Positions 1 through 64,000 of a stretch of 64,000 nucleotides of DNA are shown here, in pieces (positions within the stretch are counted from its first letter, which is position 1; every line of letters begins with the position of its first letter). A program made the translations under genes and the position numbers. The notes beneath the pieces were generated by a model that searched no databases, was not told where the DNA came from, and worked only from the letters and a program-made list of their open reading frames with translations. The stretch comes from Sinohyriopsis cumingii (lineage: Eukaryota; Mollusca; Bivalvia; Unionida; Unionidae): assembly GCA_028554795.2 (NCBI GenBank), contig CM068838.1, positions 124,999,928 through 125,063,927 on the forward strand, written 5' to 3'.

Positions 1-40
1 CAAGTCATATACTGTCTTCTTTAGCTGGTGATAAGAATGG

Positions 41-118
<78 letters not shown>

Positions 119-741
119 TTAGTTTTACATCCTGAATTTTCTCAGAATGTACTTTCTTAGTTCTGCAAATCCGAATTACATGAGCCATGTCATAGGTTCT
201 CAATCTTGATTACACATTTCGAAATTGTACTGTAATTTCGATAAGTGCAATTACATCCTTCTTACTGCACTCAAAATGAAATAAGCATTAAATTCCATAG
301 GGTCTTTTTGATAATTGCAATTGAAAGACTTCATATTTTTCCCACATTATGATTTCAAACATTCAGTGACAGAAGCAGAAACACATTTGCAGATGTCAAC
401 ACGCTTCTCCCTAGCTTCTTCAATCCCATGTATTTCATGTGGAATTGTCACATACAAATCCAGTCCATAATCACGAAATTTCGTAGAATCTAAAAAATAT
501 CAAAATCTATTCATTCCAGATCAAATGGAAAAGTTGTTGCAGTGCACATTCATTCACAATATGACTCCAAATTTAAATTTTAACAAGACACGTCATTTTC
601 TTTCGAAAGTTATGTCGAGCGCGCGACGAAGTTCAAATTTATCTGGGCGGAGTTATGTGCGCAGTAATAATGTTGGTGTTGTTGTGATGAATATGCGCTT
701 ATGTATTTAGTTGGGAATAATGCGTACATTCATTTACGTTG
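1..741. other. Host flank left of the Polinton, no gene seen
   Basis: AT-rich sequence with a TA dinucleotide run at the start and no reading frame that looks coding. The last bases before 748 are the left copy of the target duplication. Confidence 0.7.
42..117. repeat. TA dinucleotide microsatellite
   Basis: Uninterrupted alternating A and T for about 75 bp. Similar runs occur at 23347-23407 and 45749-45819. Confidence 0.97.
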
Positions 742-747
742 TTTCTT
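742..747. repeat. Target-site duplication, left copy
   Basis: TTTCTT directly outside the left terminal inverted repeat; the same six bases directly follow the right repeat at 21128-21133. Six-base duplications are the rule for Polintons, whose integrase is retroviral-type. Confidence 0.95.
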
Positions 748-766
748 AGTAGTGAAGTGGGGCACC

Positions 767-1016
767 CTACGTACAATGGGAATTAGCATTACAGGGACCC
801 CTGGGACACTCTACGTACAATGGAAATTTAACATGGCAAAAAATCGTGGGTCAATCTACGTACAAGGGGAATTTAACATGGGAATAAATCGTGGGACAAT
901 CTACGTACAAGGGGAATTTAACATGGGAATAAATCGTGGGACAATCTACGTACAAGGGGAATTTAACATGGCAATAAATCGTGGGTCACTCTACGTACAA
1001 GGGGAATTTAACATGG
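767..1016. repeat. 45-bp tandem array inside the left terminal repeat
   Basis: CTACGTAC begins at 767, 811, 856, 901, 946 and 991, giving steps of 44, 45, 45, 45 and 45 bp. The unit also carries TTTAACATGG and AAATCGTGGG. The same array is mirrored in the right repeat. Regular spacing of about four helical turns suggests binding sites for a protein at the element ends; that role is inferred. Confidence 0.9.
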
Positions 1017-1095
1017 GATTTTTTTTAAATTTTAAAAAAAAATTTTTAAAAAGGGGTAGGCAATTCAAAGGCTATCTCTTTTCGAGATATATGGG

Positions 1096-1111
1096 GGCCC
1101 TGAAAAGGGCC
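1096..1111 (-). terminator. Histone-type 3' stem-loop in left terminal repeat
   Basis: On the minus strand it reads GGCCCTTTTCAGGGCC: a 6-bp stem and TTTC loop. It lies 22 nt past the stop of the minus-strand gene 1134-1364 and is followed by CTCGAAAAGAGAT, a purine-rich block like the histone downstream element. It is the mirror copy of the stem-loop at 20764-20779. Confidence 0.85.
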
Positions 1112-1133
1112 TTTGGTTTATGTTAATATGCCC

Positions 1134-1364
1134 TTAACATAAAGGGCATTTGCGACATCTTCTTTTCCTCAAACTTCGTCTTACAGCAGGGCCATACATC
1201 AGAGTCCTCTTGAGGCAACCTTGTCTCTCTATATAGACTCTTCTTATCCACAGACTGCTGTTGGTCCTGTAGACAACGGTCCACTTGGATCGGACATACA
1301 TGAGCATGTCCGTCCTGAACATCATTGTTGACACAAGGGTTGAAGATTCAACGTCGGTCCACAT
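1134..1364 (-). CDS. Small basic protein of unknown function, outward-reading left end gene
   Basis: A 76-residue frame that reads toward the left terminus. I do not recognise the product. It is rich in Arg, with a basic C-terminus ending in two Cys-containing clusters (RCRKCPLC). That this is a real gene rests on its setting: a good TATA box on the minus strand at 1409-1416, 45 nt before the start codon, and a histone-type stem-loop 22 nt after the stop. It stands divergent from the plus gene at 1584, sharing a promoter region of about 220 bp. It could be a DNA- or RNA-binding regulator, but nothing in the sequence shows this. Confidence 0.6.
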   Translation of the reverse strand: MWTDVESSTLVSTMMFRTDMLMYVRSKWTVVYRTNSSLWIRRVYIERQGCLKRTLMYGPAVRRSLRKRRCRKCPLC

Positions 1365-1408
1365 GTTGAGGCTCCGAAAATAGGTGAATCAATGCAGTGA
1401 ACTGCGCT

Positions 1409-1416
1409 TATTTATA
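1409..1416 (-). promoter_or_regulatory. TATA box for the minus-strand end gene
   Basis: TATAAATA on the minus strand, 45 nt upstream of the ATG at 1364, leaving room for a very short leader. Confidence 0.7.
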
Positions 1417-1514
1417 GGGACAGAAAGGATTGAAACGGATTGAGTTCATTCACCAATCCGAACACGCGTTACAGAATTCAGTCAGCCCGCATCCAATCCG
1501 AAGAGAGCAGTCTG

Positions 1515-1522
1515 TGACGTCA
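1515..1522. promoter_or_regulatory. Palindromic CRE/ATF site TGACGTCA
   Basis: A perfect consensus cAMP-response element (ATF/CREB site), 62 nt before the ATG of the plus gene at 1584 and between the two divergent left-end genes. ATF sites are well known in adenovirus early promoters; use here is inferred. Confidence 0.6.
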
Positions 1523-1583
1523 CGTAGTCAATATAGATTCGCTAGCGCTTGTGTGCAGTCAATCTATGCGATAGTGATTCAAC

Positions 1584-2150
1584 ATGACGGAAACTCAGAA
1601 AACGATCCAGTGGGGTGCACCAGCAGGGGAGACCGCCCAAGGGAATCCGGACTTACTTTCAGAAGAGGTGAATTGGGATTTTGTGGATTTTCTCTCCTCG
1701 CAAGAATTTGTTCCGGAACCTTCGTTACCTTCTTCATTACCGCAAGTGGAGAATTTTAGACAGAGACAGAAAGAAGAATTGGAGAAATTTATACAACGAC
1801 AAAAGGAAGCGGAACAGGCTTTTCTCCTACAGCAACAGCAACAAGAAGAAGAGGTAAGAAAAAAACAACAGCAAGAAGAAGTAGCAGCAAAGAAACAAGA
1901 GGGTGAAAATCAAACGGTCACGGTACTGTTGGACATTTTAGCGGAGTTAAGAAGTCTGAAACAAATGTATCAGACTTCTTTATCACGACCGAAGAGAATA
2001 CGACCTTCCCGAGCCAAACATGTCAACCCTGTGACTAAGCCTACCGTACCACCCTTAGTGATTTCAACCCAATCATTATCATCATTACGCAGTCCAGAAG
2101 TAGGCCTTGGCCGTGGCAAAGGCTTAAGGCAGTTAAAATTGATTGCTTAA
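1584..2150 (+). CDS. Gln/Glu-rich coiled-coil protein, left end accessory gene
   Basis: 188 residues, not recognised. An acidic N-terminal part has a hydrophobic WDFVDFL patch (about residues 32-38). A long Gln/Glu/Lys coiled coil follows (about 55-115), then a second amphipathic helix (LLDILAELRSLKQMY) and a basic, proline-containing tail. Such an acidic/hydrophobic head plus coiled coil would suit a transcription regulator, but this is a guess. It is intronless, starts 62 nt after a CRE site, and its stop is 27 nt before a histone-type stem-loop. It therefore belongs with the stem-loop gene class at the element ends rather than with the core genes. Confidence 0.75.
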   Translation: MTETQKTIQWGAPAGETAQGNPDLLSEEVNWDFVDFLSSQEFVPEPSLPSSLPQVENFRQRQKEELEKFIQRQKEAEQAFLLQQQQQEEEVRKKQQQEEVAAKKQEGENQTVTVLLDILAELRSLKQMYQTSLSRPKRIRPSRAKHVNPVTKPTVPPLVISTQSLSSLRSPEVGLGRGKGLRQLKLIA

Positions 2151-2177
2151 ACTCACCCCTGCACCATAAAGAAAAAA

Positions 2178-2193
2178 GGCCCTTTTCAGGGCC
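2178..2193 (+). terminator. Histone-type 3' stem-loop after the 1584-2150 gene
   Basis: GGCCCTTTTCAGGGCC, preceded by an A-rich flank and followed by ACTCA. At 2203-2218 comes TCTCGAAAAGAAAGAC, purine-rich like the histone downstream element recognised by U7 snRNA. The 6-bp stem, 4-nt TTTC loop and distance from the stop (27 nt) fit metazoan replication-dependent histone mRNA ends. Confidence 0.88.
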
Positions 2194-2218
2194 ACTCACA
2201 TTTCTCGAAAAGAAAGAC

Positions 2219-2547
2219 AATTTCAATTTGCCAATAACTCAAAAAAAAACTCGCCCATGTTACCCTTATAGTACGCGTCTTTGTATGAGTGCGTGAGTGT
2301 AGCTTCTTATTTTAAAATCAAAACTCAAAGACTCTTACCTTATATCATTCATTTATTCTTTTCTCCATTTTTTTACAATCCAATTCACAATTCACAACAC
2401 AACACTTTAATAAAAAGTTCATTGATTTCTTTTGTCTCCTTGTTTAGTCTCTCTGTTTTTTTAATTTCTTCACCGTCACACTCTTTTCCTCTTCTTCTTC
2501 CTCCTCGCTTTCTTCCCTTCTTCTTTTTTTCTCCTGTTTCTTTTTCT
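2219..2547. other. Pyrimidine-rich stretch, no clear gene
   Basis: Low-complexity C/T-rich sequence on the plus strand between the left stem-loop and the minus-strand zinc-knuckle gene. It is probably 3' untranslated sequence of that gene. A plus-strand open frame here is composed of S, F, L and P runs and looks like a shadow. Confidence 0.5.
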
Positions 2548-2919
2548 TCACCTGTCTTCTTTCTTCCTCAGAAGAATCCCTCTAATCCTCTGAAGAATCC
2601 CTCTCTTCTTCTGAAGAATTCCTCTTTTCTTCTGACTCCTCTTGTTTCTTTTTTGGGCAATCTGGAGACCAATGTCCTTTTTCTTTACAATAATAACAGG
2701 TATCTTGACTTTTGTCTTTTTTATCCCCTGTTTTTTTTTTCTTTTTTGACGGTCTGGACACTCTGAAGACCAATGCCCTTTCTTCTGACAGATATAGCAA
2801 GTATCTTGACTTTTATCTCTAAAGGAAGGAGAGTAGTCCGTAGGCTGGTCTGAAGAGAATTTTCTAATGACCCCTCGCAAAGCTCTGACGAAACGTTCCA
2901 TCTGGTTAGTCTCTTCCAT
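2548..2919 (-). pseudogene. CCHC zinc-knuckle protein gene, minus strand, about one break
   Basis: Reads divergently from the polymerase gene. The N-terminal part (from the ATG at 2919) has a MERFVRALRG helix, then a retroviral-type zinc knuckle of the C-x2-C-x4-H-x4-C type (CYICQKKGHWSSEC). A second knuckle of the same kind is visible downstream, then a highly charged Lys/Glu/Ser tail. CCHC knuckles bind single-stranded nucleic acid; in this setting a replication or packaging helper is possible. A TATA box at 2975-2982 (minus) supports the start. The gene looks to have about one break, and its 3' limit is uncertain. Confidence 0.6.
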
Positions 2920-2974
2920 CGTTGTGCTCGGCTTGAGAGTGAAATGAATAGTGAAAGGACAAGACACACACCCT

Positions 2975-3006
2975 TTTATATACGCTGGTCTGCTATGACT
3001 ATAAAG
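2975..3006. promoter_or_regulatory. Back-to-back TATA boxes of a divergent promoter
   Basis: TATATAAA on the minus strand at 2975-2982 points at the zinc-knuckle gene; TATAAAG on the plus strand at 3000-3006 points at the polymerase gene. The two boxes are only about 18 bp apart, so the genes are likely switched together. Confidence 0.65.
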
Positions 3007-3053
3007 TAGTTTATGGTGTTTGAACTTGAGTCATTTGACTTTTTGCTTTCAAG

Positions 3054-6000
3054 ATGAAACGATCCCATTCATTCGAGAAGAAAGAAGAAGAAAGTAAGAG
3101 GCCGAAACGTGATCTATCGCCTCGTACCAGGGCTGAAATCTTGGCACAAATTCATGCCAGTGATTTTGAAGAGGACATGAGTGAACCAGAATCCGAACCC
3201 TCTAAACCAAGTTCACCACCCTTTGTCAACCCTGAAAAGTACTATTCCATTCGAGAGACGGAAAAGCGCTCCTCTAGAAAATTTAGAACCACGGCTTACA
3301 AATACACGGTGAAGTTTAAAGATTTCAAGGCTGAAGTGCCGTTAGAGAAAGCAGAAGTGTTCATCACTGAGGTGTGGGATTCTTTGCTCACTGCACTCAA
3401 GCGACAATGTCAACCCAAAGAAGACGATCGCTTGAGACTTTCCATACAACACGACGGTTTGAAATCCCCTGTTTGGATCGAGTTTAGCACCCCTGCAGAA
3501 TTGACTGCTTCCAAAGTCATGGACAAGATTCAACACGTACAACAATCTAATGATCAGTTTGACATCACCGATGGTAAAGCCACACTGGACATGACCCACG
3601 TCTCTCCTCCTCAAGGGACAGGACGCAAAAAGATGTTATTGGTGGACGACCTTCGCAACACCAAAACGAGTCTCGTCCGAATTAACAACCCTCATGACCA
3701 GATGTGTTTAGCCCGTGCCATCGTGGTGGGACGAACCTATGCCAACAAGAACGACACGGTAGAATGGAAAAGAACCTGGAACACTATTCAACGTTCCGAC
3801 CGAGCCAAACAACGAAACGAAGCAGAACTCCTGTTACAACAAGCCGGACTGCCCAAAGACACACCCTGTGGCATTCCCGAGATGCAAAGATTGCAAGATG
3901 TCCTAGCTCCACGATACACCTTGAAAGTGCACCCTCAAGAAATGCGCGGGCCTCTATTGTTTCGAGGCCAAGATTTTAAGGACGGAAAATACATTCACCT
4001 TTATCATCACGATGACCATTTCGATACCATTACCAGTATCACTGGATTCCTGGGATATGCTTATTATTGTGAGAAATGTGACTATGGTTATAATAATCGA
4101 GAGCAACACAAACATTGTGGATGGAAATGCTCAGGATGTTTGGCCTCTCCACCCTGTCTGAGCGAAGAACCAGTGCCTTGTTCAACTTGTCTGCGCACGT
4201 TTGTCAGCCCTACCTGTTACCAACAACATCTGAAAACACAAGGTTCACAGAAGAAATGCGCTTGTCAACTGCTGAGATTGTGCCCTACGTGTGGACAAGG
4301 CATACTTACCAATAATGCCAAGGCACACGTATGTCGAGGAAAGAAAAAATGTCACATTTGTCACCACATCGTGGACTTGGAACACCAATGCTACGTGCAA
4401 AAATACCAACCCCCACCAGAGAAAGAGGACGGTCACAAGAAGAAAGGCAATTTCATCTTTTTCGATTTCGAATGCATGCAAGAGACCGGCATTCACATTC
4501 CTAATTTTTGCGTGGCTCATCGAGCGTGCGAGAAGTGCATTCAAGAACCTATCTTCAGTCATTGCCCTCACTGCAGCAAGATTCCTGGAGGGCGTGAAAA
4601 AATCTTTCGGGGACCGAACACGTTAGCCGATTTTGCACAATGGGTCTTAGACCCCATCGACAAGACGTGGAGCCAAGAGGACATCGAATGTTACGGAGAT
4701 TGTCATCGTCATGCCACGGTGATGGCTCACAATTTCTCCGGATACGATGGACAGTTTCTTTTGAGGTACTATACGGAACAAGGCACCGAGCGTCCTAAAG
4801 TGACTTTGAACGGAGCCAAAATCATTTTCATGCAAGTGGGACAAGTACAGTTTAAAGATTCGATGAGCTATTTGGCCATGCCTTTGAGTCGAATGCCTAA
4901 AACGTTTGGAATGACAGAAATGGCTAAAGGGTACTTTCCACACTTTTTCAATACGGAAGCCAATCAACACGCCGTTCTACCCCATTTACCTGAGGCTCAC
5001 TATTACGACCCCGACAACATGCGTACCGAACAACGAGAAGCTTTCTACGCTTGGTACCAGGCTCACGCCTCGGACCCTTTCGACTTTCAGGAAGAAATGC
5101 TAAAGTATTGTCGTTCCGACGTGGACATTTTACGGCGTTGCTGTGGAAAATTTCGAGAACTGTTCATGGAACACGGAGGGGTCGATCCTTTGAAAGAAGC
5201 TTGCACCATTGCCAAAGCGTGTTCCTTAGTGTATCGACAACGATTCATGCCTGAAAACACCGTGGCTGTCATCAGTCCTCAAACGACCCACTTTGTCAAA
5301 CGTCAATACTCGGTCAAAGCCCTACGTTGGTTACATTACTTGTGCGACAAGGAAGACAAGTGGATTCAGCATGCCCGCAACGGAGGGGGTGAAAAGACCA
5401 TCGGAACGTATTCGGTCGATGGCTGGGACTTAGAAAACCCCAAGATCGTGTACGAGTTTAACGGTTGCTTATTTCACGGATGTCCCGTCTGTTACCCTGA
5501 CCGTGGCACTAAAAATCAGTTTTTGCAACGAACCATGGAAGACTTGTACCAGGACACTTGTCAGCGACGCCTAAAGTTAGAACAGCAAGGATACCAAGTG
5601 GTGGAAATGTGGGAACACGAGTACGATCACCGTATGAAAACCGATCCCGAGTTTAAACGCCTCGTGGAAAGTTACCAGTTCATGGACCCGCTGAACCCGA
5701 GGGATAGTTTGTACGGAGGAAGGACCAATGCCACCTGTTTGCTGTACCAAGCCGACGAAGAGAAAGGAGAAGAAATCAAATACTTGTGTGTTCGCTGTAT
5801 CCCTACGTGTGCAAATATTGTCGCTTTCCTGTAGGGCACCCGCAATTGTTAACGGAACACATCGACCTGAAAAACATTCGACAATACGAAGGCTTGATCA
5901 AGTGTAAAGTTTTGCCTCCCACGAACCTCTACCATCCCGTCTTACCTCACCATTGTCAAGGCAAACTGATGTTTCCCTTGTGCCGTACTTGTGCCGAAAC

Positions 6001-7099
6001 GTGCAACCAAGATCAACCTTGTCAGCACAGCCAGGAAGAACGTGCCTTGACGGGAACCTGGGTCAGCGTAGAATTGTTCAAAGCTCTGGACATGGGATAC
6101 CAACTGTTAGAAGTGTACGAAATTTGCCACTTTCCCAAGACACAACAGTACCGCAAGGGTGATCCCAGTCAGAAAGGCATTTTCGCCGACTACGTGGATG
6201 CCTTTTTGAAACTGAAGCAAGAAGCCAGCGGCTATCCTTCCTGGTGTCACACTCCCGAAGACCAAATACAATTCAAAGAGAAATACTATGAACAAGAAGG
6301 CATCTCTTTAGACCACATCGAGAAAAACGAAGGCAGGAGATCGTTTGCCAAATTGATGTTAAATTGTTTGTGGGGTAAAATGGCACAACGACCGTGTTTA
6401 CCCAAGACGGAATATTTGACAGAACCTTCCCGCTACTTCCAGATGATTCACGACAAAACCAAATACATGAAACACGTGGACGTCGTTCGAGAGAATTTGA
6501 TCTTGGTCAATTACGAAGAAGATCTGGACTTTGTACAAGACGACCCTTTTGGAAATGTCATCATTGCGGCTTACGTGACAGCCCATGCTCGCTTAAAATT
6601 GTACGAAGCTTTAGAACTGTTAGAAGAACGCGTCCTGTACTTTGACACGGACAGTTGCATTTACATCCATCACCCGATTCAACATCACCCTAACATCGAA
6701 GGAGACCGTTTAGGAGCCTGGACAGACGAGCATCCCGACGACAAGATTCTAAGTTTTGTCAGTGGCGGTCCCAAAAATTACGGCTACGAATACCGTGACA
6801 AACAAGGAGAAGTGCACACGACGTGCAAAGTGAAAGGACTGACTCTGAATTATCGTACCAGTCGTGTGGTCAACTTTGGGGTATTGAAAGAAGCCTTGCA
6901 ATCGGGAGAGGATGGAAACTTTAAAGTGACCACTCACCAACCGAACAAGATTGTACGTTTACCCACTCACCACATCGTCAGTCGACCCTTGGAAAAAGTC
7001 TATCAAATCGTGTACCAGAAGCGAGTGAGACTTCCCAATCATTTCACCTTACCGTACGGTCACGTCGGTATTGGTCTGTATATAAAAAAGGAACCCTAG
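3054..7099 (+). pseudogene. polB: Protein-primed family B DNA polymerase (pPolB), about one break
   Basis: Replicates the linear element from its ends using a protein primer. The N-terminus is charged with an NLS-like KRPKR. A Cys/His-rich middle (about 4065-4400) is probably zinc-binding. The three exonuclease motifs come in order: FDFEC near 4460, HNFSGYDGQF near 4730, YCRSDVDIL near 5105. Then follow the protein-primed-specific region with SLYGGRTNA near 5710, an SLYP-type motif A, motif B (NCLWGKMAQR) near 6360 and motif C (YFDTDS) near 6640. The total of about 1,350 residues is normal for Polintons. The gene looks to have about one break. Its end overlaps the TATA box of the next gene. 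Confidence 0.95.
7079..7086 (+). promoter_or_regulatory. TATA box for the BIR gene, inside the polymerase 3' end
   Basis: TATATAAA overlaps the last codons of the polymerase gene, 59 nt before the ATG at 7145. Confidence 0.65.
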
Positions 7100-7144
7100 G
7101 CAAGATCGATAGTTCATTGTGACTACCAAGACCGAGCGAACAAG

Positions 7145-7882
7145 ATGAATACTTTGAAAGAGGCATCGTTCCAGTTTGGGGATTGTAAAAAAGTTGTATC
7201 TTCCTCTAGTGTGACTAATATTGGATGGATAAGACCCAGGCATTGCGACGGAAAATGTCCGGAAGGAAACTGCGATTGTCCATGTGGTTACCATTGTAAT
7301 TGCGTAACGGAGTTTGCAGACGAGTGCGATTGTGAGCCTTGCGATGGGACCGATGCTGTACGTTGTGACCTGAGCGATGCCGTAAAGCATCATGGGAACT
7401 TTGTTCTCACTGCCCCTGTCATGGAAAGTGATGCTGTGCGTGTCAAACCTGAGGGATGCGAAAGCGATGCTGCTCGTCCTCTTAGACATTTTACCGGGTT
7501 TAAAGGGGAATGTCGACCTTCACGTCTACCCCCCTACGGATGTCATCCAGCCCTGAGTAAACTCCTGTTCCTGTCACCCAACCCTCATCGAAACGAACCT
7601 GTGAAAAACGAATATTCGTTTCCTGTGCGTTTGTCGGAATACTGCGACTTTGAAAATCGTCTTCAATTGTTCAAAGGAAAATGGCCAAAGTATCTGGGAG
7701 GACCGACCCCCGAAGAATTAGCCAGAGCCGGATTTTTCTACTTGGGCGAAGGAGATAAAGTCAAGTGCTTCAGTTGCGGTGTGTCACTTCACCACTGGGA
7801 ACCGCAAGATTCGGCCTACGTAGAACATGCTCGATGGTCACCGAATTGTCATTACTTACCTTTAGTGGGACCGAGACATTGA
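7145..7882 (+). CDS. BIR-domain inhibitor-of-apoptosis-like protein
   Basis: 245 residues. The C-terminal third (about 158-240) is a single BIR domain. It has the conserved arginine (ENRLQLFKGKW), the AGFFYLGEGDKVKCF core, and zinc ligands C-x2-C (CFSCG, about 209-212), H (about 229) and C (about 236), plus the W before the histidine region. The N-terminal half is a Cys-rich cluster (about 36-75) followed by three short repeats around SDAV/SDAA. I know of no domain match for that half. No RING finger is present, so it is not a ubiquitin ligase of the classic IAP type. BIR proteins block caspases; capture by a virus-like element to delay host cell death is the natural inference. It lies between polymerase and the F-box-like genes. 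Confidence 0.85.
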   Translation: MNTLKEASFQFGDCKKVVSSSSVTNIGWIRPRHCDGKCPEGNCDCPCGYHCNCVTEFADECDCEPCDGTDAVRCDLSDAVKHHGNFVLTAPVMESDAVRVKPEGCESDAARPLRHFTGFKGECRPSRLPPYGCHPALSKLLFLSPNPHRNEPVKNEYSFPVRLSEYCDFENRLQLFKGKWPKYLGGPTPEELARAGFFYLGEGDKVKCFSCGVSLHHWEPQDSAYVEHARWSPNCHYLPLVGPRH

Positions 7883-7910
7883 AGTAACTTCTTACCATAA
7901 TAATCTGTTC

Positions 7911-8366
7911 ATGGATACTTTACAAGAGAACATTCGTGCTTTGCCTGTGGAATTGAGAGAACGCATTTACCGAGAGCTGGTCAAAATACAAGTGAAACGT
8001 AAAGAACAATTGCATCCGTTACGTCACCGGTGTTTGAACCACTGGTACCTGAAGGCTATACAAGGACTGATTCAATTGAAAGTGTTCCATTGGACAGACA
8101 TTGATCAACGATCCTCTAGTTTTAAAAAGGATTGGTTTGGTATGGACGATTGTAGTTACATCATTGTAAACGTACTGCATCGAATTCCAGAGGAAGAGTT
8201 AACGAATTACCAACATCTTTCACACAATGTCAACTTGGTGAAAGAGGAAACTTCTGAACGAATTGTAATGTGTAGATTAGTGACTCAACGATTTAAATTC
8301 GACACTGAAGTGAAACCATGTTTGTGCAAAGAGTACATTTCTTGTGTCAGACCAAAGAGGATTTAG
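7911..8366 (+). CDS. F-box-like protein, tandem copy 1
   Basis: 151 residues opening with a block shared almost word for word by the next two genes (MDTLQENIRALPVELRERI and so on to KIQVKRK). LPVELRERIYRELV resembles the first half of an F-box (LP-x-E-L-x3-I-x3-L), the SKP1-binding helix pair of ubiquitin ligase adaptors. The rest (HPLRHRCLNHWYLKAIQGLI, then a beta-rich part) is unique but shared with copy 3. The F-box reading is tentative: the motif is short and other helical pairs can look alike. There is no TATA box directly upstream. Confidence 0.65.
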   Translation: MDTLQENIRALPVELRERIYRELVKIQVKRKEQLHPLRHRCLNHWYLKAIQGLIQLKVFHWTDIDQRSSSFKKDWFGMDDCSYIIVNVLHRIPEEELTNYQHLSHNVNLVKEETSERIVMCRLVTQRFKFDTEVKPCLCKEYISCVRPKRI

Positions 8367-8378
8367 TATGACCTATTC

Positions 8379-8705
8379 ATGGATACTTTACAAGAGAACA
8401 TTCGTGCTTTGCCTGTGGAGTTGAGAGAACGCATTTACCGAGAGCTGGTCAAAATACAAGTGAAACGTAAACTCAAAGTGATTCATCCGTTTTTAAATTA
8501 TGCTCTGTTCCAAAGTACAAGAAGACTGATTATGAGTGGATATTACATTAGGCACAAAGTTAAACGAGGCTATTGGCTACCACCCAACGATTCCAAAAAC
8601 AGTGTATATACTTATGGATATTTTACAAGAGTACATTTTGGGCTTGCCTGTGGAGTTGAGAGAACGCATTTACCGAGAGCTGGTGAAAATACAAGTGAAA
8701 CGTAA
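8379..8705 (+). CDS. F-box-like protein, tandem copy 2, short and divergent
   Basis: Starts with the same 31-residue block as copy 1, at near-identical nucleotide level, but then has its own sequence. Its frame overlaps the start of copy 3. It may be a real short gene or a leftover of the tandem duplication; the first block is conserved while the rest is not. Confidence 0.4.
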   Translation: MDTLQENIRALPVELRERIYRELVKIQVKRKLKVIHPFLNYALFQSTRRLIMSGYYIRHKVKRGYWLPPNDSKNSVYTYGYFTRVHFGLACGVERTHLPRAGENTSET

Positions 8706-9132
8706 AGAACAATTGCATCCGTTACGTCACCAGATTTTTAACCACTGGTACCTGAATGGTATAAGAGAACTGATTCGTCAGAAATTGTTTCAGTGGTCAG
8801 ACCTTGTTCAATACTTCCAGGCCCCCGATGATTCACGTGTTGATCATTTTGGTTACTTCGAGATTCACCTAGAGCAACCCATTGAGGAAGACGAGGTAAA
8901 GGATTACCAACATATTTTACGTGGAATCTACTTAGCGGAAGAGGAAACTTCTAATCGAACTCTGACGTTTCGGTTACAGTATGCAAGATTTACATTCCCA
9001 ACTGGAGAACGAAGATCACTGGCTAGAAAGTACGTGTATTCTTTTCGAAACAAAGAGACTATAAAAACAGGCTGCTATGCCACGACTTATGTCGTATGTC
9101 ATCCAACAGATTCCGTGGAAGGAACTCAATGA
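8614..9132 (+). CDS. F-box-like protein, tandem copy 3
   Basis: About 172 residues from the ATG at 8614, chosen because the shared block (MDILQEYILGLPVELRERI) begins there; the frame is open for 26 codons further upstream. It matches copy 1 along its full length, including HPLRHQIFNHWYLNGIRELI and the C-terminal strand-rich part. Nucleotide identity between copies 1 and 3 is highest in the first 100 bp, as expected for a recent tandem duplication or gene conversion. Confidence 0.6.
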   Translation: MDILQEYILGLPVELRERIYRELVKIQVKRKEQLHPLRHQIFNHWYLNGIRELIRQKLFQWSDLVQYFQAPDDSRVDHFGYFEIHLEQPIEEDEVKDYQHILRGIYLAEEETSNRTLTFRLQYARFTFPTGERRSLARKYVYSFRNKETIKTGCYATTYVVCHPTDSVEGTQ

Positions 9133-9301
9133 CCATATTCAAACTGTGGATCATTACCATCGATTATTACAACAACTGTATCCATTCAATTTGGGACGAC
9201 AAGTGGTGTGTGTCTTAGTGACTTGTTTTCTGGGATTTCGTTTACCAGCCGATTCTTTGTGGACTCTTTACGATCAGTACTTACCACCTCCATGGCCTTA
9301 A
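9077..9301 (+). CDS. Small protein of unknown function
   Basis: A 74-residue frame overlapping the end of the third F-box-like copy (MPRLMSYVIQQIPWKELNDH...). It is rich in aromatic residues and has a short hydrophobic stretch (VVCVLVTCFLGF). I do not recognise it; support is only its position in a packed gene row. Confidence 0.35.
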   Translation: MPRLMSYVIQQIPWKELNDHIQTVDHYHRLLQQLYPFNLGRQVVCVLVTCFLGFRLPADSLWTLYDQYLPPPWP

Positions 9302-9618
9302 ATGGTCACGAAAAACTCCTTTTGCTCAAAGCCTTGCGTTTTCATCTGGATACTTCTCGACCTCTACGGGAAAAAAAGATTCGTCAACTTTTAGCTACCC
9401 AAGACGTGTATGACGATGTGTGTGTAGCTTGTGACTTACATCCCCATTGGACAGATGTCCGTGCCTGGAAAGAATGGGATTTTGAGGCTTGGACCCAAGA
9501 AGTGGCCCAGTATACACGAGAGTTGTTCAAGGAAAAAAGTTACTTTTCATCCCGTGTTAGTGACGGTGCCAGAAGAAGAACCCGTCACCCAAGACAGGAC
9601 TGTCGTGGACAGGCCTGA
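9292..9618 (+). CDS. Small helical protein of unknown function
   Basis: About 108 residues from the ATG at 9292 (MALNGHEKLLLLKALRFHL), whose context CCATGG is strong. The content is mostly amphipathic helix with a W-rich middle (HPHWTDVRAWKEWDFEAW). Unrecognised. It overlaps the preceding and following frames by short distances, which is usual in this element. Confidence 0.45.
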   Translation: MALNGHEKLLLLKALRFHLDTSRPLREKKIRQLLATQDVYDDVCVACDLHPHWTDVRAWKEWDFEAWTQEVAQYTRELFKEKSYFSSRVSDGARRRTRHPRQDCRGQA

Positions 9619-9805
9619 AAGACCCTTTCGGGAGGACACTTGTGTGACCTTACCCCCTGTTGAACTGGTTAGAACATTACCCAAAACATGTGGTTGTTGT
9701 ACAGACACTTGTGTTTATTCCACATTCATCGTTATCATGTGCCTTTTATTCTTGTACTTAAGCCTTTGGCTTTTATGCATTTTTGTCTTTCGTATTCATG
9801 TTTGA
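9455..9805 (+). CDS. Small protein with C-terminal membrane anchor
   Basis: From the ATG at 9455 the frame gives about 116 residues: a polar N-terminal part, a Cys-rich segment (CGCCTDTC) and a strongly hydrophobic C-terminal span of about 25 residues ending RIHV. This is a single-pass tail-anchor layout. A polyadenylation signal follows at 9817-9822. Function unknown; it could be a host-membrane or virion-membrane protein. The overlap with 9292-9618 makes the exact start uncertain. Confidence 0.4.
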   Translation: MSVPGKNGILRLGPKKWPSIHESCSRKKVTFHPVLVTVPEEEPVTQDRTVVDRPERPFREDTCVTLPPVELVRTLPKTCGCCTDTCVYSTFIVIMCLLFLYLSLWLLCIFVFRIHV

Positions 9806-9816
9806 AAAAAACATTC

Positions 9817-9822
9817 AATAAA
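9817..9822 (+). terminator. Polyadenylation signal AATAAA
   Basis: AATAAA just after the stop at 9805 and before the next TATA box at 9838-9845. It closes the accessory block with ordinary polyadenylation, unlike the stem-loop genes at the element ends. Confidence 0.65.
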
Positions 9823-9837
9823 CGTGTTCTGAAAAAG

Positions 9838-9845
9838 TATATAAA
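9838..9845 (+). promoter_or_regulatory. TATA box for the packaging ATPase gene
   Basis: TATATAAA, 55 nt upstream of the ATG at 9893 and just after the AATAAA of the preceding gene. Confidence 0.7.
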
Positions 9846-9892
9846 CTCTTGCCTTGTTTGTTTTTCGTGTCACAAGTGACATTTCTCACACC

Positions 9893-10636
9893 ATGGCTAC
9901 CTCTACTGTCTCTGCTCCCTCTTCTTCTACTGTCAAAGTCATCGACGAACACTTAGATCGTGCCAGTTGGGAGGCTTTGTATCTTCGCCATCCCTTTAAC
10001 ATGCTCATTGCTGGACCTAGCGGTTCAGGCAAAACCGAATTCGTCAAACGTTTGATCGAACATAAACATCATTTGATCGATCGACCCCCTCAACGGATCG
10101 TGTGGTGTTACAAAGAGTGGCAATCGGCGTACAGCCTCTTGCGAGAAAGTCAAGGCGATTCCATCGTGTTCGTGGAAGGCATTCCTAAAGAAGACGATGG
10201 CATCGTCTCTGACTCCCGTCTAACCCATTTGGTCATTTTCGACGACATGTTAGGAGAAGACGAAGAAGAAATTAAATTGTGGTTCACGCGCAAAGGGCAT
10301 CACCGTAATGCCAGTGTCGTTTACATCACCCAAAATTTGTTTCAACAAAGTAAAGCCCATCGCACCATCAGTCTCAATGCGCATTACGTGGTCTTGTTTA
10401 AAAGCCCTCGAGATAAATCGCAAGTGCAAGTCTTAGCCAAACAGTTAGGAACGCCATGGCTGACTCAGGCGTACGACGATGCCACTCAAACGCCACACGC
10501 CTATTTACTCGTCGATTTGAAACCTACGACCCCCGAGGATTTGCGATTTCGTACCCACTTGTTTCACCACTGGTGCCAAGACGGAGGGCCTGTCCTGTAC
10601 ACGTCTCCGTCCTCGACTTCATTTCACTCCCCATGA
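9893..10636 (+). CDS. FtsK/HerA-type genome-packaging ATPase
   Basis: 247 residues from the ATG at 9893 in an ACCATGG context. Walker A GPSGSGKT is at about residues 40-47; Walker B is LVIFDDML at about 112-119, with acidic DEEEI after it. Then comes a sensor-like YITQNLF. The length and the RIVWCYKEWQ segment fit the Polinton/adintovirus packaging ATPase, which pumps DNA into the capsid. It begins the virion-gene block that runs to the protease. Confidence 0.93.
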   Translation: MATSTVSAPSSSTVKVIDEHLDRASWEALYLRHPFNMLIAGPSGSGKTEFVKRLIEHKHHLIDRPPQRIVWCYKEWQSAYSLLRESQGDSIVFVEGIPKEDDGIVSDSRLTHLVIFDDMLGEDEEEIKLWFTRKGHHRNASVVYITQNLFQQSKAHRTISLNAHYVVLFKSPRDKSQVQVLAKQLGTPWLTQAYDDATQTPHAYLLVDLKPTTPEDLRFRTHLFHHWCQDGGPVLYTSPSSTSFHSP

Positions 10637-10644
10637 AAAAAATC

Positions 10645-10652
10645 TATAAAAA
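10645..10652 (+). promoter_or_regulatory. TATA box for the basic core-like gene
   Basis: TATAAAAA, 39 nt before the ATG at 10691 and directly after the ATPase stop. Confidence 0.65.
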
Positions 10653-10690
10653 CCTCAGACCCTTTTTCGTCTGTCTCACACAGTGTGAAC

Positions 10691-11647
10691 ATGACGTCCC
10701 TTCAGTCGCATCTTCCCGTCAAATTGATTCGTGCCTTGTATGGCATCAGTCGAGAAAAAGATCCACAAACACGAGCCCGTGTCTTAGAAGCTAGTCTCAA
10801 AGAAGTCTTACGATGGTTCACGGTGACGGCACGTCAATTACTCCAAGGAATCATTCAGATTCCTCATCAAACCCAACGCTTTTTCGATCGAAACAAAGTC
10901 GCTTTGGTCCAACTGGCCGATCCCCGCATCGACACTCAAACCAAAAAACAAATCATTTTGAAACCTGGAGGGAGCGGTACTCTAGGCGGGGTCATCATTC
11001 GCTCACTCTTAAGATGGGATCCTAATGCCCCCAAAGTTATCCCCAAGACAAAAGTCCAACGAAGCCCCAAGAAGAAAAAGAAAAAGACCAGGTCCCCAAG
11101 AAGAATAACTTCTCCAGTGGCAGGACCCTCCTCTTACCAGACACCACCACCATCACCCCAGAAAAAGAAAAGAAGCCCCCAGAAAAAGAAACAGAGAAAA
11201 AGTCCCCAGAAAAAGAAAAGTCCACAGAAGAAGAAAACTAGTCGCAAGAGAGGCACTTCGGCCAGGACGCAACCTTACACTCGCAAGCCACGACCTGCCA
11301 CAGCGTCTCCGGCAGCCTCACGTTTGTCCACTTCTCCGTTGATGTCACCAGGAACTGAAGAGTACTTGGAGACGTTGATCACACCAAGAACATCTCCGTT
11401 GATGACCCCCAAAAGAACTTCTCCAGTGGCAGGACCTTCCAATTTAGCGGCAGTGGCTGCTGCTCACAAAGTACCTTCTCCCAAAATCAAAGTCCATGAA
11501 AGATCAGGCATGTTACAAAGTTTACTGGATTTGTCCAAGCAAGAACTGGCTCGATTTAGTCCGTTGCGTACCCCTGCACGACGTGTCATGCCTGTCCTCA
11601 AACTGATAAAACGTAAAGACAATCAGTGGCGACGCGTTCCAGTATAA
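10691..11647 (+). CDS. Lys/Pro/Ser-rich DNA-binding core-like protein
   Basis: 318 residues. The N-terminal 100 residues are a folded helical domain that ends LVQLADPRIDTQTKKQIIL, then a GG-containing hydrophobic stretch, an arrangement widespread in Polintons. The middle (about 115-200) is an array of S-P-K/Q-K-K-K repeats like histone H1 or protamine tails, and the C-terminal part has repeated TSPLMSP/TSPVAGPS motifs. The S-P-K sites are classic cyclin-kinase targets. A role in binding the packaged DNA is inferred by analogy with adenovirus core proteins. Confidence 0.7.
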   Translation: MTSLQSHLPVKLIRALYGISREKDPQTRARVLEASLKEVLRWFTVTARQLLQGIIQIPHQTQRFFDRNKVALVQLADPRIDTQTKKQIILKPGGSGTLGGVIIRSLLRWDPNAPKVIPKTKVQRSPKKKKKKTRSPRRITSPVAGPSSYQTPPPSPQKKKRSPQKKKQRKSPQKKKSPQKKKTSRKRGTSARTQPYTRKPRPATASPAASRLSTSPLMSPGTEEYLETLITPRTSPLMTPKRTSPVAGPSNLAAVAAAHKVPSPKIKVHERSGMLQSLLDLSKQELARFSPLRTPARRVMPVLKLIKRKDNQWRRVPV

Positions 11648-11650
11648 AAA
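11643..11650 (+). promoter_or_regulatory. TATA box overlapping the preceding stop codon
   Basis: TATAAAAA spans the stop of the 10691 gene and lies 49 nt before the ATG at 11692. Confidence 0.65.
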
Positions 11651-11691
11651 GACCTGTGACCAAGTCGGGGTATCAGTGAACTTGTAAAAAG

Positions 11692-11880
11692 ATGTCACCT
11701 CCAAGAAGCCACAAAAGAAAGAGACAAAGGCAGACGCGTCATCCGACAAAGCGCTTAGCCAAGCATCGACGTTACCCTAAAAAAAGACACAGTCGTTCCA
11801 AGAAAAAGAGGCGTCAACAAAGGGGAGGATTCCTTGGCGATTTTAGGAAAAACATTGTCACCTTTATGACAAAGCGATAG
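11692..11880 (+). CDS. Protamine-like Arg/Lys/His-rich small protein
   Basis: 62 residues, of which nearly half are Arg, Lys or His. It ends in KKKRRQQRGGFLGDF, the same basic-then-GGFL signature seen in the genes on both sides. Adenovirus core proteins mu and VII are similar in size and charge; a DNA-condensing virion protein is likely by analogy. It has its own TATA box. Confidence 0.7.
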   Translation: MSPPRSHKRKRQRQTRHPTKRLAKHRRYPKKRHSRSKKKRRQQRGGFLGDFRKNIVTFMTKR

Positions 11881-11941
11881 TCCCAGAAAAAAAGATAAAA
11901 GGGTGTGTGTTAAGTCATCGACGTTAGTGTCTGTTTGGTGA

Positions 11942-12352
11942 ATGTCCCAGAACCCACAAGCAAAGATGTCACCCTCCAGAAAACCCCAAGGAAAGAAAAG
12001 AAAAGGACTACCACCACGTTTAGCCAAACATGGGGACCTGTTATCTGTCCTGTCCAAAGCTTCTCCACCCCTACGAAAAAAACTCATTCAAACGGCCTCC
12101 AAAGAGGTCATCGATACCGTGTGCGAATGTTGTTTGAACGTTTTGAAAGGCACGATCCCTTTGTCCAAACACCAGAAACAATGCTTAGGCAAACATCGTC
12201 ACGTTCTTCGGAAAATGGTTCAAAAGAAAATTCCCATTCGTCAAAAAAAGAAGATGTTGGTCCAACGTGGAGGCATTTTACCTCTCTTGTTAGGCCCCAT
12301 ACTGAAAGGAGTCTTGGGAACCATGTTGGGAGGACTGGTGGGAGCAAGATAA
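11942..12352 (+). CDS. Conserved Polinton basic protein with hydrophobic C-terminus
   Basis: 136 residues: a basic N-terminus, a Cys pair (CECC), then HRHVLRKMVQKKIPIRQKKK followed by a glycine-rich hydrophobic tail (LVQRGGILPLLLGPILKGVL). This K-rich block plus RGG and a Gly/Leu tail is a recurrent small protein in Polintons. The tail could insert into membranes or pack in the capsid. A weak TATA-like GATAAAA lies at about 11894. Confidence 0.7.
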   Translation: MSQNPQAKMSPSRKPQGKKRKGLPPRLAKHGDLLSVLSKASPPLRKKLIQTASKEVIDTVCECCLNVLKGTIPLSKHQKQCLGKHRHVLRKMVQKKIPIRQKKKMLVQRGGILPLLLGPILKGVLGTMLGGLVGAR

Positions 12353-12401
12353 AAAGGCCTTCGGAAGTCCCAAGATCTCAGAATTCACCCCTGACAACCC
12401 C

Positions 12402-13052
12402 ATGGAAGGACGAAAACTAGCTTTAGTGCCTTACAAACGATGGATGGAATACCATCGGTGGCAAGAACAACGCACCCCGCATTTACCTCCCAATCCCAAT
12501 TTGAGCGAGATGTCCCAGTTACAACACGAATTGCAATCCTTGATGGATCGCCAAGATTTGTCCGAAACAGAAAAATCACAAAAGTACGGTCAACTCTTGC
12601 AACGACTGCAACTCTTTCACCAGAAAGCTTTAGACGAAACAGTTCTACCCACTCTGAAAGATTTTAAGACCTTGATGAAAAGTCCAGCACCATCACCAGT
12701 ACCAGTACCAGTACCAGTACCACCAGTACCCGTGACCAAGACAGAAAAAGGAAAAGAAGAAGAAGAAGAAGGATTTCAAACTCCACCAGAAAAAGTACGC
12801 AAGTTAACAACACCACCTACCTCCAGAATTGGATGGATTAAAAAGATGATGGCCACCCCTTCTTCCTCACAAGAGAAAAAGAAAGTGAAGACAGAAGTGA
12901 AGACAGAAGTGAAACAAGAACCGATATCCCCTGCTCAGACATCCTCCTCCTCTTCGACACCTATTGCTGGCCGCACACGCAAAGCATTACAATCCAAGAA
13001 AATACCCCAAGAAAAAAAGAGTAGCCTCTTCCAAGAGTGGGTGCCTTATTAA
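12402..13052 (+). CDS. Conserved Polinton protein of unknown role, upstream of integrase
   Basis: 216 residues. It opens LALVPYKRWMEY, and has a helical region (LQHELQSLMDRQDLSETEKSQKY...), features I associate with a common Polinton gene found near the virion block. The middle has a PVPVPVP run and a poly-Glu run; the C-terminal part has SRIGWIKKMM and a repeated VKTEVK. Function unknown. A TATA-like GATAAAAAG lies at about 12349, across the preceding stop. Confidence 0.65.
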   Translation: MEGRKLALVPYKRWMEYHRWQEQRTPHLPPNPNLSEMSQLQHELQSLMDRQDLSETEKSQKYGQLLQRLQLFHQKALDETVLPTLKDFKTLMKSPAPSPVPVPVPVPPVPVTKTEKGKEEEEEGFQTPPEKVRKLTTPPTSRIGWIKKMMATPSSSQEKKKVKTEVKTEVKQEPISPAQTSSSSSTPIAGRTRKALQSKKIPQEKKSSLFQEWVPY

Positions 13053-13073
13053 GACACCAATCAACACAAAAAA

Positions 13074-14186
13074 ATGGAAAAAGTCTTAGCTAGCATTTAC
13101 TACGATCCCTCCCATCCTGCAGGTTACGCAGGAGTTCAAAAATTGTATCGTGCTGCCAAAACGCGACTGAAAAGTCTCCGTTTACCTCAAGTGCAACGAT
13201 GGTTACAAGAACAAGCTACCTACACTTTACACAAAGCCATTCGACGCAAGTTTGCCAGAAGTCGCACCCGAGTGGAAGGCATCGATCATCAATGGCAAGC
13301 CGATTTAGCCGATGTCTCTCATTTGGCCAGCTACAATCGTGGCTACAAATATTTGTTTTGTGTCATCGACGTCTTTTCCAAATTTGCCTGGGTCGTGCCT
13401 TTGACTTCCAAATCGAGCAGCGAGTTAGTGCGAGCCCTGCAACGAGTGTTGAAACAAAGCGGTCGTCACCCTCTTCGATGGCAAACGGACAAAGGCACCG
13501 AATTTCTGAACCAAGCTTTCCAAAAAGAATTAAAGAAACGTGACATTCATTTTTTTACCACCGAGAATCCCGAAACCAAAGCCAGCATCGTGGAACGTTT
13601 TCAACGCACTTTGAAAGAACGCATGTGGAAATATTTTACGCATCACCACACTCTGAAGTACATCGACATCTTACCGCACCTGGTGCAAGCGTACAACCAA
13701 TCTTACCATCGAAGCATCGGACGTGCCCCGCAAGACGTGACTCCCGACAACGAAGTGCTGGTGTTCGAGCGCCTGTTCGGTACGTCCCCGACGAGGGCTG
13801 TCCCCAAGAAAAGTGGAGAGTTGACCGTAGGAGATTGGGTGCGCATTGGCAAAACCAAACGCACTTTCGACAAAAGTTACTTACCTAACTGGACGACCGA
13901 ATTGTTTCGCGTCACTGGACGAGTACATGGCCGTCATCCTGCCGTCTATAAATTGGAAGACATGAACGGAGAAGTACTCAAAGGAACGTTTTATTTGCCC
14001 GAGTTACAACGTGTCACCAAAAAAGAAGACGACGTGTACGACATCGAAAGCATTCTCGAACGCAGAACCCGTAAAGTGGGCAAACGACGTGTCAAAGAAG
14101 TCAAAGTACGTTGGAAAGGATATCCACCCAGTTTCGATTCTTGGATCGACGCTTCGCAAGTCATCGACTATAAAAAGAAGAAGTGA
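13074..14186 (+). CDS. int: Retroviral-type integrase with C-terminal chromodomain
   Basis: 370 residues. The rve catalytic core has D at about 75 (WQADLADV), D at about 139 (QTDKGTEF) and E at about 174 (SIVERFQ), with the usual spacing. After an SH3-like region (GDWVRIGKTKRTFDKSY) comes a chromodomain at about 320-368 (YDIESILERR...VKVRWKGY...SWIDASQVI) with its aromatic cage residues present. The integrase joins element ends to target DNA; the 6-bp duplication seen here is its mark. The chromodomain could steer insertion to marked chromatin. Confidence 0.95.
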   Translation: MEKVLASIYYDPSHPAGYAGVQKLYRAAKTRLKSLRLPQVQRWLQEQATYTLHKAIRRKFARSRTRVEGIDHQWQADLADVSHLASYNRGYKYLFCVIDVFSKFAWVVPLTSKSSSELVRALQRVLKQSGRHPLRWQTDKGTEFLNQAFQKELKKRDIHFFTTENPETKASIVERFQRTLKERMWKYFTHHHTLKYIDILPHLVQAYNQSYHRSIGRAPQDVTPDNEVLVFERLFGTSPTRAVPKKSGELTVGDWVRIGKTKRTFDKSYLPNWTTELFRVTGRVHGRHPAVYKLEDMNGEVLKGTFYLPELQRVTKKEDDVYDIESILERRTRKVGKRRVKEVKVRWKGYPPSFDSWIDASQVIDYKKKK

Positions 14187-14191
14187 CCATC

Positions 14192-14605
14192 ATGCCCTTT
14201 CACACAGCAGCAGACGCAGCTACGTCGACCACTCCTTCTTCCCCTAGTTCTTCTGTGCAAGATTTACAAAAACAACCCTTGTGGGTGTGGTGTGGAGAAC
14301 GTGTGCCTAAAACGCAAATCGTCTTTTTCTGCCAAATCTTCGTGGTGTATTGTGTCATCGGGGCAGCCATCGCCAATTTGAGTTTGCAACAAGGAGACAA
14401 ACAATTGTGGACCATTTTATTGAGCAGTTGCATCGGTTACCTGCTTCCCAATCCCTCCCTGAAATTCTCCTCGAACGGGAACGTTGTGTCCAGTGCCAGT
14501 GCCAGTCACCACTCCAACAACCACAACCAGAACCCCATTTTGGGCGGAGACACGCCTCTGACATCCACTAACCCCTCGGACAGCCACAGAACTCTGGAAT
14601 TATGA
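14192..14605 (+). CDS. Small Polinton membrane protein with two spans
   Basis: 137 residues from the ATG at 14192. Two hydrophobic segments (IVFFCQIFVVYCVIGAAIA and LWTILLSSCIGYLLPNP) are linked by a short loop (NLSLQQGDKQ). The tail is Ser/Asn/His rich. The LLSSCIGYLLPNP signature recurs in Polintons across animals. It may sit in host or virion membranes. Its stop overlaps the next start as ATGA. Confidence 0.75.
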   Translation: MPFHTAADAATSTTPSSPSSSVQDLQKQPLWVWCGERVPKTQIVFFCQIFVVYCVIGAAIANLSLQQGDKQLWTILLSSCIGYLLPNPSLKFSSNGNVVSSASASHHSNNHNQNPILGGDTPLTSTNPSDSHRTLEL

Positions 14606-15556
14606 GTCACCAAAACCAATTTTACTTAACCTTACCCAGTGACAGTTCCATGGAGGTGTTCCATGGAGGTGTTTCCCAAGAACACGTTGTGCTGTTACAC
14701 GGCCAAATTACCTCAAGCCATCCCCTTAGATCACGAAGCCCATTGGGAAGTGGCTTTAGTGGAAATAATTCACCCGACCCAAGTCCACAATGTCATTGCC
14801 CAGCAAAATACTTTTACGGTGGAAGTTCATGACAAACAATTGCAAGAGGAGTTGGATAAGACTAGTAGCACATATACCAATAAAACCTATAATCAAATCA
14901 CTAAAACGACCACCTACAACTTTCTGATTAACCCAGGCTATTATTTCAGTGGTCATCATTTGGTCAGCGCCATAGCCTCCAAGTTTAATGGCGTGTTTGG
15001 GGAAGCTTTTAAGATTATCAAGAACAAAAGTGTCACCATGGAGTACCACAAAGTAGCTCGTCGCTTCTTGATGAAATTTGAACGGCCTAAAATCGTGTCC
15101 ATTAAATTTTGTCCTGAATTGTTTGACATGTTGGGCGGTGACACGGAGATGAGGAAGAAATTAGAACAAAAAACACAACCCGAATTACCAGTCATTTACG
15201 ACAACGAGACTTTTGGCCAGTATTTTCGTACCCCGGTAGAACTGAACCAAGGACTGAATTTGATCTTTGTGTATTCCGATGTGGTGGAATACAACGTGGT
15301 GGGACACACCTCCGTGCCGTTACTGCGTGTCATTCCTTTCAAAGTGGATTCTGCCACGAACGCTGACGAGGAAGGTGGAAACACTTACCACGTCCACCGC
15401 GAATTTGTCCATCCTCACTATTTGCCGGTCAGCAAGTCGTATTTGGACACGGTCAACATTACTATAAAAGGAGATTTGGGACAAAATATTCCATTCACCA
15501 AAGGAAAAGTCACGGTGAAACTCCATTTTCGAAAACGGTTCTCTCACGATTCGTAA
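14602..15556 (+). pseudogene. Penton-like minor capsid protein, about one break
   Basis: Begins with QFYLTLPSDSS, the usual N-terminus of Polinton minor capsid proteins, and continues with HWEVALVEIIHP, the jelly-roll entry strand. It ends at HFRKRFSHDS after about 310 residues, normal for the family. It forms the capsid vertices. The gene looks to have about one break, while the rest reads cleanly. Confidence 0.88.
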
Positions 15557-15563
15557 GTAAGTC

Positions 15564-15983
15564 ATGTATCCAGTGTACCAAGGGGTGGCTCGACAGCGAG
15601 GACACGGTTTAGGAGACATGTTAAAATCGGCCTTTCGTTCGGTGGCCCCGGTGTTGAAACCGATGGTGACACGCGGATTGCACGCCTTGAAAGATGCGGC
15701 ACTGACACAAGGCAAAGAATTTCTCCAAAATGTCATCATCGACAAACAGAACCCTAAAGAAGCCTTCATGAGGGCAGGCAAAAATGTCTTGCTGCAAACG
15801 GGCAAAGACATTTTGGGTCGACGAGAGACACCTATAAATGCCCTGCACGCTACCGAGTCAGGCATTCAGCAAGGACAAGGCAGAAAGAGACGACGAAGAA
15901 GAAAACACCCTTTCACCAGACTTCAAGCGAGAAAGGCCAAGAAAAGAAGAACCGTTCGAGACTTAGACGTTTTCGATTATTGA
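15564..15983 (+). CDS. Conserved Polinton GHG basic protein
   Basis: 139 residues. The N-terminus YQGVARQRGHGLGDMLKSAF is followed by amphipathic helices (LKPMVTRGLHALKDAALTQGKEFLQ), and the C-terminus is Arg/Lys-rich with an RKRRRRRK nuclear-type signal. The GHG-containing start and amphipathic region recall virion lytic or cement proteins such as adenovirus VI. That likeness is by layout only. It sits between the two capsid genes, as is usual in Polintons. Confidence 0.72.
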   Translation: MYPVYQGVARQRGHGLGDMLKSAFRSVAPVLKPMVTRGLHALKDAALTQGKEFLQNVIIDKQNPKEAFMRAGKNVLLQTGKDILGRRETPINALHATESGIQQGQGRKRRRRRKHPFTRLQARKAKKRRTVRDLDVFDY

Positions 15984-16002
15984 GACACAGCAACAACAAA
16001 AA

Positions 16003-17331
16003 ATGATGCACCGAGAGTCTTGCGCCTGTTCCAAGACGGAACTGGATCTGTTTGCCATGCCCCCCACCATGATGACGATGCAAGAATCCCAGTGGGTGGA
16101 ATTTAATCCCATCTCCACATTGACCGATTCCGCTCCCATCGAGTTTGACATCAAAGGACAACCCGAAGATTACATCGATTTGAATAACAGTTACTTGTAC
16201 TTGAAAGTCAAAGTTAAAGATAAGGGAGGAGATAATATAACCGGCGAAGAGAAAGTAGCTCCCATCAACAATTTCATGCATTCCTTGTTCAGCTCAGTGG
16301 ACTTGTACTTGAACAACAAACTGGTTAGCAGCAGCATGGATACTTACCCTTACCGTGCCTACTTGGAAAATCTCTTGACGTACGGAATAGATGCCAAGGA
16401 TACTCATCTCGATGCCTGTGTGGTGTGGCAACCTGGCGAATTTGATAAAACAGGTCTTGACCCTGACCCCAAATTAAAACCAACCACCAATGAGGGATTT
16501 GTAGAACGAAGAAAGAAAATATTAGATGAACAGAGTTTAGAACTGATGGATCGTTTGCATTTGGACATGTGGTTGCAAGAGAAATATTTGCTAAACGGAG
16601 TGAATATTCGCCTGAGACTGAATCGCAGTAGTGCCGCTTTCCATTTGTTGGCTGATGGTGATGCTACTACTGGTGGCAATCCTAAAACCCAAATCATGCA
16701 GGCCAAACTCTACGTACGACGCGTGGAAGTGTTACCTAAAGTAGGTAACGACATCAGTCAAACGTTGAGCAGAACGACCGCCAAGTATCCCATCCGACGC
16801 GTGGAAGTGAAAACGTTCACCATTCCCGCTAACCTTCAATCCATAACCGAAGATCATCTGTTCCAAGGACAGTTACCCAAGCGTTTAATCCTTGGTATGG
16901 TCTCGAATTCAGCCTTCAACGGAGCCTTCCTTGAAAATCCTTTCAACTTTCATCATTACAATGTGTCCAAGATCGAAGTCAGTCGCGATGGCAAGACCTT
17001 GTGTACCCGACCTTTCGAACCTGACTTTAAAAACAAGAATTACTTGAGGTCGTACTTGTCCCTGTACGAAGCCACGGGACAGTTAGGAACCAACACCAGT
17101 CACGGCATTACGTACGACGATTATGACGGAGGCTACGCTTTGTGGGCTTTCGATTTCACTCCAGACCAAGGCAGCGACGAGGGACATTTCCACCCTATAA
17201 AATCTGGCCAGATTCGTGTGGAACTTCAGTTTGCAGATAAACTACCAGCGACAGTGAACGTCATCCTGTATGCAGAATTCGATAATACCATAGAAATCAA
17301 CAGTTTGAGAGAAGTCATTCTAGATTATTAG
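16003..17331 (+). CDS. Double-jelly-roll major capsid protein (hexon-like)
   Basis: 442 residues. The N-terminal segment (KTELDLFAMPPTMMTM) leads into the first jelly roll, with IEFDIKGQPEDYIDLNNSYL and FSSVDLYLNNKLVSSS; the second carries VEVKTFTIPANL and the FAFDFTPDQ-type strand near the end (LWAFDFTPDQGSDEGHF). These are the standard landmarks of the Polinton major capsid protein. It forms the hexagonal capsid face. The frame is complete. Confidence 0.95.
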   Translation: MMHRESCACSKTELDLFAMPPTMMTMQESQWVEFNPISTLTDSAPIEFDIKGQPEDYIDLNNSYLYLKVKVKDKGGDNITGEEKVAPINNFMHSLFSSVDLYLNNKLVSSSMDTYPYRAYLENLLTYGIDAKDTHLDACVVWQPGEFDKTGLDPDPKLKPTTNEGFVERRKKILDEQSLELMDRLHLDMWLQEKYLLNGVNIRLRLNRSSAAFHLLADGDATTGGNPKTQIMQAKLYVRRVEVLPKVGNDISQTLSRTTAKYPIRRVEVKTFTIPANLQSITEDHLFQGQLPKRLILGMVSNSAFNGAFLENPFNFHHYNVSKIEVSRDGKTLCTRPFEPDFKNKNYLRSYLSLYEATGQLGTNTSHGITYDDYDGGYALWAFDFTPDQGSDEGHFHPIKSGQIRVELQFADKLPATVNVILYAEFDNTIEINSLREVILDY

Positions 17332-17337
17332 AAAGCC

Positions 17338-17844
17338 ATGGAAGACTGTTATCCCTCTTTACCTAGTGGAGAAACTTTGGAGATGGAATGTAAGGAGACC
17401 GTGGAAGGAGAAGAATCTCAAGACAAAGACGAAAAAGATATCATGATGAAGTCGAGATGGCCAGAACAAGAGGCCCATTTAGTCTCCTGTTTTGCCAAAC
17501 ACTTGGTCGACAAAATGACGGAATTGATCAAGAAAAATTGCTATGGATGTCAAAACGATCATCCCAGTCAAATTCAACACGATAAATGCCTGATGTTGAG
17601 TCAAGAAGAAAAATTGGACGAGTATCTGGACGAAGCTTGGAGCCTCATCTCGAACAAAGACGTGTTGCACCAGTGGTATAAAGACTTGCGTGAACATTCT
17701 TGTCCACCATTAACCACTCAAGAGATTCATCGTATCGAAGCTCTCCTGAATCAGAGTGAGGAAACAGAACGAATAACCGTTTATTCGTCAGACATTTTCA
17801 AGCAAAAAGTCAGGATCGAATTGACGACGTATTGTTACCTGTGA
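17338..17844 (+). CDS. Conserved Cys/His protein between capsid and protease genes
   Basis: 168 residues. The acidic N-terminus is followed by LIKKNCYGCQNDHPSQIQHD, with C-x2-C-x3-H-x4-H and a later Cys, which may form a zinc site. A W/Y-containing helical end follows. A very similar CYGC-HPSQ-H motif recurs in Polintons and related elements at this place, but I know of no assigned function. It starts six bases after the capsid stop. Confidence 0.75.
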   Translation: MEDCYPSLPSGETLEMECKETVEGEESQDKDEKDIMMKSRWPEQEAHLVSCFAKHLVDKMTELIKKNCYGCQNDHPSQIQHDKCLMLSQEEKLDEYLDEAWSLISNKDVLHQWYKDLREHSCPPLTTQEIHRIEALLNQSEETERITVYSSDIFKQKVRIELTTYCYL

Positions 17845-17867
17845 AGAAGAAAAACAAACACAAAACA

Positions 17868-18428
17868 ATGGATACCTGGGAACTTTATTACCTTTTGAAC
17901 CACAGTTCGTATACGGCTTCTTGGAATCCCGTCGTCTGTGCTAAAGATGAACTCCCTCATCGCAAACCTAAAGACCATCAAGCTTACGTGATCAACACGG
18001 ACGACAGTCATCTCCCAGGAACCCACTGGGTAGCCGTTTACTTTCCTCAAGAAGGATGTGTGGAATATTTCGATTCGTACGGATTGCCCCCTTTGGAAGA
18101 CGATATCATCGACTTTATGAGAAGAAATGCTCAGACCACCCAATTCAATAATGTGAAATTGCAAGGCACAGATTCCTTGGTGTGTGGACAGTACTGTGTG
18201 TATTTTCTGCATCATCGCAGCCTGGGCTATTCCTTAGAACATTTAGTGACTCATTTCGATCCTCGTTCTTCTGCTAGAAACGATGTGAAAGTAGATAGAT
18301 GGTTTTGTGACCATTATGCTTATCTTTTGTCTCAAGCTAGGAAACGTAGTGTCCATCAATGGCCTAATGATTTCCAACAGTGGAAATCACAATTTCATTC
18401 ACAACGTTGTCAGCCCTGTTCAAAGTAG
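17868..18428 (+). CDS. pro: Adenain-type cysteine protease
   Basis: 186 residues from the ATG at 17868. The catalytic set of the adenovirus protease family is visible: H53 (GTHWVAVYF), D69 (EYFDSYG), Q99 (LQGTDS) and C106 (VCGQYC). It matures virion proteins during assembly. It closes the core block; AATAAA follows at 18535. Confidence 0.95.
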   Translation: MDTWELYYLLNHSSYTASWNPVVCAKDELPHRKPKDHQAYVINTDDSHLPGTHWVAVYFPQEGCVEYFDSYGLPPLEDDIIDFMRRNAQTTQFNNVKLQGTDSLVCGQYCVYFLHHRSLGYSLEHLVTHFDPRSSARNDVKVDRWFCDHYAYLLSQARKRSVHQWPNDFQQWKSQFHSQRCQPCSK

Positions 18429-18655
18429 TTAGTAATTGAAGAAAAAAAATGTTTGTCATTTGAAAAAAATTGTTTGATGTTATCATGTTGGATTATTGTT
18501 AAAAATGTTGTTGTTTAGTGTTAAGTGATTTTTGAATAAAAATGTTGTGTTTAGAAAAAAATGCCTTTGTCTTTTGTTTAGCTATAAGAATGTTGGATTG
18601 ATGCTCTTTCATTTCTTACTATCCCTCTCATGAACGTTGCGGCTCGAAAACCGTG
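18429..18655. other. AT-rich 3' region of the virion block
   Basis: No gene. It carries AATAAA at 18535-18540, about 107 nt after the protease stop, a fit polyadenylation signal for the plus-strand virion genes. Confidence 0.6.
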
Positions 18656-18656
18656 T

Positions 18657-18685
18657 GGGGATGTTTTCCTTCACGTCCGCGCTTT
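18657..18685 (+). promoter_or_regulatory. Right-end composite promoter element, copy 1
   Basis: GGGGATGTTTTCCTTCACGT followed by CCGCGCTTT, 63 nt before the ATG at 18748. The same element stands before the next two genes (19524, 20214, 20283). Confidence 0.75.
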
Positions 18686-18747
18686 AACTTTAAGAACCGG
18701 GTTGTTCCCAGTCTAGCCATCCATTGTCGACTCATCCTCCTAAGAAG

Positions 18748-19104
18748 ATGTGCTCCAAACTAGCTAAGCTCAACGAAGCCTACGTGAATCTGCATAGGGT
18801 CAGACACAGTCTGATACCGAAACCAGAAGAAATAGAGAATGTGAGAATGTTAAAAATCACTGAAGACCTGATAGAAGAGCTCTTCAGAGAAGAAATGAAC
18901 AAGGAGAAAGAAGAATGGACAGAGAAGTACAGACTTCAGAGACAGCAGCAACAGCAGCAACAACAGCAGCAGCAGCAACCTGAAGCTGACAGAGGCTTTG
19001 TCGATTGTCGTATCGACACCAAAGAATTCTTCTTCTCTTTCCGAAGAAGCAGACCTATCGCCAGAAAGTCTATCCTCAGAGGACATCGCATTCTTAGAAA
19101 CTAA
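18748..19104 (+). CDS. Right-end accessory protein 1, polyGln coiled coil
   Basis: 118 residues from the ATG at 18748. The helical N-terminal part (LAKLNEAYVNLHRVRHSLI) resembles the first 25 residues of the next gene's product (LEKLLELHVHLEYARRIL). A Glu/Lys-rich helix and a run of about 12 Gln follow, then a basic tail. It is unrecognised. It is the first of three right-end genes with the same plan: shared promoter element, helical head, charged coil, then histone-type stem-loop. Confidence 0.7.
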   Translation: MCSKLAKLNEAYVNLHRVRHSLIPKPEEIENVRMLKITEDLIEELFREEMNKEKEEWTEKYRLQRQQQQQQQQQQQQPEADRGFVDCRIDTKEFFFSFRRSRPIARKSILRGHRILRN

Positions 19105-19134
19105 AAAAGAATGCCATAGCAAAACAAAAAAAAC

Positions 19135-19150
19135 AGCCCTTTTCAGGGCT
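19135..19150 (+). terminator. Histone-type 3' stem-loop after right-end gene 1
   Basis: AGCCCTTTTCAGGGCT, 30 nt past the stop, with an A-rich 5' flank (AAAAAAAC) and an exact ACCCA 3' flank, then CTCTAGAAAAGAAATAACG as downstream element. An AATAAA about 70 nt further (19219) could serve as back-up. Confidence 0.9.
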
Positions 19151-19523
19151 ACCCAAAACTCTAGAAAAGAAATAACGATCGATTTGCCAGTGTGTGTGTG
19201 TAGGTAGAGTAGTGTGAAAATAAACACTAACTCTTTCTTAAAAAAATGTGAGGGTATGTGTTTGTGTTTGTGTTTGTAAGTGATAAAGTAGGTTGGTGTG
19301 GATAGTAGATTAAAATGATGTTTGGTTTTTTTTGGGCTGTTTGAGGTGTAGATTTGGGGTTAGATTGGATTGCTTTGCATATGTAAATAGTCTATTGAAG
19401 TGATTCATAAAAAATTTTATAATAGTGATGGGTAGCATAAAAAGTGAGTGAGTGTTTCTTTTAGGTCCGCGCGTTGTTGTTTTTTGGTCATGATCTAGGT
19501 AAGATGAATTTTATGTTTTTAGG
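19151..19523. repeat. Spacer shared between right-end cassettes, copy 1
   Basis: T/G-rich spacer without a gene. Its first 110 bp (from about 19170) closely match 20012-20100, and GGTCATGATCTAGGTAAGAT at 19486-19505 recurs at 20247-20266. The gene, stem-loop and spacer were thus duplicated together. Confidence 0.7.
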
Positions 19524-19562
19524 GGGGATGTTTTACTTCACGTACGCGCTTTCAGTATAAAT
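19524..19562 (+). promoter_or_regulatory. Right-end composite promoter element, copy 2, with TATA box
   Basis: GGGGATGTTTTACTTCACGT then ACGCGCTTT and TATAAAT at 19556-19562, 53 nt before the ATG at 19615. Confidence 0.78.
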
Positions 19563-19614
19563 TGAAACTCGTTCGGCAGTCCAGCTACCCTTGTTGATTG
19601 ATCAACACCAAAAA

Positions 19615-19938
19615 ATGAACACGAGACTGGAGAAACTGTTGGAACTTCATGTGCATCTGGAATATGCCAGGCGCATATTAAATGAACTGGCCGCTGAAGC
19701 CATTGTCGAGGAGGGAATGATAAGAGAGGAGGAAAGAAGAAAAAAAGAAGAGGAGGAGAGAAGATATAAAGAAGAGGAGGAGGAAAAGGAGAGAAGAAAA
19801 AATTTCAGAATCCCAGAGAGTGAAAATTGGGATTCTGAAGCGACATATCCTGCCTCTGCTCTCTCCCCCCAAAAGGTAAAAAGTAACTGGGGGATAAGAT
19901 GTGTATGTGGCGCCAGGCCTGGAAGGTGCCACCATTAA
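19615..19938 (+). CDS. Right-end accessory protein 2, Glu/Arg coiled coil
   Basis: 107 residues from the ATG at 19615. The helical head (LEKLLELHVHLEYARRILNEL) is followed by about 40 residues of E/R/K repeats that would form a single charged helix, and a Cys-containing end. Unrecognised. It shares promoter, plan and 3' stem-loop with the flanking genes, so the three are likely paralogues that have diverged in the low-complexity parts. Confidence 0.68.
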   Translation: MNTRLEKLLELHVHLEYARRILNELAAEAIVEEGMIREEERRKKEEEERRYKEEEEEKERRKNFRIPESENWDSEATYPASALSPQKVKSNWGIRCVCGARPGRCHH

Positions 19939-19967
19939 CCAGGTGTCCATGAAGTTCCAAACAAAAC

Positions 19968-19983
19968 AGCCCTTTTCAGGGCT
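19968..19983 (+). terminator. Histone-type 3' stem-loop after right-end gene 2
   Basis: AGCCCTTTTCAGGGCT, 29 nt past the stop, flanked by AAAAC and ACCCA, then CTCTAGAAAAGAAATAACG. The stem-loop and downstream block equal those at 19135. Confidence 0.9.
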
Positions 19984-20213
19984 ACCCAAGACTCTAGAAA
20001 AGAAATAACGATCCATTTGCCAATGTGTAGGTAGAGTAGTGTGAATATAAACACTAACTCTTTTTTTAATTGTGTGAGGGTATGTGTTGGTGTGTTAGTG
20101 TTTATAAGAGCTGAGGTATGTTTGTGTGAATAGTAGATTATGGGTTTCTTTATTGTTTCTTAGCGTATGTGAAGAGTATAGTTAGGGTTTTATTATATGA
20201 AATGAAAAAAGTA

Positions 20214-20320
20214 GGGGATGTTTTCCTTCACGTACGCGCGTTGTTGGGTCATGATCTAGGTAAGATCCATTTTATGTTTTAGGGGGATGTTTTCCTTCAC
20301 GTCCGCGCTTTTCGTATAAG
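20214..20320 (+). promoter_or_regulatory. Right-end composite promoter element, two copies, with TATA-like box
   Basis: GGGGATGTTTTCCTTCACGT occurs at 20214 and again at 20283, each followed by a CGCG core. A TATAAG box at 20315-20320 follows the second, 50 nt before the ATG at 20370. In both cassettes the pair of CGCG cores flanks GGTCATGATCTAGGTAAGAT. Confidence 0.78.
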
Positions 20321-20369
20321 AATCCACAGTATTAGTTGTTCAAACCATTCTGCAAAGAATAAAAAGAAG

Positions 20370-20750
20370 ATGGCGTCAAACCAAATGGACAAAATACAAA
20401 CCTTGCAAGACGTTTTAGACAACTTAGGAATAATGGAACAGATGCTAATAAGACTGGTTGAAGACCATTATTCCTATAGTCCCCATCGTGTAAAGATGGA
20501 AATTAACAATTTAAGAAAAGCAAAGGACAAGATTAGTGGTGTCATGAAGGAAATAAAGGAGGAGAAGGAGGATGAAGAGGAAAAGATAAGAATAAGAACA
20601 TGGAACGAAAAAATTGAAAAAGAAGAGGAAAATGAGAAGAGGAAGAAAGAAGAAGAGGAGGAAGAGAAGAAAGAAGAGGAGGAGAAAAAAAAGAAGAGAA
20701 AGAGTGTTGGAGATAAAATAAGAAGTTGGTGGAGGAAAAGAAGAAATTAG
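20370..20750 (+). CDS. Right-end accessory protein 3, outward-reading, charged coil
   Basis: 126 residues. The helical head (LQDVLDNLGIMEQMLIRLV) is followed by about 60 residues of nearly pure Glu/Lys and a basic end (WWRKRRN). Unrecognised, third of the right-end set. The gene reads out toward the right terminus and stops 13 nt before the stem-loop that lies inside the terminal repeat, mirroring gene 1134-1364 at the left. Confidence 0.7.
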   Translation: MASNQMDKIQTLQDVLDNLGIMEQMLIRLVEDHYSYSPHRVKMEINNLRKAKDKISGVMKEIKEEKEDEEEKIRIRTWNEKIEKEEENEKRKKEEEEEEKKEEEEKKKKRKSVGDKIRSWWRKRRN

Positions 20751-20758
20751 AAGAAAAC

Positions 20759-21127
20759 CCAAAGGCCCTTTTCAGGGCCCCCATATATCTCGAAAAGAGA
20801 TAGCCTTTGAATTGCCTACCCCTTTTTAAAAAATTTTTTTTAAAATTTAAAAAAAATCCCATGTTAAATTCCCCTTGTACGTAGAGTGACCCACGATTTA
20901 TTGCCATGTTAAATTCCCCTTGTACGTAGATTGTCCCACGATTTATTCCCATGTTAAATTCCCCTTGTACGTAGATTGTCCCACGATTTATTCCCATGTT
21001 AAATTCCCCTTGTACGTAGATTGACCCACGATTTTTTGCCATGTTAAATTTCCATTGTACGTAGAGTGTCCCAGGGGTCCCTGTAATGCTAATTCCCATT
21101 GTACGTAGGGTGCCCCACTTCACTACT
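20759..21127 (-). repeat. Right terminal inverted repeat (369 bp)
   Basis: Inverted copy of 748-1116, including the 45-bp array and the inner-edge stem-loop, ending CACTACT. The plus-strand copy of the array begins after the AT-rich palindrome near 20823-20860. Confidence 0.97.
20764..20779 (+). terminator. Histone-type 3' stem-loop in right terminal repeat
   Basis: GGCCCTTTTCAGGGCC, then CTCGAAAAGAGAT as a putative downstream element. It serves the outward gene 20370-20750. Confidence 0.87.
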
Positions 21128-21133
21128 TTTCTT
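21128..21133. repeat. Target-site duplication, right copy
   Basis: TTTCTT, identical to 742-747. Confidence 0.95.
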
Positions 21134-21198
21134 GTTGTGTATTTTGTTTATATAATTAAATCTTAGGTAGAATAAGAAAATGAGCATATAATAAAAAA

Positions 21199-21323
21199 AG
21201 GTTACTGCATTTGTATGGGAAAATATGAACGAGTTTTGTCGGATGGATATACTGCACTCCCAAGGTCGTGCAGTATTCCATCCCAAAACTCGTTCATATT
21301 TTCCCATACAAATGCAGTAACCT
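21199..21323. repeat. Foldback repeat (MITE-like)
   Basis: An inverted repeat with arms of about 55 bp (21199-21256 against 21266-21323), near-identical except for short insertions; the arms begin AGGTTACTGCATTTGTATGG. The loop is under 15 bp. No coding content. Confidence 0.85.
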
Positions 21324-21513
21324 ATAAATATAATATATTATTGTGGGCTAGGTCGAACGTTCGAGTAATCGTTTTCCCTGTGAATAGACACCCCTCGAAA
21401 TAATATTGATCTAATTTCTGAAGGCAAAAAATGTAATGCTCACCGTTTTATAAGAAGCGTCAAGTTTTGCTCGACGACCTACCTACCTACCTACCTACCC
21501 TACCTGCATGCAC

Positions 21514-21697
21514 AGGGTTCGTTATAAAGAAAATTTAGATTATCCGACCTTGAATCAAGGGATGAGGGTTCTAACCTGTAACAATACTCTAAATTTTTTT
21601 TGTAACGAACCCTAGTCCTACATGTAAGACTTAGCACATGTTGATTTTGTTGACGCCCACAATATAAATATCAGCGTCAGGTCTTACGGGTAGGACT
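21514..21697. repeat. Two adjacent foldback repeats
   Basis: AGGGTTCGTTA near 21517 pairs with TAACGAACCCT near 21603. Directly after it, AGTCCTACATGTAAGAC (21614-21630) pairs with GTCTTACGGGTAGGACT (21681-21697). Confidence 0.75.
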
Positions 21698-21982
21698 AGA
21701 ACGAACCTCTGTGCCTACCTGGCTCTTTGCCAATGGTATGAATAGATTTCCTCAAAAGGAAGTGAAAATCAAATAACCACGCAGTTGAAAATCGTAACAG
21801 CAGTTAATTCACTTTTGAAGGACAATAAGGATTTTGCCACGTTTTCGTGCTATTAACCAACACTATCTTTTGGAACTAGAGCTTTTAGGGATTCAGCCTA
21901 TTTTCAGACATGGTCGCAGAAGTTGAACCAGGTATGACGCCAACTTGATAGGCCTAGTCCAAGTTTCCTCAGACTTTGGCCA

Positions 21983-22220
21983 CCCCGTTTTAGGTATTCG
22001 GACACACATCCAAACATAAATATTCAGATATTTAAAACGGGGTTGCAAGGATCAGAGAAAACATATACAACATATTAAATAAATTCTTCTCGACACAAAA
22101 TTTAGATGATTCGAGAGCGTGCACGGGGTCTCGTATCGTTGCTAATAATTTACCTATCAGTAATATATGTACAGTACTAAAATGACTAATAGGTAAATTG
22201 TAGCAACGATAGAAGCCCCT
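21983..22220. repeat. Further foldback repeats
   Basis: CCCCGTTTTA (21983) pairs with TAAAACGGGG (22033). A longer pair at about 22127-22157 and 22189-22219 contains TATCGTTGCTA and AATTTACCTAT with their complements. Confidence 0.7.
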
Positions 22221-23343
22221 GTGACATTGTGGAATTGTGTGGCAGATTAATTTTGTTCACCAGATTGAATCTGTAATGTTAGGTAACATTTTACTTGGTC
22301 GAACGAATATTCAGAAATATTATACTGTGCTTGGCCAAAATTAATTTTCACATTTATTGTCTCCCCGGTTGGTTTGAAATTGCAGAAAAATGCAGAAACT
22401 GAAAATTTTTATCTCTTATTTAAATGAACAATACAGATAAATTTGTTTAGTATCATGTGCATAAAAAAGTTTTATACAAGGGTCTGTAATATTGAATTAA
22501 AATTTAATGTGGTGGAGGACTTGTGCTTGAAGTGCATATTTGAATAATTTACAGTAAAAATCTCAATCTGTAATAAGTAATAACTAGTATTTATTTTATT
22601 TCTTGAACATCATTAACCACTTGACAGTAAATGACAAGGTCAACTGAACTTTATTTATTGATACAGTAATAATTCTGAGACATTGTGACAATACTTGCAG
22701 TAGAACATTAAATAATATCAGTTTTCGAACAAAGTTACTAATAAGGCTACAATGTTTACCTTAATTTCCAGGTGTGTAAATGGTTTACAATAAACAATAA
22801 CTGAAAGTATGCCATTTAAGCAAAACAACATTTCCACCAATCTACCACTTGCATGTAGACTTATTCAACAGTTAACATCATTTACGATGTGAATGCTTCA
22901 CTTGTGATTGTCCTTTGCTTAAGGTCTTTTACCCCTGATTATGACAGGATTTGGTTTATAAGATATGCCTTTGTTGAATATATGTGACAATTTCAGTTAA
23001 ACTTCTCTACGATCATGTTGATATTGTTTTCTACTGTTACATATATGTTTATAAGATCTATGGGCAGGCAGAGGGGGATGCTTTTGTAGGATTGATGATT
23101 AAGAATTTATGCAGTAGCTAATACAAACTTGAAACACTATTTCTTCAAATGATATTTGTTTCCCTCAAAAAAAGTTTTACTTCATGTACTTTTATTGGTT
23201 AATAATGTAGCTTATTGGAAATTTTGTCAGCATTATCAGTAAATCAGATTGATATGTAATGTATGCTACGACCCACTCATCGTTAACAAAGGAATTATTT
23301 TAAAAAATCCTACAAAACATTCCTGGTAAGCAAAGATTTGGAT

Positions 23344-23346
<3 letters not shown>
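22221..23346. other. Intergenic AT-rich sequence, nothing recognised
   Basis: No reading frame, exon-like segment or known repeat seen. Confidence 0.6.

Positions 23347-23407
<61 letters not shown>
23347..23407. repeat. TA microsatellite
   Basis: About 60 bp of alternating T and A. Confidence 0.95.
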
Positions 23408-23411
<4 letters not shown>

Positions 23412-23976
23412 TGGGCATTTTCAAATTTTGTGAACATTTACAGTCAATAAACTAGACTAATCGACTACATGTGTAAACATTGCAGTCAGGTCTTCTAGGT
23501 CTTGTTTTGATTTTCAGTCTAAAAGGGATGTAACTTTTCTAGGTTTCAGGCTTTATCCTTGACAAAAAAGTACATTGTAATAATTTGCTGTGTGTAAATA
23601 CAATGGGAATTCAAGGATGTTGAAGTGTATTTATACGACAAAGACTGAGCTTTATTAACAAAAGACAGTGAATACAAAGCACGTTACATACATTCAGAGA
23701 TGGCACTTTAATTAAATTACCCTTATTTGCAAGGAGATTACTAAATGACATATAACAATATATAACCCATCCAACTCTATTCTTCAGAAGTTCATGATTG
23801 AACCCAAAATCTCACCATTTCTCCTTAATGTATAGGTGTGGTACTAAATGTGCCGTGGTAACTGGCATTAAAAAACTTTTCAGGGTTAAAATTAAAGGTG
23901 AAATTTGCTACATACTTTTTAGCTCCATAGCAAAATGGCACACTAAGTACCTGTAGCACAAGTTCTTGCCTTATAT

Positions 23977-24168
23977 CAGAGGCGTAGCTATGATATTTTA
24001 CGCCCGGGGACGAACTATAAAATTGGTGCCCCAGCCTCCTCCCCGTTTAATCACATTTTTGAATATTACCCTTGTTTACTTATTATAATGTAACGTTGTA
24101 AGCCTCATTTTGGTGCCCCTGTACCTTGGCGCCTGGGGACATATGTACCCCCCCCAGCTACGCCTCTG
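23977..24168. mobile_element. hAT-type MITE (192 bp)
   Basis: Termini CAGAGGCGTAGCT and AGCTACGCCTCTG are perfect inverted repeats of the hAT type. Flanking 8-mers CCTTATAT (23969-23976) and CTTTATAT (24169-24176) match at seven of eight bases, the target duplication length of hAT elements. There is no transposase inside, so it is non-autonomous. Confidence 0.9.
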
Positions 24169-24239
24169 CTTTATATGAGTTACCATAATGATGTTAATCC
24201 TTGGGACACCCTTGATTATTTTCAAAAGTTTTGGCTTTG

Positions 24240-24382
24240 TGGTTTATGATACAGCAACACAGGTAGGCTTTTCCACACCACAGTAGGTGACCAGGGTTGG
24301 TTCAGTAGTAGGATTCAATCCCATTACCCATTCATTAGTGAGTCTGGCAGGCTAACCACTGAGACACTGTGGCTCCCATTTG
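24240..24382 (-). mobile_element. tRNA-derived SINE fragment
   Basis: On the minus strand there is an A-box-like TCTCAGTGGTTAGC and, 40 bp on, a B-box-like GATTGAATCCT, the spacing of a tRNA promoter. It differs from the abundant SINE of the host-gene introns. Confidence 0.6.
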
Positions 24383-26046
24383 CAAAAGTAATTTTTATGA
24401 TCTGTAATGGTTGGGACTTTTTCATGTACTAAAAGTCATGGGACGTGTTAGACAGTTTTTTCTACTGATCTATCATAATACCTTTTTATATAAAAAATAG
24501 ATTTTGTGGTTGTGAAAGTTCTATCTTTATGAATTGTTAGATGGAAGGAAATGTTATAAATTAATATAATTTGTTTTGAAAATCAATAAATATTTTAAAT
24601 TTTCCTCTAATTTCTTGGGTATAAAAATGTGTTTCTGGTTGGCTGACCAACCCTATTATGTGTTGTTGACCCTTGCACTTTTCCCCCCAGGATTAAAAAA
24701 ATAAATAAATACAAAAATTTTAACAAACCTTCCCAAAATTGATTTGTGCATATAATAGATCTTCTTTACTCCAGTATATAAAACACTTGGTACATTATAT
24801 ATCATAATCATTATAATATATTTAAATTTTTGGAGGAAAAAAACCCTGCCTACCTACCTACCCTAATTTTAAAACCAGTGCAATATGAAAAACACATTTG
24901 TTTGGGTTGGCCTTATGATTTCTAATAAATCCATATACATGTATATATAATTTGATCCGAAGATAAGAATTGAGCATTAGCAGGCTGTTTTACCCATATT
25001 GATGGTAACTTTTCCTTTTTGTGCTCTAATTTACTATTGTCAATTTAAGCATTATTGTATTAATATTGTTAAAGGCACCATTGATTACATTTTTTACTTG
25101 AAAATAAAAATATCTAACTCGTTAATATGTGGTACCATTATTAAACCAATGTGCACTGAATGAAGTACATCCCATGGTTTCGAATCATAACCACCATTGC
25201 ACTAAACTTCAACATCTCTAAAATATGATAATGACCTTTCAGAAATATTGCATTGAAAATAATTGTAATACCTTAAAAACTCAGGCAGTTTGCTTTGATG
25301 CAAGCAACCTAAAATAGTATGTTTACTCAGCTAAGGTAATCACGCTAATAGTAGGGAGTAAAAAGCAATTATATATTAAAGAACTACACCAGTGATGGCT
25401 TCAAATTCATTACAAGATAAAGAAATTGGATGAAAGGATGAAATTAAAGAAAAAAGTGTAAAAGTTGATGAAGTGTGTGTATTGTTTATGCATGTACGAG
25501 AGAGAGAATTTAGTACTGCTTAGTTATGTTCAGCATCTTGTCCTTCTGAAGCCACTTTTGAATTGAAAATTTTTAATTTTTGATTGGTGTAGGTTATTAT
25601 AGTAGAGCAAATTGGTACCAGCATGACTGCTTGTCAAAATTCCCTTTTTACCCAAGCCCTTTTCGGAGTTAAATAATTAACTGGCCTGGGCTGCTTCCAG
25701 AAAATTAAAGAGAAATCCATAGGTTAGAAAAAATAGAAGACCAAAAATTTAATCAGCTTTGCAAAAATCAAAAGTAATATGAATTTAATGTCAGGAAAAT
25801 TATGCATTTTTGTTAAGCCAAAACATAAAACTTAAATGGATTGATGAGGATATTAGTCTGTTATATTCAGAATTTTAATATATAACATTTCTTTAATGAA
25901 TGTATTACAGTTATATGATGGTTATGTTTCAAATATAATTATGACCTTTTCAATAAGTTAGTTGCTTCCCTTAGATAGATGGTGCTATTATCAATTAAGC
26001 AATTTCCGGGGGCTACCTCTATTGACTTTGGTTATATACTGTTACA
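24383..26046. other. Intergenic AT-rich sequence
   Basis: No gene seen. A short TACC repeat lies near 24850. Confidence 0.55.
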
Positions 26047-26232
26047 ATGAACTATTTAAACAATGATGCTTTGGAAAGGTGTAAAATCCTGGAACTTAAA
26101 TGTTACCTAAGACAACATGGGCTGAATGTTAGTGGGAAAAAGGAAGAACTTTTGAAACGATCGAAGGGGATTACAGTGTTGGGCATACAAAATGTGAAGT
26201 TTGTTTCGTCGAATGATCCAAAAATGCTATAA
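26047..26232 (+). CDS. Lone SAP-domain reading frame
   Basis: 61 residues, of which about 10-40 (LELKCYLRQHGLNVSGKKEELLKR) match the SAP helix-extension-helix DNA-binding motif, including its Leu spacing and the G-K-K-E-E-L-L signature. It ends at a stop soon after. A stand-alone SAP protein is unusual. It may be a first exon of an unseen gene or the N-terminal piece of a transposon-derived gene (SAP heads occur in several). No splice donor is obvious before the stop. Confidence 0.5.
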   Translation: MNYLNNDALERCKILELKCYLRQHGLNVSGKKEELLKRSKGITVLGIQNVKFVSSNDPKML

Positions 26233-27711
26233 CTCGCTGTGTCAATTTATAATTAGACCAGAGATCAGTGTAACATTCAAACATTTACAGACAATGGTGT
26301 TTGCGTTTAGTTTTGACAGTGAAGGTGAAACGACAGTTGAAGAGTGACAAAAAGGACATTAATTTTCAAGGATCAAGGATTTCGTTATAAGATCATTTAA
26401 TGGATTTAGAAGGAAAAAAAAGATCAAGAAATGGATTTATAATGAAACATAAAAGTCAGTACACATTATAACTTGGTTTTAAAAATATTGATTGATCAAT
26501 AAATTACCAACAGCAACTCAGACTCACTTCTATACAGGATCTATTTCTAGAAGTTAAAATTTAGGGGGCATATCTCTCCCATCAATTTAAAAATAAGGAG
26601 GGGTGAAGCAATTAATGAAGAAATAAAGGTTGGGCTGGAGAATATAATGCATTGTTTTCTTGCTTTTGTTTGATTTTATTCTACAGCTTGCAGATTTTAA
26701 TATGGAAAGAATTCTGTATGCCAAAAATTTGAGGACAGAAAATGAATGTGAATTTAATGGATTGATGGGGTTTAAAAATATTACAGCTGATTCATTGACC
26801 TGGTAATCACTTATTCAGCATTAGAATAGAAAAAGTCTCATTCATCCAGTCTGTCATGTGACTGTGAGACGTGCCCTTATTATTCACAGGGTTACAGTCA
26901 TTTCAGAATGTACAAAGACAGGACCATTGACACAAGATAATATTTACACGAATTAAATTAATCTTAATGCACTTCACGGTCCCTACTGGTTAACAGCAGT
27001 AGGAAGTAAATTGCCTGGCAATCTGCCTAGCTGAAGCTTTGCCAATTGATCACTTGAGAAATAAGTAAAAATCAAGATGTATATGCATGCAAGTATAAAC
27101 GAAAATGTTGGGCATATTTACTTTACTTATCAGTATATACACACTTTTGGAATGTTATGTAGCTAGAGAGTGCAGGGTGACAATATATATGATCATAAGA
27201 CTCTAAACAGTATACGTGTATCTTTGATTTCTTTTAAAATTAATTTGTTCTGATTTTATTTTGTGTCATAAGGAAAGGCATTTATACTCATAGCATTTGA
27301 GTATAGTATATAGCCTGTATGTCACATCCAACTGCCCACACCATAGATCTTGATCTGCCATAGTATAATGCACCTGCAGATCAGGGTCTATGTTTGTTCT
27401 ACTGATTACTCCTAACAAACTGTACAGACCCAGATCTGCTGGTGCATTATGTGTTGGCAGGTCTGGATCTGTACAGTTTGCAGTTGGACTTGATTTATAA
27501 GCGAGTATATATATAGTAATTTAACATTGATATCATGGCTGGTCTAGGGTACTGAACAACTTATGAAAATGTGAATTTGTTTTGCATGCAACCATTAAAA
27601 AGCCATTGTAAAGAAAAGATTTATTTATTTTAAATAGAGTCTATATCAGAACAGTTAAGCTTTATTCAAATTAACATAGAATAATTTCAGGGCACATTCA
27701 CCTCTTTACAG
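26233..27711. other. Upstream region of the ARM-TIR gene
   Basis: AT-rich. An imperfect foldback at 27369-27446 pairs TGCACCTGCAGATCAGGGTCT with AGACCCAGATCTGCTGGTGCA at most positions. CTCTTTACAG ending at 27711 is a good acceptor, so a 5' untranslated exon probably lies upstream. Confidence 0.5.
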
Positions 27712-27727
27712 ATGTTATGTCTTTGTG

Positions 27728-28209
27728 ATGGGTTGTGGACCTAGTACCCCTGTTGAACGAGTCATCAAAGATGCCTCAGCAGCTACACAGCCACATGCAG
27801 TAATTAATATTAGAGGCAATCGCGAACAACAGAACATCATAAATAAACAGGATTCTGGATCTGAGGGATACGCATCAGATGATAGTAAGTCGGATACATC
27901 ACAGCAAGACATTGCAGAGATGCTGGAACCCGAGGCAAAACAGAAATCTTTATTAAGGACTGTTTCAAGCATGCAAGCTGAGGATGCTCAAAACCTTGTC
28001 AGAAAATACCCCGAGTTGAAGCCAGTGCTCAAATCCTTTAATGACACTATCTCCATTCTTAGTCAGGAGAAGAAATGGACGGAAGATCATAATGAAACTT
28101 ATTTGAAAGAAGTACAAAAGACCTTGAAACAAAACCTGCTGGATAATTTTCAAAAGTTCAATCATGAAGAAAAACGGTTGGTGATGGGAAATCACCTTGT
28201 TGATGAAGG
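27728..28209 (+). CDS. ARM-TIR protein (SARM1-like), coding exon 1
   Basis: Start chosen at ATG 27728, giving MGCGPSTP: glycine 2 for myristoylation and Cys 3 for palmitoylation, so the product is probably membrane-tethered. A polar, Ser/Asp-rich region follows (SDDSKSDTS), then helices leading into the repeat domain (ARKYPELKPVLKSF-like, LSQEKKWTEDH). The donor GGGTAAGT ends the exon after 482 coding bases (phase 2). Its 160 residues show no mitochondrial targeting signal, unlike vertebrate SARM1. Confidence 0.82.
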
Positions 28210-28307
28210 GTAAGTAAGTATATGTTAAACATTTAGCATCATTTTTGTTTAAAGTTTAGACTACTGCATGGAGAGGATAGCTGTACACTGACATGATTAG
28301 AATTAAA

Positions 28308-28605
28308 ATGTGTGTGTGTGTGTGTGATTTGGAGTTTTAACCTAGCTTTAACAATTTTTCAGTTATATCGCTATGATGTCTGCAGTGTGGCAGTTTATAA
28401 TGATGTCTAGCACTGGGGCATCATGTAGCATCATGTTCCACCCAGTTATGTCACATGTCAGCAGGCCATCAGGTCCTAACACTTAAGCTCTTAATGCTGA
28501 GCACCTAGTGAGGCAGCTGTTGGTACCATTTTTATAAGTTTTTGGTATGACTTGGCAGGTGATCGAACCCATGACCTCCCACATCTTAAGCAGTGATATT
28601 AAATT
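28308..28605 (-). mobile_element. Second SINE family, tRNA-derived, minus strand
   Basis: Contains GATCGAACCCATGACCTCCC, the complement of a tRNA B box region, at its right end, and a TG repeat at its left end. A second copy runs off the window at 63790. Confidence 0.6.
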
Positions 28606-28795
28606 TAAGACAGTAAAATTTTATACCATTTCAGTGCCAGGACACTAGAAATTGTTTTACGGTCACGGAATTTGTTATTGTCCAAGCATTTGCTTGTAAT
28701 GATGTTTATACACAAAATAAAAGACCACCTCTTTACATTCCTCAGCTTTTTGCTTCACAAAGATCTTTTATTCTTTATTCTTCCTGCAGCTGGAA

Positions 28796-29050
28796 GGGGC
28801 CCCCGAGTGGCCGAGTGGTCTAAAGCGCTCTCCGTTACGGATCACTGCCATCTTACCTCTATCTGTGCTGGTTCGAGTCTTAGATTCAGCCAATGTGGGT
28901 ATGTGAGAAAGCTTTCCAGTAGCTTCTCGTGGGTCGGTGATTCTTTCGGGGGTTTTCCTGGGTTCTTCCTCCACCATTAATATTGGCCGCCATGTATAGC
29001 CTATTGTGTGCTGAAAAATGGCGTTAAACCCCACAACAACAACAACAGCA
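28796..29050 (+). mobile_element. tRNA-derived SINE (family 1), best copy
   Basis: Head: CGAGTGGCCGAGTGGTCTAA (A box) and GGTTCGAGTCT (B box), as in Ser/Leu-type tRNA genes. The body has GGGTATGTGAGAAAGCTT and TTCTTCCTCCACCATTAAT; the tail is GGCGTTAAACCCCACAACAAC. Other copies are listed separately. Confidence 0.85.
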
Positions 29051-29354
29051 ACCTGCAGCTGGAGTTACACATGCCTATGCTATTATTAGAACCTTAAACT
29101 TGTACACCAATACAGAATGGACATGAAAAGAATTAATTCCAATCCCTTTTAAGAATAAAAATCAGTGGCATCAGTTGAACTTTTTTCTTGTCTTCAATAC
29201 CTTAAAACCCCATATTCATTCTCATTGTAAATTTATGTTGCATCATTTACAATTAATTGCATTTTAAAGCATAACCTTTACAAAATGTAGCACGTATTTT
29301 ACCTGCCTACCTTGTACCTATCATTAATTTTCCCAACTGTTCAGGAGTGAATTA

Positions 29355-29860
29355 ATGATCATGTATGAAATGAACAATGATCCTGTGGAATTTATGAAAT
29401 TGAAATGATTACTACTATACACACAGACAGTATTGTCATGGACAGATCGTGTATGAAATGAACAATGATCCTGTGGAATTTATGAAATTGAAATGAATAC
29501 TGCTATACACACATACAGTATTGTCATGGACAGATCGTGTATGAAATGAACAATGATCTTGTGGGATTTATGAAATTGAAATGATTACTGCTATACACAC
29601 AGACATTATTGTCATTGACAGATCGTATCCTGTGGAATTTAAGAAATTGAAATGATTACTGCTATACACACAGACATTATTGTCATTGACAGATTGTGTA
29701 TGAAATGAACAATGATCCTGTGGAATTTAAGAAATTGAAATGATTACTGCTATACACACAGACATTATTGTCATTGACAGATCGTATCCTGTGGAATTTA
29801 AGAAATTGAAATGATTACTGCTATACACACAGACAGTATTGTCATGGACAGATCAATAGA
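29355..29860. repeat. Minisatellite, about 88-bp unit
   Basis: Repeats around TGGAATTTATGAAATTGAAA, CTATACACACAGACA and TATTGTCATGGACAGATCG; some units lack about 22 bp. About six copies in an intron. Confidence 0.85.
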
Positions 29861-30234
29861 TAATAAGAAAACAAGCAATGATCTTATTGAAAATAATTTT
29901 TAAGAAGATTGTACATTCAGATGCAGGAGTTACTGTTACTTACTGGTTGGCTTGCTGGACTCATGACCAGAATGTTGTGTTCAAATCCAACAATATGATC
30001 AGCCTGAGCCAGCTACTGTTTATTGTCCCTGGCAAGAAACTTCTCCAGTTACCTCTCAGCCATGTGTAACCTTCCACGTTGCTGTATTGTAGAACACTAC
30101 ATCCACATCTAAATATAGCACATAAATTCATAAGTGTGATCTTGGCGTAAAATGTGAAATGAAAAAAGGGCAATAATAGCCCTTTCTCTGTCTATTGATC
30201 ACATTTTGTGATAATATGTACGTACTCTCATCTT

Positions 30235-31200
30235 TAGATCTAGTCATCATAGAGCTGAAGAACCTCTGGAATGTCCATCTAACAGCTAAATGTGTTATCT
30301 ATTTATTGGTACTCCTACTAAACTACATGGAGGATTGCCATGAAACTTTTGGTCCTAAATGATTAATGATGCTGCTTTTACAGTGGCCAGCTTGAAATCC
30401 TCTTATTGCTAAACCTGACTAGATGGTCATATCAACCTATGGGTTTGGAACTAAGAATTGTTATGATATATCTAGTTGGTTCTAAATGAAAATGGTTTCA
30501 ATCTGACATCCAGTATGGCAGCTTTCTTGATAATCTTATTATCGCAGATCCTGAATATACAGACATATCAACATTGGGATTTCACAAGAAGATTACTCTT
30601 GTGTCTAGTTGGTCCTAAATGAAATTGATGCCATTCTTAATACAGTATGACTTTCGTGGTGGTTATTTTAAACATGTAATTGTTACTCCTTGGTTTCAAT
30701 ACATGTAATTGTTTTCACCAATAAAATGATGATGTCTATTTGGTCCTAAATGAAAATGGTGTGAATATGACATCCAGTATGGCCTCTGTGGCAGCCATTT
30801 TGAAAATCTTGTTATTGCTGTTCCACTTTGGTTTCATTATAGGATTTTCACAAAAAGACTTCTTATGATAAGTAGTTGGTTCTGAGTGACAATGTTATTC
30901 TGACATCTGACATCCAATATGGTCACCATGGCAGCTGACTTGAAAATCAAAATAGCTACTGTTTCTAAGTGTTTTCACCATTAGACTTCTTATGTTATCC
31001 GGGTGGTCATTTTGTAAATTGTGCCAGTCTTGCATCATATATAGATACCATGACAGTTCAACTCCTTGTTAATGGAAGGTTGTATTAACTTTTGGTTTCA
31101 CCAGAAGATGTCTAGTTGGCCCTAAAAGAAAATATTGCCAATTTTAACTCCGGCATGGAAAAGTGGGCAATTTGAGAATTTTATTGCTTGAGAATATCAG
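30235..31200. repeat. Degenerate tandem repeat, related to 48230-49110
   Basis: Units of about 120 bp with phrases such as CTAGTTGGTCCTAAATGAAA, GACATCCAGTATGGC and TTGAAAATCTTGTTATTGCT recur loosely. The same phrases occur in another intron at 48230-49110. Confidence 0.7.
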
Positions 31201-31677
31201 AAATGGTTTCAGCACTAAGCAGTTAAAAAGAAGAAATGGTCTTATCTGGGATGCCTGGAAATTCTTTTCAGACAGTAGAGTCTGGTCAGCATGTTTTAGA
31301 GGCATCCATCAGCTAAGGGCTCCATAATCACGGTCCATCTTGTTGTAACCCGCTAATTTGGACTGTTTAACTGTTCATTAATTTTTACAGTAAATTTTGG
31401 AAAACCAGTTGGAATCATTTTTACAGGAAGAATACATTTTTAATCAAAATTAATGTTCTTCAAAATCATTTACATTTTGAAGTTCTTCTGAATGCTTGAC
31501 TTTGAATAACAGGTTTAAGTGTATGTTAAATGCCTAGTTAAAAACCACCCAAATCTATTATGTTTGACCAAAAATATTACTTAATGTTTATTTTTTAGGT
31601 ATTAATATAGGTGCATAATTAGAAATTATATTTCATTCTCAGTCAGAAAATATGCAGTCTTTCCTTAAATCTTTCAG

Positions 31678-31930
31678 GTTTCCAAAACTGCTTTATAAGT
31701 TCTATGTGTATGTCTTTGATGCTGCAGACATACAAGCTTTTGACAATATGTTGGCACAGGAGGCTGAAGAAGATGAAACTCTAATTATTCTCATGATAAT
31801 CAGAGAAATATTCTGGAATTTCTCCGACAGCTGCCCAGCCTTTAGCAGAGCAGTTGCAGTGACAGGACTTTTCAAATATTTGATTGATGATCTGTTAGCA
31901 ATTAAGGAAGATGGCTTGGAAGATTTGGAG
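31678..31930 (+). CDS. ARM-TIR protein, coding exon 2
   Basis: Bounded by CTTTCAG and GTAAGA. It completes the split glycine codon of exon 1 and reads GFPKLLYKFYVYVF... with helical ARM/HEAT-type content (IREIFWNFSDSCPAFSRAVAVTGLFKYLIDDL). It ends in phase 0. Confidence 0.85.
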
Positions 31931-31959
31931 GTAAGACAGTTTTGTCCCATGTCTGTACG

Positions 31960-33215
31960 ATGATGATTGTCTGTCTATCTGCTTGAAACAGTGTCCTTTT
32001 AAATAGCTTGTCTGCCTGCCCTTTATCTGCTTGAAATAGTATCCTTTTAAACAGCTTGTCTGTCTGTCCTTCCTCTGTTTGAAATAGTGTCTTTTTAAAT
32101 ATATTGTCTGTCTGTCCTTCCATCTGTTTGAAATAGTGTCCTTTTAAACATCTTGTCTGTATGTCCTCCCATCTGTTTGAAAGTGTCCTTTTTAAACATT
32201 TTGTCTGTCTGTCCTTCCATCTGTTTGACACAGTGTCCTTTTAAATAGCTTGTCTGTCTGTCCTTCATCTTCTTGAAACAGTGTCCTTTTAAACAATTGT
32301 ATGTATGTCCTTCCACCTGTTTGAAATAGTGTCCTTTTTAAACATCTTGTCTGTCAGTCTGTCCTTCCATCTGTTTGAAATAGTGTTCTTTTTAAACATC
32401 TTGTCTGTCTGTCTGTCCTTCCATCTGTTTGAAATAGTGTCCTTTTTAAACATCTTGTGTCTCTCCTTCCATCTGTTTGAAATAGTTTCCTTTTAAATAG
32501 CTTGTCTGTCTGTCCTTCATCTGCTTGAAACAGTGTTCTTTTAAACTTTGTCTGTTCTTCCATCAAAAGTGTATATATTGTGTGGTCACTTCAAGTAACA
32601 TGAGTCCCTCAGAGGACCTATGCTCTGTGCTCTTCCATCTGCTTGAAATAGTGTCCTTTTTAAACATCTTGTCTCTCTGTCCTTCCATCTGTTTGAAACA
32701 GTGTCCTTTTTAAACATCTTGTCTCTCTGTCCTTCCATCTGTTTGAAATAGTGTCCTTTTTAAACATCTTGTCTGTCTGTCCTTCATCTGCTTGAAACAG
32801 TGTCATTTTTAAACATTTTGTCTGTCTGTCCTTCCATCTGTTTGAAATAGTGTCCTTTTTAAACATCTTGTCTCTCTGTCCTTCCATCTGTTTGAAATAG
32901 TGTCCTTTTTAAACATCTTGTCTCTCTGTCCTTCATCCGCTTGAAACAGTGTCCTTTTTAAATATCTTGTTTGTCTGACCTTCATCTGCTTGAAACAATG
33001 TTCTTTTAAACAGCTTGTCTGTCTGTCCTTCCATCTGTTTGGAACAGTATCCTTTTTAAACATCTTGTATGTCTGTCCTTCATCTGCTTGAAACAATGTT
33101 CTTTTAAACAGCTTGTCTGTCTTTCCTTCCATCTGTTTGAAATAGTGTCCTTTTTAAACATCTTGTCTGTCTGTCCTTCCATCTGCTTCAAATAGTGTCC
33201 TTTTTAAACAGCTGA
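31960..33215. repeat. Minisatellite, about 50-bp unit, about 25 copies
   Basis: Units read CTTGTCTGTCTGTCCTTC, CATCTGTTTGAAATAGTGTC, CTTTTTAAACAT with small variation. The array starts about 30 bp after the donor of exon 2. All open frames across it are repeat artefacts. Confidence 0.95.
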
Positions 33216-35174
33216 ATTAAAATTCCAAAACTTGGCAACATAAGTTGCACTTGCAATAGATGTCTGAAAGAGAAATTTAGTTTTGGGGCATTTCCTTGAG
33301 GATCTCGGGGAGGATGAACAGAGGTCAGATTATATACTAATTGCAATTACAGTGATCTATTTTATTTCTTTCTGGTCTGTAACTAAACATTACACATGCA
33401 ATCATGGCAGGTATATACATAATGTGTTATAGATGTTGGGCTTCATCCCCAGGTACTTTGGTCAAGAATGGGTGGAGTTGATGATATACAATAAACAGTA
33501 TGGGAGTTAGCTTTGGCTCTAATATATCACTAATTTCATGCAGGGAATCTTTGTTGGAAATTCCAGTGATCGTGGGACTCCTCCTTTACCAAATGTATAC
33601 ATGAAATAGAAGAGAGCATACTCAAATTCCAAGTAAAGCAGGGTAGAAGAATAATTTATTAAGCTCCATAAAAGAAACAGTATAAATATTTTGTGGATAA
33701 CAGTCTTATATGTGTAAAGATTTGAATATATTGTAGTATTTTTGCTGAAACAGATGTTTTCAACTTTGCAAACATGAGACTGTTAACTCCATTTTACTGA
33801 GATGCTACTACTTTACTACAGCAATGCAGTGTACAAATTATGCAAAATTTGTATGAATTCATATACCAGGAAAGCAGTGATGCACAGGTACTCTTGTAAA
33901 TTAGATCAAAGATGCACATATAGAAGTAGAATCAGTGCAGCATGCAATTTTATTTCAACTGATAAGATAAATTGAAGAAAAAAGGATCTGCAAAGAAATT
34001 AAAGGGTAAGAATACATATTTTGATAAAAATTATTTTTGGAAAAAGCCGATTATGGCATTGATAGACTTAAAATCCTAATACAACATTGTGGAACTGCTG
34101 AGAAATCTGGCATAGTAGTCAGCAGTGCACTGTTTCAAGAAAATGAACTTTGGCAGAGTTCATGTCAGTGAAAAATCTTATTTTGAACTGATATATCCAA
34201 GAGATAATACCTATGAGCTGTGGAAAATTGTACATCACGGTCATAAAGAACAGTTTCCCAACTTGTTCAGGCTAGGTATTAGCTAGACATTCGTTGGCTT
34301 CTTCAGATGGCAGTAGACTGTGAAAGGGGGTTCTCATCACGAACACTATTCATACATTGATGAGGAATAGATTAACAACAGGAACAGCCAGCATATGATG
34401 TATATCCAACTACACGGGAAATCTTTTGAGGATTTTGATTTCAGTATAATCACAGTGATATCAAAGATTTGAACAGTGTGTTTTACTGCTGAAAATTTTG
34501 ACAGCATTACAGTGACAGATCTGTTTGTTATGGATTTTGAAACATCTACCAAGGAGTGTTTTGTAGACATACTCTTGATTCTACAGCTGAAGACAGAATA
34601 TTATGAAAAAAAAATTGTATGAGTGCAATAAAATGTTAAGTATTCTCCTCCTTATGAACTTGTTCATACAGGACTTGTATTGAATAGATTAAAATATATA
34701 TTGGAAGAGATAATGTTCACCCTAACAGCAGAAATATAATGATATATCATTAAAGAGATTCTTAACTTGTAGCTCAGCAAAATTAACATGAAATGACAAA
34801 TCCATTATACAGTCAAATGTACAGTACCTTTGTTTATAGCTAGCTTATTGTACCTTTATGTGAAAAGAGGGGGAAAACTTGTACAACTCTCTCTTGTTAT
34901 AAGGTAGTAATTGACATCCGTAACTTACAACTGCTTGATGTACTAAACTTCCTTAAATAGGTATGTAACAGTAAATTGTTTGAATTACTATATTTTTTTA
35001 AATCTAATTCATATTTTATGCAACTATGTCACCATGGACAATTTATATAAACAGTTGTTCCTCAATAACTTCTCTCTTTCTATTGGGAGCTGTCATGACA
35101 TAAAGTTAGTGTATTTCAAAGTGATTTTTAGATTAGTTTCATATACCTTAGCCGACAATTTTTTCACACTGCAG
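33216..35174. other. Intron sequence, nothing recognised
   Basis: AT-rich intron between exons 2 and 3; no repeat family identified. Confidence 0.6.
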
Positions 35175-35316
35175 GCAGCGTCAGATCCCTTTGCATTCAA
35201 CTCAGCTGTGGCAATTTTGCATAACTGTGCCCACAATCCAGACACAGAGCGAAAAATCTACCGTGATGTTAAAGCTGTTGACAGTCTTCTACCATATTTA
35301 GAGTCAAAGCAACCGA
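35175..35316 (+). CDS. ARM-TIR protein, coding exon 3
   Basis: Acceptor CACTGCAG, donor GTGAGT. Phase 0 start, phase 1 end. Encodes AASDPFAFNSAVAILHNCAH..., an armadillo repeat (helix, then NPDTERKIYRDVKAVDSLLPYL). Confidence 0.85.
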
Positions 35317-35523
35317 GTGAGTATTAGTATTCTATCTGAAAATTTCCACTTGGAACTTGCCAGGAATTTACTCAGGATGTCTTATGTCGACTTGGTTCAG
35401 ATTGACTCTGATTATTATCTTGATGATTGCTAGACTAGTATACATGATAAAAATTATATCCAAATTAGATAAAATGTTAACTAAATTTTATTGCTTTTAT
35501 GCAGTATCAGGGCTTGAAATTTG

Positions 35524-35695
35524 CATTAGCCCACTAGCCCGAGGCTAGTAAATTTCCCGTCAGACCAGAAGTGTTCATAATTTTAATAATCTTATAGATA
35601 ATAAAGTTAGCCCGCTAGCCCAAGGCTAGTAAATTTCCAGTCAGACTAGAAGTGTTCATAATTTTAATAATCTGATAGATTATAAAGTTTCAGTT
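35524..35695. repeat. Tandem duplication, about 85-bp unit
   Basis: TAGCCC-CTAGCCC-AGGCTAGTAAATTTCC and AGAAGTGTTCATAATTTTAA occur twice in a row with a few changes. Confidence 0.85.
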
Positions 35696-36449
35696 GTCAC
35701 CAGTCAGCATTTTTTGCTTTCATGGGTAATTTTAAAAAATGTTCAGACAATGTCCAAACTTTCTGAGCTAATTGCATAAATTGCTGAGATTCAGATGTTC
35801 CTCTGGAAGGTTGAGACTGTTAGGATTTGACTTGTCATATTTCAAAACAGGGCCCTGTAAATCTTTTGTTAGACTAAGTTTAGTTACCACCATTGTATTG
35901 CCTTAGTCATCAAAATTCCTATTGTGGTTAACCATTCCATCTTTAAATGATTATCAGTCATGGAGACACATATTTCGCTCAAATATTCATATTGTTTGTA
36001 AGCATGTTGTGAAAACCTGCATTATTAAATGCCAATACTGTTATAATGTGTGATATTCTCACCCAGCCTCTACTGTTGTATGACAGGCACAGTCTTAAAT
36101 TGTTTGTCTGTGAAGTTATTTTGGGTGGGTATTGAATTAAAAATCATATTGCGATATATTACAGTACTGTATTAAGCAAAATATTGCAATATATTGATTT
36201 AAGAAAGAATTAGAGATTACTTTTAATTTATTGAAATAAATGCAAACTGCAAAAAAAGTGATTAAAATAATTTAATTACATAATTAAAATGCAGTAGAGA
36301 AAATGAATAAAATAGCTGCGATCCAATACAGAAGTAAAGAGTTACTATATAACTCTTTTGTCCGAACAGTTGACAGTTTGTGGTTTACTGTTTGATAAAC
36401 GCAGATGCATAAAACTGCAGATTGGTCTTTTCATTGTCACTTTACCCAT

Positions 36450-36915
36450 TGTAGTTCAAACTGAACTGCCTTGAAAATCACAGTATGGAGCTTCATATTT
36501 GTATTTTAAGAAGATAAGAGCATCAACATGATTTAGTTTTAGGGCTGAACATTGTGCATTTACTATATCTCCATTAGTAGAGAACACCCTCTCTGAAGGG
36601 ACACTTGTTGCTGGGATGCACAATAAGGATTTAGCAAGCTTAGCTAATATAGGAAATCTCTGATCATGATTTTTCCACCATTGAAAAAGTTTAGAATTCA
36701 AGGGAATTTACAGAAACACTCTAATATAGTTCTTAAGCTCTTCTTCCTTTGTGTTTTTGAAGTCTCAACACCAGTTATGTAGACATCATCAAGAAGTTCT
36801 TGCATGCCAGAACAACAGGTACCTTTATCTATCATATCACTCTGACCAATGTCTGACTTGAGTTTCTTGCAAACTGGTTGAACATCCTTAGCAGCAGAAT
36901 TGGCAGACATACATA
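36450..36915 (-). pseudogene. hAT transposase remnant (dimerisation domain)
   Basis: The minus-strand frame 36456-36701 encodes WWKNHDQRFPILAKLAKSLL then CIPATSVPSERVFSTNGDIV, the hallmark C-terminal dimerisation domain of hAT (ZBED-like) transposases. The frame just upstream on that strand (36698-36910) continues the protein in another phase, so a frameshift separates them near 36700. The catalytic part is missing. Dead fragment in an intron of the host gene, in antisense. Confidence 0.88.
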
Positions 36916-36960
36916 ACTGCTCTGGTAGCTGTGGTAAATGTGGCAGTTCTGACTGCCCAC

Positions 36961-39900
36961 TATCACCTTCGCTTTAACAATGATTTCTGATGTATTCTGC
37001 AAAAGTTTGGTAAAGATTTAATACTTTCATGCATTACTGAGGAAAGTTAAAAAAATATCTCTGGAGTAAAACAAGCCATATAGTATGATCATGTGCCTTA
37101 AAAGACAGATATAGCAGAAGGAAATTGAGGGTCATGGGTGGAATGAAGTATTTGGAAGTTATATACATTATCTCTTATATATTATGATAGAGAGGGTCCT
37201 GTGTCAGAACAGGTCATGGGTGTAATCTAAGGTATTTTTGTCACTCTATATGATTTTTTTCCCCTTCAGATTATTTTTTTTTTTCTCAACATCATGCTCA
37301 AGTTGAGCACCTGTGTTACAATGCTCTCGGGCATTTCTGTGCACTTAAGGTTTCCATCTCCAATATTGAAGCAAAACACATACCAAATTCGACCGATTGA
37401 CAAAAATAAAATACAGCAATGCTTACCATTTGAAAAGGGGCAGTTGTTACCAGAATATTCTGTTCAAAATAATATTAATTTTAGACACAGGGGATACCAA
37501 CCCCGTGTTTTCCTGACTCGCAATATGTCAGCCTATCCTGTGCACAGCGTTGAAAAGATGTAATATTTATTAGTCAGGCAATAGAAATGAAATGCATTAC
37601 TTTGGACTGTTTCTGTCAGCTTTTTAGTTGAGTAATTAGGTCAGATTTATAGCTAGTTTTACAAAATTGAACGTAATAATGCCAATAAATGGCAAGATAT
37701 ATTAAGCAAACAAAACCAATCTTGTAAAAAGGTAAGTAAAGTTCAACATTTTATATAAAAGAATAATCTATTATGTGGAAGAGAAACAACAATGAATAGG
37801 ATGTAACATGTTTGCAACGTCTTGCTGATGGGGAAAAATTACTTTAGAATTTAGAAACAGACTATACGCCGGTGAATTTCTTGAGAATTTATATTCTAGT
37901 GGTAAGTTGACACGTTGGGTAGCAGACGATTTTGTACGTGTGGGACAACTTCTTGCAAAAATGGAAATTTGGATTAAAATGCAGTATGTTGTTTTAAGGT
38001 ATACATTTCCATCTTTTATATAACGTATTTATTTGTATGATTCTAAAAGATACATAGTAAATTGGATTTTCTGGGTTGCTGGTTCAAGAAGGTCATGGAG
38101 TGGGTCTTCATGTTGACATTTAGAATCACATTTTCATATGCATTTAGAGTCAAAATGCCAGATATTTTTGTACACTTTATTAATATCACTTTTCTTAATT
38201 AAATTACGGTCATTCTTTCTTGATTCAAAATGAAGTTTTGACCCAAAATAACATGTGATCCAGTGTTTACAGAAACGATGTATCGTTGTGCAGAATTACC
38301 CGACACGCAGAATTGGCCAACATGGTGGTATATAACGATATGAGCCTCTGTATAAGTAAAGGTTTAATGAAGACAAGTTGATTTTAGAGAAAATTATGTT
38401 TATACAACAGTATATAATTTTGAGGTCTTTTGTCAAAATTTAAATCAACCCTTTTGAAAATGTTTTATAAATGATGAATATTTGACCAGATTGTCTTTAG
38501 AAGATTAGGTTGTTTGAAAAATCTTGTTTGGAATTTTATTGGCACAGATAAATTCAGTGTTAAACTCTTTTCATTACAAGACAAGATTCTAATTATTTGC
38601 TTTGTTTTTTTAATACTGTAATTGAAAATGTACTTTCTATAAAATGCATATATATATCGCTATAGAATTCTTTAGAATGAAAGGTTTGAAAGGAAACAAA
38701 ACATAATTTATGTTCATTATGCAACAAAATAAAGTTAGAATTTTTTTCTCTGTACATTGAAATGACTTCACATGCCAATTTATAGGAATATAATTAAACT
38801 TGTTTTGTGTGATACATGTTGTGGTTTTGTACATGATCGACTTTTCTGACTTAGATGTTTTTGGAGAGCCTTGAAAGAGAAACATATTAAGATTTAGAAA
38901 ATGCATGTTTTATAATCTAAAATGTTCTTTATATCCATTCAGTAATGGTCATATGTGGACCTTGAAAAAAGTAATTTCATTCTGGAAAACCCCAGGAAAT
39001 GACCTGGAAATTTATCTTTAGAAAAGCGTGGGAACCATGTATGTAATGGCCAGGATGTATGAGATCTTTGTTTTTTTTTCTTCTTATTAAGTTATTTGTT
39101 TTTCTGGAAAAAGAAGCTCAGAAATATATTTACTTAGCTATCATTTAATACAGTTAACTTCAGGAGAATCATTGTTTTTCTTGTGAACTTGGAGTGAATA
39201 TTTTAAAGTAACATTGGTGGTTTTCCAAGGCAAGATTTGTACCTCTGAATCAGACCTACCCATCCTCAGGATTTTGCCATAAGTTTGATAAAAATTACCT
39301 TTGAAATACAGACTTACATATTAAAAGGAAAAATTCTGGAAATATGATTGTTGCAGTAAAATCCATATAATTGGCTCGTGTTTTATTTGGATATTTTTCA
39401 CATTAACTTTTAAATTAGTGGATATATCCATATATCCATAGTAACTAATCTTACATGCTTCAACCATGTTTCCAAATTCACAATTCAAGCATGTGTAAAT
39501 TCTAACATAACACATTAATAAATCCACTGGTTTACTATGAAGTAACCTAATAGCGAATTACAAAATGTCTGACCACAAGCTAACAATCTACATAATTACG
39601 CCTTGCATCTAATAATTCTCTATGTTAGGCTCAAGCCCATTTCTTAAATACACATGTAAATGAACACTACAAAGGTAATTCTACATTCTAAATGATCATA
39701 GCAATTAAGTGTACATACTATGAATAATTACATTATGATGCTGTAATATTCTGTAAAATTGAGTAAAAAGCTTACTGACCTTTCAAAGCTTTGTCTTTCC
39801 TTAGAATCTACCGCTAAGTTTTCCAGCCAGATTACAAGTGGCTTTTTTCTTAGAGTAACCCTATTGATGTGCATTCCTTCCAGGAGATGTGCATTCCTTC

Positions 39901-40643
39901 CAGGAGTATACCAAATTTTCCTTTACAAGCTGGAAGGTATCATTTGGGTCTGAATTGTAATTGTGCCCTGTACCTCATTTTTGATTGGATATCGCCATGG
40001 ACCGATCCAATCAAACTTAGCAGACAATGTCCCTCTCACTGTCTGTCAATGTGGGGATGGACAAGAACATGTCCCGTTCACCCGTGGACTGTCCTTTTGA
40101 TCATGGAACCAACATTTAACATGTAGGTGTGATACTGGCAAGCCTTTGTTCAGTGATGCAAGCAGTTGCCTTTGTCGACTCAACCTTAAGGTCTCTGACG
40201 GGTCATGGTAACCTTGCACAAGTCTTCAGCACAAACCCCATGGTAATCTTTAGAAATCAAACACAAGGCTGTGGGTAATATTCTCAAGACAGGTAGATTA
40301 TAGCTTATACATGACTTTATAGCTGGGGCTTAGCAAACATGACAGATAGCAATAAGCCATTAAGCTGGATAGAGTTTGGAACTGAATTTTTTGTAGCTGT
40401 ACCGGAGGTAAATAAGGTTTATGTGTACTCTACAAACTTTTCAGATGAACTTAATGTTTACCCTCTATGCATCATTTATATACCGATCTTTGTTTATATT
40501 TTGTTTGTTAATGAATAGCTGAACAACTTAAATGTTAAAACAGACCATGTGTGTGAAAGAATTACAGTTGTCAAGTGTTAAAATTTGAAATATTTAATCA
40601 AATTTTGTTAATTGAAGTATATATAATAGAATGCATATTTCAG
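36961..40643. other. Intron sequence, no gene
   Basis: AT-rich; only a small direct duplication at about 39870-39905 (GTGCATTCCTTCCAGGAG twice) was noted. Confidence 0.55.
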
Positions 40644-40984
40644 AGATCCAGATGGTAACTCTTTTGGCCCTGGCTGACATGATTGATGACAACGAGTGTG
40701 ACAAGATCCAAGGGAGTGAGAATGTATTTAAGCTTCTGAGAGACATGATTAAAGAAGCACGTCAGGCAGATGATCGTCGCAAAGAAGGATTCTGCGTGAG
40801 CGAGCTAATTGATGGCTTGTTAGGACTTGCCAAAGCTGAGAAGAACAAAACACTTATAATGGATACCAAACCACTGGGCATATTTTGTCAAGTTCTGGAG
40901 GATGGGCATGAAAAGGAGCTGTTATCTGTGTGTAAGGTAGTCAGAGAGTTGGCATTCAATCAAAACAATATTGGAAAAATAAAG
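40644..40984 (+). CDS. ARM-TIR protein, coding exon 4
   Basis: Acceptor TATTTCAG, donor AAAGGTATGT. Joins phase 1 from exon 3 and ends in phase 0. Two armadillo-like repeats are visible: IQMVTLLALADMIDDNECDK..., and SELIDGLLGLAKAEKNKTLI..., followed by LLSVCKVVRELAFNQNNIGK. Confidence 0.87.
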
Positions 40985-43153
40985 GTATGTATAATTTCTG
41001 TTAGTGTGAATTCTTCATTTGTCATGAATATACCAGTTCTTTAGGATTTATAAATTTAAAATTCCAACAAACCATGATTCTTCCATGGGAAGAGTAGAAC
41101 CACTTCCCCCAATTCATGATTTTGTAGAACTGACCAAAATGTCAATTTTCCTAAAACCGTGAAATCATTATATTATGAAAATAAATGAATTCACATTCTT
41201 GTTCTCCTTTACTTAGTAATATCAAAAAGAAGCTAATGTTTGATGTAAAGACAATAAATGAGAAGGATAAATGGATATTGACATGATACAGGTGTGGATT
41301 CAACTAGATGATTATCTAAGAAATTAATGTAATTGTTGCAAATATAATGATACGGTCCTGGTCAAAAAGTTGGCAGAGTCCTCTCTAGCCCCGTCATTGG
41401 TTTATGCACAAGGTTACCAAGATCTTGAGCAGGCCTTAAACAAGTTTGATTTCTGGCAATTCATGACCTTATTTACATGTTGTGTGCACTCAGTTTGCCG
41501 GTACTCCCAAATTTATTTTTCACAGCTTGACCAGGATGTTTTGGAGCCAGACTGTGTTGAAGCCATATGTTGATGAAATTTTGAATGAATATGATTTCCA
41601 GCATTCCACAACATCATTTCCAGGAGTTATAGATCCTGATTTCCCATTCTGCTAATTGTGGATTTTGCATTAACTTTCAAAAAGATCCTTCACTTTTCAG
41701 CAAAATTAAGCATGCATCTTTACATTGATAAAGACCTTGAATGACCTTCAAAATCTTCACAAAATTATATTTCTGAAGTATAGCCCCTGATTGTCCTACA
41801 ATTGACCTCAAGTGACAAACGGCAGGGCTGAATCCTTAAAAGGACCTATTGTTGGGTGGCAATGTGGGGTGGTTATATAGGTTCGCCAGCCACTGCCCAC
41901 AAAACACCCAATTAGACACGAATGTGTCTCTGTTATACCACCATAGGTAATGAGTTTGAGCAATATGTGTTGAATGGGGTGTAAGATTTCCCCACCTATC
42001 ACAGATGTCCTGCAGAAACATTTCTTTAATGCATTGGAAACAGAATTTATGGAATACAGTTGTGTACAAACATCCTGACAAAACTGGACAACATAGGTGA
42101 GCAGGTACGTACAAGATTAAACTAATACCAAGTTACTAAAAGGTGGTGCCACAACCTGTGGATATATCCTAGGCCTTAATTAAAGTTTGTAGTTCAGAGG
42201 CATGCTCAGAACCAACTCTTGGAGGATTTGGTTGGGAAGAAACAGGCTAGAGGAGTGTAAGACCCAGCTTAGGCTGCACCCTTGACTCTCTTTTTGATGA
42301 GATATGTTTAGCCCTCGGACCAGCCCTGGGCCAGTAGTTGAGCTTTTCCTTAGTGAGAACTCAAATCTCATCATGCTTTTGCACTTTCATCTGCAGATTG
42401 TGTATGATATATGGTCCAGCTAATGTGAAGAGCCAGTGCATGAGCATGTACCATGCGATAGGTGCTAAAGCATTTGCATCCACATGGCACTATCTGTCCC
42501 AAAAGCACCCATGTACTTGTTTCCTGTCTGTCCATGTCCAGTGGTGGTATAACATAGACACACCCTATTTCTAATTGTGTGTTTTGTGGATTTCTGTCCA
42601 CCTCTATGATTGCAACCTCATCACCACCCAAAGATGGATCCTTTTTTGGGGAGCAGCCCTGCCCCTTGTTGCTTGTCAACCAAAAAACTCTGCAGGTTGA
42701 GTCAGACAGATATTTTACCACTATATTTCTGCAGCATTCCACAACCAGACTGTTGACTTTGGTCCAGATTTTTGTGATGTGGCTTTAAATTGATGAAACC
42801 TTGATTGAATTTAATTTCCATTGTTCAGCCTTTTCATGTGGACAAGTTACTGTCCGCCTGACCCTGCAAGATATCTTTACTATGAAATATTGGATTTCAG
42901 CCAGATTGATCATTACCTTAATATTGTTGAGGTCTTGAATGATTCACTGTACAGCAGTCTTAGTCTCATTTAGAGGAGTTGTGATCCCTACATGCTGAAA
43001 ACCCAACTTTGGTTTCCCAACTCAAGTCCATCTTTTTCAGCCACAACTGAGCAAACTCATTGAGTAGGGGCCATTGTAAGTGAGTTGGGATTTTTGTTAA
43101 GTACTGGACAATAGCTGTAATTAATACTGCCCTCTGTTGTTATTTTTTAACAG
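40985..43153. other. Intron sequence, nothing recognised
   Basis: No known repeat or gene; several short open frames on both strands lack any familiar domain. Confidence 0.5.
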
Positions 43154-43274
43154 GTAGAAAAAGGGTTATACAGGAAGTTAACTGAGCTCCAGACACATAG
43201 AAATAAAGATATATGTGTGAGTGCTAGGGGTGCAATTTTCCAGCTCCGGAAACATGATGATAGCACAACTGCAG
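43154..43274 (+). CDS. ARM-TIR protein, coding exon 5
   Basis: Acceptor TTTTTAACAG, donor GGTTAAG. Encodes VEKGLYRKLTELQTHRNKDI and VSARGAIFQLRKH, the last armadillo helices before the linker. Phase 0 to 1. Too short for a long-frame scan; found by splice sites and reading phase. Confidence 0.8.
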
Positions 43275-43324
43275 GTTAAGTTCTTTTATGATTTTTATTT
43301 CATTATGTTATTCAGATCATTGAT

Positions 43325-44160
43325 ATAGTCACCCTGTGATGCGTACTTGGTGCTTCACAGATTATGTATGTAGTCACACTGTTATGCATACTCAATGCCT
43401 CACAGAATGTTGATGTATTGACTCAGTTATGCATTCTTAATGCTTCACAGATTATGTATGTAGTCACCCTGTTATGCATACTCAATGCTTCAAGGATTAT
43501 TGGTTTGGCACAGTGTTATGTATACTTGATGCTTCACCGATTATTGATATAGACACACTGTTATGCATACTTGATGCTTCACAGATTATTGATGTAGTCA
43601 CCCTGTGTACTCAGTGCTTCACATATTATTGATGTAGTCAGCATTGTTATGCATACTTGATGCTTCACAGATTTTTGATGTAGTGACTGTTATGCTTACT
43701 CAATGTTTCATAGATTATTGATGTAGTGACACTGTTATGTATACTCAGTGCTTCACAGATTATGGATGTAGTCACACTGTTAAGCATACTCAATACTTTA
43801 CAGATTATTGATGTAGTCACTCTGTTATGCATACTCAGTGCTTCACAGATGATTGATGTAGTCACACTGTTATACATAGTCAATACTTTACAGATTATTG
43901 AAGATGTAGTCACTCTGTTATGCATACTCAGTGCTTCACAGATGATTGATGTAGTCACACTGTTATGCATAGTCAATACTTTACAGATTATTGATGTAGT
44001 CACTCTGTTTTGTATACCCAGTGCTTCACAGATGATTGATGAAGTCAGTTATGCATACTTGATGCGTCACATATGTTTGAATTTGTCAGTCCTGTTTTTG
44101 TATACTAAGTGCTTCACATATTGTTGATGTGGTCAGCCTGTTATGTACTGGACATTAGCT
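43325..44160. repeat. Minisatellite, about 45-bp unit, about 18 copies
   Basis: Units of CAGATTATTGATGTAGTCAC and ACTGTTATGCATACTCAATG, then CTTCA. Starts about 50 bp after the donor of exon 5. Confidence 0.93.
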
Positions 44161-45177
44161 GTAATTAATACTGCCCACTGTTGTTTATTTTTTATGTGCA
44201 GATTATTTATGTGCAAAAAGTAGGATGTCATAAGATTATTTATGTACAAAAAAGTAATATGTCATCATAGCGTGTATGTTGATAGCTTATTTACCAATGG
44301 GTCAGATATACCTTAAACCATAAAACCATCAATTATATTTTGAATAAAATTGGGATCTAATCATCCCAAGATAGGTAGATAGAATTTTGCATGTACAATC
44401 ATCTCTCATGTAAAACAAAAATAAGCAATGAATGACGCAAATGCTTGAATTATTAAATATATAATGAACATATCCTTGAAACTAACATTTTTTAATGTGC
44501 ACGGTTGGAATATAGTTATTTTAGTTATTGTATTGATATGGTAAGTTTGTCATAAAAGTGGGTGACTTGGCAAGAGGTGAATCATGGTAGTCAAGTTATT
44601 GCTCTACATAGTGAATATCTTAAAACTCCTTAGAGATTCACATGTAACTTCTCAGCACAAATCTTGTAGATTAAATATAATTTTGTCTCTTATAATAACT
44701 AGCAATTAAATTGGTATAAAGTTGGTAAGTCAGCATGCCCCTACTGAATATTGCATTGTATATACTATACTGCTCATTGAGCTGACAAGTTCCAATGCTA
44801 AATAGACAACATATATTGGCTCTTTCTCAAAAACCACCAGAATTTGTTCACAGTATTTCAAACCCATAAATAAAAAAGTTAGCACTTTACAAGTTTTTGT
44901 AACCTACTTTCATCATGGCAAGGTCTTTTTTATTCACAGTATTCATTTTGTACTTAACAGTAATGTATTTATTCATTGTGATGACAGTATAAAAATATTC
45001 CTCTGTCTGATTTTTTTGGTAAATATATAGTAATGTGTTTTACTTTAATTTACAATGAAGAATTTTATAATGCCATTTTTTGACGTGTTCTCTATTAGTA
45101 CCTATTTATTTGATTGGTTAGTTGGACGTTGTGGTGATTTCTTTGTTTTAATATGGAGCAGAAACAAAATGCAAGTC

Positions 45178-45372
45178 AGATGGGCATATAGAATTGAATA
45201 ACAAACATGACTGATATGATATGGATATGGGCATATATAATTGAATAACAAAAATGATTGATATGATATGGACATGGGTATATAGAATTGAATAACGAAC
45301 ATGATTGATATGATATGGATATGGGCATATAGAATTGAATAACAAACATGATTGATATGATATGGATATGGG
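45178..45372. repeat. Minisatellite, about 48-bp unit, four copies
   Basis: Units of GGGCATATAGAATTGAATAA, CAAACATGATTGATATGATA, TGGATATG, just upstream of exon 6. Confidence 0.9.
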
Positions 45373-45434
45373 TAAGGTTGATTATGGCATATAATTAAAC
45401 AATCAGATGGTGTAATTAAAAATTTAATCCACAG

Positions 45435-45610
45435 TAGGTACACTGAGTGGTCTTCCACCTATTCCTGATGAGGCATCTGGTGTCCATGTGCATGCTATGA
45501 CAAAGCAGGATAAACATCTTCCGAAACGTCATTCGCGAGGTGAACTTCCATGGCGTGGTCCACATGTCATGATTAGTTACAACTGGGACAATCAGCAAGA
45601 AATTATAAAA
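45435..45610 (+). CDS. ARM-TIR protein, coding exon 6 (linker and start of TIR)
   Basis: Acceptor TCCACAG, donor GTAAGT. Encodes a proline-rich linker (GLPPIPDEASG) and the first TIR strand, WRGPHVMISYNWDNQQEIIK, which is box 1 of the TIR fold. Phase 1 to 0. Confidence 0.88.
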
Positions 45611-45636
45611 GTAAGTGAATCTATATGTACCTCTGC

Positions 45637-45742
45637 CTTCATTGATTATCTAGTTAGCAAAAGCTTTTACCAGTTGCATTTGGTGGGGTTATACAGTGGT
45701 GCACATTCAGTGTTAGGTATTTGGTTTGGGTCCTCCATTAAA

Positions 45743-45820
<78 letters not shown>

Positions 45821-46395
45821 CTGGTGAATGCTGAACATGTAATTGGAATGACAGATTCAGGGGTTTTGTCATAACAGTGAATCTTGTAGGTATCAGTTTT
45901 AAAGTATTGCTGTCGTCTTCATTGTTGGCATGGGTCTGAACATTAGGTTTTTGCATTTATCTCTGACACTGTTTTGATGTACAGTTATGAAATTTAATTA
46001 CTTAATTGTTGTGTTTAGTTTGAATGATACTGTTCATTACAGGCAAAAGTAGGTTATGGTGACCTGTTTATTACTTTTAATACTTGTAGTTGTTTTCATA
46101 TGATGCAGTTGGGTGAATTAATTTAATGAATCCCCTCTCCTTTTGAATTGAGCAAGCATGCACAGTGGATTTGCAGTTATGGTAACAACACCTGTAACAT
46201 TAATTAATATTTACGAAGGTTATTCAGGTCATGTAAGCACTTGACTTAGCACTTTCTAAGTGATATTTCTTTTTTGCAATTTGGCAAGGAGATGCTTTCA
46301 TTGATTATCTAGTTAGTAAAAGCTTTTACCAGCTGCATTTGATGGGGTTATACAGTGGTGCACATTCAGTGTTTGGTATTTGGTTGGGTCCTTCC
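45637..46395. repeat. Direct duplication flanking a TA microsatellite
   Basis: About 97 bp at 45637-45734 (CATTGATTATCTAGTTAGCA, AAAGCTTTTACCAG...) recurs at 46297-46395. TA repeat at 45749-45819 lies between. Confidence 0.85.
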
Positions 46396-47700
46396 CAGGA
46401 AAGAAAACACTAAGGAAGAGCGGCAGCTTGTCAAGGTCAGAGTCCAAGTGAAGCAGATGACTGTATCCTGCCTTTCTGAAAAGGATGAGCAGTTGGTTTG
46501 TTCTAACATATGTGATGTGATTTTGTCCATTAGAAAATTAATACCAGACTGTTGATAGTCTGGTGACTGGCTACTGGTGACCAGCCATCCGCTGAACTTT
46601 GAATGGTGGTCATTGGATTTCCTTTCTTTTAGTCTGGACACCATCATGGCTCCATGGATGCCTCTCCATTGGCCTTGAAACTTTTGTCTCCACTGACTGG
46701 GACCAATAGAAACAAAGGTTGCCAACACTCCTCCCCTAGATTGTCTGGAAAGGATGAGTAATGTTTTCGTTAACATAGAAGGTCCAGTAGTAGATTAAGT
46801 TCCATCACCCCAGATAAGATGGGGGCACCGAGTGGCCGAGTGGTCTAAAGTGCTTTCCGTTACAGATCACTGCCATCTCACCTCTGTCTACGTGGGTTCG
46901 AGTCTCGGATTCAGCTAATGTGGGTATGTGAGAAAGCTTGCCAGTAGCTTCTCATGGTCAGTGGTTCTTTCAGGTGTTTTCCCGGGTTCTTCCTCCACCA
47001 TTAATACTGGCCGCCATGTATAGCCTATCATGTGCTGAAAAATGGCATTAAACCCTACAACAACCAGATGTTTCAGGAAACGACAACCAAATTTCCACAC
47101 TGCCCACTCCACAGAGAGACACTCTTGGAGAGACAGTCATACCTCACCTCAGAGTGAGTACAGGATAGTGACGTTATGATATCCATAATGGTGGACTGTG
47201 ACAAGTTTGCTGTAAAGATTCCTCACTCGTTTAGAATCTCTATCATCCTCCAAGCTGTTGGGCCCGGCTTTGGAGGAGAATTAAGTCTGGACATTTGATA
47301 AAACAGTATATAAAGTTTATTGCCTTCCTTCTTTCCTTGGACTTGTGTCTGAAAACGTTAGGTTTGAGTTAGAAGACAAAAAGATTCTCACCAGTCTGAA
47401 GACACTGTAAGCACAGAATCACATCCAGACCTTCTGTTGCTGTCACATTCCATAATGGTCTGGGAGCTTACACAGAAGTTTTTTAATGACAGGAGTTCAC
47501 CAGGCTAAAAATAGATTGGTCTGTCTCCCCCTCTACGCTACGACCATCTTTGCATCCAGCTATGGAGTCCACTCCCTTGCTTTACACCTTAAGACATGCT
47601 CTTGAATGCTGGGGCATCACAAATGGGGTTTCGGATGGGACCTTGGTTTACCTCCCAGTTAACTCATCAACCCCTGGTGCCTCATTTACATGTCAGGAGG
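46360..47700 (+). other. Possible decayed retroelement stretch
   Basis: Plus-strand translations contain fragments that recall the reverse transcriptase/RNase H end of a DIRS-like element, with many breaks and a SINE inserted at 46821. Weak recognition; treat as tentative. Confidence 0.3.
46821..47066 (+). mobile_element. tRNA-derived SINE (family 1), copy
   Basis: Same A and B boxes, body and CAA-rich tail as 28796-29050. Confidence 0.85.
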
Positions 47701-48229
47701 TAGTATCCTACTTTTGAGCTCTGTAGCGTCATGGTCATTTAAGATGCACTAAAGTGGGTGGTATTATAGAAACTTAAGGTAGACAGATGTAGCTCTACAG
47801 TGATACCAAATAATCTGGACTTTCTAGTTGCACTACAAAATACAGAGGGAAAAATGTAATTTTTTTGCCCCAATTTGTTTCCTCCAAAAATTTGCTAGTT
47901 GTCAGAATCCAGTTTTGTGTCCGGAATTTAGATGTTTTGGCCTCAGATGTGTGTGTGTGGTAAGTCTTGAAGAACACCAAACATTATTAACTGAACATGA
48001 CCTTCTATCTCATTTTTGTGGGGGGGGAGGTGGTGGTGTGAGTTTCATTAGCACACAGTCAGTACTTTGTAAATGTGAGCTTGCTTGTGTCAAGTTTTAC
48101 CTTGTCCTCGGGTGTTGGGCAAGAAGATTTGTGTACTTTCTTATTGATACTTGTCCTAAATTATGTGCTTTCAAACTTTACACACATCTATTCCAAAGTC
48201 CAGTCTGAAAAGAAAATGGTGCTTATTAC

Positions 48230-49110
48230 ATTCAGTGAGGCTGTTACAGTGGCCATCTTTAGTACATTGTGTTTGTCTTACATCTTGAATGGCTGGTCAT
48301 AACAACTTGGGATTTCAGTAACAGATTCCATATAATATCTGTATGGTAATAAATGGAAATGGTTCTGATCTGATGCCCAAAATTGCAGCCATCCTGAAAA
48401 TCTTGTTATTGCTATTCCTTCTTGATGGAAAGTCTTCTCCACATTGGATTTTTACCAGATGACTTAATTCCTATGATGACTAGTCAGTCCTGAATGCAAA
48501 TAATGCTGATCTGATGTTCAGTATGGCCACCACTGTTGCCATTTTGAAAATCTTGTTATTGCTACTCCTGCACAGAAAGTTATTTCAACATGGCGTTTTC
48601 ACAAGAAAGTTGGTGATGATATCTAGTTGGTCTTAAATAAAACTGGTGCCATTTCAGCCATCTTGAAAATCGTGTTTTTGCAACTCCATTTAAATGGAAG
48701 GTAATATCAACATGACGTTTTCACCAGAAGATTTGTTATGTTTTCTGTTTGGTTCTGAATGAAAATCGTTTCTGTCTTACATTCAGTATGGCCAGCATAG
48801 TGGTTATTTTGAAATTCTTGATATTGCTACTTCAGAATTTATTGTCAAAGACTTCTTGTGATTTCTACTTAATTCTAAATCCAAATGGTGCCAGTCTTAT
48901 ATCAAATATGACTGTAATTACAGCCCTCATGAAAATCTTACCAGTACATGTATTTGTCCAGAATGGATGGTCATATTGGTATTGGTTATCACTAAAGTCT
49001 TCCAATGATGTCTAGTTTGTCCTCAAAGAAAATGGTGCTGATCTTAAATCTACTATCCCTACCACCATGGCTATTTTAAAGATCTAATATCGCTCAAGAA
49101 TTGTAGACTT
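48230..49110. repeat. Degenerate tandem repeat, related to 30235-31200
   Basis: Loose 120-bp units sharing TGAAAATCTTGTTATTGCTA, GTATGGCCA and CTAGTTGGTC phrases with the other intron. Confidence 0.65.
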
Positions 49111-50222
49111 TGGGATGGTTTCAGCATTTGGAACTTGATGTAAAAATATTGTCATACCTGAATTCTTAGAACATCCTTTTGGAACAGAGAGCATCAGAGT
49201 CTTCTGAGGACTATTGTTTAAAGAACATTGGAGATATCCTCTCCATGTTTCTGTATTTCTATCCTCCTGATTCTCTGGAATGGAATTTCATAAAGCATTT
49301 TAGTTGTGTTTCCCTTATGGTAACTAGCCATTAGAGGGGTGGGAGCTTTCCTGACTCATGCCTTTGAGGTCCCAACTTTGGATAGATTATTGGTCACATA
49401 TACAAAATTGCCATTGCAAATGACATTTTCAAATACTTTGTAACCAAAACTTTATATATGAAGTTTTTGCTAGAAGTCATGTCATATTTGTGATGCCTTT
49501 TGACTTATGACAAGTAACTGATAGGATTATTGGTGAATACAAGGAAGAGTGGGAGGGGGTCAGAACATGCCGTGAAAAGCGTGGAGATTAAGCTGTGGTA
49601 AGCCATTGAAGCTGTTACAGTTTTCTTTTCTCATCTTAAGAATAATAAAAGGTTTGTACTCTACTGTTGTACAGTATTGGATAATGCAATCTTCCATAAG
49701 ATTTCAAAGAAATTCCCAGAATTTGTCCCTCTAGAAATTATACTTGTATATTACAACTTTGTGCGAAAGTGTCATGTGTGAGTTTGCCTGTCTTTTTACA
49801 TGACTTATTTTAGAAAATAAATATCTTTTCCAGATGGGAAAGTAAGGACAGCAGGATTTCATTGCATTTAAGGATGCGTAACGTTTGTCATATCTGTAAA
49901 TGAAAAATGATTTGACTATATCTGCTTGAAACTACTGGTTGGAACTCACAAACCTTAAGTTTGTAGTTATGTTTACTCTTATGGTGACCATCTGTTAGAT
50001 GGGTGTCTATCTCTGGATGCCCCAGGTGAGGGTGTCAGAAGTCAAATATACAAAAATTGCAGTTATGACATTTTCAAATGTTTGTGTTGAAATATGCATA
50101 TCAAAGCATGGTATTTACAGTGTCAAAAGCCATTGCAGCAATACTTGATATAGATTTTTTCTGCAAAGTGTTAATTGCATATGTACATTTAAAAAGTTTA
50201 TATGCATATATGTCAATTTCAG
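49111..50222. other. Intron sequence, nothing recognised
   Basis: No gene or clear repeat. Confidence 0.5.
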
Positions 50223-50382
50223 ATCAGAGATTGTCTTGTTGAACATAAGTACAATGTGTGGTTGGATATGGAACATATGCACACCTACATGCTGGATGCC
50301 ATGGCACAAGCAGTGGAGAAGGCTTTTGTTGTCCTCGTATGCTTCTCAGAAAAATACAAGCTTAGTCAGAACTGTAGAGCAG
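50223..50382 (+). CDS. ARM-TIR protein, coding exon 7 (TIR core)
   Basis: Acceptor CAATTTCAG, donor GGTGAGC. Encodes IRDCLVEHKYNVWLDMEHMH..., then MAQAVEKAFVVLVCFSEKYK and LSQNCRA. The glutamate in VWLDME sits where NADase TIR domains hold their catalytic Glu (human SARM1 Glu642), so NAD-cleaving activity is plausible by alignment with the family. Phase 0 to 1. Confidence 0.87.
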
Positions 50383-52120
50383 GTGAGCTAGAACAGACTC
50401 TAGTATCAGTGGAGATGTGGGGTTGAGAAATTCCATTAAATCAATGAAATATAGTATTAATTTTTTCCTCTCATTGCATATACTTCTAATATGACATACG
50501 ATTCAGATACCTGACATCAGCATGACCCTAAATGAATTATATATATATTGCAACTAGGGATCCAAGGTAATTTTCTAAAACGTTGGCCTTTGATTGGTTA
50601 AACATTATTCTGAAACATTGTAATTTAAAATTCAAGTTTTCTGAAGTCGGAATGTGCAGTGCTACATTGCCAAGGCTGGGTTTGCTATATTAAAGCCCGA
50701 TGTCACTTAGTTAGATAATATTATACTCCATGTTTAAGATGCATGTCTCATTATGGTCAATCTCACTCCTTCCTTCTCCCCAAAGTTGATATTCAACAAT
50801 GACAGTGGGGTTGAAGGGAGGACTGAAATGTATCCCGTGTTGGGTTCATTCTCCAAAATGTAGATCTTGGTTCAAAACTGCCCAGCATTACTTAATTATA
50901 TTAGTCCTACTTTTTTGGTGGAGCAAATTATGTGATGACTCTGTCTGTCAGCCCATCACAATTTCCTTGTTTGCATGATAACTTGAGGTCTATAGCAACT
51001 ACCATTGCCAAATTTACATTGCGTAAAGTAAGTTATTCGTGACGTTAGAATGAAGCTTAGTAGTTTTTGTGTCAAAAATTCATAAGGCAAGAAAGAAAAA
51101 ATATGGTTACTGCACAATAGCACCGAGTCAACACAACCCTGGACTAAAGTTTGTGGCAGCTTCATTTGGGTAAAAGAAGAACCTTTTGATTTTTGGGTCA
51201 ACAGATCAAAGGTCAAGATCACTGATTTCTGCAGACATTTATGTTCTCTACAGTGTAACATAACCAAAGTTTCTACATAACTTACATGTTGAATATGTAA
51301 CAAGCCAAATAATTTGAGTTTCGAAAGGTCAAGGTCACTGACTGAAAAAAGAAAAATTGTTTTTGCCCAGTAACTTTAATTTTATACTATTTACCTTTAC
51401 CAATACTCGTGGTTGTCTTGCCCTTGGGGGTGAAATCTGTTGATTTTGGAACCATGGGTTAAATGTTAAGGTCATTGTGGCTTAGATAAAAAGGGATTTT
51501 GGTGTAAGATTCGTGACCAAACTTTGTGGGTGGTTTACACTTAGAGTTATAAAAATAACTTACAGATTTTGGAGTCTAAAAGTCAAAGGTCATACTCATG
51601 GTACAGTAAGTCCATCAAGAAATTAATGTCTTTTTGCATGGTATGTTTTGTTCAAGACCACATACCTTGACCATTGGTCCTGGTCATTAAACTCGGTGGT
51701 CATTAATAATCTTCAGAATCAATAATGCACAACTAATTCCGACACAGAAGACTATCTAATGATGGGTGGGCTTACAATTTGGTACTCTTATTATTATAGC
51801 TTAAAAGAATCCTTATATTCATTTGTGTTGGGTCAGAAATTTGCATCAGACAGGAAGCTTGGCTGAGTGTCTTATGAAAATTTTGATTTCAGTGGTGGAA
51901 TTTTACTATTCTATGCTGAAGCATAATGAAGGATTGTTTTCTTCACATTTCTAAATGAAAAATGAGGGTCAAAGTATAAATGATGCATTTTGAATACTGA
52001 TGTAAAGTTCAAGCAGCAAAATCTCCCTACCTTCATATAGAGCTTAGAAAGTTAGGTTTTCGTTGAACAATTTAATGTAAGCTTTATATAACATTTGAAC
52101 ACATTAGCTTTCAAAGAATA

Positions 52121-52386
52121 GTGGGGGGCCCCAAGTGGCCAAGTGGTCTAAAGCGCTCTCCGTTACAGATCACTGCCATCTCACCTCTGTCTGCGTGGGT
52201 TTGAGTCTCATATTCGGCCAATGTGGGTATGTGAGAAAGCTTGCCAGTAGCTTCTCGTGGGTCGGTGGTTCTTTCTGGGGATTTCCCGGGTTCTTCCTCC
52301 ACCATTACTACTGGCCGCCATGTATAGCCTATCGTGTGCTGAAAAATGGTGTTAAATCCTACAACAATAACAACAGCAACAACAAT
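52121..52386 (+). mobile_element. tRNA-derived SINE (family 1), copy
   Basis: Full-length copy with A/B boxes and a CAACAATAACAACAG-type tail. Confidence 0.85.
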
Positions 52387-52554
52387 GAATAGTGGCTGAA
52401 ATGGCTGTGGTAATAGTAATTACTCATTGTTAGAATTGTGTCATGTCAATAACTTTGAATGTGTAGAGATGCAGATGTGAGCAGGCCAGATAGTAAAGTC
52501 CACTTTCAGTCATGATGCAGCATATAAGACCATGTCACATTGTACTAGGTTTTG

Positions 52555-52776
52555 GTTTGGTTTTGTGGGATTCAACACAGTTCATGATAAGCTGTATATG
52601 GCAGCTAGTGGAGGAAGAACCTGTGAAAAACCCCACTAACCCATGAGAAGCTACTGGCAAGCTTTCTCACATACCCACATTAATTGAGCTGAGACTCAAA
52701 TTTGCATGGAATAGAGGTGAGATATATATGAGTGAGCTGTAAGGACAAGTGCCTTAGACCACTTGGGTCCCCGGGG
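52555..52776 (-). mobile_element. tRNA-derived SINE (family 1), degenerate inverted copy
   Basis: Complementary to the body and head of family 1 (AAGCTACTGGCAAGCTTTCT, CCACTTGGGTCCCC). It lies about 170 bp from the plus copy at 52121, so the two form a large imperfect inverted pair. Confidence 0.75.
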
Positions 52777-53159
52777 TTCCTCACATCTTACAATATGCAG
52801 TAGATCCTCTCTTGATAGACCACCACTTATGCCAAAACTATAGTCTCTCATGACAGGTGATCTCTTGTGGCAGTGATCTTTTAAGATATGGTTTACTGCA
52901 TGTTCAATTCATTCATAAAAATAATGCAAACAAGACTTCCTTCCAAGGATTATCCTCTTCAAGATATTTTAATTCTTGAAAATCAGTATAAATACAAATT
53001 ATGATTGTACAAATAGAGGTATGTAATAAATATAGTGCTTGTCCTGTTGTATACTGTGGTCTTATCCTGAGTACATGAGGCTAGTAAGTTTGCCCAGTTT
53101 TTCTTCAGTCTTGTTCACAATTTCCAACAGTACAAACACTATAACCTATTTATATTCTA

Positions 53160-53345
53160 TCTGCATGGGTTCAAGTCTTGGGCTCAGCCAGTGTGGGTAT
53201 TGAAATGCTTGCCAGTAGCTTTCCATGGTTCTGTGGCAGTGGTTCTTACTGGAGTTAAATTTCCTGTGTTCTTTTTCCACCAGTTATACTGGCACCCTCC
53301 ATAGCCTATTTTGTGCTGAACAATGGCCTTAAACCCCTAAAAATT
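53160..53345 (+). mobile_element. tRNA-derived SINE (family 1), partial copy
   Basis: Retains B box onward (CATGGGTTCAAGTCTTGGGC) through GGCCTTAAACCCC; the A box end is missing. Confidence 0.7.
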
Positions 53346-54149
53346 ACTGTCTCATTGGTTATTCTAAGATATAGATATCACTTTTCGGCAGAAGCGATAG
53401 CACCATCCTCATAAAAGTTCTGAGTGTGAGATTTTTCTTCTTCACATATGTTACCCTATTATCATACCTAAGAGAACTACTACTATCACGCTAAATCCAG
53501 CCACCACCACCCACCCCCCCATGTTGAAACATTTTAGCTGAACAGCTTAAGGTTAACTGCCTGCCTAGGTGACAGATAGAGTGATCTACCCTTGATACAG
53601 GGATGGCACCAAATCCCATAAATGCTGCAGTTAATACTTCTTCTCATGATAGGTAGCATATTCACTACAGACAGACAGGTCTCGTAATCCACATAAAAAT
53701 ATTCCAGAAGTTTCTACTTTTAAGCAAATCGGGGTAGTGTTCTCTGCTAAGGAAGTATAATCCATCGATAATATCCAGTTTTTCTTTCTTCTTTGATGAC
53801 ATAGTAATATTTTTAGTATCTCATGATTACTTTTCCATCTGCACACACTTGATATATACATGCATAGGTCGCTAGTGTGTCTCCTCACATTGTTATAGCT
53901 GTATTTAAATATGTGCAGGCTTTGTGTGTGATATAGAAAACTTGTATAATATGGCTGTATAGTTTCCGCTACAAGCAGATAGGTAAGTTTTCTAAATTTA
54001 ATCTAGCCTTAGCACCCAGTTTATTGTTATTTTTTATTTTATCTGTATATGCCTTTATTTGACCTTTCTTACAGAAAGGGCATAAATAATTATGTCTGAC
54101 AACTCTACTGTGATAATTATCTCAGAAGGCAAAGGGGAACAAATTCCCC

Positions 54150-55700
54150 AGACCATCACATTCCTCTTTGGGAATGTCTAAGCTGTTGTCTTCAACTACA
54201 AATCATTTAAGTACATCATATTCCAGGCAGACTGCTGGTATTTGTGGACTTGCTGTCCCAGAGAAATTAATTTATACAAGCAGAATGTTTGCTTCATCCC
54301 TGGGTTTTTACTTGCATAGGTGCCCAGCTGGGATCAACCATAGGTGGTTCTGTTCACATAAAAGATGATACAGAACTCCTAACCTTATCTCACCAGCCCT
54401 GGAGCTGAAGCCCTGGACAGTTAGTGCTCTTTTCATTGATTAGAACAGCTTTGACACATAAGCTCACACTCCAACACACCTGTTTCCGAAGAAATATGCA
54501 AATCAGTGTCAGCTCATCCTTGGTCCAGTCAAGTGGAAAAAATCGTGGATCAGTGACCTCATCAATCTAGTGGCAGAAAATCCCCACAAAATAGATATTT
54601 CCTCAATTGCTTCAGCAACCACAATTACATACATTCATTACCTATCCAGAATTGTTGAACCTTTACATCTTGAGCATATTGTTGAAGCCCTCAAGAACAA
54701 ACATTTCTCTAATCAAATGGTGGAGAGAATTGTTTAAGAAAGACAGCCATCACTTTCCAAGTCACTTTAAAAGTGCATTGAGGAAAATAGATAATTTCAC
54801 ACAATGGTGTTAGAATGAACACATTGCACCTCTGAATGCACCAATATCTCAGATTGCTAACTTCCTAATATGGTTCTTTGATGAGAAACAATTAGCACCA
54901 ATCACAATTAAATGCTACCATTCCACAATATCTGAGAAACTGCATCATCGTGGAAGAGAAGATGTCATACAAACAAAGACCTATCTGATCTGCTGTCAGA
55001 TTTTGAGCTTATACATCCAAAAGCTTTTACTATGCGAAAAAAGTGGAATCTGTCATGGGTACTATCCTGACTGAATAAGACACCATTTGAACTGCTTTTT
55101 GGGGCTTCATTGGTTTACCTATCATACAATACCTGCTTCCTACTTACTTTTTGGGGCTTCATTGGTTCACCTGTCATACCTGTTTCCTACTTGCTTTTTG
55201 GGTCTTCATTGGTTCACCTGTCATACAATACCTGCTTCCTACTTGCTTTTTGGGGCTTCATTGGTTTGCCCGTCATACAATACCTGCTTCCTACTTGCAT
55301 TAGTGATGGCAGAATCAGCACAATACATGCTTTTCCAGTTGACTCAAACTACTTGCAGTTCTGACCAGATATGTCAGTATCACTCATGACAGTCCTTGCT
55401 TTCATTGCAAAGAACATACTCCCATTTATCAGGAATTAGATATTTATAGCGAAGGCACCATCTACTCTGCACACTTCTTAAAGTTGTCTATAGGACCCAG
55501 TGCAAGCTTTGAAGTGGAACTTGAAAAGGACAAAGCCAATGCACCTGTTGAGATCCCACCTCTTGTTATCGCAGAAAGAGGAAAAGGATGACATATTACT
55601 TTTGTCCAGGATAAAATGGGGTATTTACTTTGCATATTGGGAAATTACCCCAGATCAATGAATTTGCTACGCATTTTGGCTTATGAAGTCGAGGCACTTG
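54150..55700 (+). mobile_element. DIRS-like retroelement fossil, tyrosine recombinase part
   Basis: Plus-strand fragments match the pattern of DIRS tyrosine recombinases in order (a helical core-binding part near 54780-54960, then a segment with KKWNLSWVLS near 55040). It is broken many times and carries an internal array at 55095-55290. Old. Confidence 0.55.
55095..55290. repeat. Short tandem array, about 50-bp unit, four copies
   Basis: TTTTTGGGGCTTCATTGGTT, CACCTGTCATACAATACCTG, CTTCCTACTTGC repeated. It arose within the DIRS-like fossil. Confidence 0.9.
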
Positions 55701-57027
55701 CCACAAACATTCCATTTAAGTGAAACTTACCTAACTGATATTATCATTGCCATGGGTCAGATATGAGATTCCACTTTATCCAGCTTTTATCTAAGATCTT
55801 TATCCCAAACGACTCAACTTGACCTGGTAGGACCTTCAGCACAACAGGTTACCTTTCCAGGTCATTCAACAGCTTTATAAGAATGCAGCTTTATGACTTG
55901 AACAGGATTTTCAGGATGGGAAAAATCTTTCCCTTTTGAAGTCACTCCCAGACAGATCTCCAGTTGTTTTTTTCTGCCTCACATACCTTAGTCAACCAGA
56001 GGTAGTCTCTCCAGGGTAAGGGAATGTATCTCACTCCATCTCTTACCTGATATCCTTAGGTATTATGATTGGGTAATGTATTTGAAGAAGAAACAAATTT
56101 TTTCTGGTAAAATGTTTATTCAGTAGTACTTACTTGATCATCATATACTTACGCCCTCTCAGCCTCCCTGCAGTTACATCCATATAGACAGCATGCATTC
56201 TGCTCTGGTAGTAATTGAAATATTCACAGGATTTGGTACTAATCCCATTATCACTCTACTGAACTGCCACTTAGGTGGGCAGATAACTTTAAGACTTTAG
56301 CTAAAATGTTTAAATCATGGATTTGTGAAATAGTAGTAGTTCTCCTAAGGTATTATGATTGTTTAAGTACTCATAAGTAACATATTTTACTAGAAGAAAA
56401 TTGGTATTTTCGAAGCTCTTTCAAGTGAGATATACATGTAGGATAAATATAGCACGGATGCAAGTGTGACACCATATGCTGCAGAACACAATTTTTTTTA
56501 TTGATGTTGATAGATCATTGTTTTATCACAGAGCAGTTTGTCTTAGCTGATATCAGGTACTCTGGCATCAGCAGTCATGCTGAGCTGCCTGTAATTGTTT
56601 CTGTAAATCACATCATTTTGTGAAGATGGTGAAGAATTTTAATGGCAAGAATTATTTCAGATGATAAATCTCATGAAATTTAAGTGATCTACAGTTGATT
56701 TTAGCATAATACTTGTTTCCTTCTGGAATGAATATTGTTACCTGCTGCAGCCATTTTTAATTAATGAAATAATATTGATGAAGGACTTGTGATAAGGCCA
56801 AAAGGTAAGGAGCCATGAATTTGTTTGCTGCTGAACATTACATATTTCCTTTAAATTGAAATCCTAAATAAAGGAATATAATGAAGTTATTTTTATTCAA
56901 TATAATTGCATGCTGATATAAAAATGTTTTTGTATTTTCACTCGTATCTGATATTTGTAAAGCTACTGCCCAATATGCTCATCATTTTGTGTTCTGATAA
57001 CACCTGTACTCAATTTTATCGTTACAG
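55701..57027. other. Intron sequence, nothing recognised
   Basis: No gene or clear repeat before exon 8. Confidence 0.5.
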
Positions 57028-57212
57028 AAGCAGAGTATGCATTCCATAAGCACAAGGAGATTATCCCATTAAAGATGCAGGCTGGATACAATCCAGATGG
57101 CTGGCTGGGAATTCTTCTTGGTCCAAAACTGTACTACGAATTCTCAGAAGCATTCAGTTTTGAAGTAAAAGTTAAGGACCTGTTGAATGCCATAGATAAA
57201 CTCCCAAACAAT
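57028..57212 (+). CDS. ARM-TIR protein, coding exon 8 (TIR end)
   Basis: Acceptor GTTACAG, donor AATGTAAGT. Encodes EAEYAFHKHKEIIPLKMQAG and YNPDGWLGILLGPKLYYEFS, the typical C-terminal half of bivalve-type TIR domains, then VKVKDLLNAIDKLPNN. Phase 1 to 0. A further 3' exon with the stop codon must exist, but I could not place it in the rest of the window. Confidence 0.87.
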
Positions 57213-57299
57213 GTAAGTTTTTCTTGTAAGTTTGGTGCAGAGTTCCTAGAAGGGTGGGGTGGGTTGTTCAGGAATTATCATCAGAGATAAAAGCTTTTC

Positions 57300-58310
57300 A
57301 AGGACAATGATCAAGGCCATAGGTAAGAACACATGTGCCATTTGTTCAGATCAGGAAGGCTTAAAAAGTTACAGCTAATGAACCTGTGTGAAAAGAGACT
57401 GTATTATGACTAATGTTTTTATTTACAAAATAAGTTAACAATCCTTACCCACTTTCCTCTAGGCAGGGCACATTGATTTTGGAACCCAGCAGTGGATGGA
57501 ACTTTGGATCAAGCTGCTCATCCAGTTTTCATGGATAAATTATCATTAGGCATGGTCCAGAAGTTTGCAGTCTGACATGGACTATCACCACAGATTTATA
57601 AATCAAAAGGATAAAAGGTCAAGGACAAATTGATCTTTTGTGATAAACTGTCAACATGCTCAGCACAAAGGTCACTATTTATATGCAGGATCTATTTTTG
57701 AATCTGCAGTACAAATTTCTAAGTAATCATTATGAAAAATCAATAGAATGTGCAACTGTGTGCATAATATTTTAGAAATAGATATAAAAAAACCTCTCAA
57801 TAGAATTTGACCCAAATTGGACAGAAAGCAAACTGGCATGAAGGGCTTTAAAGTTTACACAAATTTTGCAGATCTGCCATCAAATGGACCATTACTAAGA
57901 AAGATATCCAAAAGACCTCTGAAGAATGTCATAACAAAATAAGACAGAACTTTACAGAAGCATTGCAACATGAAATGCTGTAAAAAAAAATTGGCAAAAT
58001 GTTGATCACTCCATCAAGTATGGCAACTGTTACTAAAAGCATCAAGCTTTAAAATGACTTAAGTTACCAAAGGTGGCTTAGCAGATAGAGTGACCAAATT
58101 TGACAAATGCATAATGGCATATGGGGTTAAAAGACCACTTGGCAGAATTTGACCATATGTGATGGAAAGCTTTCAGGCAAAATGAACTTTAAACTTTATA
58201 CAGTTGTTGTCAGTCTTCTATCAGATATGGTCACTATTGAAAAAATAGACAAATATTTAAATGACTTCTCAAAAACAGTTAAACAAAATTTGACCAAATT
58301 TTGCTGAAAG
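57300..58310. repeat. Degenerate dispersed repeat
   Basis: Loose recurrences of AATTTGACCAAATTTG, GAAAGCATTCAG and related phrases; low copy similarity. Confidence 0.4.
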
Positions 58311-58318
58311 CATTCAGT

Positions 58319-58577
58319 TGTTGTTGTTGGGTTTAACACCATTTTTCAGCACAAGATAACAGCCAGTATAACTATACATGGCAGCCAGTATAACTGGTGG
58401 AGGAAGAACCCTGAAAAATCCTGGGAAGAACCACCGACCCACGAGAAGCTACCTGCAAGCTTTCTCACATACCAACGTTAGTTGAGCCTGAGGCTTGAAC
58501 CCATGCAGACAGAGGTTAGATGGCAGTGATCCAGAATGGTGAGCGCTTTAGACCACTTGGCCACTCGGGGGCCCCCA
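58319..58577 (-). mobile_element. tRNA-derived SINE (family 1), inverted copy
   Basis: Begins TTGTTGTTGTTGGGTTTAAC and ends GGCCACTCGGGGGCCCC, the full complement of the plus copies. Confidence 0.88.
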
Positions 58578-59069
58578 GAAAGCATTCAGACTTTCAAGTT
58601 TATATAAATGATGCTGATCATAGTTGGCTTCTATTATTTAAGATAGAAAACATGCAAATGGCTCACTTTGATTGAAGGGATCCTATAGTGAATGACTTTA
58701 TTTACTGAACAAATGTTGCAATGTCATTAAATAGAAATGATGCATAATATAGAGAAACTTTGAAACAATTGTCTTTATTATATATGCAATCAATAGTATA
58801 GGAGAAGACATGTTTAGAGAGTGGCCAACCATTTTTATATCTAAATGATATCAGTCATAGTTTACACAGCATAGAATTTAACTGAACTGGCGAGTTATCT
58901 CTGGCACATATTCACATGTTTTTGTTCTGTTTTATTTATTTTAAGGGCAGTTCATCGTTATTGTCATTAGATTGACTACGCAAAATACTTTTCCCTCATC
59001 TCCATTCATATCTATTTCTCAAGCTGATTGTTTTTCATTTGTTCATTGGCTCATTGCACCATTCACATC

Positions 59070-59292
59070 TTGGAGCCCTTACTTGTCTAAGGTACTTGCC
59101 TTTATTGATCACTGACATCTTACCTGTCTTCATGGGTTTGAGTATCAGCATGGCCAACAAGGGACCATACCCATAACTTACCATAGCTAGGTGTTTTTTT
59201 CCCAGGGTTGCACCAAATATACTAGCCACCATGTCTAGTCTTATCATGTGCTGAAAAATAGGGTTAGACCCAAAACCAAAACAACAACAAAG
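59070..59292 (+). mobile_element. tRNA-derived SINE (family 1), degenerate copy
   Basis: CACTGACATCTTACCTGTCT, CTAGCCACCATGTCTAG and a CAAAACAACAACAA tail; the head has decayed. Confidence 0.65.
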
Positions 59293-61390
59293 ATATATCG
59301 TGTGTTTAGACCTATTACATTATTCTACATTTATTTGTCAAAATCTTTGTAAGTACTACTCTAGGTTATCAAAATTAGGCCACTTTGCAAAATATTTTGT
59401 TTACTTTTTCACTCTATATATTTGGTGCTTAATTTCCCACGTTATTCAAGCTTTATAGAGATTAATCTTTACAAGCACTAAACACCTGTGCATAGAATTG
59501 CCAGAGTGATAGTTCTATGCTTGAATATTACAGTGAAAATATCTTTATCTTCTGCAGAAGTGTAATGCTACCTTTCCAAAACTAGCTTACAGTGGCTTAG
59601 TATAGATTTATTTACATTTGTTACTGACATAAATTACTTCAAAAATGTTTGACTCTTTCAGAATTGCACTCGTAAAACTTCTCTTAATGCAGGTTAAGTT
59701 ATACATTGCTGTTTCTCCTTTGAATACACTCCCTAATCACATTAATGTTAGGAATATAAGCCCTACTCCCTCCTGAATCCAGCACTCCCAAAAGGCCAGA
59801 ATGAATCATTCTTATCTGTTATGTAGCAATAAATCTTACCCATTGTCTCCCTTTGTTACCACAAGGTGGCACTAGTTTTAAGCCTGTGCTCTGAACTGAT
59901 AATGCATTATTCACACCACTTCCCAAAAGCATTGGAAGTTTGTTTTAATTTGAATCATCCAATGAGGATTTTAATATTTTGGGATATGTCAAGTTATTTG
60001 AAATGTAGTATACAATATTTGCTGGACTATAGGTCAATACTATTTGAACAGGGAGTCTGGGTTTTGTCTTTTAGTCAGAAATGAGCTCTTTATTGATTAT
60101 ATCTTTAAAATCGCTTTTTCTCATATAATGGATTTGTAGATCAGAAAAGATTATTTATTTTTCAATGCATGAAAAATAATGTGTAAAAAATATAGGACAT
60201 GACTTTGAGGATTTGAAAATATTTACATGATCATCATTATTAAATTCACATGCATCAAATGTAATTGTGCTAAAGCAGCATACACTAGTAATATATGTTG
60301 TTTAAATTTGACTACATATATGCGTATTACAATAGACAAGTTAGAAAATAAATAACCATGACAAAGACACAGGTATTCGGTTGCATTTTTCTTCTTTGCA
60401 CCTCATGATCAAAATAAAATATGCCCTGGTGTGACAGAAAGGGATAAAGATTTCAGCCCTTCTATTTTGTATCTTACTGACTCTGTTTAGCTGACATTTT
60501 TGTCAAAGAGAGAAAACAGTAAGACAATAATAAATGAAAACTATAAAACCAGTTTTTAAGATATCTAATTTATATTGAAATATTCATAATATTTATATCC
60601 AAATAGATGCCATAAATGTTAAATCCCAAGAATGATTAGTTCACATGCTGTGTTATTTTCTTTGCAAGTACAATGACCTCTCCATTCCCAACAAATAAGA
60701 TTACCCTGTATCAAGTCTATGCATGTACACTTCCTGTAGTTAGGGAGCTTTTCGTTTGATTTTGGATCATGCTAGTTGTTACTTTCAACTGCTGTGACAC
60801 TTCTGTCTGCAAGAACAAAAGTTGTTACTGGTTGAGAAACTTACATGATGTAAGTGCCTTTCATTCGTTATTTGTCATTACAGGGTATCATATTCACAAT
60901 ACCTTATGGGAAGCCTCATTTCCCTATTGGTATCATTGCTAATTTGATCTCATCTGCCAAATCTTGCCCACAAACCGGTGTCAGCTGGAATGACCTGGCC
61001 AAAGCTATAGCATATTCATTTAGCATGTAAATAACACTGCAAAGCCACATGGTTCTTCTCACAATGGATATTGTTGTTGTTGTGCAGTTTATATAGTCAT
61101 GTCTTGCATGAGCCATGCCATCTATCTTCCCCTCAGTTTAATGTCATATTGGTTGCAAAATGAACTGTCCAGCCATCCAGATCTGGATCAATACTGTTCA
61201 GTGAACTTATGGATTCTGTATCATATTGTTCTATGCCTTGTTAAGTAGAGCTCCAGAATGTAAACATTGCCAGAGACCTTATTGACAGATGAGTTGATTA
61301 ACAGGGTAGTCTTCCATTTGATGGTGAATGCATTGACTGCTTCCGGTAACCTTGAGCTTCTTGTGATTGGATGCAGATGTATGCTCTATG
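59293..61390. other. AT-rich sequence, nothing recognised
   Basis: No gene found; a possible 3' exon of the ARM-TIR gene was looked for without success. Confidence 0.45.
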
Positions 61391-61633
61391 GCCCAGATGG
61401 CCTAATGGTTTAAGGCATTTGTCTTTACAGATCACTGACATCTCACCTCTGTATGGGTTCGAGTCTCAGGCTCATCAAATGTGGGTATCTGAGAAAGCTT
61501 GCCAGTAGCTTCCTGTGGGTCAGTGGTTCTTCCCAGGATTTTTCTGGGTTCTTCCTCCTCCAGATATATTAACCACCATGTATTAAGTGAATAAAAATGA
61601 TGTTAAACCCACAGTGCTACAGCAACAACAAAT
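61391..61633 (+). mobile_element. tRNA-derived SINE (family 1), degenerate copy
   Basis: TGGCCTAATGGTTTAAGGC and GGGTTCGAGTCTCAGG boxes remain, with GATGTTAAACCC and a CAACAACAA tail. Confidence 0.75.
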
Positions 61634-61649
61634 TGCTCAAGCCACACCA

Positions 61650-63790
61650 TGTTCTGACCTTACTAACCACTCCCTTTGGCTCACTTTTGACTTTTGATCA
61701 CAAGATAGACAACATGTGGTGGCTGCTAGCCCATGAACTGCCCCTCCCCCTTGCTGTGTAGCCACTGTCACAACTTAAAAAATCTCTGACTCATCTTCAA
61801 AGACATGATGAGTGCAGACGAAGGAAAACAGGATCGTTTTGCTGCACAATCCCAAGACCAGCCTTAATCTCAACCCTACCTACAGAGACAACTTGCTTAT
61901 CAGTTTTGGAGGCAGTCATATAGAGGGTGTAGGAAACAAAGTTTCTCAATCCCTAAGACTCCACCCTCTTGCAGTTGACTTGTGTCCCCAACTGCCTGCA
62001 GACTGTGCCTGGTAGTTTTTGTACTTTAGAGAGTGGTGGATTGACTTTCCACTAAGTGGGTGGGCAATCTAAGTCATCAACAAGGGGCTTCAGATCTTAT
62101 TTTGCCAATGCTCATCCCTTTTGTCCTTTCCATTCCTGATGGAAGTTCCATCAGATTTTGCAGTAAGAGAACAGGATGCCCATTAAGAAGTTGGTTTTGG
62201 AGATTATTTGGAGTGCACAGTCTCCAGGCTTTTTGTTAAGGAATGCTGATGGCACACTTAGGTCCATTGTTGACCTCAATAGACTAAACCAATTTACGCT
62301 ATAAATGTAATCAAAACAGAGATGACATCAGTCCATCTATCCATCTATCTGAACAAATTTGCTGTCAGTCCCAGTCTCTAGATCCATCTTTTCATGTTCC
62401 TATCCATCTGTCCTCATAGAAATTCCTTCTGTTTACATGCTGTTTTATTACCAGTTTTTGTGCTGTCCTTTCTGGTTTGAACATAAGGCACAAAAATAAT
62501 CAACTGTGTCATCTCCTTGTTCCATACAATCTCATCTACTTCCATGGTGGCATAGTTGGACAGCTTCCTCCAGAAACATATTGTTAGTTTTATTCTAGTT
62601 TAAAGCCAAAATTATCTGATTTCCTTTTAAATTATCTCAGCTTCCTGATCATTTAGGAAAAGTCATATTTTTGTCCATTCCAACAGTTTGTCCACCTGGA
62701 TATGGAATTTCTCACCCATCTCAACCTTGTATGTCTTCCTCACCCTTGGATGGTCGAAATTGTCAAGTTCATAGAGTCCATTTCCAACAAGAAATGGATC
62801 ACAACCAGGGAGTTTCTGCAACTTGGATTGTTATTGCAGCAGTCTATCTCATCCTGTTTGGTCATCTCTGCATATGCCTTTTGCAGATGGCCTTGCTGTC
62901 TCACTGGTGCCCCTTTTAAATCCTGCTTGATCAGATAAGCATACAAGCAAGATAATATCATTCCTGGATCAGTGGTGTAATTAAATTTGGCTGAGAACAG
63001 GTATAACTCTGGAACAACCCCAACCAGATGTGAACATGTGCATGGATACACGTACACATGGTTGGTGAGACCATCTGTTGCTGGGCTTGGATACTTTCAG
63101 CAGCAAATAGGATCTGCAGTCTCTACTTTAGTATCCTAGAGATGAAAGCTATCATCAGGACCTTTCATTTTTGGAGAAACTGTCTTCAGGGCAAGGATGT
63201 GTTAATCATGTCTGACAACTTGGTAGTAGTGATGAACCAGATCACCCCAACTCAGCATTCTACTCTGGGAGTTACAGTGTTGGTGTGCACATCACACCAT
63301 TGATGTCCAGATCAAACATGTTCCTGGCATACTCTGTATCTTGGCCAATTAACTTCCTTGAAAGGACCAGATTCTTCATTCAGAATGGTTGCACCAATCA
63401 TTTTCTTTGATCATATTTGCCTGTTATGGGGTTGATCAGCCTTATTGCAAGAAGGTGAAGTCATACACTGCCCATCTTCATCTCTCCATTTCTGGATCCT
63501 CAGGTTCGGGCTGTTGATACCCATTCATTTGTGAGTTTTTATGGTCCTTTACCTACATCCCAAGGTTTAGTTCCAAAAATTTTACAGAAATTGAGGGACC
63601 AGAAGTGCAAAATTATTCTCATTGCCCTTCTCTGCTTGGACAAGTCCTGCATCAATTGTCTCCTCGATCCATTGATCTACCAAAGAGAAGTCTGGCCAGG
63701 TTGAATCTTTGCAAACAGTCCAAGACCCAAGTGATACATCCTTGCCCACTCTGACTTCTCCTTCATGCCTGACTCTTGGGAAGAACAAAT
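61650..63790 (+). mobile_element. DIRS-like retroelement fossil, reverse transcriptase / RNase H part
   Basis: Plus-strand fragments follow the order of a DIRS reverse transcriptase and RNase H (a VDLNRLNQF-like segment near 62265, an RNase H-like strand near 63190, and a post-RNase H region to about 63780). Broken many times; old. Same orientation as the recombinase piece at 54150, but the order is the reverse of an intact DIRS, so the two are separate remnants. Confidence 0.6.
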
Positions 63791-64000
63791 AAATGTGTGT
63801 GTGTTTGGGGATTTTTTTATGTAGCTTTAACAATTTGAGTTATAAGGCTACAATATGTGCAGTGTGGCAGTTGATAGTGAGGCACTGAGGCATCATGTCC
63901 CACCTAGTCACATTATCCAGGCCAAACAGTCCTAACACTAACCTGTTAATTTCTTAAGTGTTTTGTATGACTTGGCTGGGATTTTGAACCCCAAACCTCT
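63790..64000 (-). mobile_element. Second SINE family, copy cut by the window edge
   Basis: TGTGTGTGTGTTTGGGGATT, GCAGTGTGGCAGTT and GACTTGGCTGGGATTTTGAA align with 28308-28605. Confidence 0.6.

What the first reader, a model, noticed from the sequence alone, without database searches (positions are those of the whole stretch)
1096..20779. Histone-type 3' stem-loops end five Polinton accessory genes
Five genes (1134-1364 minus; 1584, 18748, 19615 and 20370 plus) each stop 13-30 nt before a 16-nt hairpin GGCCCTTTTCAGGGCC or AGCCCTTTTCAGGGCT, in the sense orientation of the gene. This equals the replication-dependent histone mRNA end: 6-bp stem, TTTC loop, A/C-rich 5' flank, ACCCA 3' flank (exact in two copies). 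A purine-rich CGAAAAGAAAGA or TAGAAAAGAAAT block follows, like the U7-binding downstream element. Histone mRNAs so processed lack poly(A) and are made in S phase under SLBP control. I know of no report of this in Polintons. If real, the element ties a set of its genes to host DNA replication while its core genes use AATAAA.
Basis: partly seen in the sequence, partly recalled or inferred. Interest (0 to 1): 0.92.

Follow-up and report, generated by a model that had tools for sequence, protein, structure and literature searches.

The report
Virus-like transposon borrows histone gene signals
A virus-like jumping element in a mollusc-like genome ends its accessory genes with the same hairpin signal that its host uses to finish histone messages, and starts several of them with the host's histone promoter motif, so these genes are probably switched on with the host's DNA replication.

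Summary
A Polinton (748-21127) carries five hairpins 13-30 nt after stop codons, in sense; all hit Rfam Histone3 (29.3-36.4 bits; one of five passes the gathering score). Two are the two TIR copies and two lie in a duplicated segment: three independent kinds. The decisive comparison was a host histone repeat unit from the same genome: its H2B hairpin is letter-identical, and its purine element lies 13-14 nt after the stem (element: 12-13). Of the 75 scored Histone3 hits in the 2.9-Gb genome, 74 follow Polinton accessory genes and one lies in TIR-like sequence. In nine other copies, 18 of 21 right-arm genes keep a hairpin; core genes 0 of 13. New: right-arm genes also carry host histone promoter boxes (H2B/H1 and H4 type), 19 of 21 in those copies; the box has 30,558 exact genome matches, its reversed control none. 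Most likely these genes run on the host's S-phase histone programme at both ends. Transcripts, SLBP binding and U7 pairing were not tested. Ten literature searches (open-access library) listed no such report.

The parts
748..1119 (.). left terminal inverted repeat; holds the 1096 hairpin at its inner end
   Evidence: blastn 748-1119 vs 21127-20755, 99.5% over 373 bp; flanks read
20755..21127 (.). right terminal inverted repeat; holds the 20764 hairpin; no AATAAA/ATTAAA in it after the hairpin
742..747 (+). target-site duplication TTTCTT (left)
   Evidence: read
21128..21133 (+). target-site duplication TTTCTT (right)
   Evidence: read
1134..1364 (-). accessory gene acc1134 (76 aa, pI 10.9), left arm
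   Evidence: dN/dS 0.10-0.17 against 6 open copies; pI
1096..1111 (-). histone-type hairpin GGCCCTTTTCAGGGCC, 22 nt after stop of acc1134
   Evidence: (31.8 bits)
1077..1086 (-). purine downstream element CTCGAAAAGA
   Evidence: GAAAAG 12 nt after stem
1584..2150 (+). accessory gene acc1584 (188 aa; one long helix 53-133 in a model of mean pLDDT 69)
   Evidence: (20 relatives)
2178..2193 (+). histone-type hairpin GGCCCTTTTCAGGGCC, 27 nt after stop
   Evidence: (36.4 bits, above gathering)
2204..2213 (+). purine downstream element CTCGAAAAGA
   Evidence: 13 nt
18660..18682 (+). histone promoter box A (1 mismatch to host H2B/H1 box), 65 nt before ATG of acc18748
18748..19104 (+). accessory gene acc18748 (118 aa)
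   Evidence: relatives 89-97% identical in other copies; no dN/dS obtained
19135..19150 (+). histone-type hairpin AGCCCTTTTCAGGGCT, 30 nt after stop
   Evidence: (30.1 bits)
19161..19170 (+). purine downstream element CTAGAAAAGA, identical to that of host H3, H4 and H2B
19455..19475 (+). histone promoter box B, 21 nt exact match to host H4 promoter
19527..19549 (+). histone promoter box A (3 mismatches), 65 nt before ATG of acc19615
19615..19938 (+). accessory gene acc19615 (107 aa)
   Evidence: dN/dS 0.11-0.26 against 4 open copies
19968..19983 (+). histone-type hairpin AGCCCTTTTCAGGGCT, 29 nt after stop
   Evidence: (29.3 bits)
19994..20003 (+). purine downstream element CTAGAAAAGA
   Evidence: 13 nt
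20217..20239 (+). extra histone promoter box A (2 mismatches)
20286..20308 (+). histone promoter box A (1 mismatch), 61 nt before ATG of acc20370
20370..20750 (+). accessory gene acc20370 (126 aa)
   Evidence: dN/dS 0.05-0.07 against 4 open copies
20764..20779 (+). histone-type hairpin GGCCCTTTTCAGGGCC, 13 nt after stop
   Evidence: (31.8 bits)
20789..20798 (+). purine downstream element CTCGAAAAGA
   Evidence: 12 nt

Best explanation
A highly amplified Polinton family of a bivalve-like host expresses its accessory genes as histone-type genes. Each accessory pre-mRNA ends with a copy of the host's replication-dependent histone processing signal: a hairpin (for SLBP), a cleavage site in the short flank after it, and a purine element (for U7 snRNP), giving mRNAs without poly(A) that are made and kept mainly in S phase. 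Right-arm genes also carry the host's histone promoter boxes shortly before the ATG, so transcription too follows the histone programme. The core genes tested (capsid, protease and their neighbour) lack both signals. Shown here: presence, placement, match to the host's own histone signals at both gene ends, persistence in other copies of the element, absence from the core genes tested. Inferred: SLBP/U7 use, lack of poly(A), S-phase timing, and origin by capture from, or adaptation to, host histone genes.
For: Hairpins confirmed, Rfam Histone3 E 2e-7 to 1e-4. Host histone unit L186: H3, H4, H2B, H2A and H1 each followed by a Histone3 hit of 35.0-39.4 bits; the H2B hairpin is identical to the element's; CTAGAAAAGA of H3, H4 and H2B is identical to that at 19135 and 19968; GAAAAG begins 13-14 nt after the stem in the host, 12-13 in the window. 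Of the 75 scored Histone3 hits of the genome (of 589,472 first-look candidates) 74 follow a Polinton accessory protein match in sense and 1 lies in TIR-like sequence; 0 match H3 or H4; 74 are followed by ACCCA; RAAAAG stands 13 nt after the stem in 71, strict GAAAAG in 59. Right arms of nine other copies: hairpin (5 or 6 of 6 pairs) after 12 of 12 acc18748/acc19615, 4 of 5 acc20370, 2 of 4 accL075; core genes 0 of 13. Stem changes are mostly paired. Accessory genes are under purifying selection: dN/dS 0.00-0.35 in 21 comparisons over four families. Promoter: host-derived box A at 4 places (1-3 mismatches) and box B at 1 place (exact) in the window, all in the right arm; shuffles expect 0.01 and 0.055 at up to 4 mismatches; box A upstream of 19 of 21 right-arm genes in the other copies, 0 of 5 core genes; 30,558 exact genome matches, reversed control 0. 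The same 16-mer in 65 viral-collection loci is never followed by ACCCA.
Against: No RNA data. Four of five window hairpins score below the gathering score and below the host's histones. Three of five window copies lack an exact ACCCA, and the left-arm TIR hairpins of 30 fetched copies are followed by AGCCA in 28 of 30 hairpins. The right-arm hairpins 19135/19968 have A-U for the usual G-C first pair. AATAAA stands downstream of acc1584 and acc18748, so poly(A) ends are possible. Left-arm genes lack the promoter boxes. Three of 21 right-arm genes in other copies have damaged hairpins, and only 39 of the 75 genome hits have an open frame of 60 aa or more ending within 60 nt upstream. The 75 hits, and with them most dN/dS partners, were found by the hairpin itself, so they cannot measure how often it is lost. 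Six remote Polinton contigs (MCP 26-42% identical) have no Histone3 hit, but no accessory gene either. Host U7 was not found because that search did not complete.
Confidence: 0.85

Rival explanations
1. The hairpin and boxes are relics of histone-gene sequence caught once by recombination and carried along without function; the mRNAs are polyadenylated.
For: AATAAA downstream of two genes; some TIR hairpins are damaged; the 150 scored acc1584 copies are 99-100% identical, so there was little time for loss in them.
Against: Signals persist after acc1134, acc20370 and acc19615, whose copies differ by dS of about 0.5-2.6 (those copies were found by the hairpin, except that acc1584 copies differ by only 0.02-0.11); in right arms not chosen by their own hairpins 12 of 12 genes of two families keep it; stem changes are mostly paired; no AATAAA/ATTAAA within 400 nt after acc1134, acc19615 and acc20370.
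Confidence: 0.07
2. The hairpin is a DNA-level or transcription-termination element of the Polinton (replication, packaging or pausing), and the likeness to histone ends is convergent.
For: Two copies lie in the TIRs; identical 16-mers occur in 65 viral-collection loci, where I read them as terminators.
Against: In sense 13-30 nt after the stop in five of five window copies; purine element at the host's spacing; ACCCA in 74 of the 75 scored genome hits; histone promoter boxes on the right-arm genes.
Confidence: 0.04
3. The direction is reversed: host histone genes of this lineage took the promoter box from the element.
For: The box has 30,558 matches, in the listed sample spaced like the element's genes, against at most 662 first-look histone candidates.
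Against: The 3' signal is an animal-wide histone feature (recalled); the boxes sit in three of the five histone promoters of the one unit read, in two forms. Other bivalve histone promoters could not be read.
Confidence: 0.04

Closest known systems
Replication-dependent histone genes of animals (3' signal Rfam RF00032)
   Same: Hairpin, loop, purine downstream element and spacing, short distance to the stop; histone promoter box in right-arm genes
   Different: The encoded proteins have no histone match in Pfam and acc1584 is modelled as one long helix; the genes lie in a dispersed mobile element with at least 150 near-identical acc1584 copies, probably thousands (inference)
Polinton/Maverick elements (adintovirus-like)
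   Same: PolB (Pfam DNA_pol_B_2), rve+chromo integrase, A32-like ATPase, weak adenovirus-type protease match, capsid relatives in bivalves, TIR, 6-bp TSD
   Different: Accessory arms under histone-type promoter and 3' signals; not mentioned in the papers listed or in the passages seen

Membership tests
Histone-type 3' end (RF00032) | 16-nt hairpin GGYYYTHHTHARRRCC shortly after a stop, in sense (formula recalled) | tested here: met
   first pair is A-U instead of G-C in two of five
Histone-type 3' end (RF00032) | Rfam gathering score 34 bits | tested here: inconclusive
   1 of 5 window hairpins passes (36.4), the others have 29.3-31.8; the 75 scored genome hits, in Polinton copies, pass
Histone-type 3' end (RF00032) | ACCCA-like 3' flank | tested here: inconclusive
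   exact in 2 of 5 window copies, 74 of 75 scored genome hits; AGCCA in 28 of 30 left-TIR hairpins of fetched copies
Histone-type 3' end (RF00032) | purine-rich downstream element at the host's spacing | tested here: met
Histone-type 3' end (RF00032) | complementarity to host U7 snRNA | not tested
   the RF00066 search of the genome was asked repeatedly and never answered
Histone-type 3' end (RF00032) | SLBP binding, cleavage, no poly(A), S-phase mRNA | not testable with these tools
   needs RNA and binding experiments
Replication-dependent histone gene | encodes a histone | tested here: not met
   no histone match in Pfam for the five window genes; no H3/H4 match in 75 loci
Replication-dependent histone gene | histone promoter box of this host | tested here: met
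   right-arm genes only: 3 of 3 in the window, 19 of 21 in other copies; left-arm genes 0 of 2 in the window and 0 of 2 in L177
Polinton/Maverick | PolB, integrase, ATPase, protease, capsid genes | tested here: met
   protease weak (16.3 bits, cut-off 21.3); capsid label recalled, no Pfam match; PolB frame split at 5834/5969
Polinton/Maverick | long TIRs and 6-bp target-site duplication | tested here: met

The most novel reading that the evidence does not exclude
A virus-derived element has put its accessory gene set under the host's histone expression programme, at the 3' end in both arms and also at the promoter in the right arm, and has spread the histone promoter box to about 30,000 places, far more than the host has histone genes, so that it not only times its genes to S phase but may compete for histone-locus factors, SLBP and U7.
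Probability: 0.4. Interest if true: 0.95.

Novelty: new variant of a known kind. Interest (0 to 1): 0.88.

Why it matters
Non-poly(A), SLBP-dependent mRNA ends are regarded as a hallmark of replication-dependent histone genes (recalled). A mobile element that uses them, together with the host's histone promoter boxes, would be the first case known to me of such mimicry; it would explain how a DNA element ties gene expression to the phase in which nucleotides and replication proteins are at hand. It offers many natural test copies for what defines a histone promoter and 3' end in such animals. It also warns that poly(A)-selected RNA libraries would miss these transcripts.

Tried and rejected
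Viral contigs: MCP, integrase and acc1584 queries found no relatives; a longer hairpin pattern found 0; the 16-mer found 65 loci, none followed by ACCCA, which I read as chance or terminators. Contaminated MAG contigs L001-L006 hold remote Polinton genes without Histone3 hits, but no accessory genes and no inverted repeats, so they say little about absence. The model of acc1584 gave one long helix and no fold worth searching. Papers: ten answered searches; one search was rejected for its wording; none of the listed papers, judged by title and start of abstract, reports histone signals in Polintons or a virus using them.
Full report
What is there. The window holds a Polinton at 748-21127, with TIRs of about 373 bp (99.5% identical) and a 6-bp target-site duplication TTTCTT. 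It has PolB (two frames, 3054-5834 and 5969-7099), a BIR protein, an A32-like ATPase, an rve+chromo integrase and a weak adenovirus-type protease match. The 16003-17331 protein has 881 relatives at E <= 0.001, 120 of them listed; the named animals in the list are bivalves (Mercenaria and oysters) and one snail; capsid is my recalled label.

The hairpins. All five are exact, perfectly paired and follow stop codons by 22, 27, 30, 29 and 13 nt in sense. Shuffles expect 0.013 per element (300 shuffles, largest 1). Rfam Histone3 gives 36.4, 31.8, 31.8, 30.1 and 29.3 bits, one above the gathering score of 34. The two TIR copies are one signal seen twice, and 19135/19968 lie in a duplicated segment. 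A signal in the TIR serves the outermost gene at each end; the right TIR has no AATAAA or ATTAAA after the hairpin.

The host's own histone signals. The genome has histone genes in tandem units of about 8.3 kb (150 matches scored of 662 candidates). One unit (L186) holds H3, H4, H2B, H2A and H1, each followed by a Histone3 hit of 35.0-39.4 bits. The H2B hairpin is GGCCCTTTTCAGGGCC, the element's own. H3 and H4 differ in the last loop base (T), as does H2A (A); H1 has one changed pair. CTAGAAAAGA follows H3, H4 and H2B; GAAAAG begins 13 nt after the stem in these, 14 in H2A and H1, and 12, 13, 13, 13, 12 in the five window copies. Stop-to-hairpin gaps in the host are 27-38 nt. Four further H3 copies and one H2B copy carry the same hairpins as in L186. 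Host H4 also has AATAAA after its hairpin, so such a site after acc1584 or acc18748 does not by itself speak against histone-type ends.

Other copies chosen by the hairpin. The 75 scored Histone3 hits of the genome (of 589,472 first-look candidates, so a selected top set) were all fetched and read: 74 have a Polinton accessory protein match upstream in sense (acc1134 29, acc1584 23, accL075 12, acc20370 10), one (L126) only TIR-like sequence; none matched the two histone yardsticks H3 and H4 (H2A, H2B and H1 were not tried); 69 have GGCCCTTTTCAGGGCC, 3 GGCTC/GGGCC, 3 GGCCC/GAGCC; 74 are followed by ACCCA. Only 39 of 75 have an open frame of 60 aa or more ending within 60 nt upstream, so many copies may be decayed.

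Other copies not chosen by the hairpin under test. The search for acc1584 scored 150 copies, 99-100% identical, of 26,947 candidates; 30 were given as loci. In these 30 the hairpin after acc1584 is intact in 29, one differing in its last base. On the left-arm side 30 consensus hairpins were found and one locus had none; 28 of the 30 are followed by AGCCA, not ACCCA. I also read the expected right arms of nine other copies (picked by their acc1584 hairpin, acc1584 83-96% identical; fetched). Asking for at least 5 of 6 pairs, a hairpin follows acc18748 in 6 of 6 (one, L179, has only a 19-residue protein match), acc19615 in 6 of 6, acc20370 in 4 of 5, accL075 in 2 of 4, together 18 of 21, of which 15 have all six pairs; core genes 0 of 13 (protease 6, capsid 2, o17338 5). 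The three misses show altered remains of the hairpin. On 18 distinct hairpins of host and element (26 rows), 97.2% of cells pair and 8 cells change on both sides (shuffled mean 2.8, 0 of 500 reach it); the number of pairs with both-sided change, 2, is reached by 37 of 500 shuffles. Related rows weaken these numbers.

The genes are real. NG86 dN/dS against open copies: acc1134 0.10-0.17 (6), acc1584 0.00-0.35 (7, dS only 0.02-0.11), acc20370 0.05-0.07 (4), acc19615 0.11-0.26 (4); acc18748 had no open copy in that set. acc1584 also has 20 relatives in the protein search; one, P0010, reads on past the usual end into residues that fit a translated hairpin and GAAAAG block (my back-translation).

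Promoters. A box shared by right-arm genes proved to be the host's histone promoter box: GATGTTTTC(C/A)ATCACGTCCGCGC before H2B and H1; TTTCTTTTAGGTCCGCGCG stands before H4. In the window host-derived box A occurs at 18660, 19527, 20217 and 20286 (1, 3, 2, 1 mismatches) and box B at 19455 (exact over 21 nt); at up to 4 mismatches shuffles of the window expect 0.01 and 0.055 (200 shuffles). The box ends 61-65 nt before the ATG in the window, 82-84 in H2B and H1. In the nine other copies box A (up to 5 mismatches allowed, 0-3 seen) stands within 140 nt upstream of 19 of 21 right-arm genes, 0 of 2 left-arm genes and 0 of 5 core genes. A box A pattern that covers the host and the element form has 30,558 exact matches in the genome and its reversed control none. 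Of the first 100 places, 88 lie in same-strand clusters; of 55 spacings 5 are 69-77, 12 are 662-747 and 28 are 806-938 bp, close to the 69, 690-759 and 867 bp between the window's boxes. These 100 places were not themselves read. Taken at face value this extrapolates to some 14,000 clusters, single boxes included, from one end of one contig.

Reading. Two independent signals, at both gene ends, match this host's own histone genes, sit on accessory genes and not on the core genes tested, and persist in other copies. The simplest account is that the accessory genes are expressed as histone-type genes, tied to S phase. Shown: sequence, placement, host match, persistence. Inferred: SLBP, U7, lack of poly(A), timing, direction of transfer. 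Not done: host U7 (search not answered), RNA evidence.

Literature. Ten answered searches of an open-access library listed no report of histone-type ends in Polintons or viruses; most subscription papers are not in that library. Seen: search listings; one passage of PMC6210712 (bivalve histone mRNAs have the palindrome near the stop and, in some, purine elements); passages of PMC11071296, which speaks of histone-like proteins in adomaviruses but not of histone mRNA ends, and of PMC11071308, with no such statement among the terms asked.

Noticed in passing
genome G000: Histone box A has 30,558 exact matches and acc1584 had 26,947 first-look candidates, pointing to an enormous expansion of this Polinton family.
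   Followed up: partly
window 5834-5969: The PolB reading frame is interrupted between two open frames (intron or damage).
   Followed up: no
window 7911-9132: Three tandem relatives of one small gene beginning MDTLQENIRALPVELRERIYRELVKIQVKRK or nearly so, of unknown function.
   Followed up: no
window 19455-19560 and 20217-20319: acc19615 and acc20370 each have a second histone box about 70 nt further upstream, followed by GGTCATGATCTAGGTAAGAT and a T-rich stretch ending in TTTTAG, which looks like a short splice donor/acceptor pair or a duplicated promoter.
   Followed up: no
window 21199-21323: A 125-bp palindrome (about 91% by self-comparison) just outside the Polinton, probably a small foldback element.
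   Followed up: no
G000 hits: Element hairpins score up to 45.6 bits against the histone model, above the host's own histone genes in L186 (35.0-39.4).
   Followed up: partly
L007-L071: The same 16-mer recurs in a few fixed contexts in viral-collection contigs, probably as intrinsic terminators.
   Followed up: partly
window 2548-2919 minus: CCHC zinc-knuckle gene between acc1584 and PolB, without a histone hairpin.
   Followed up: no
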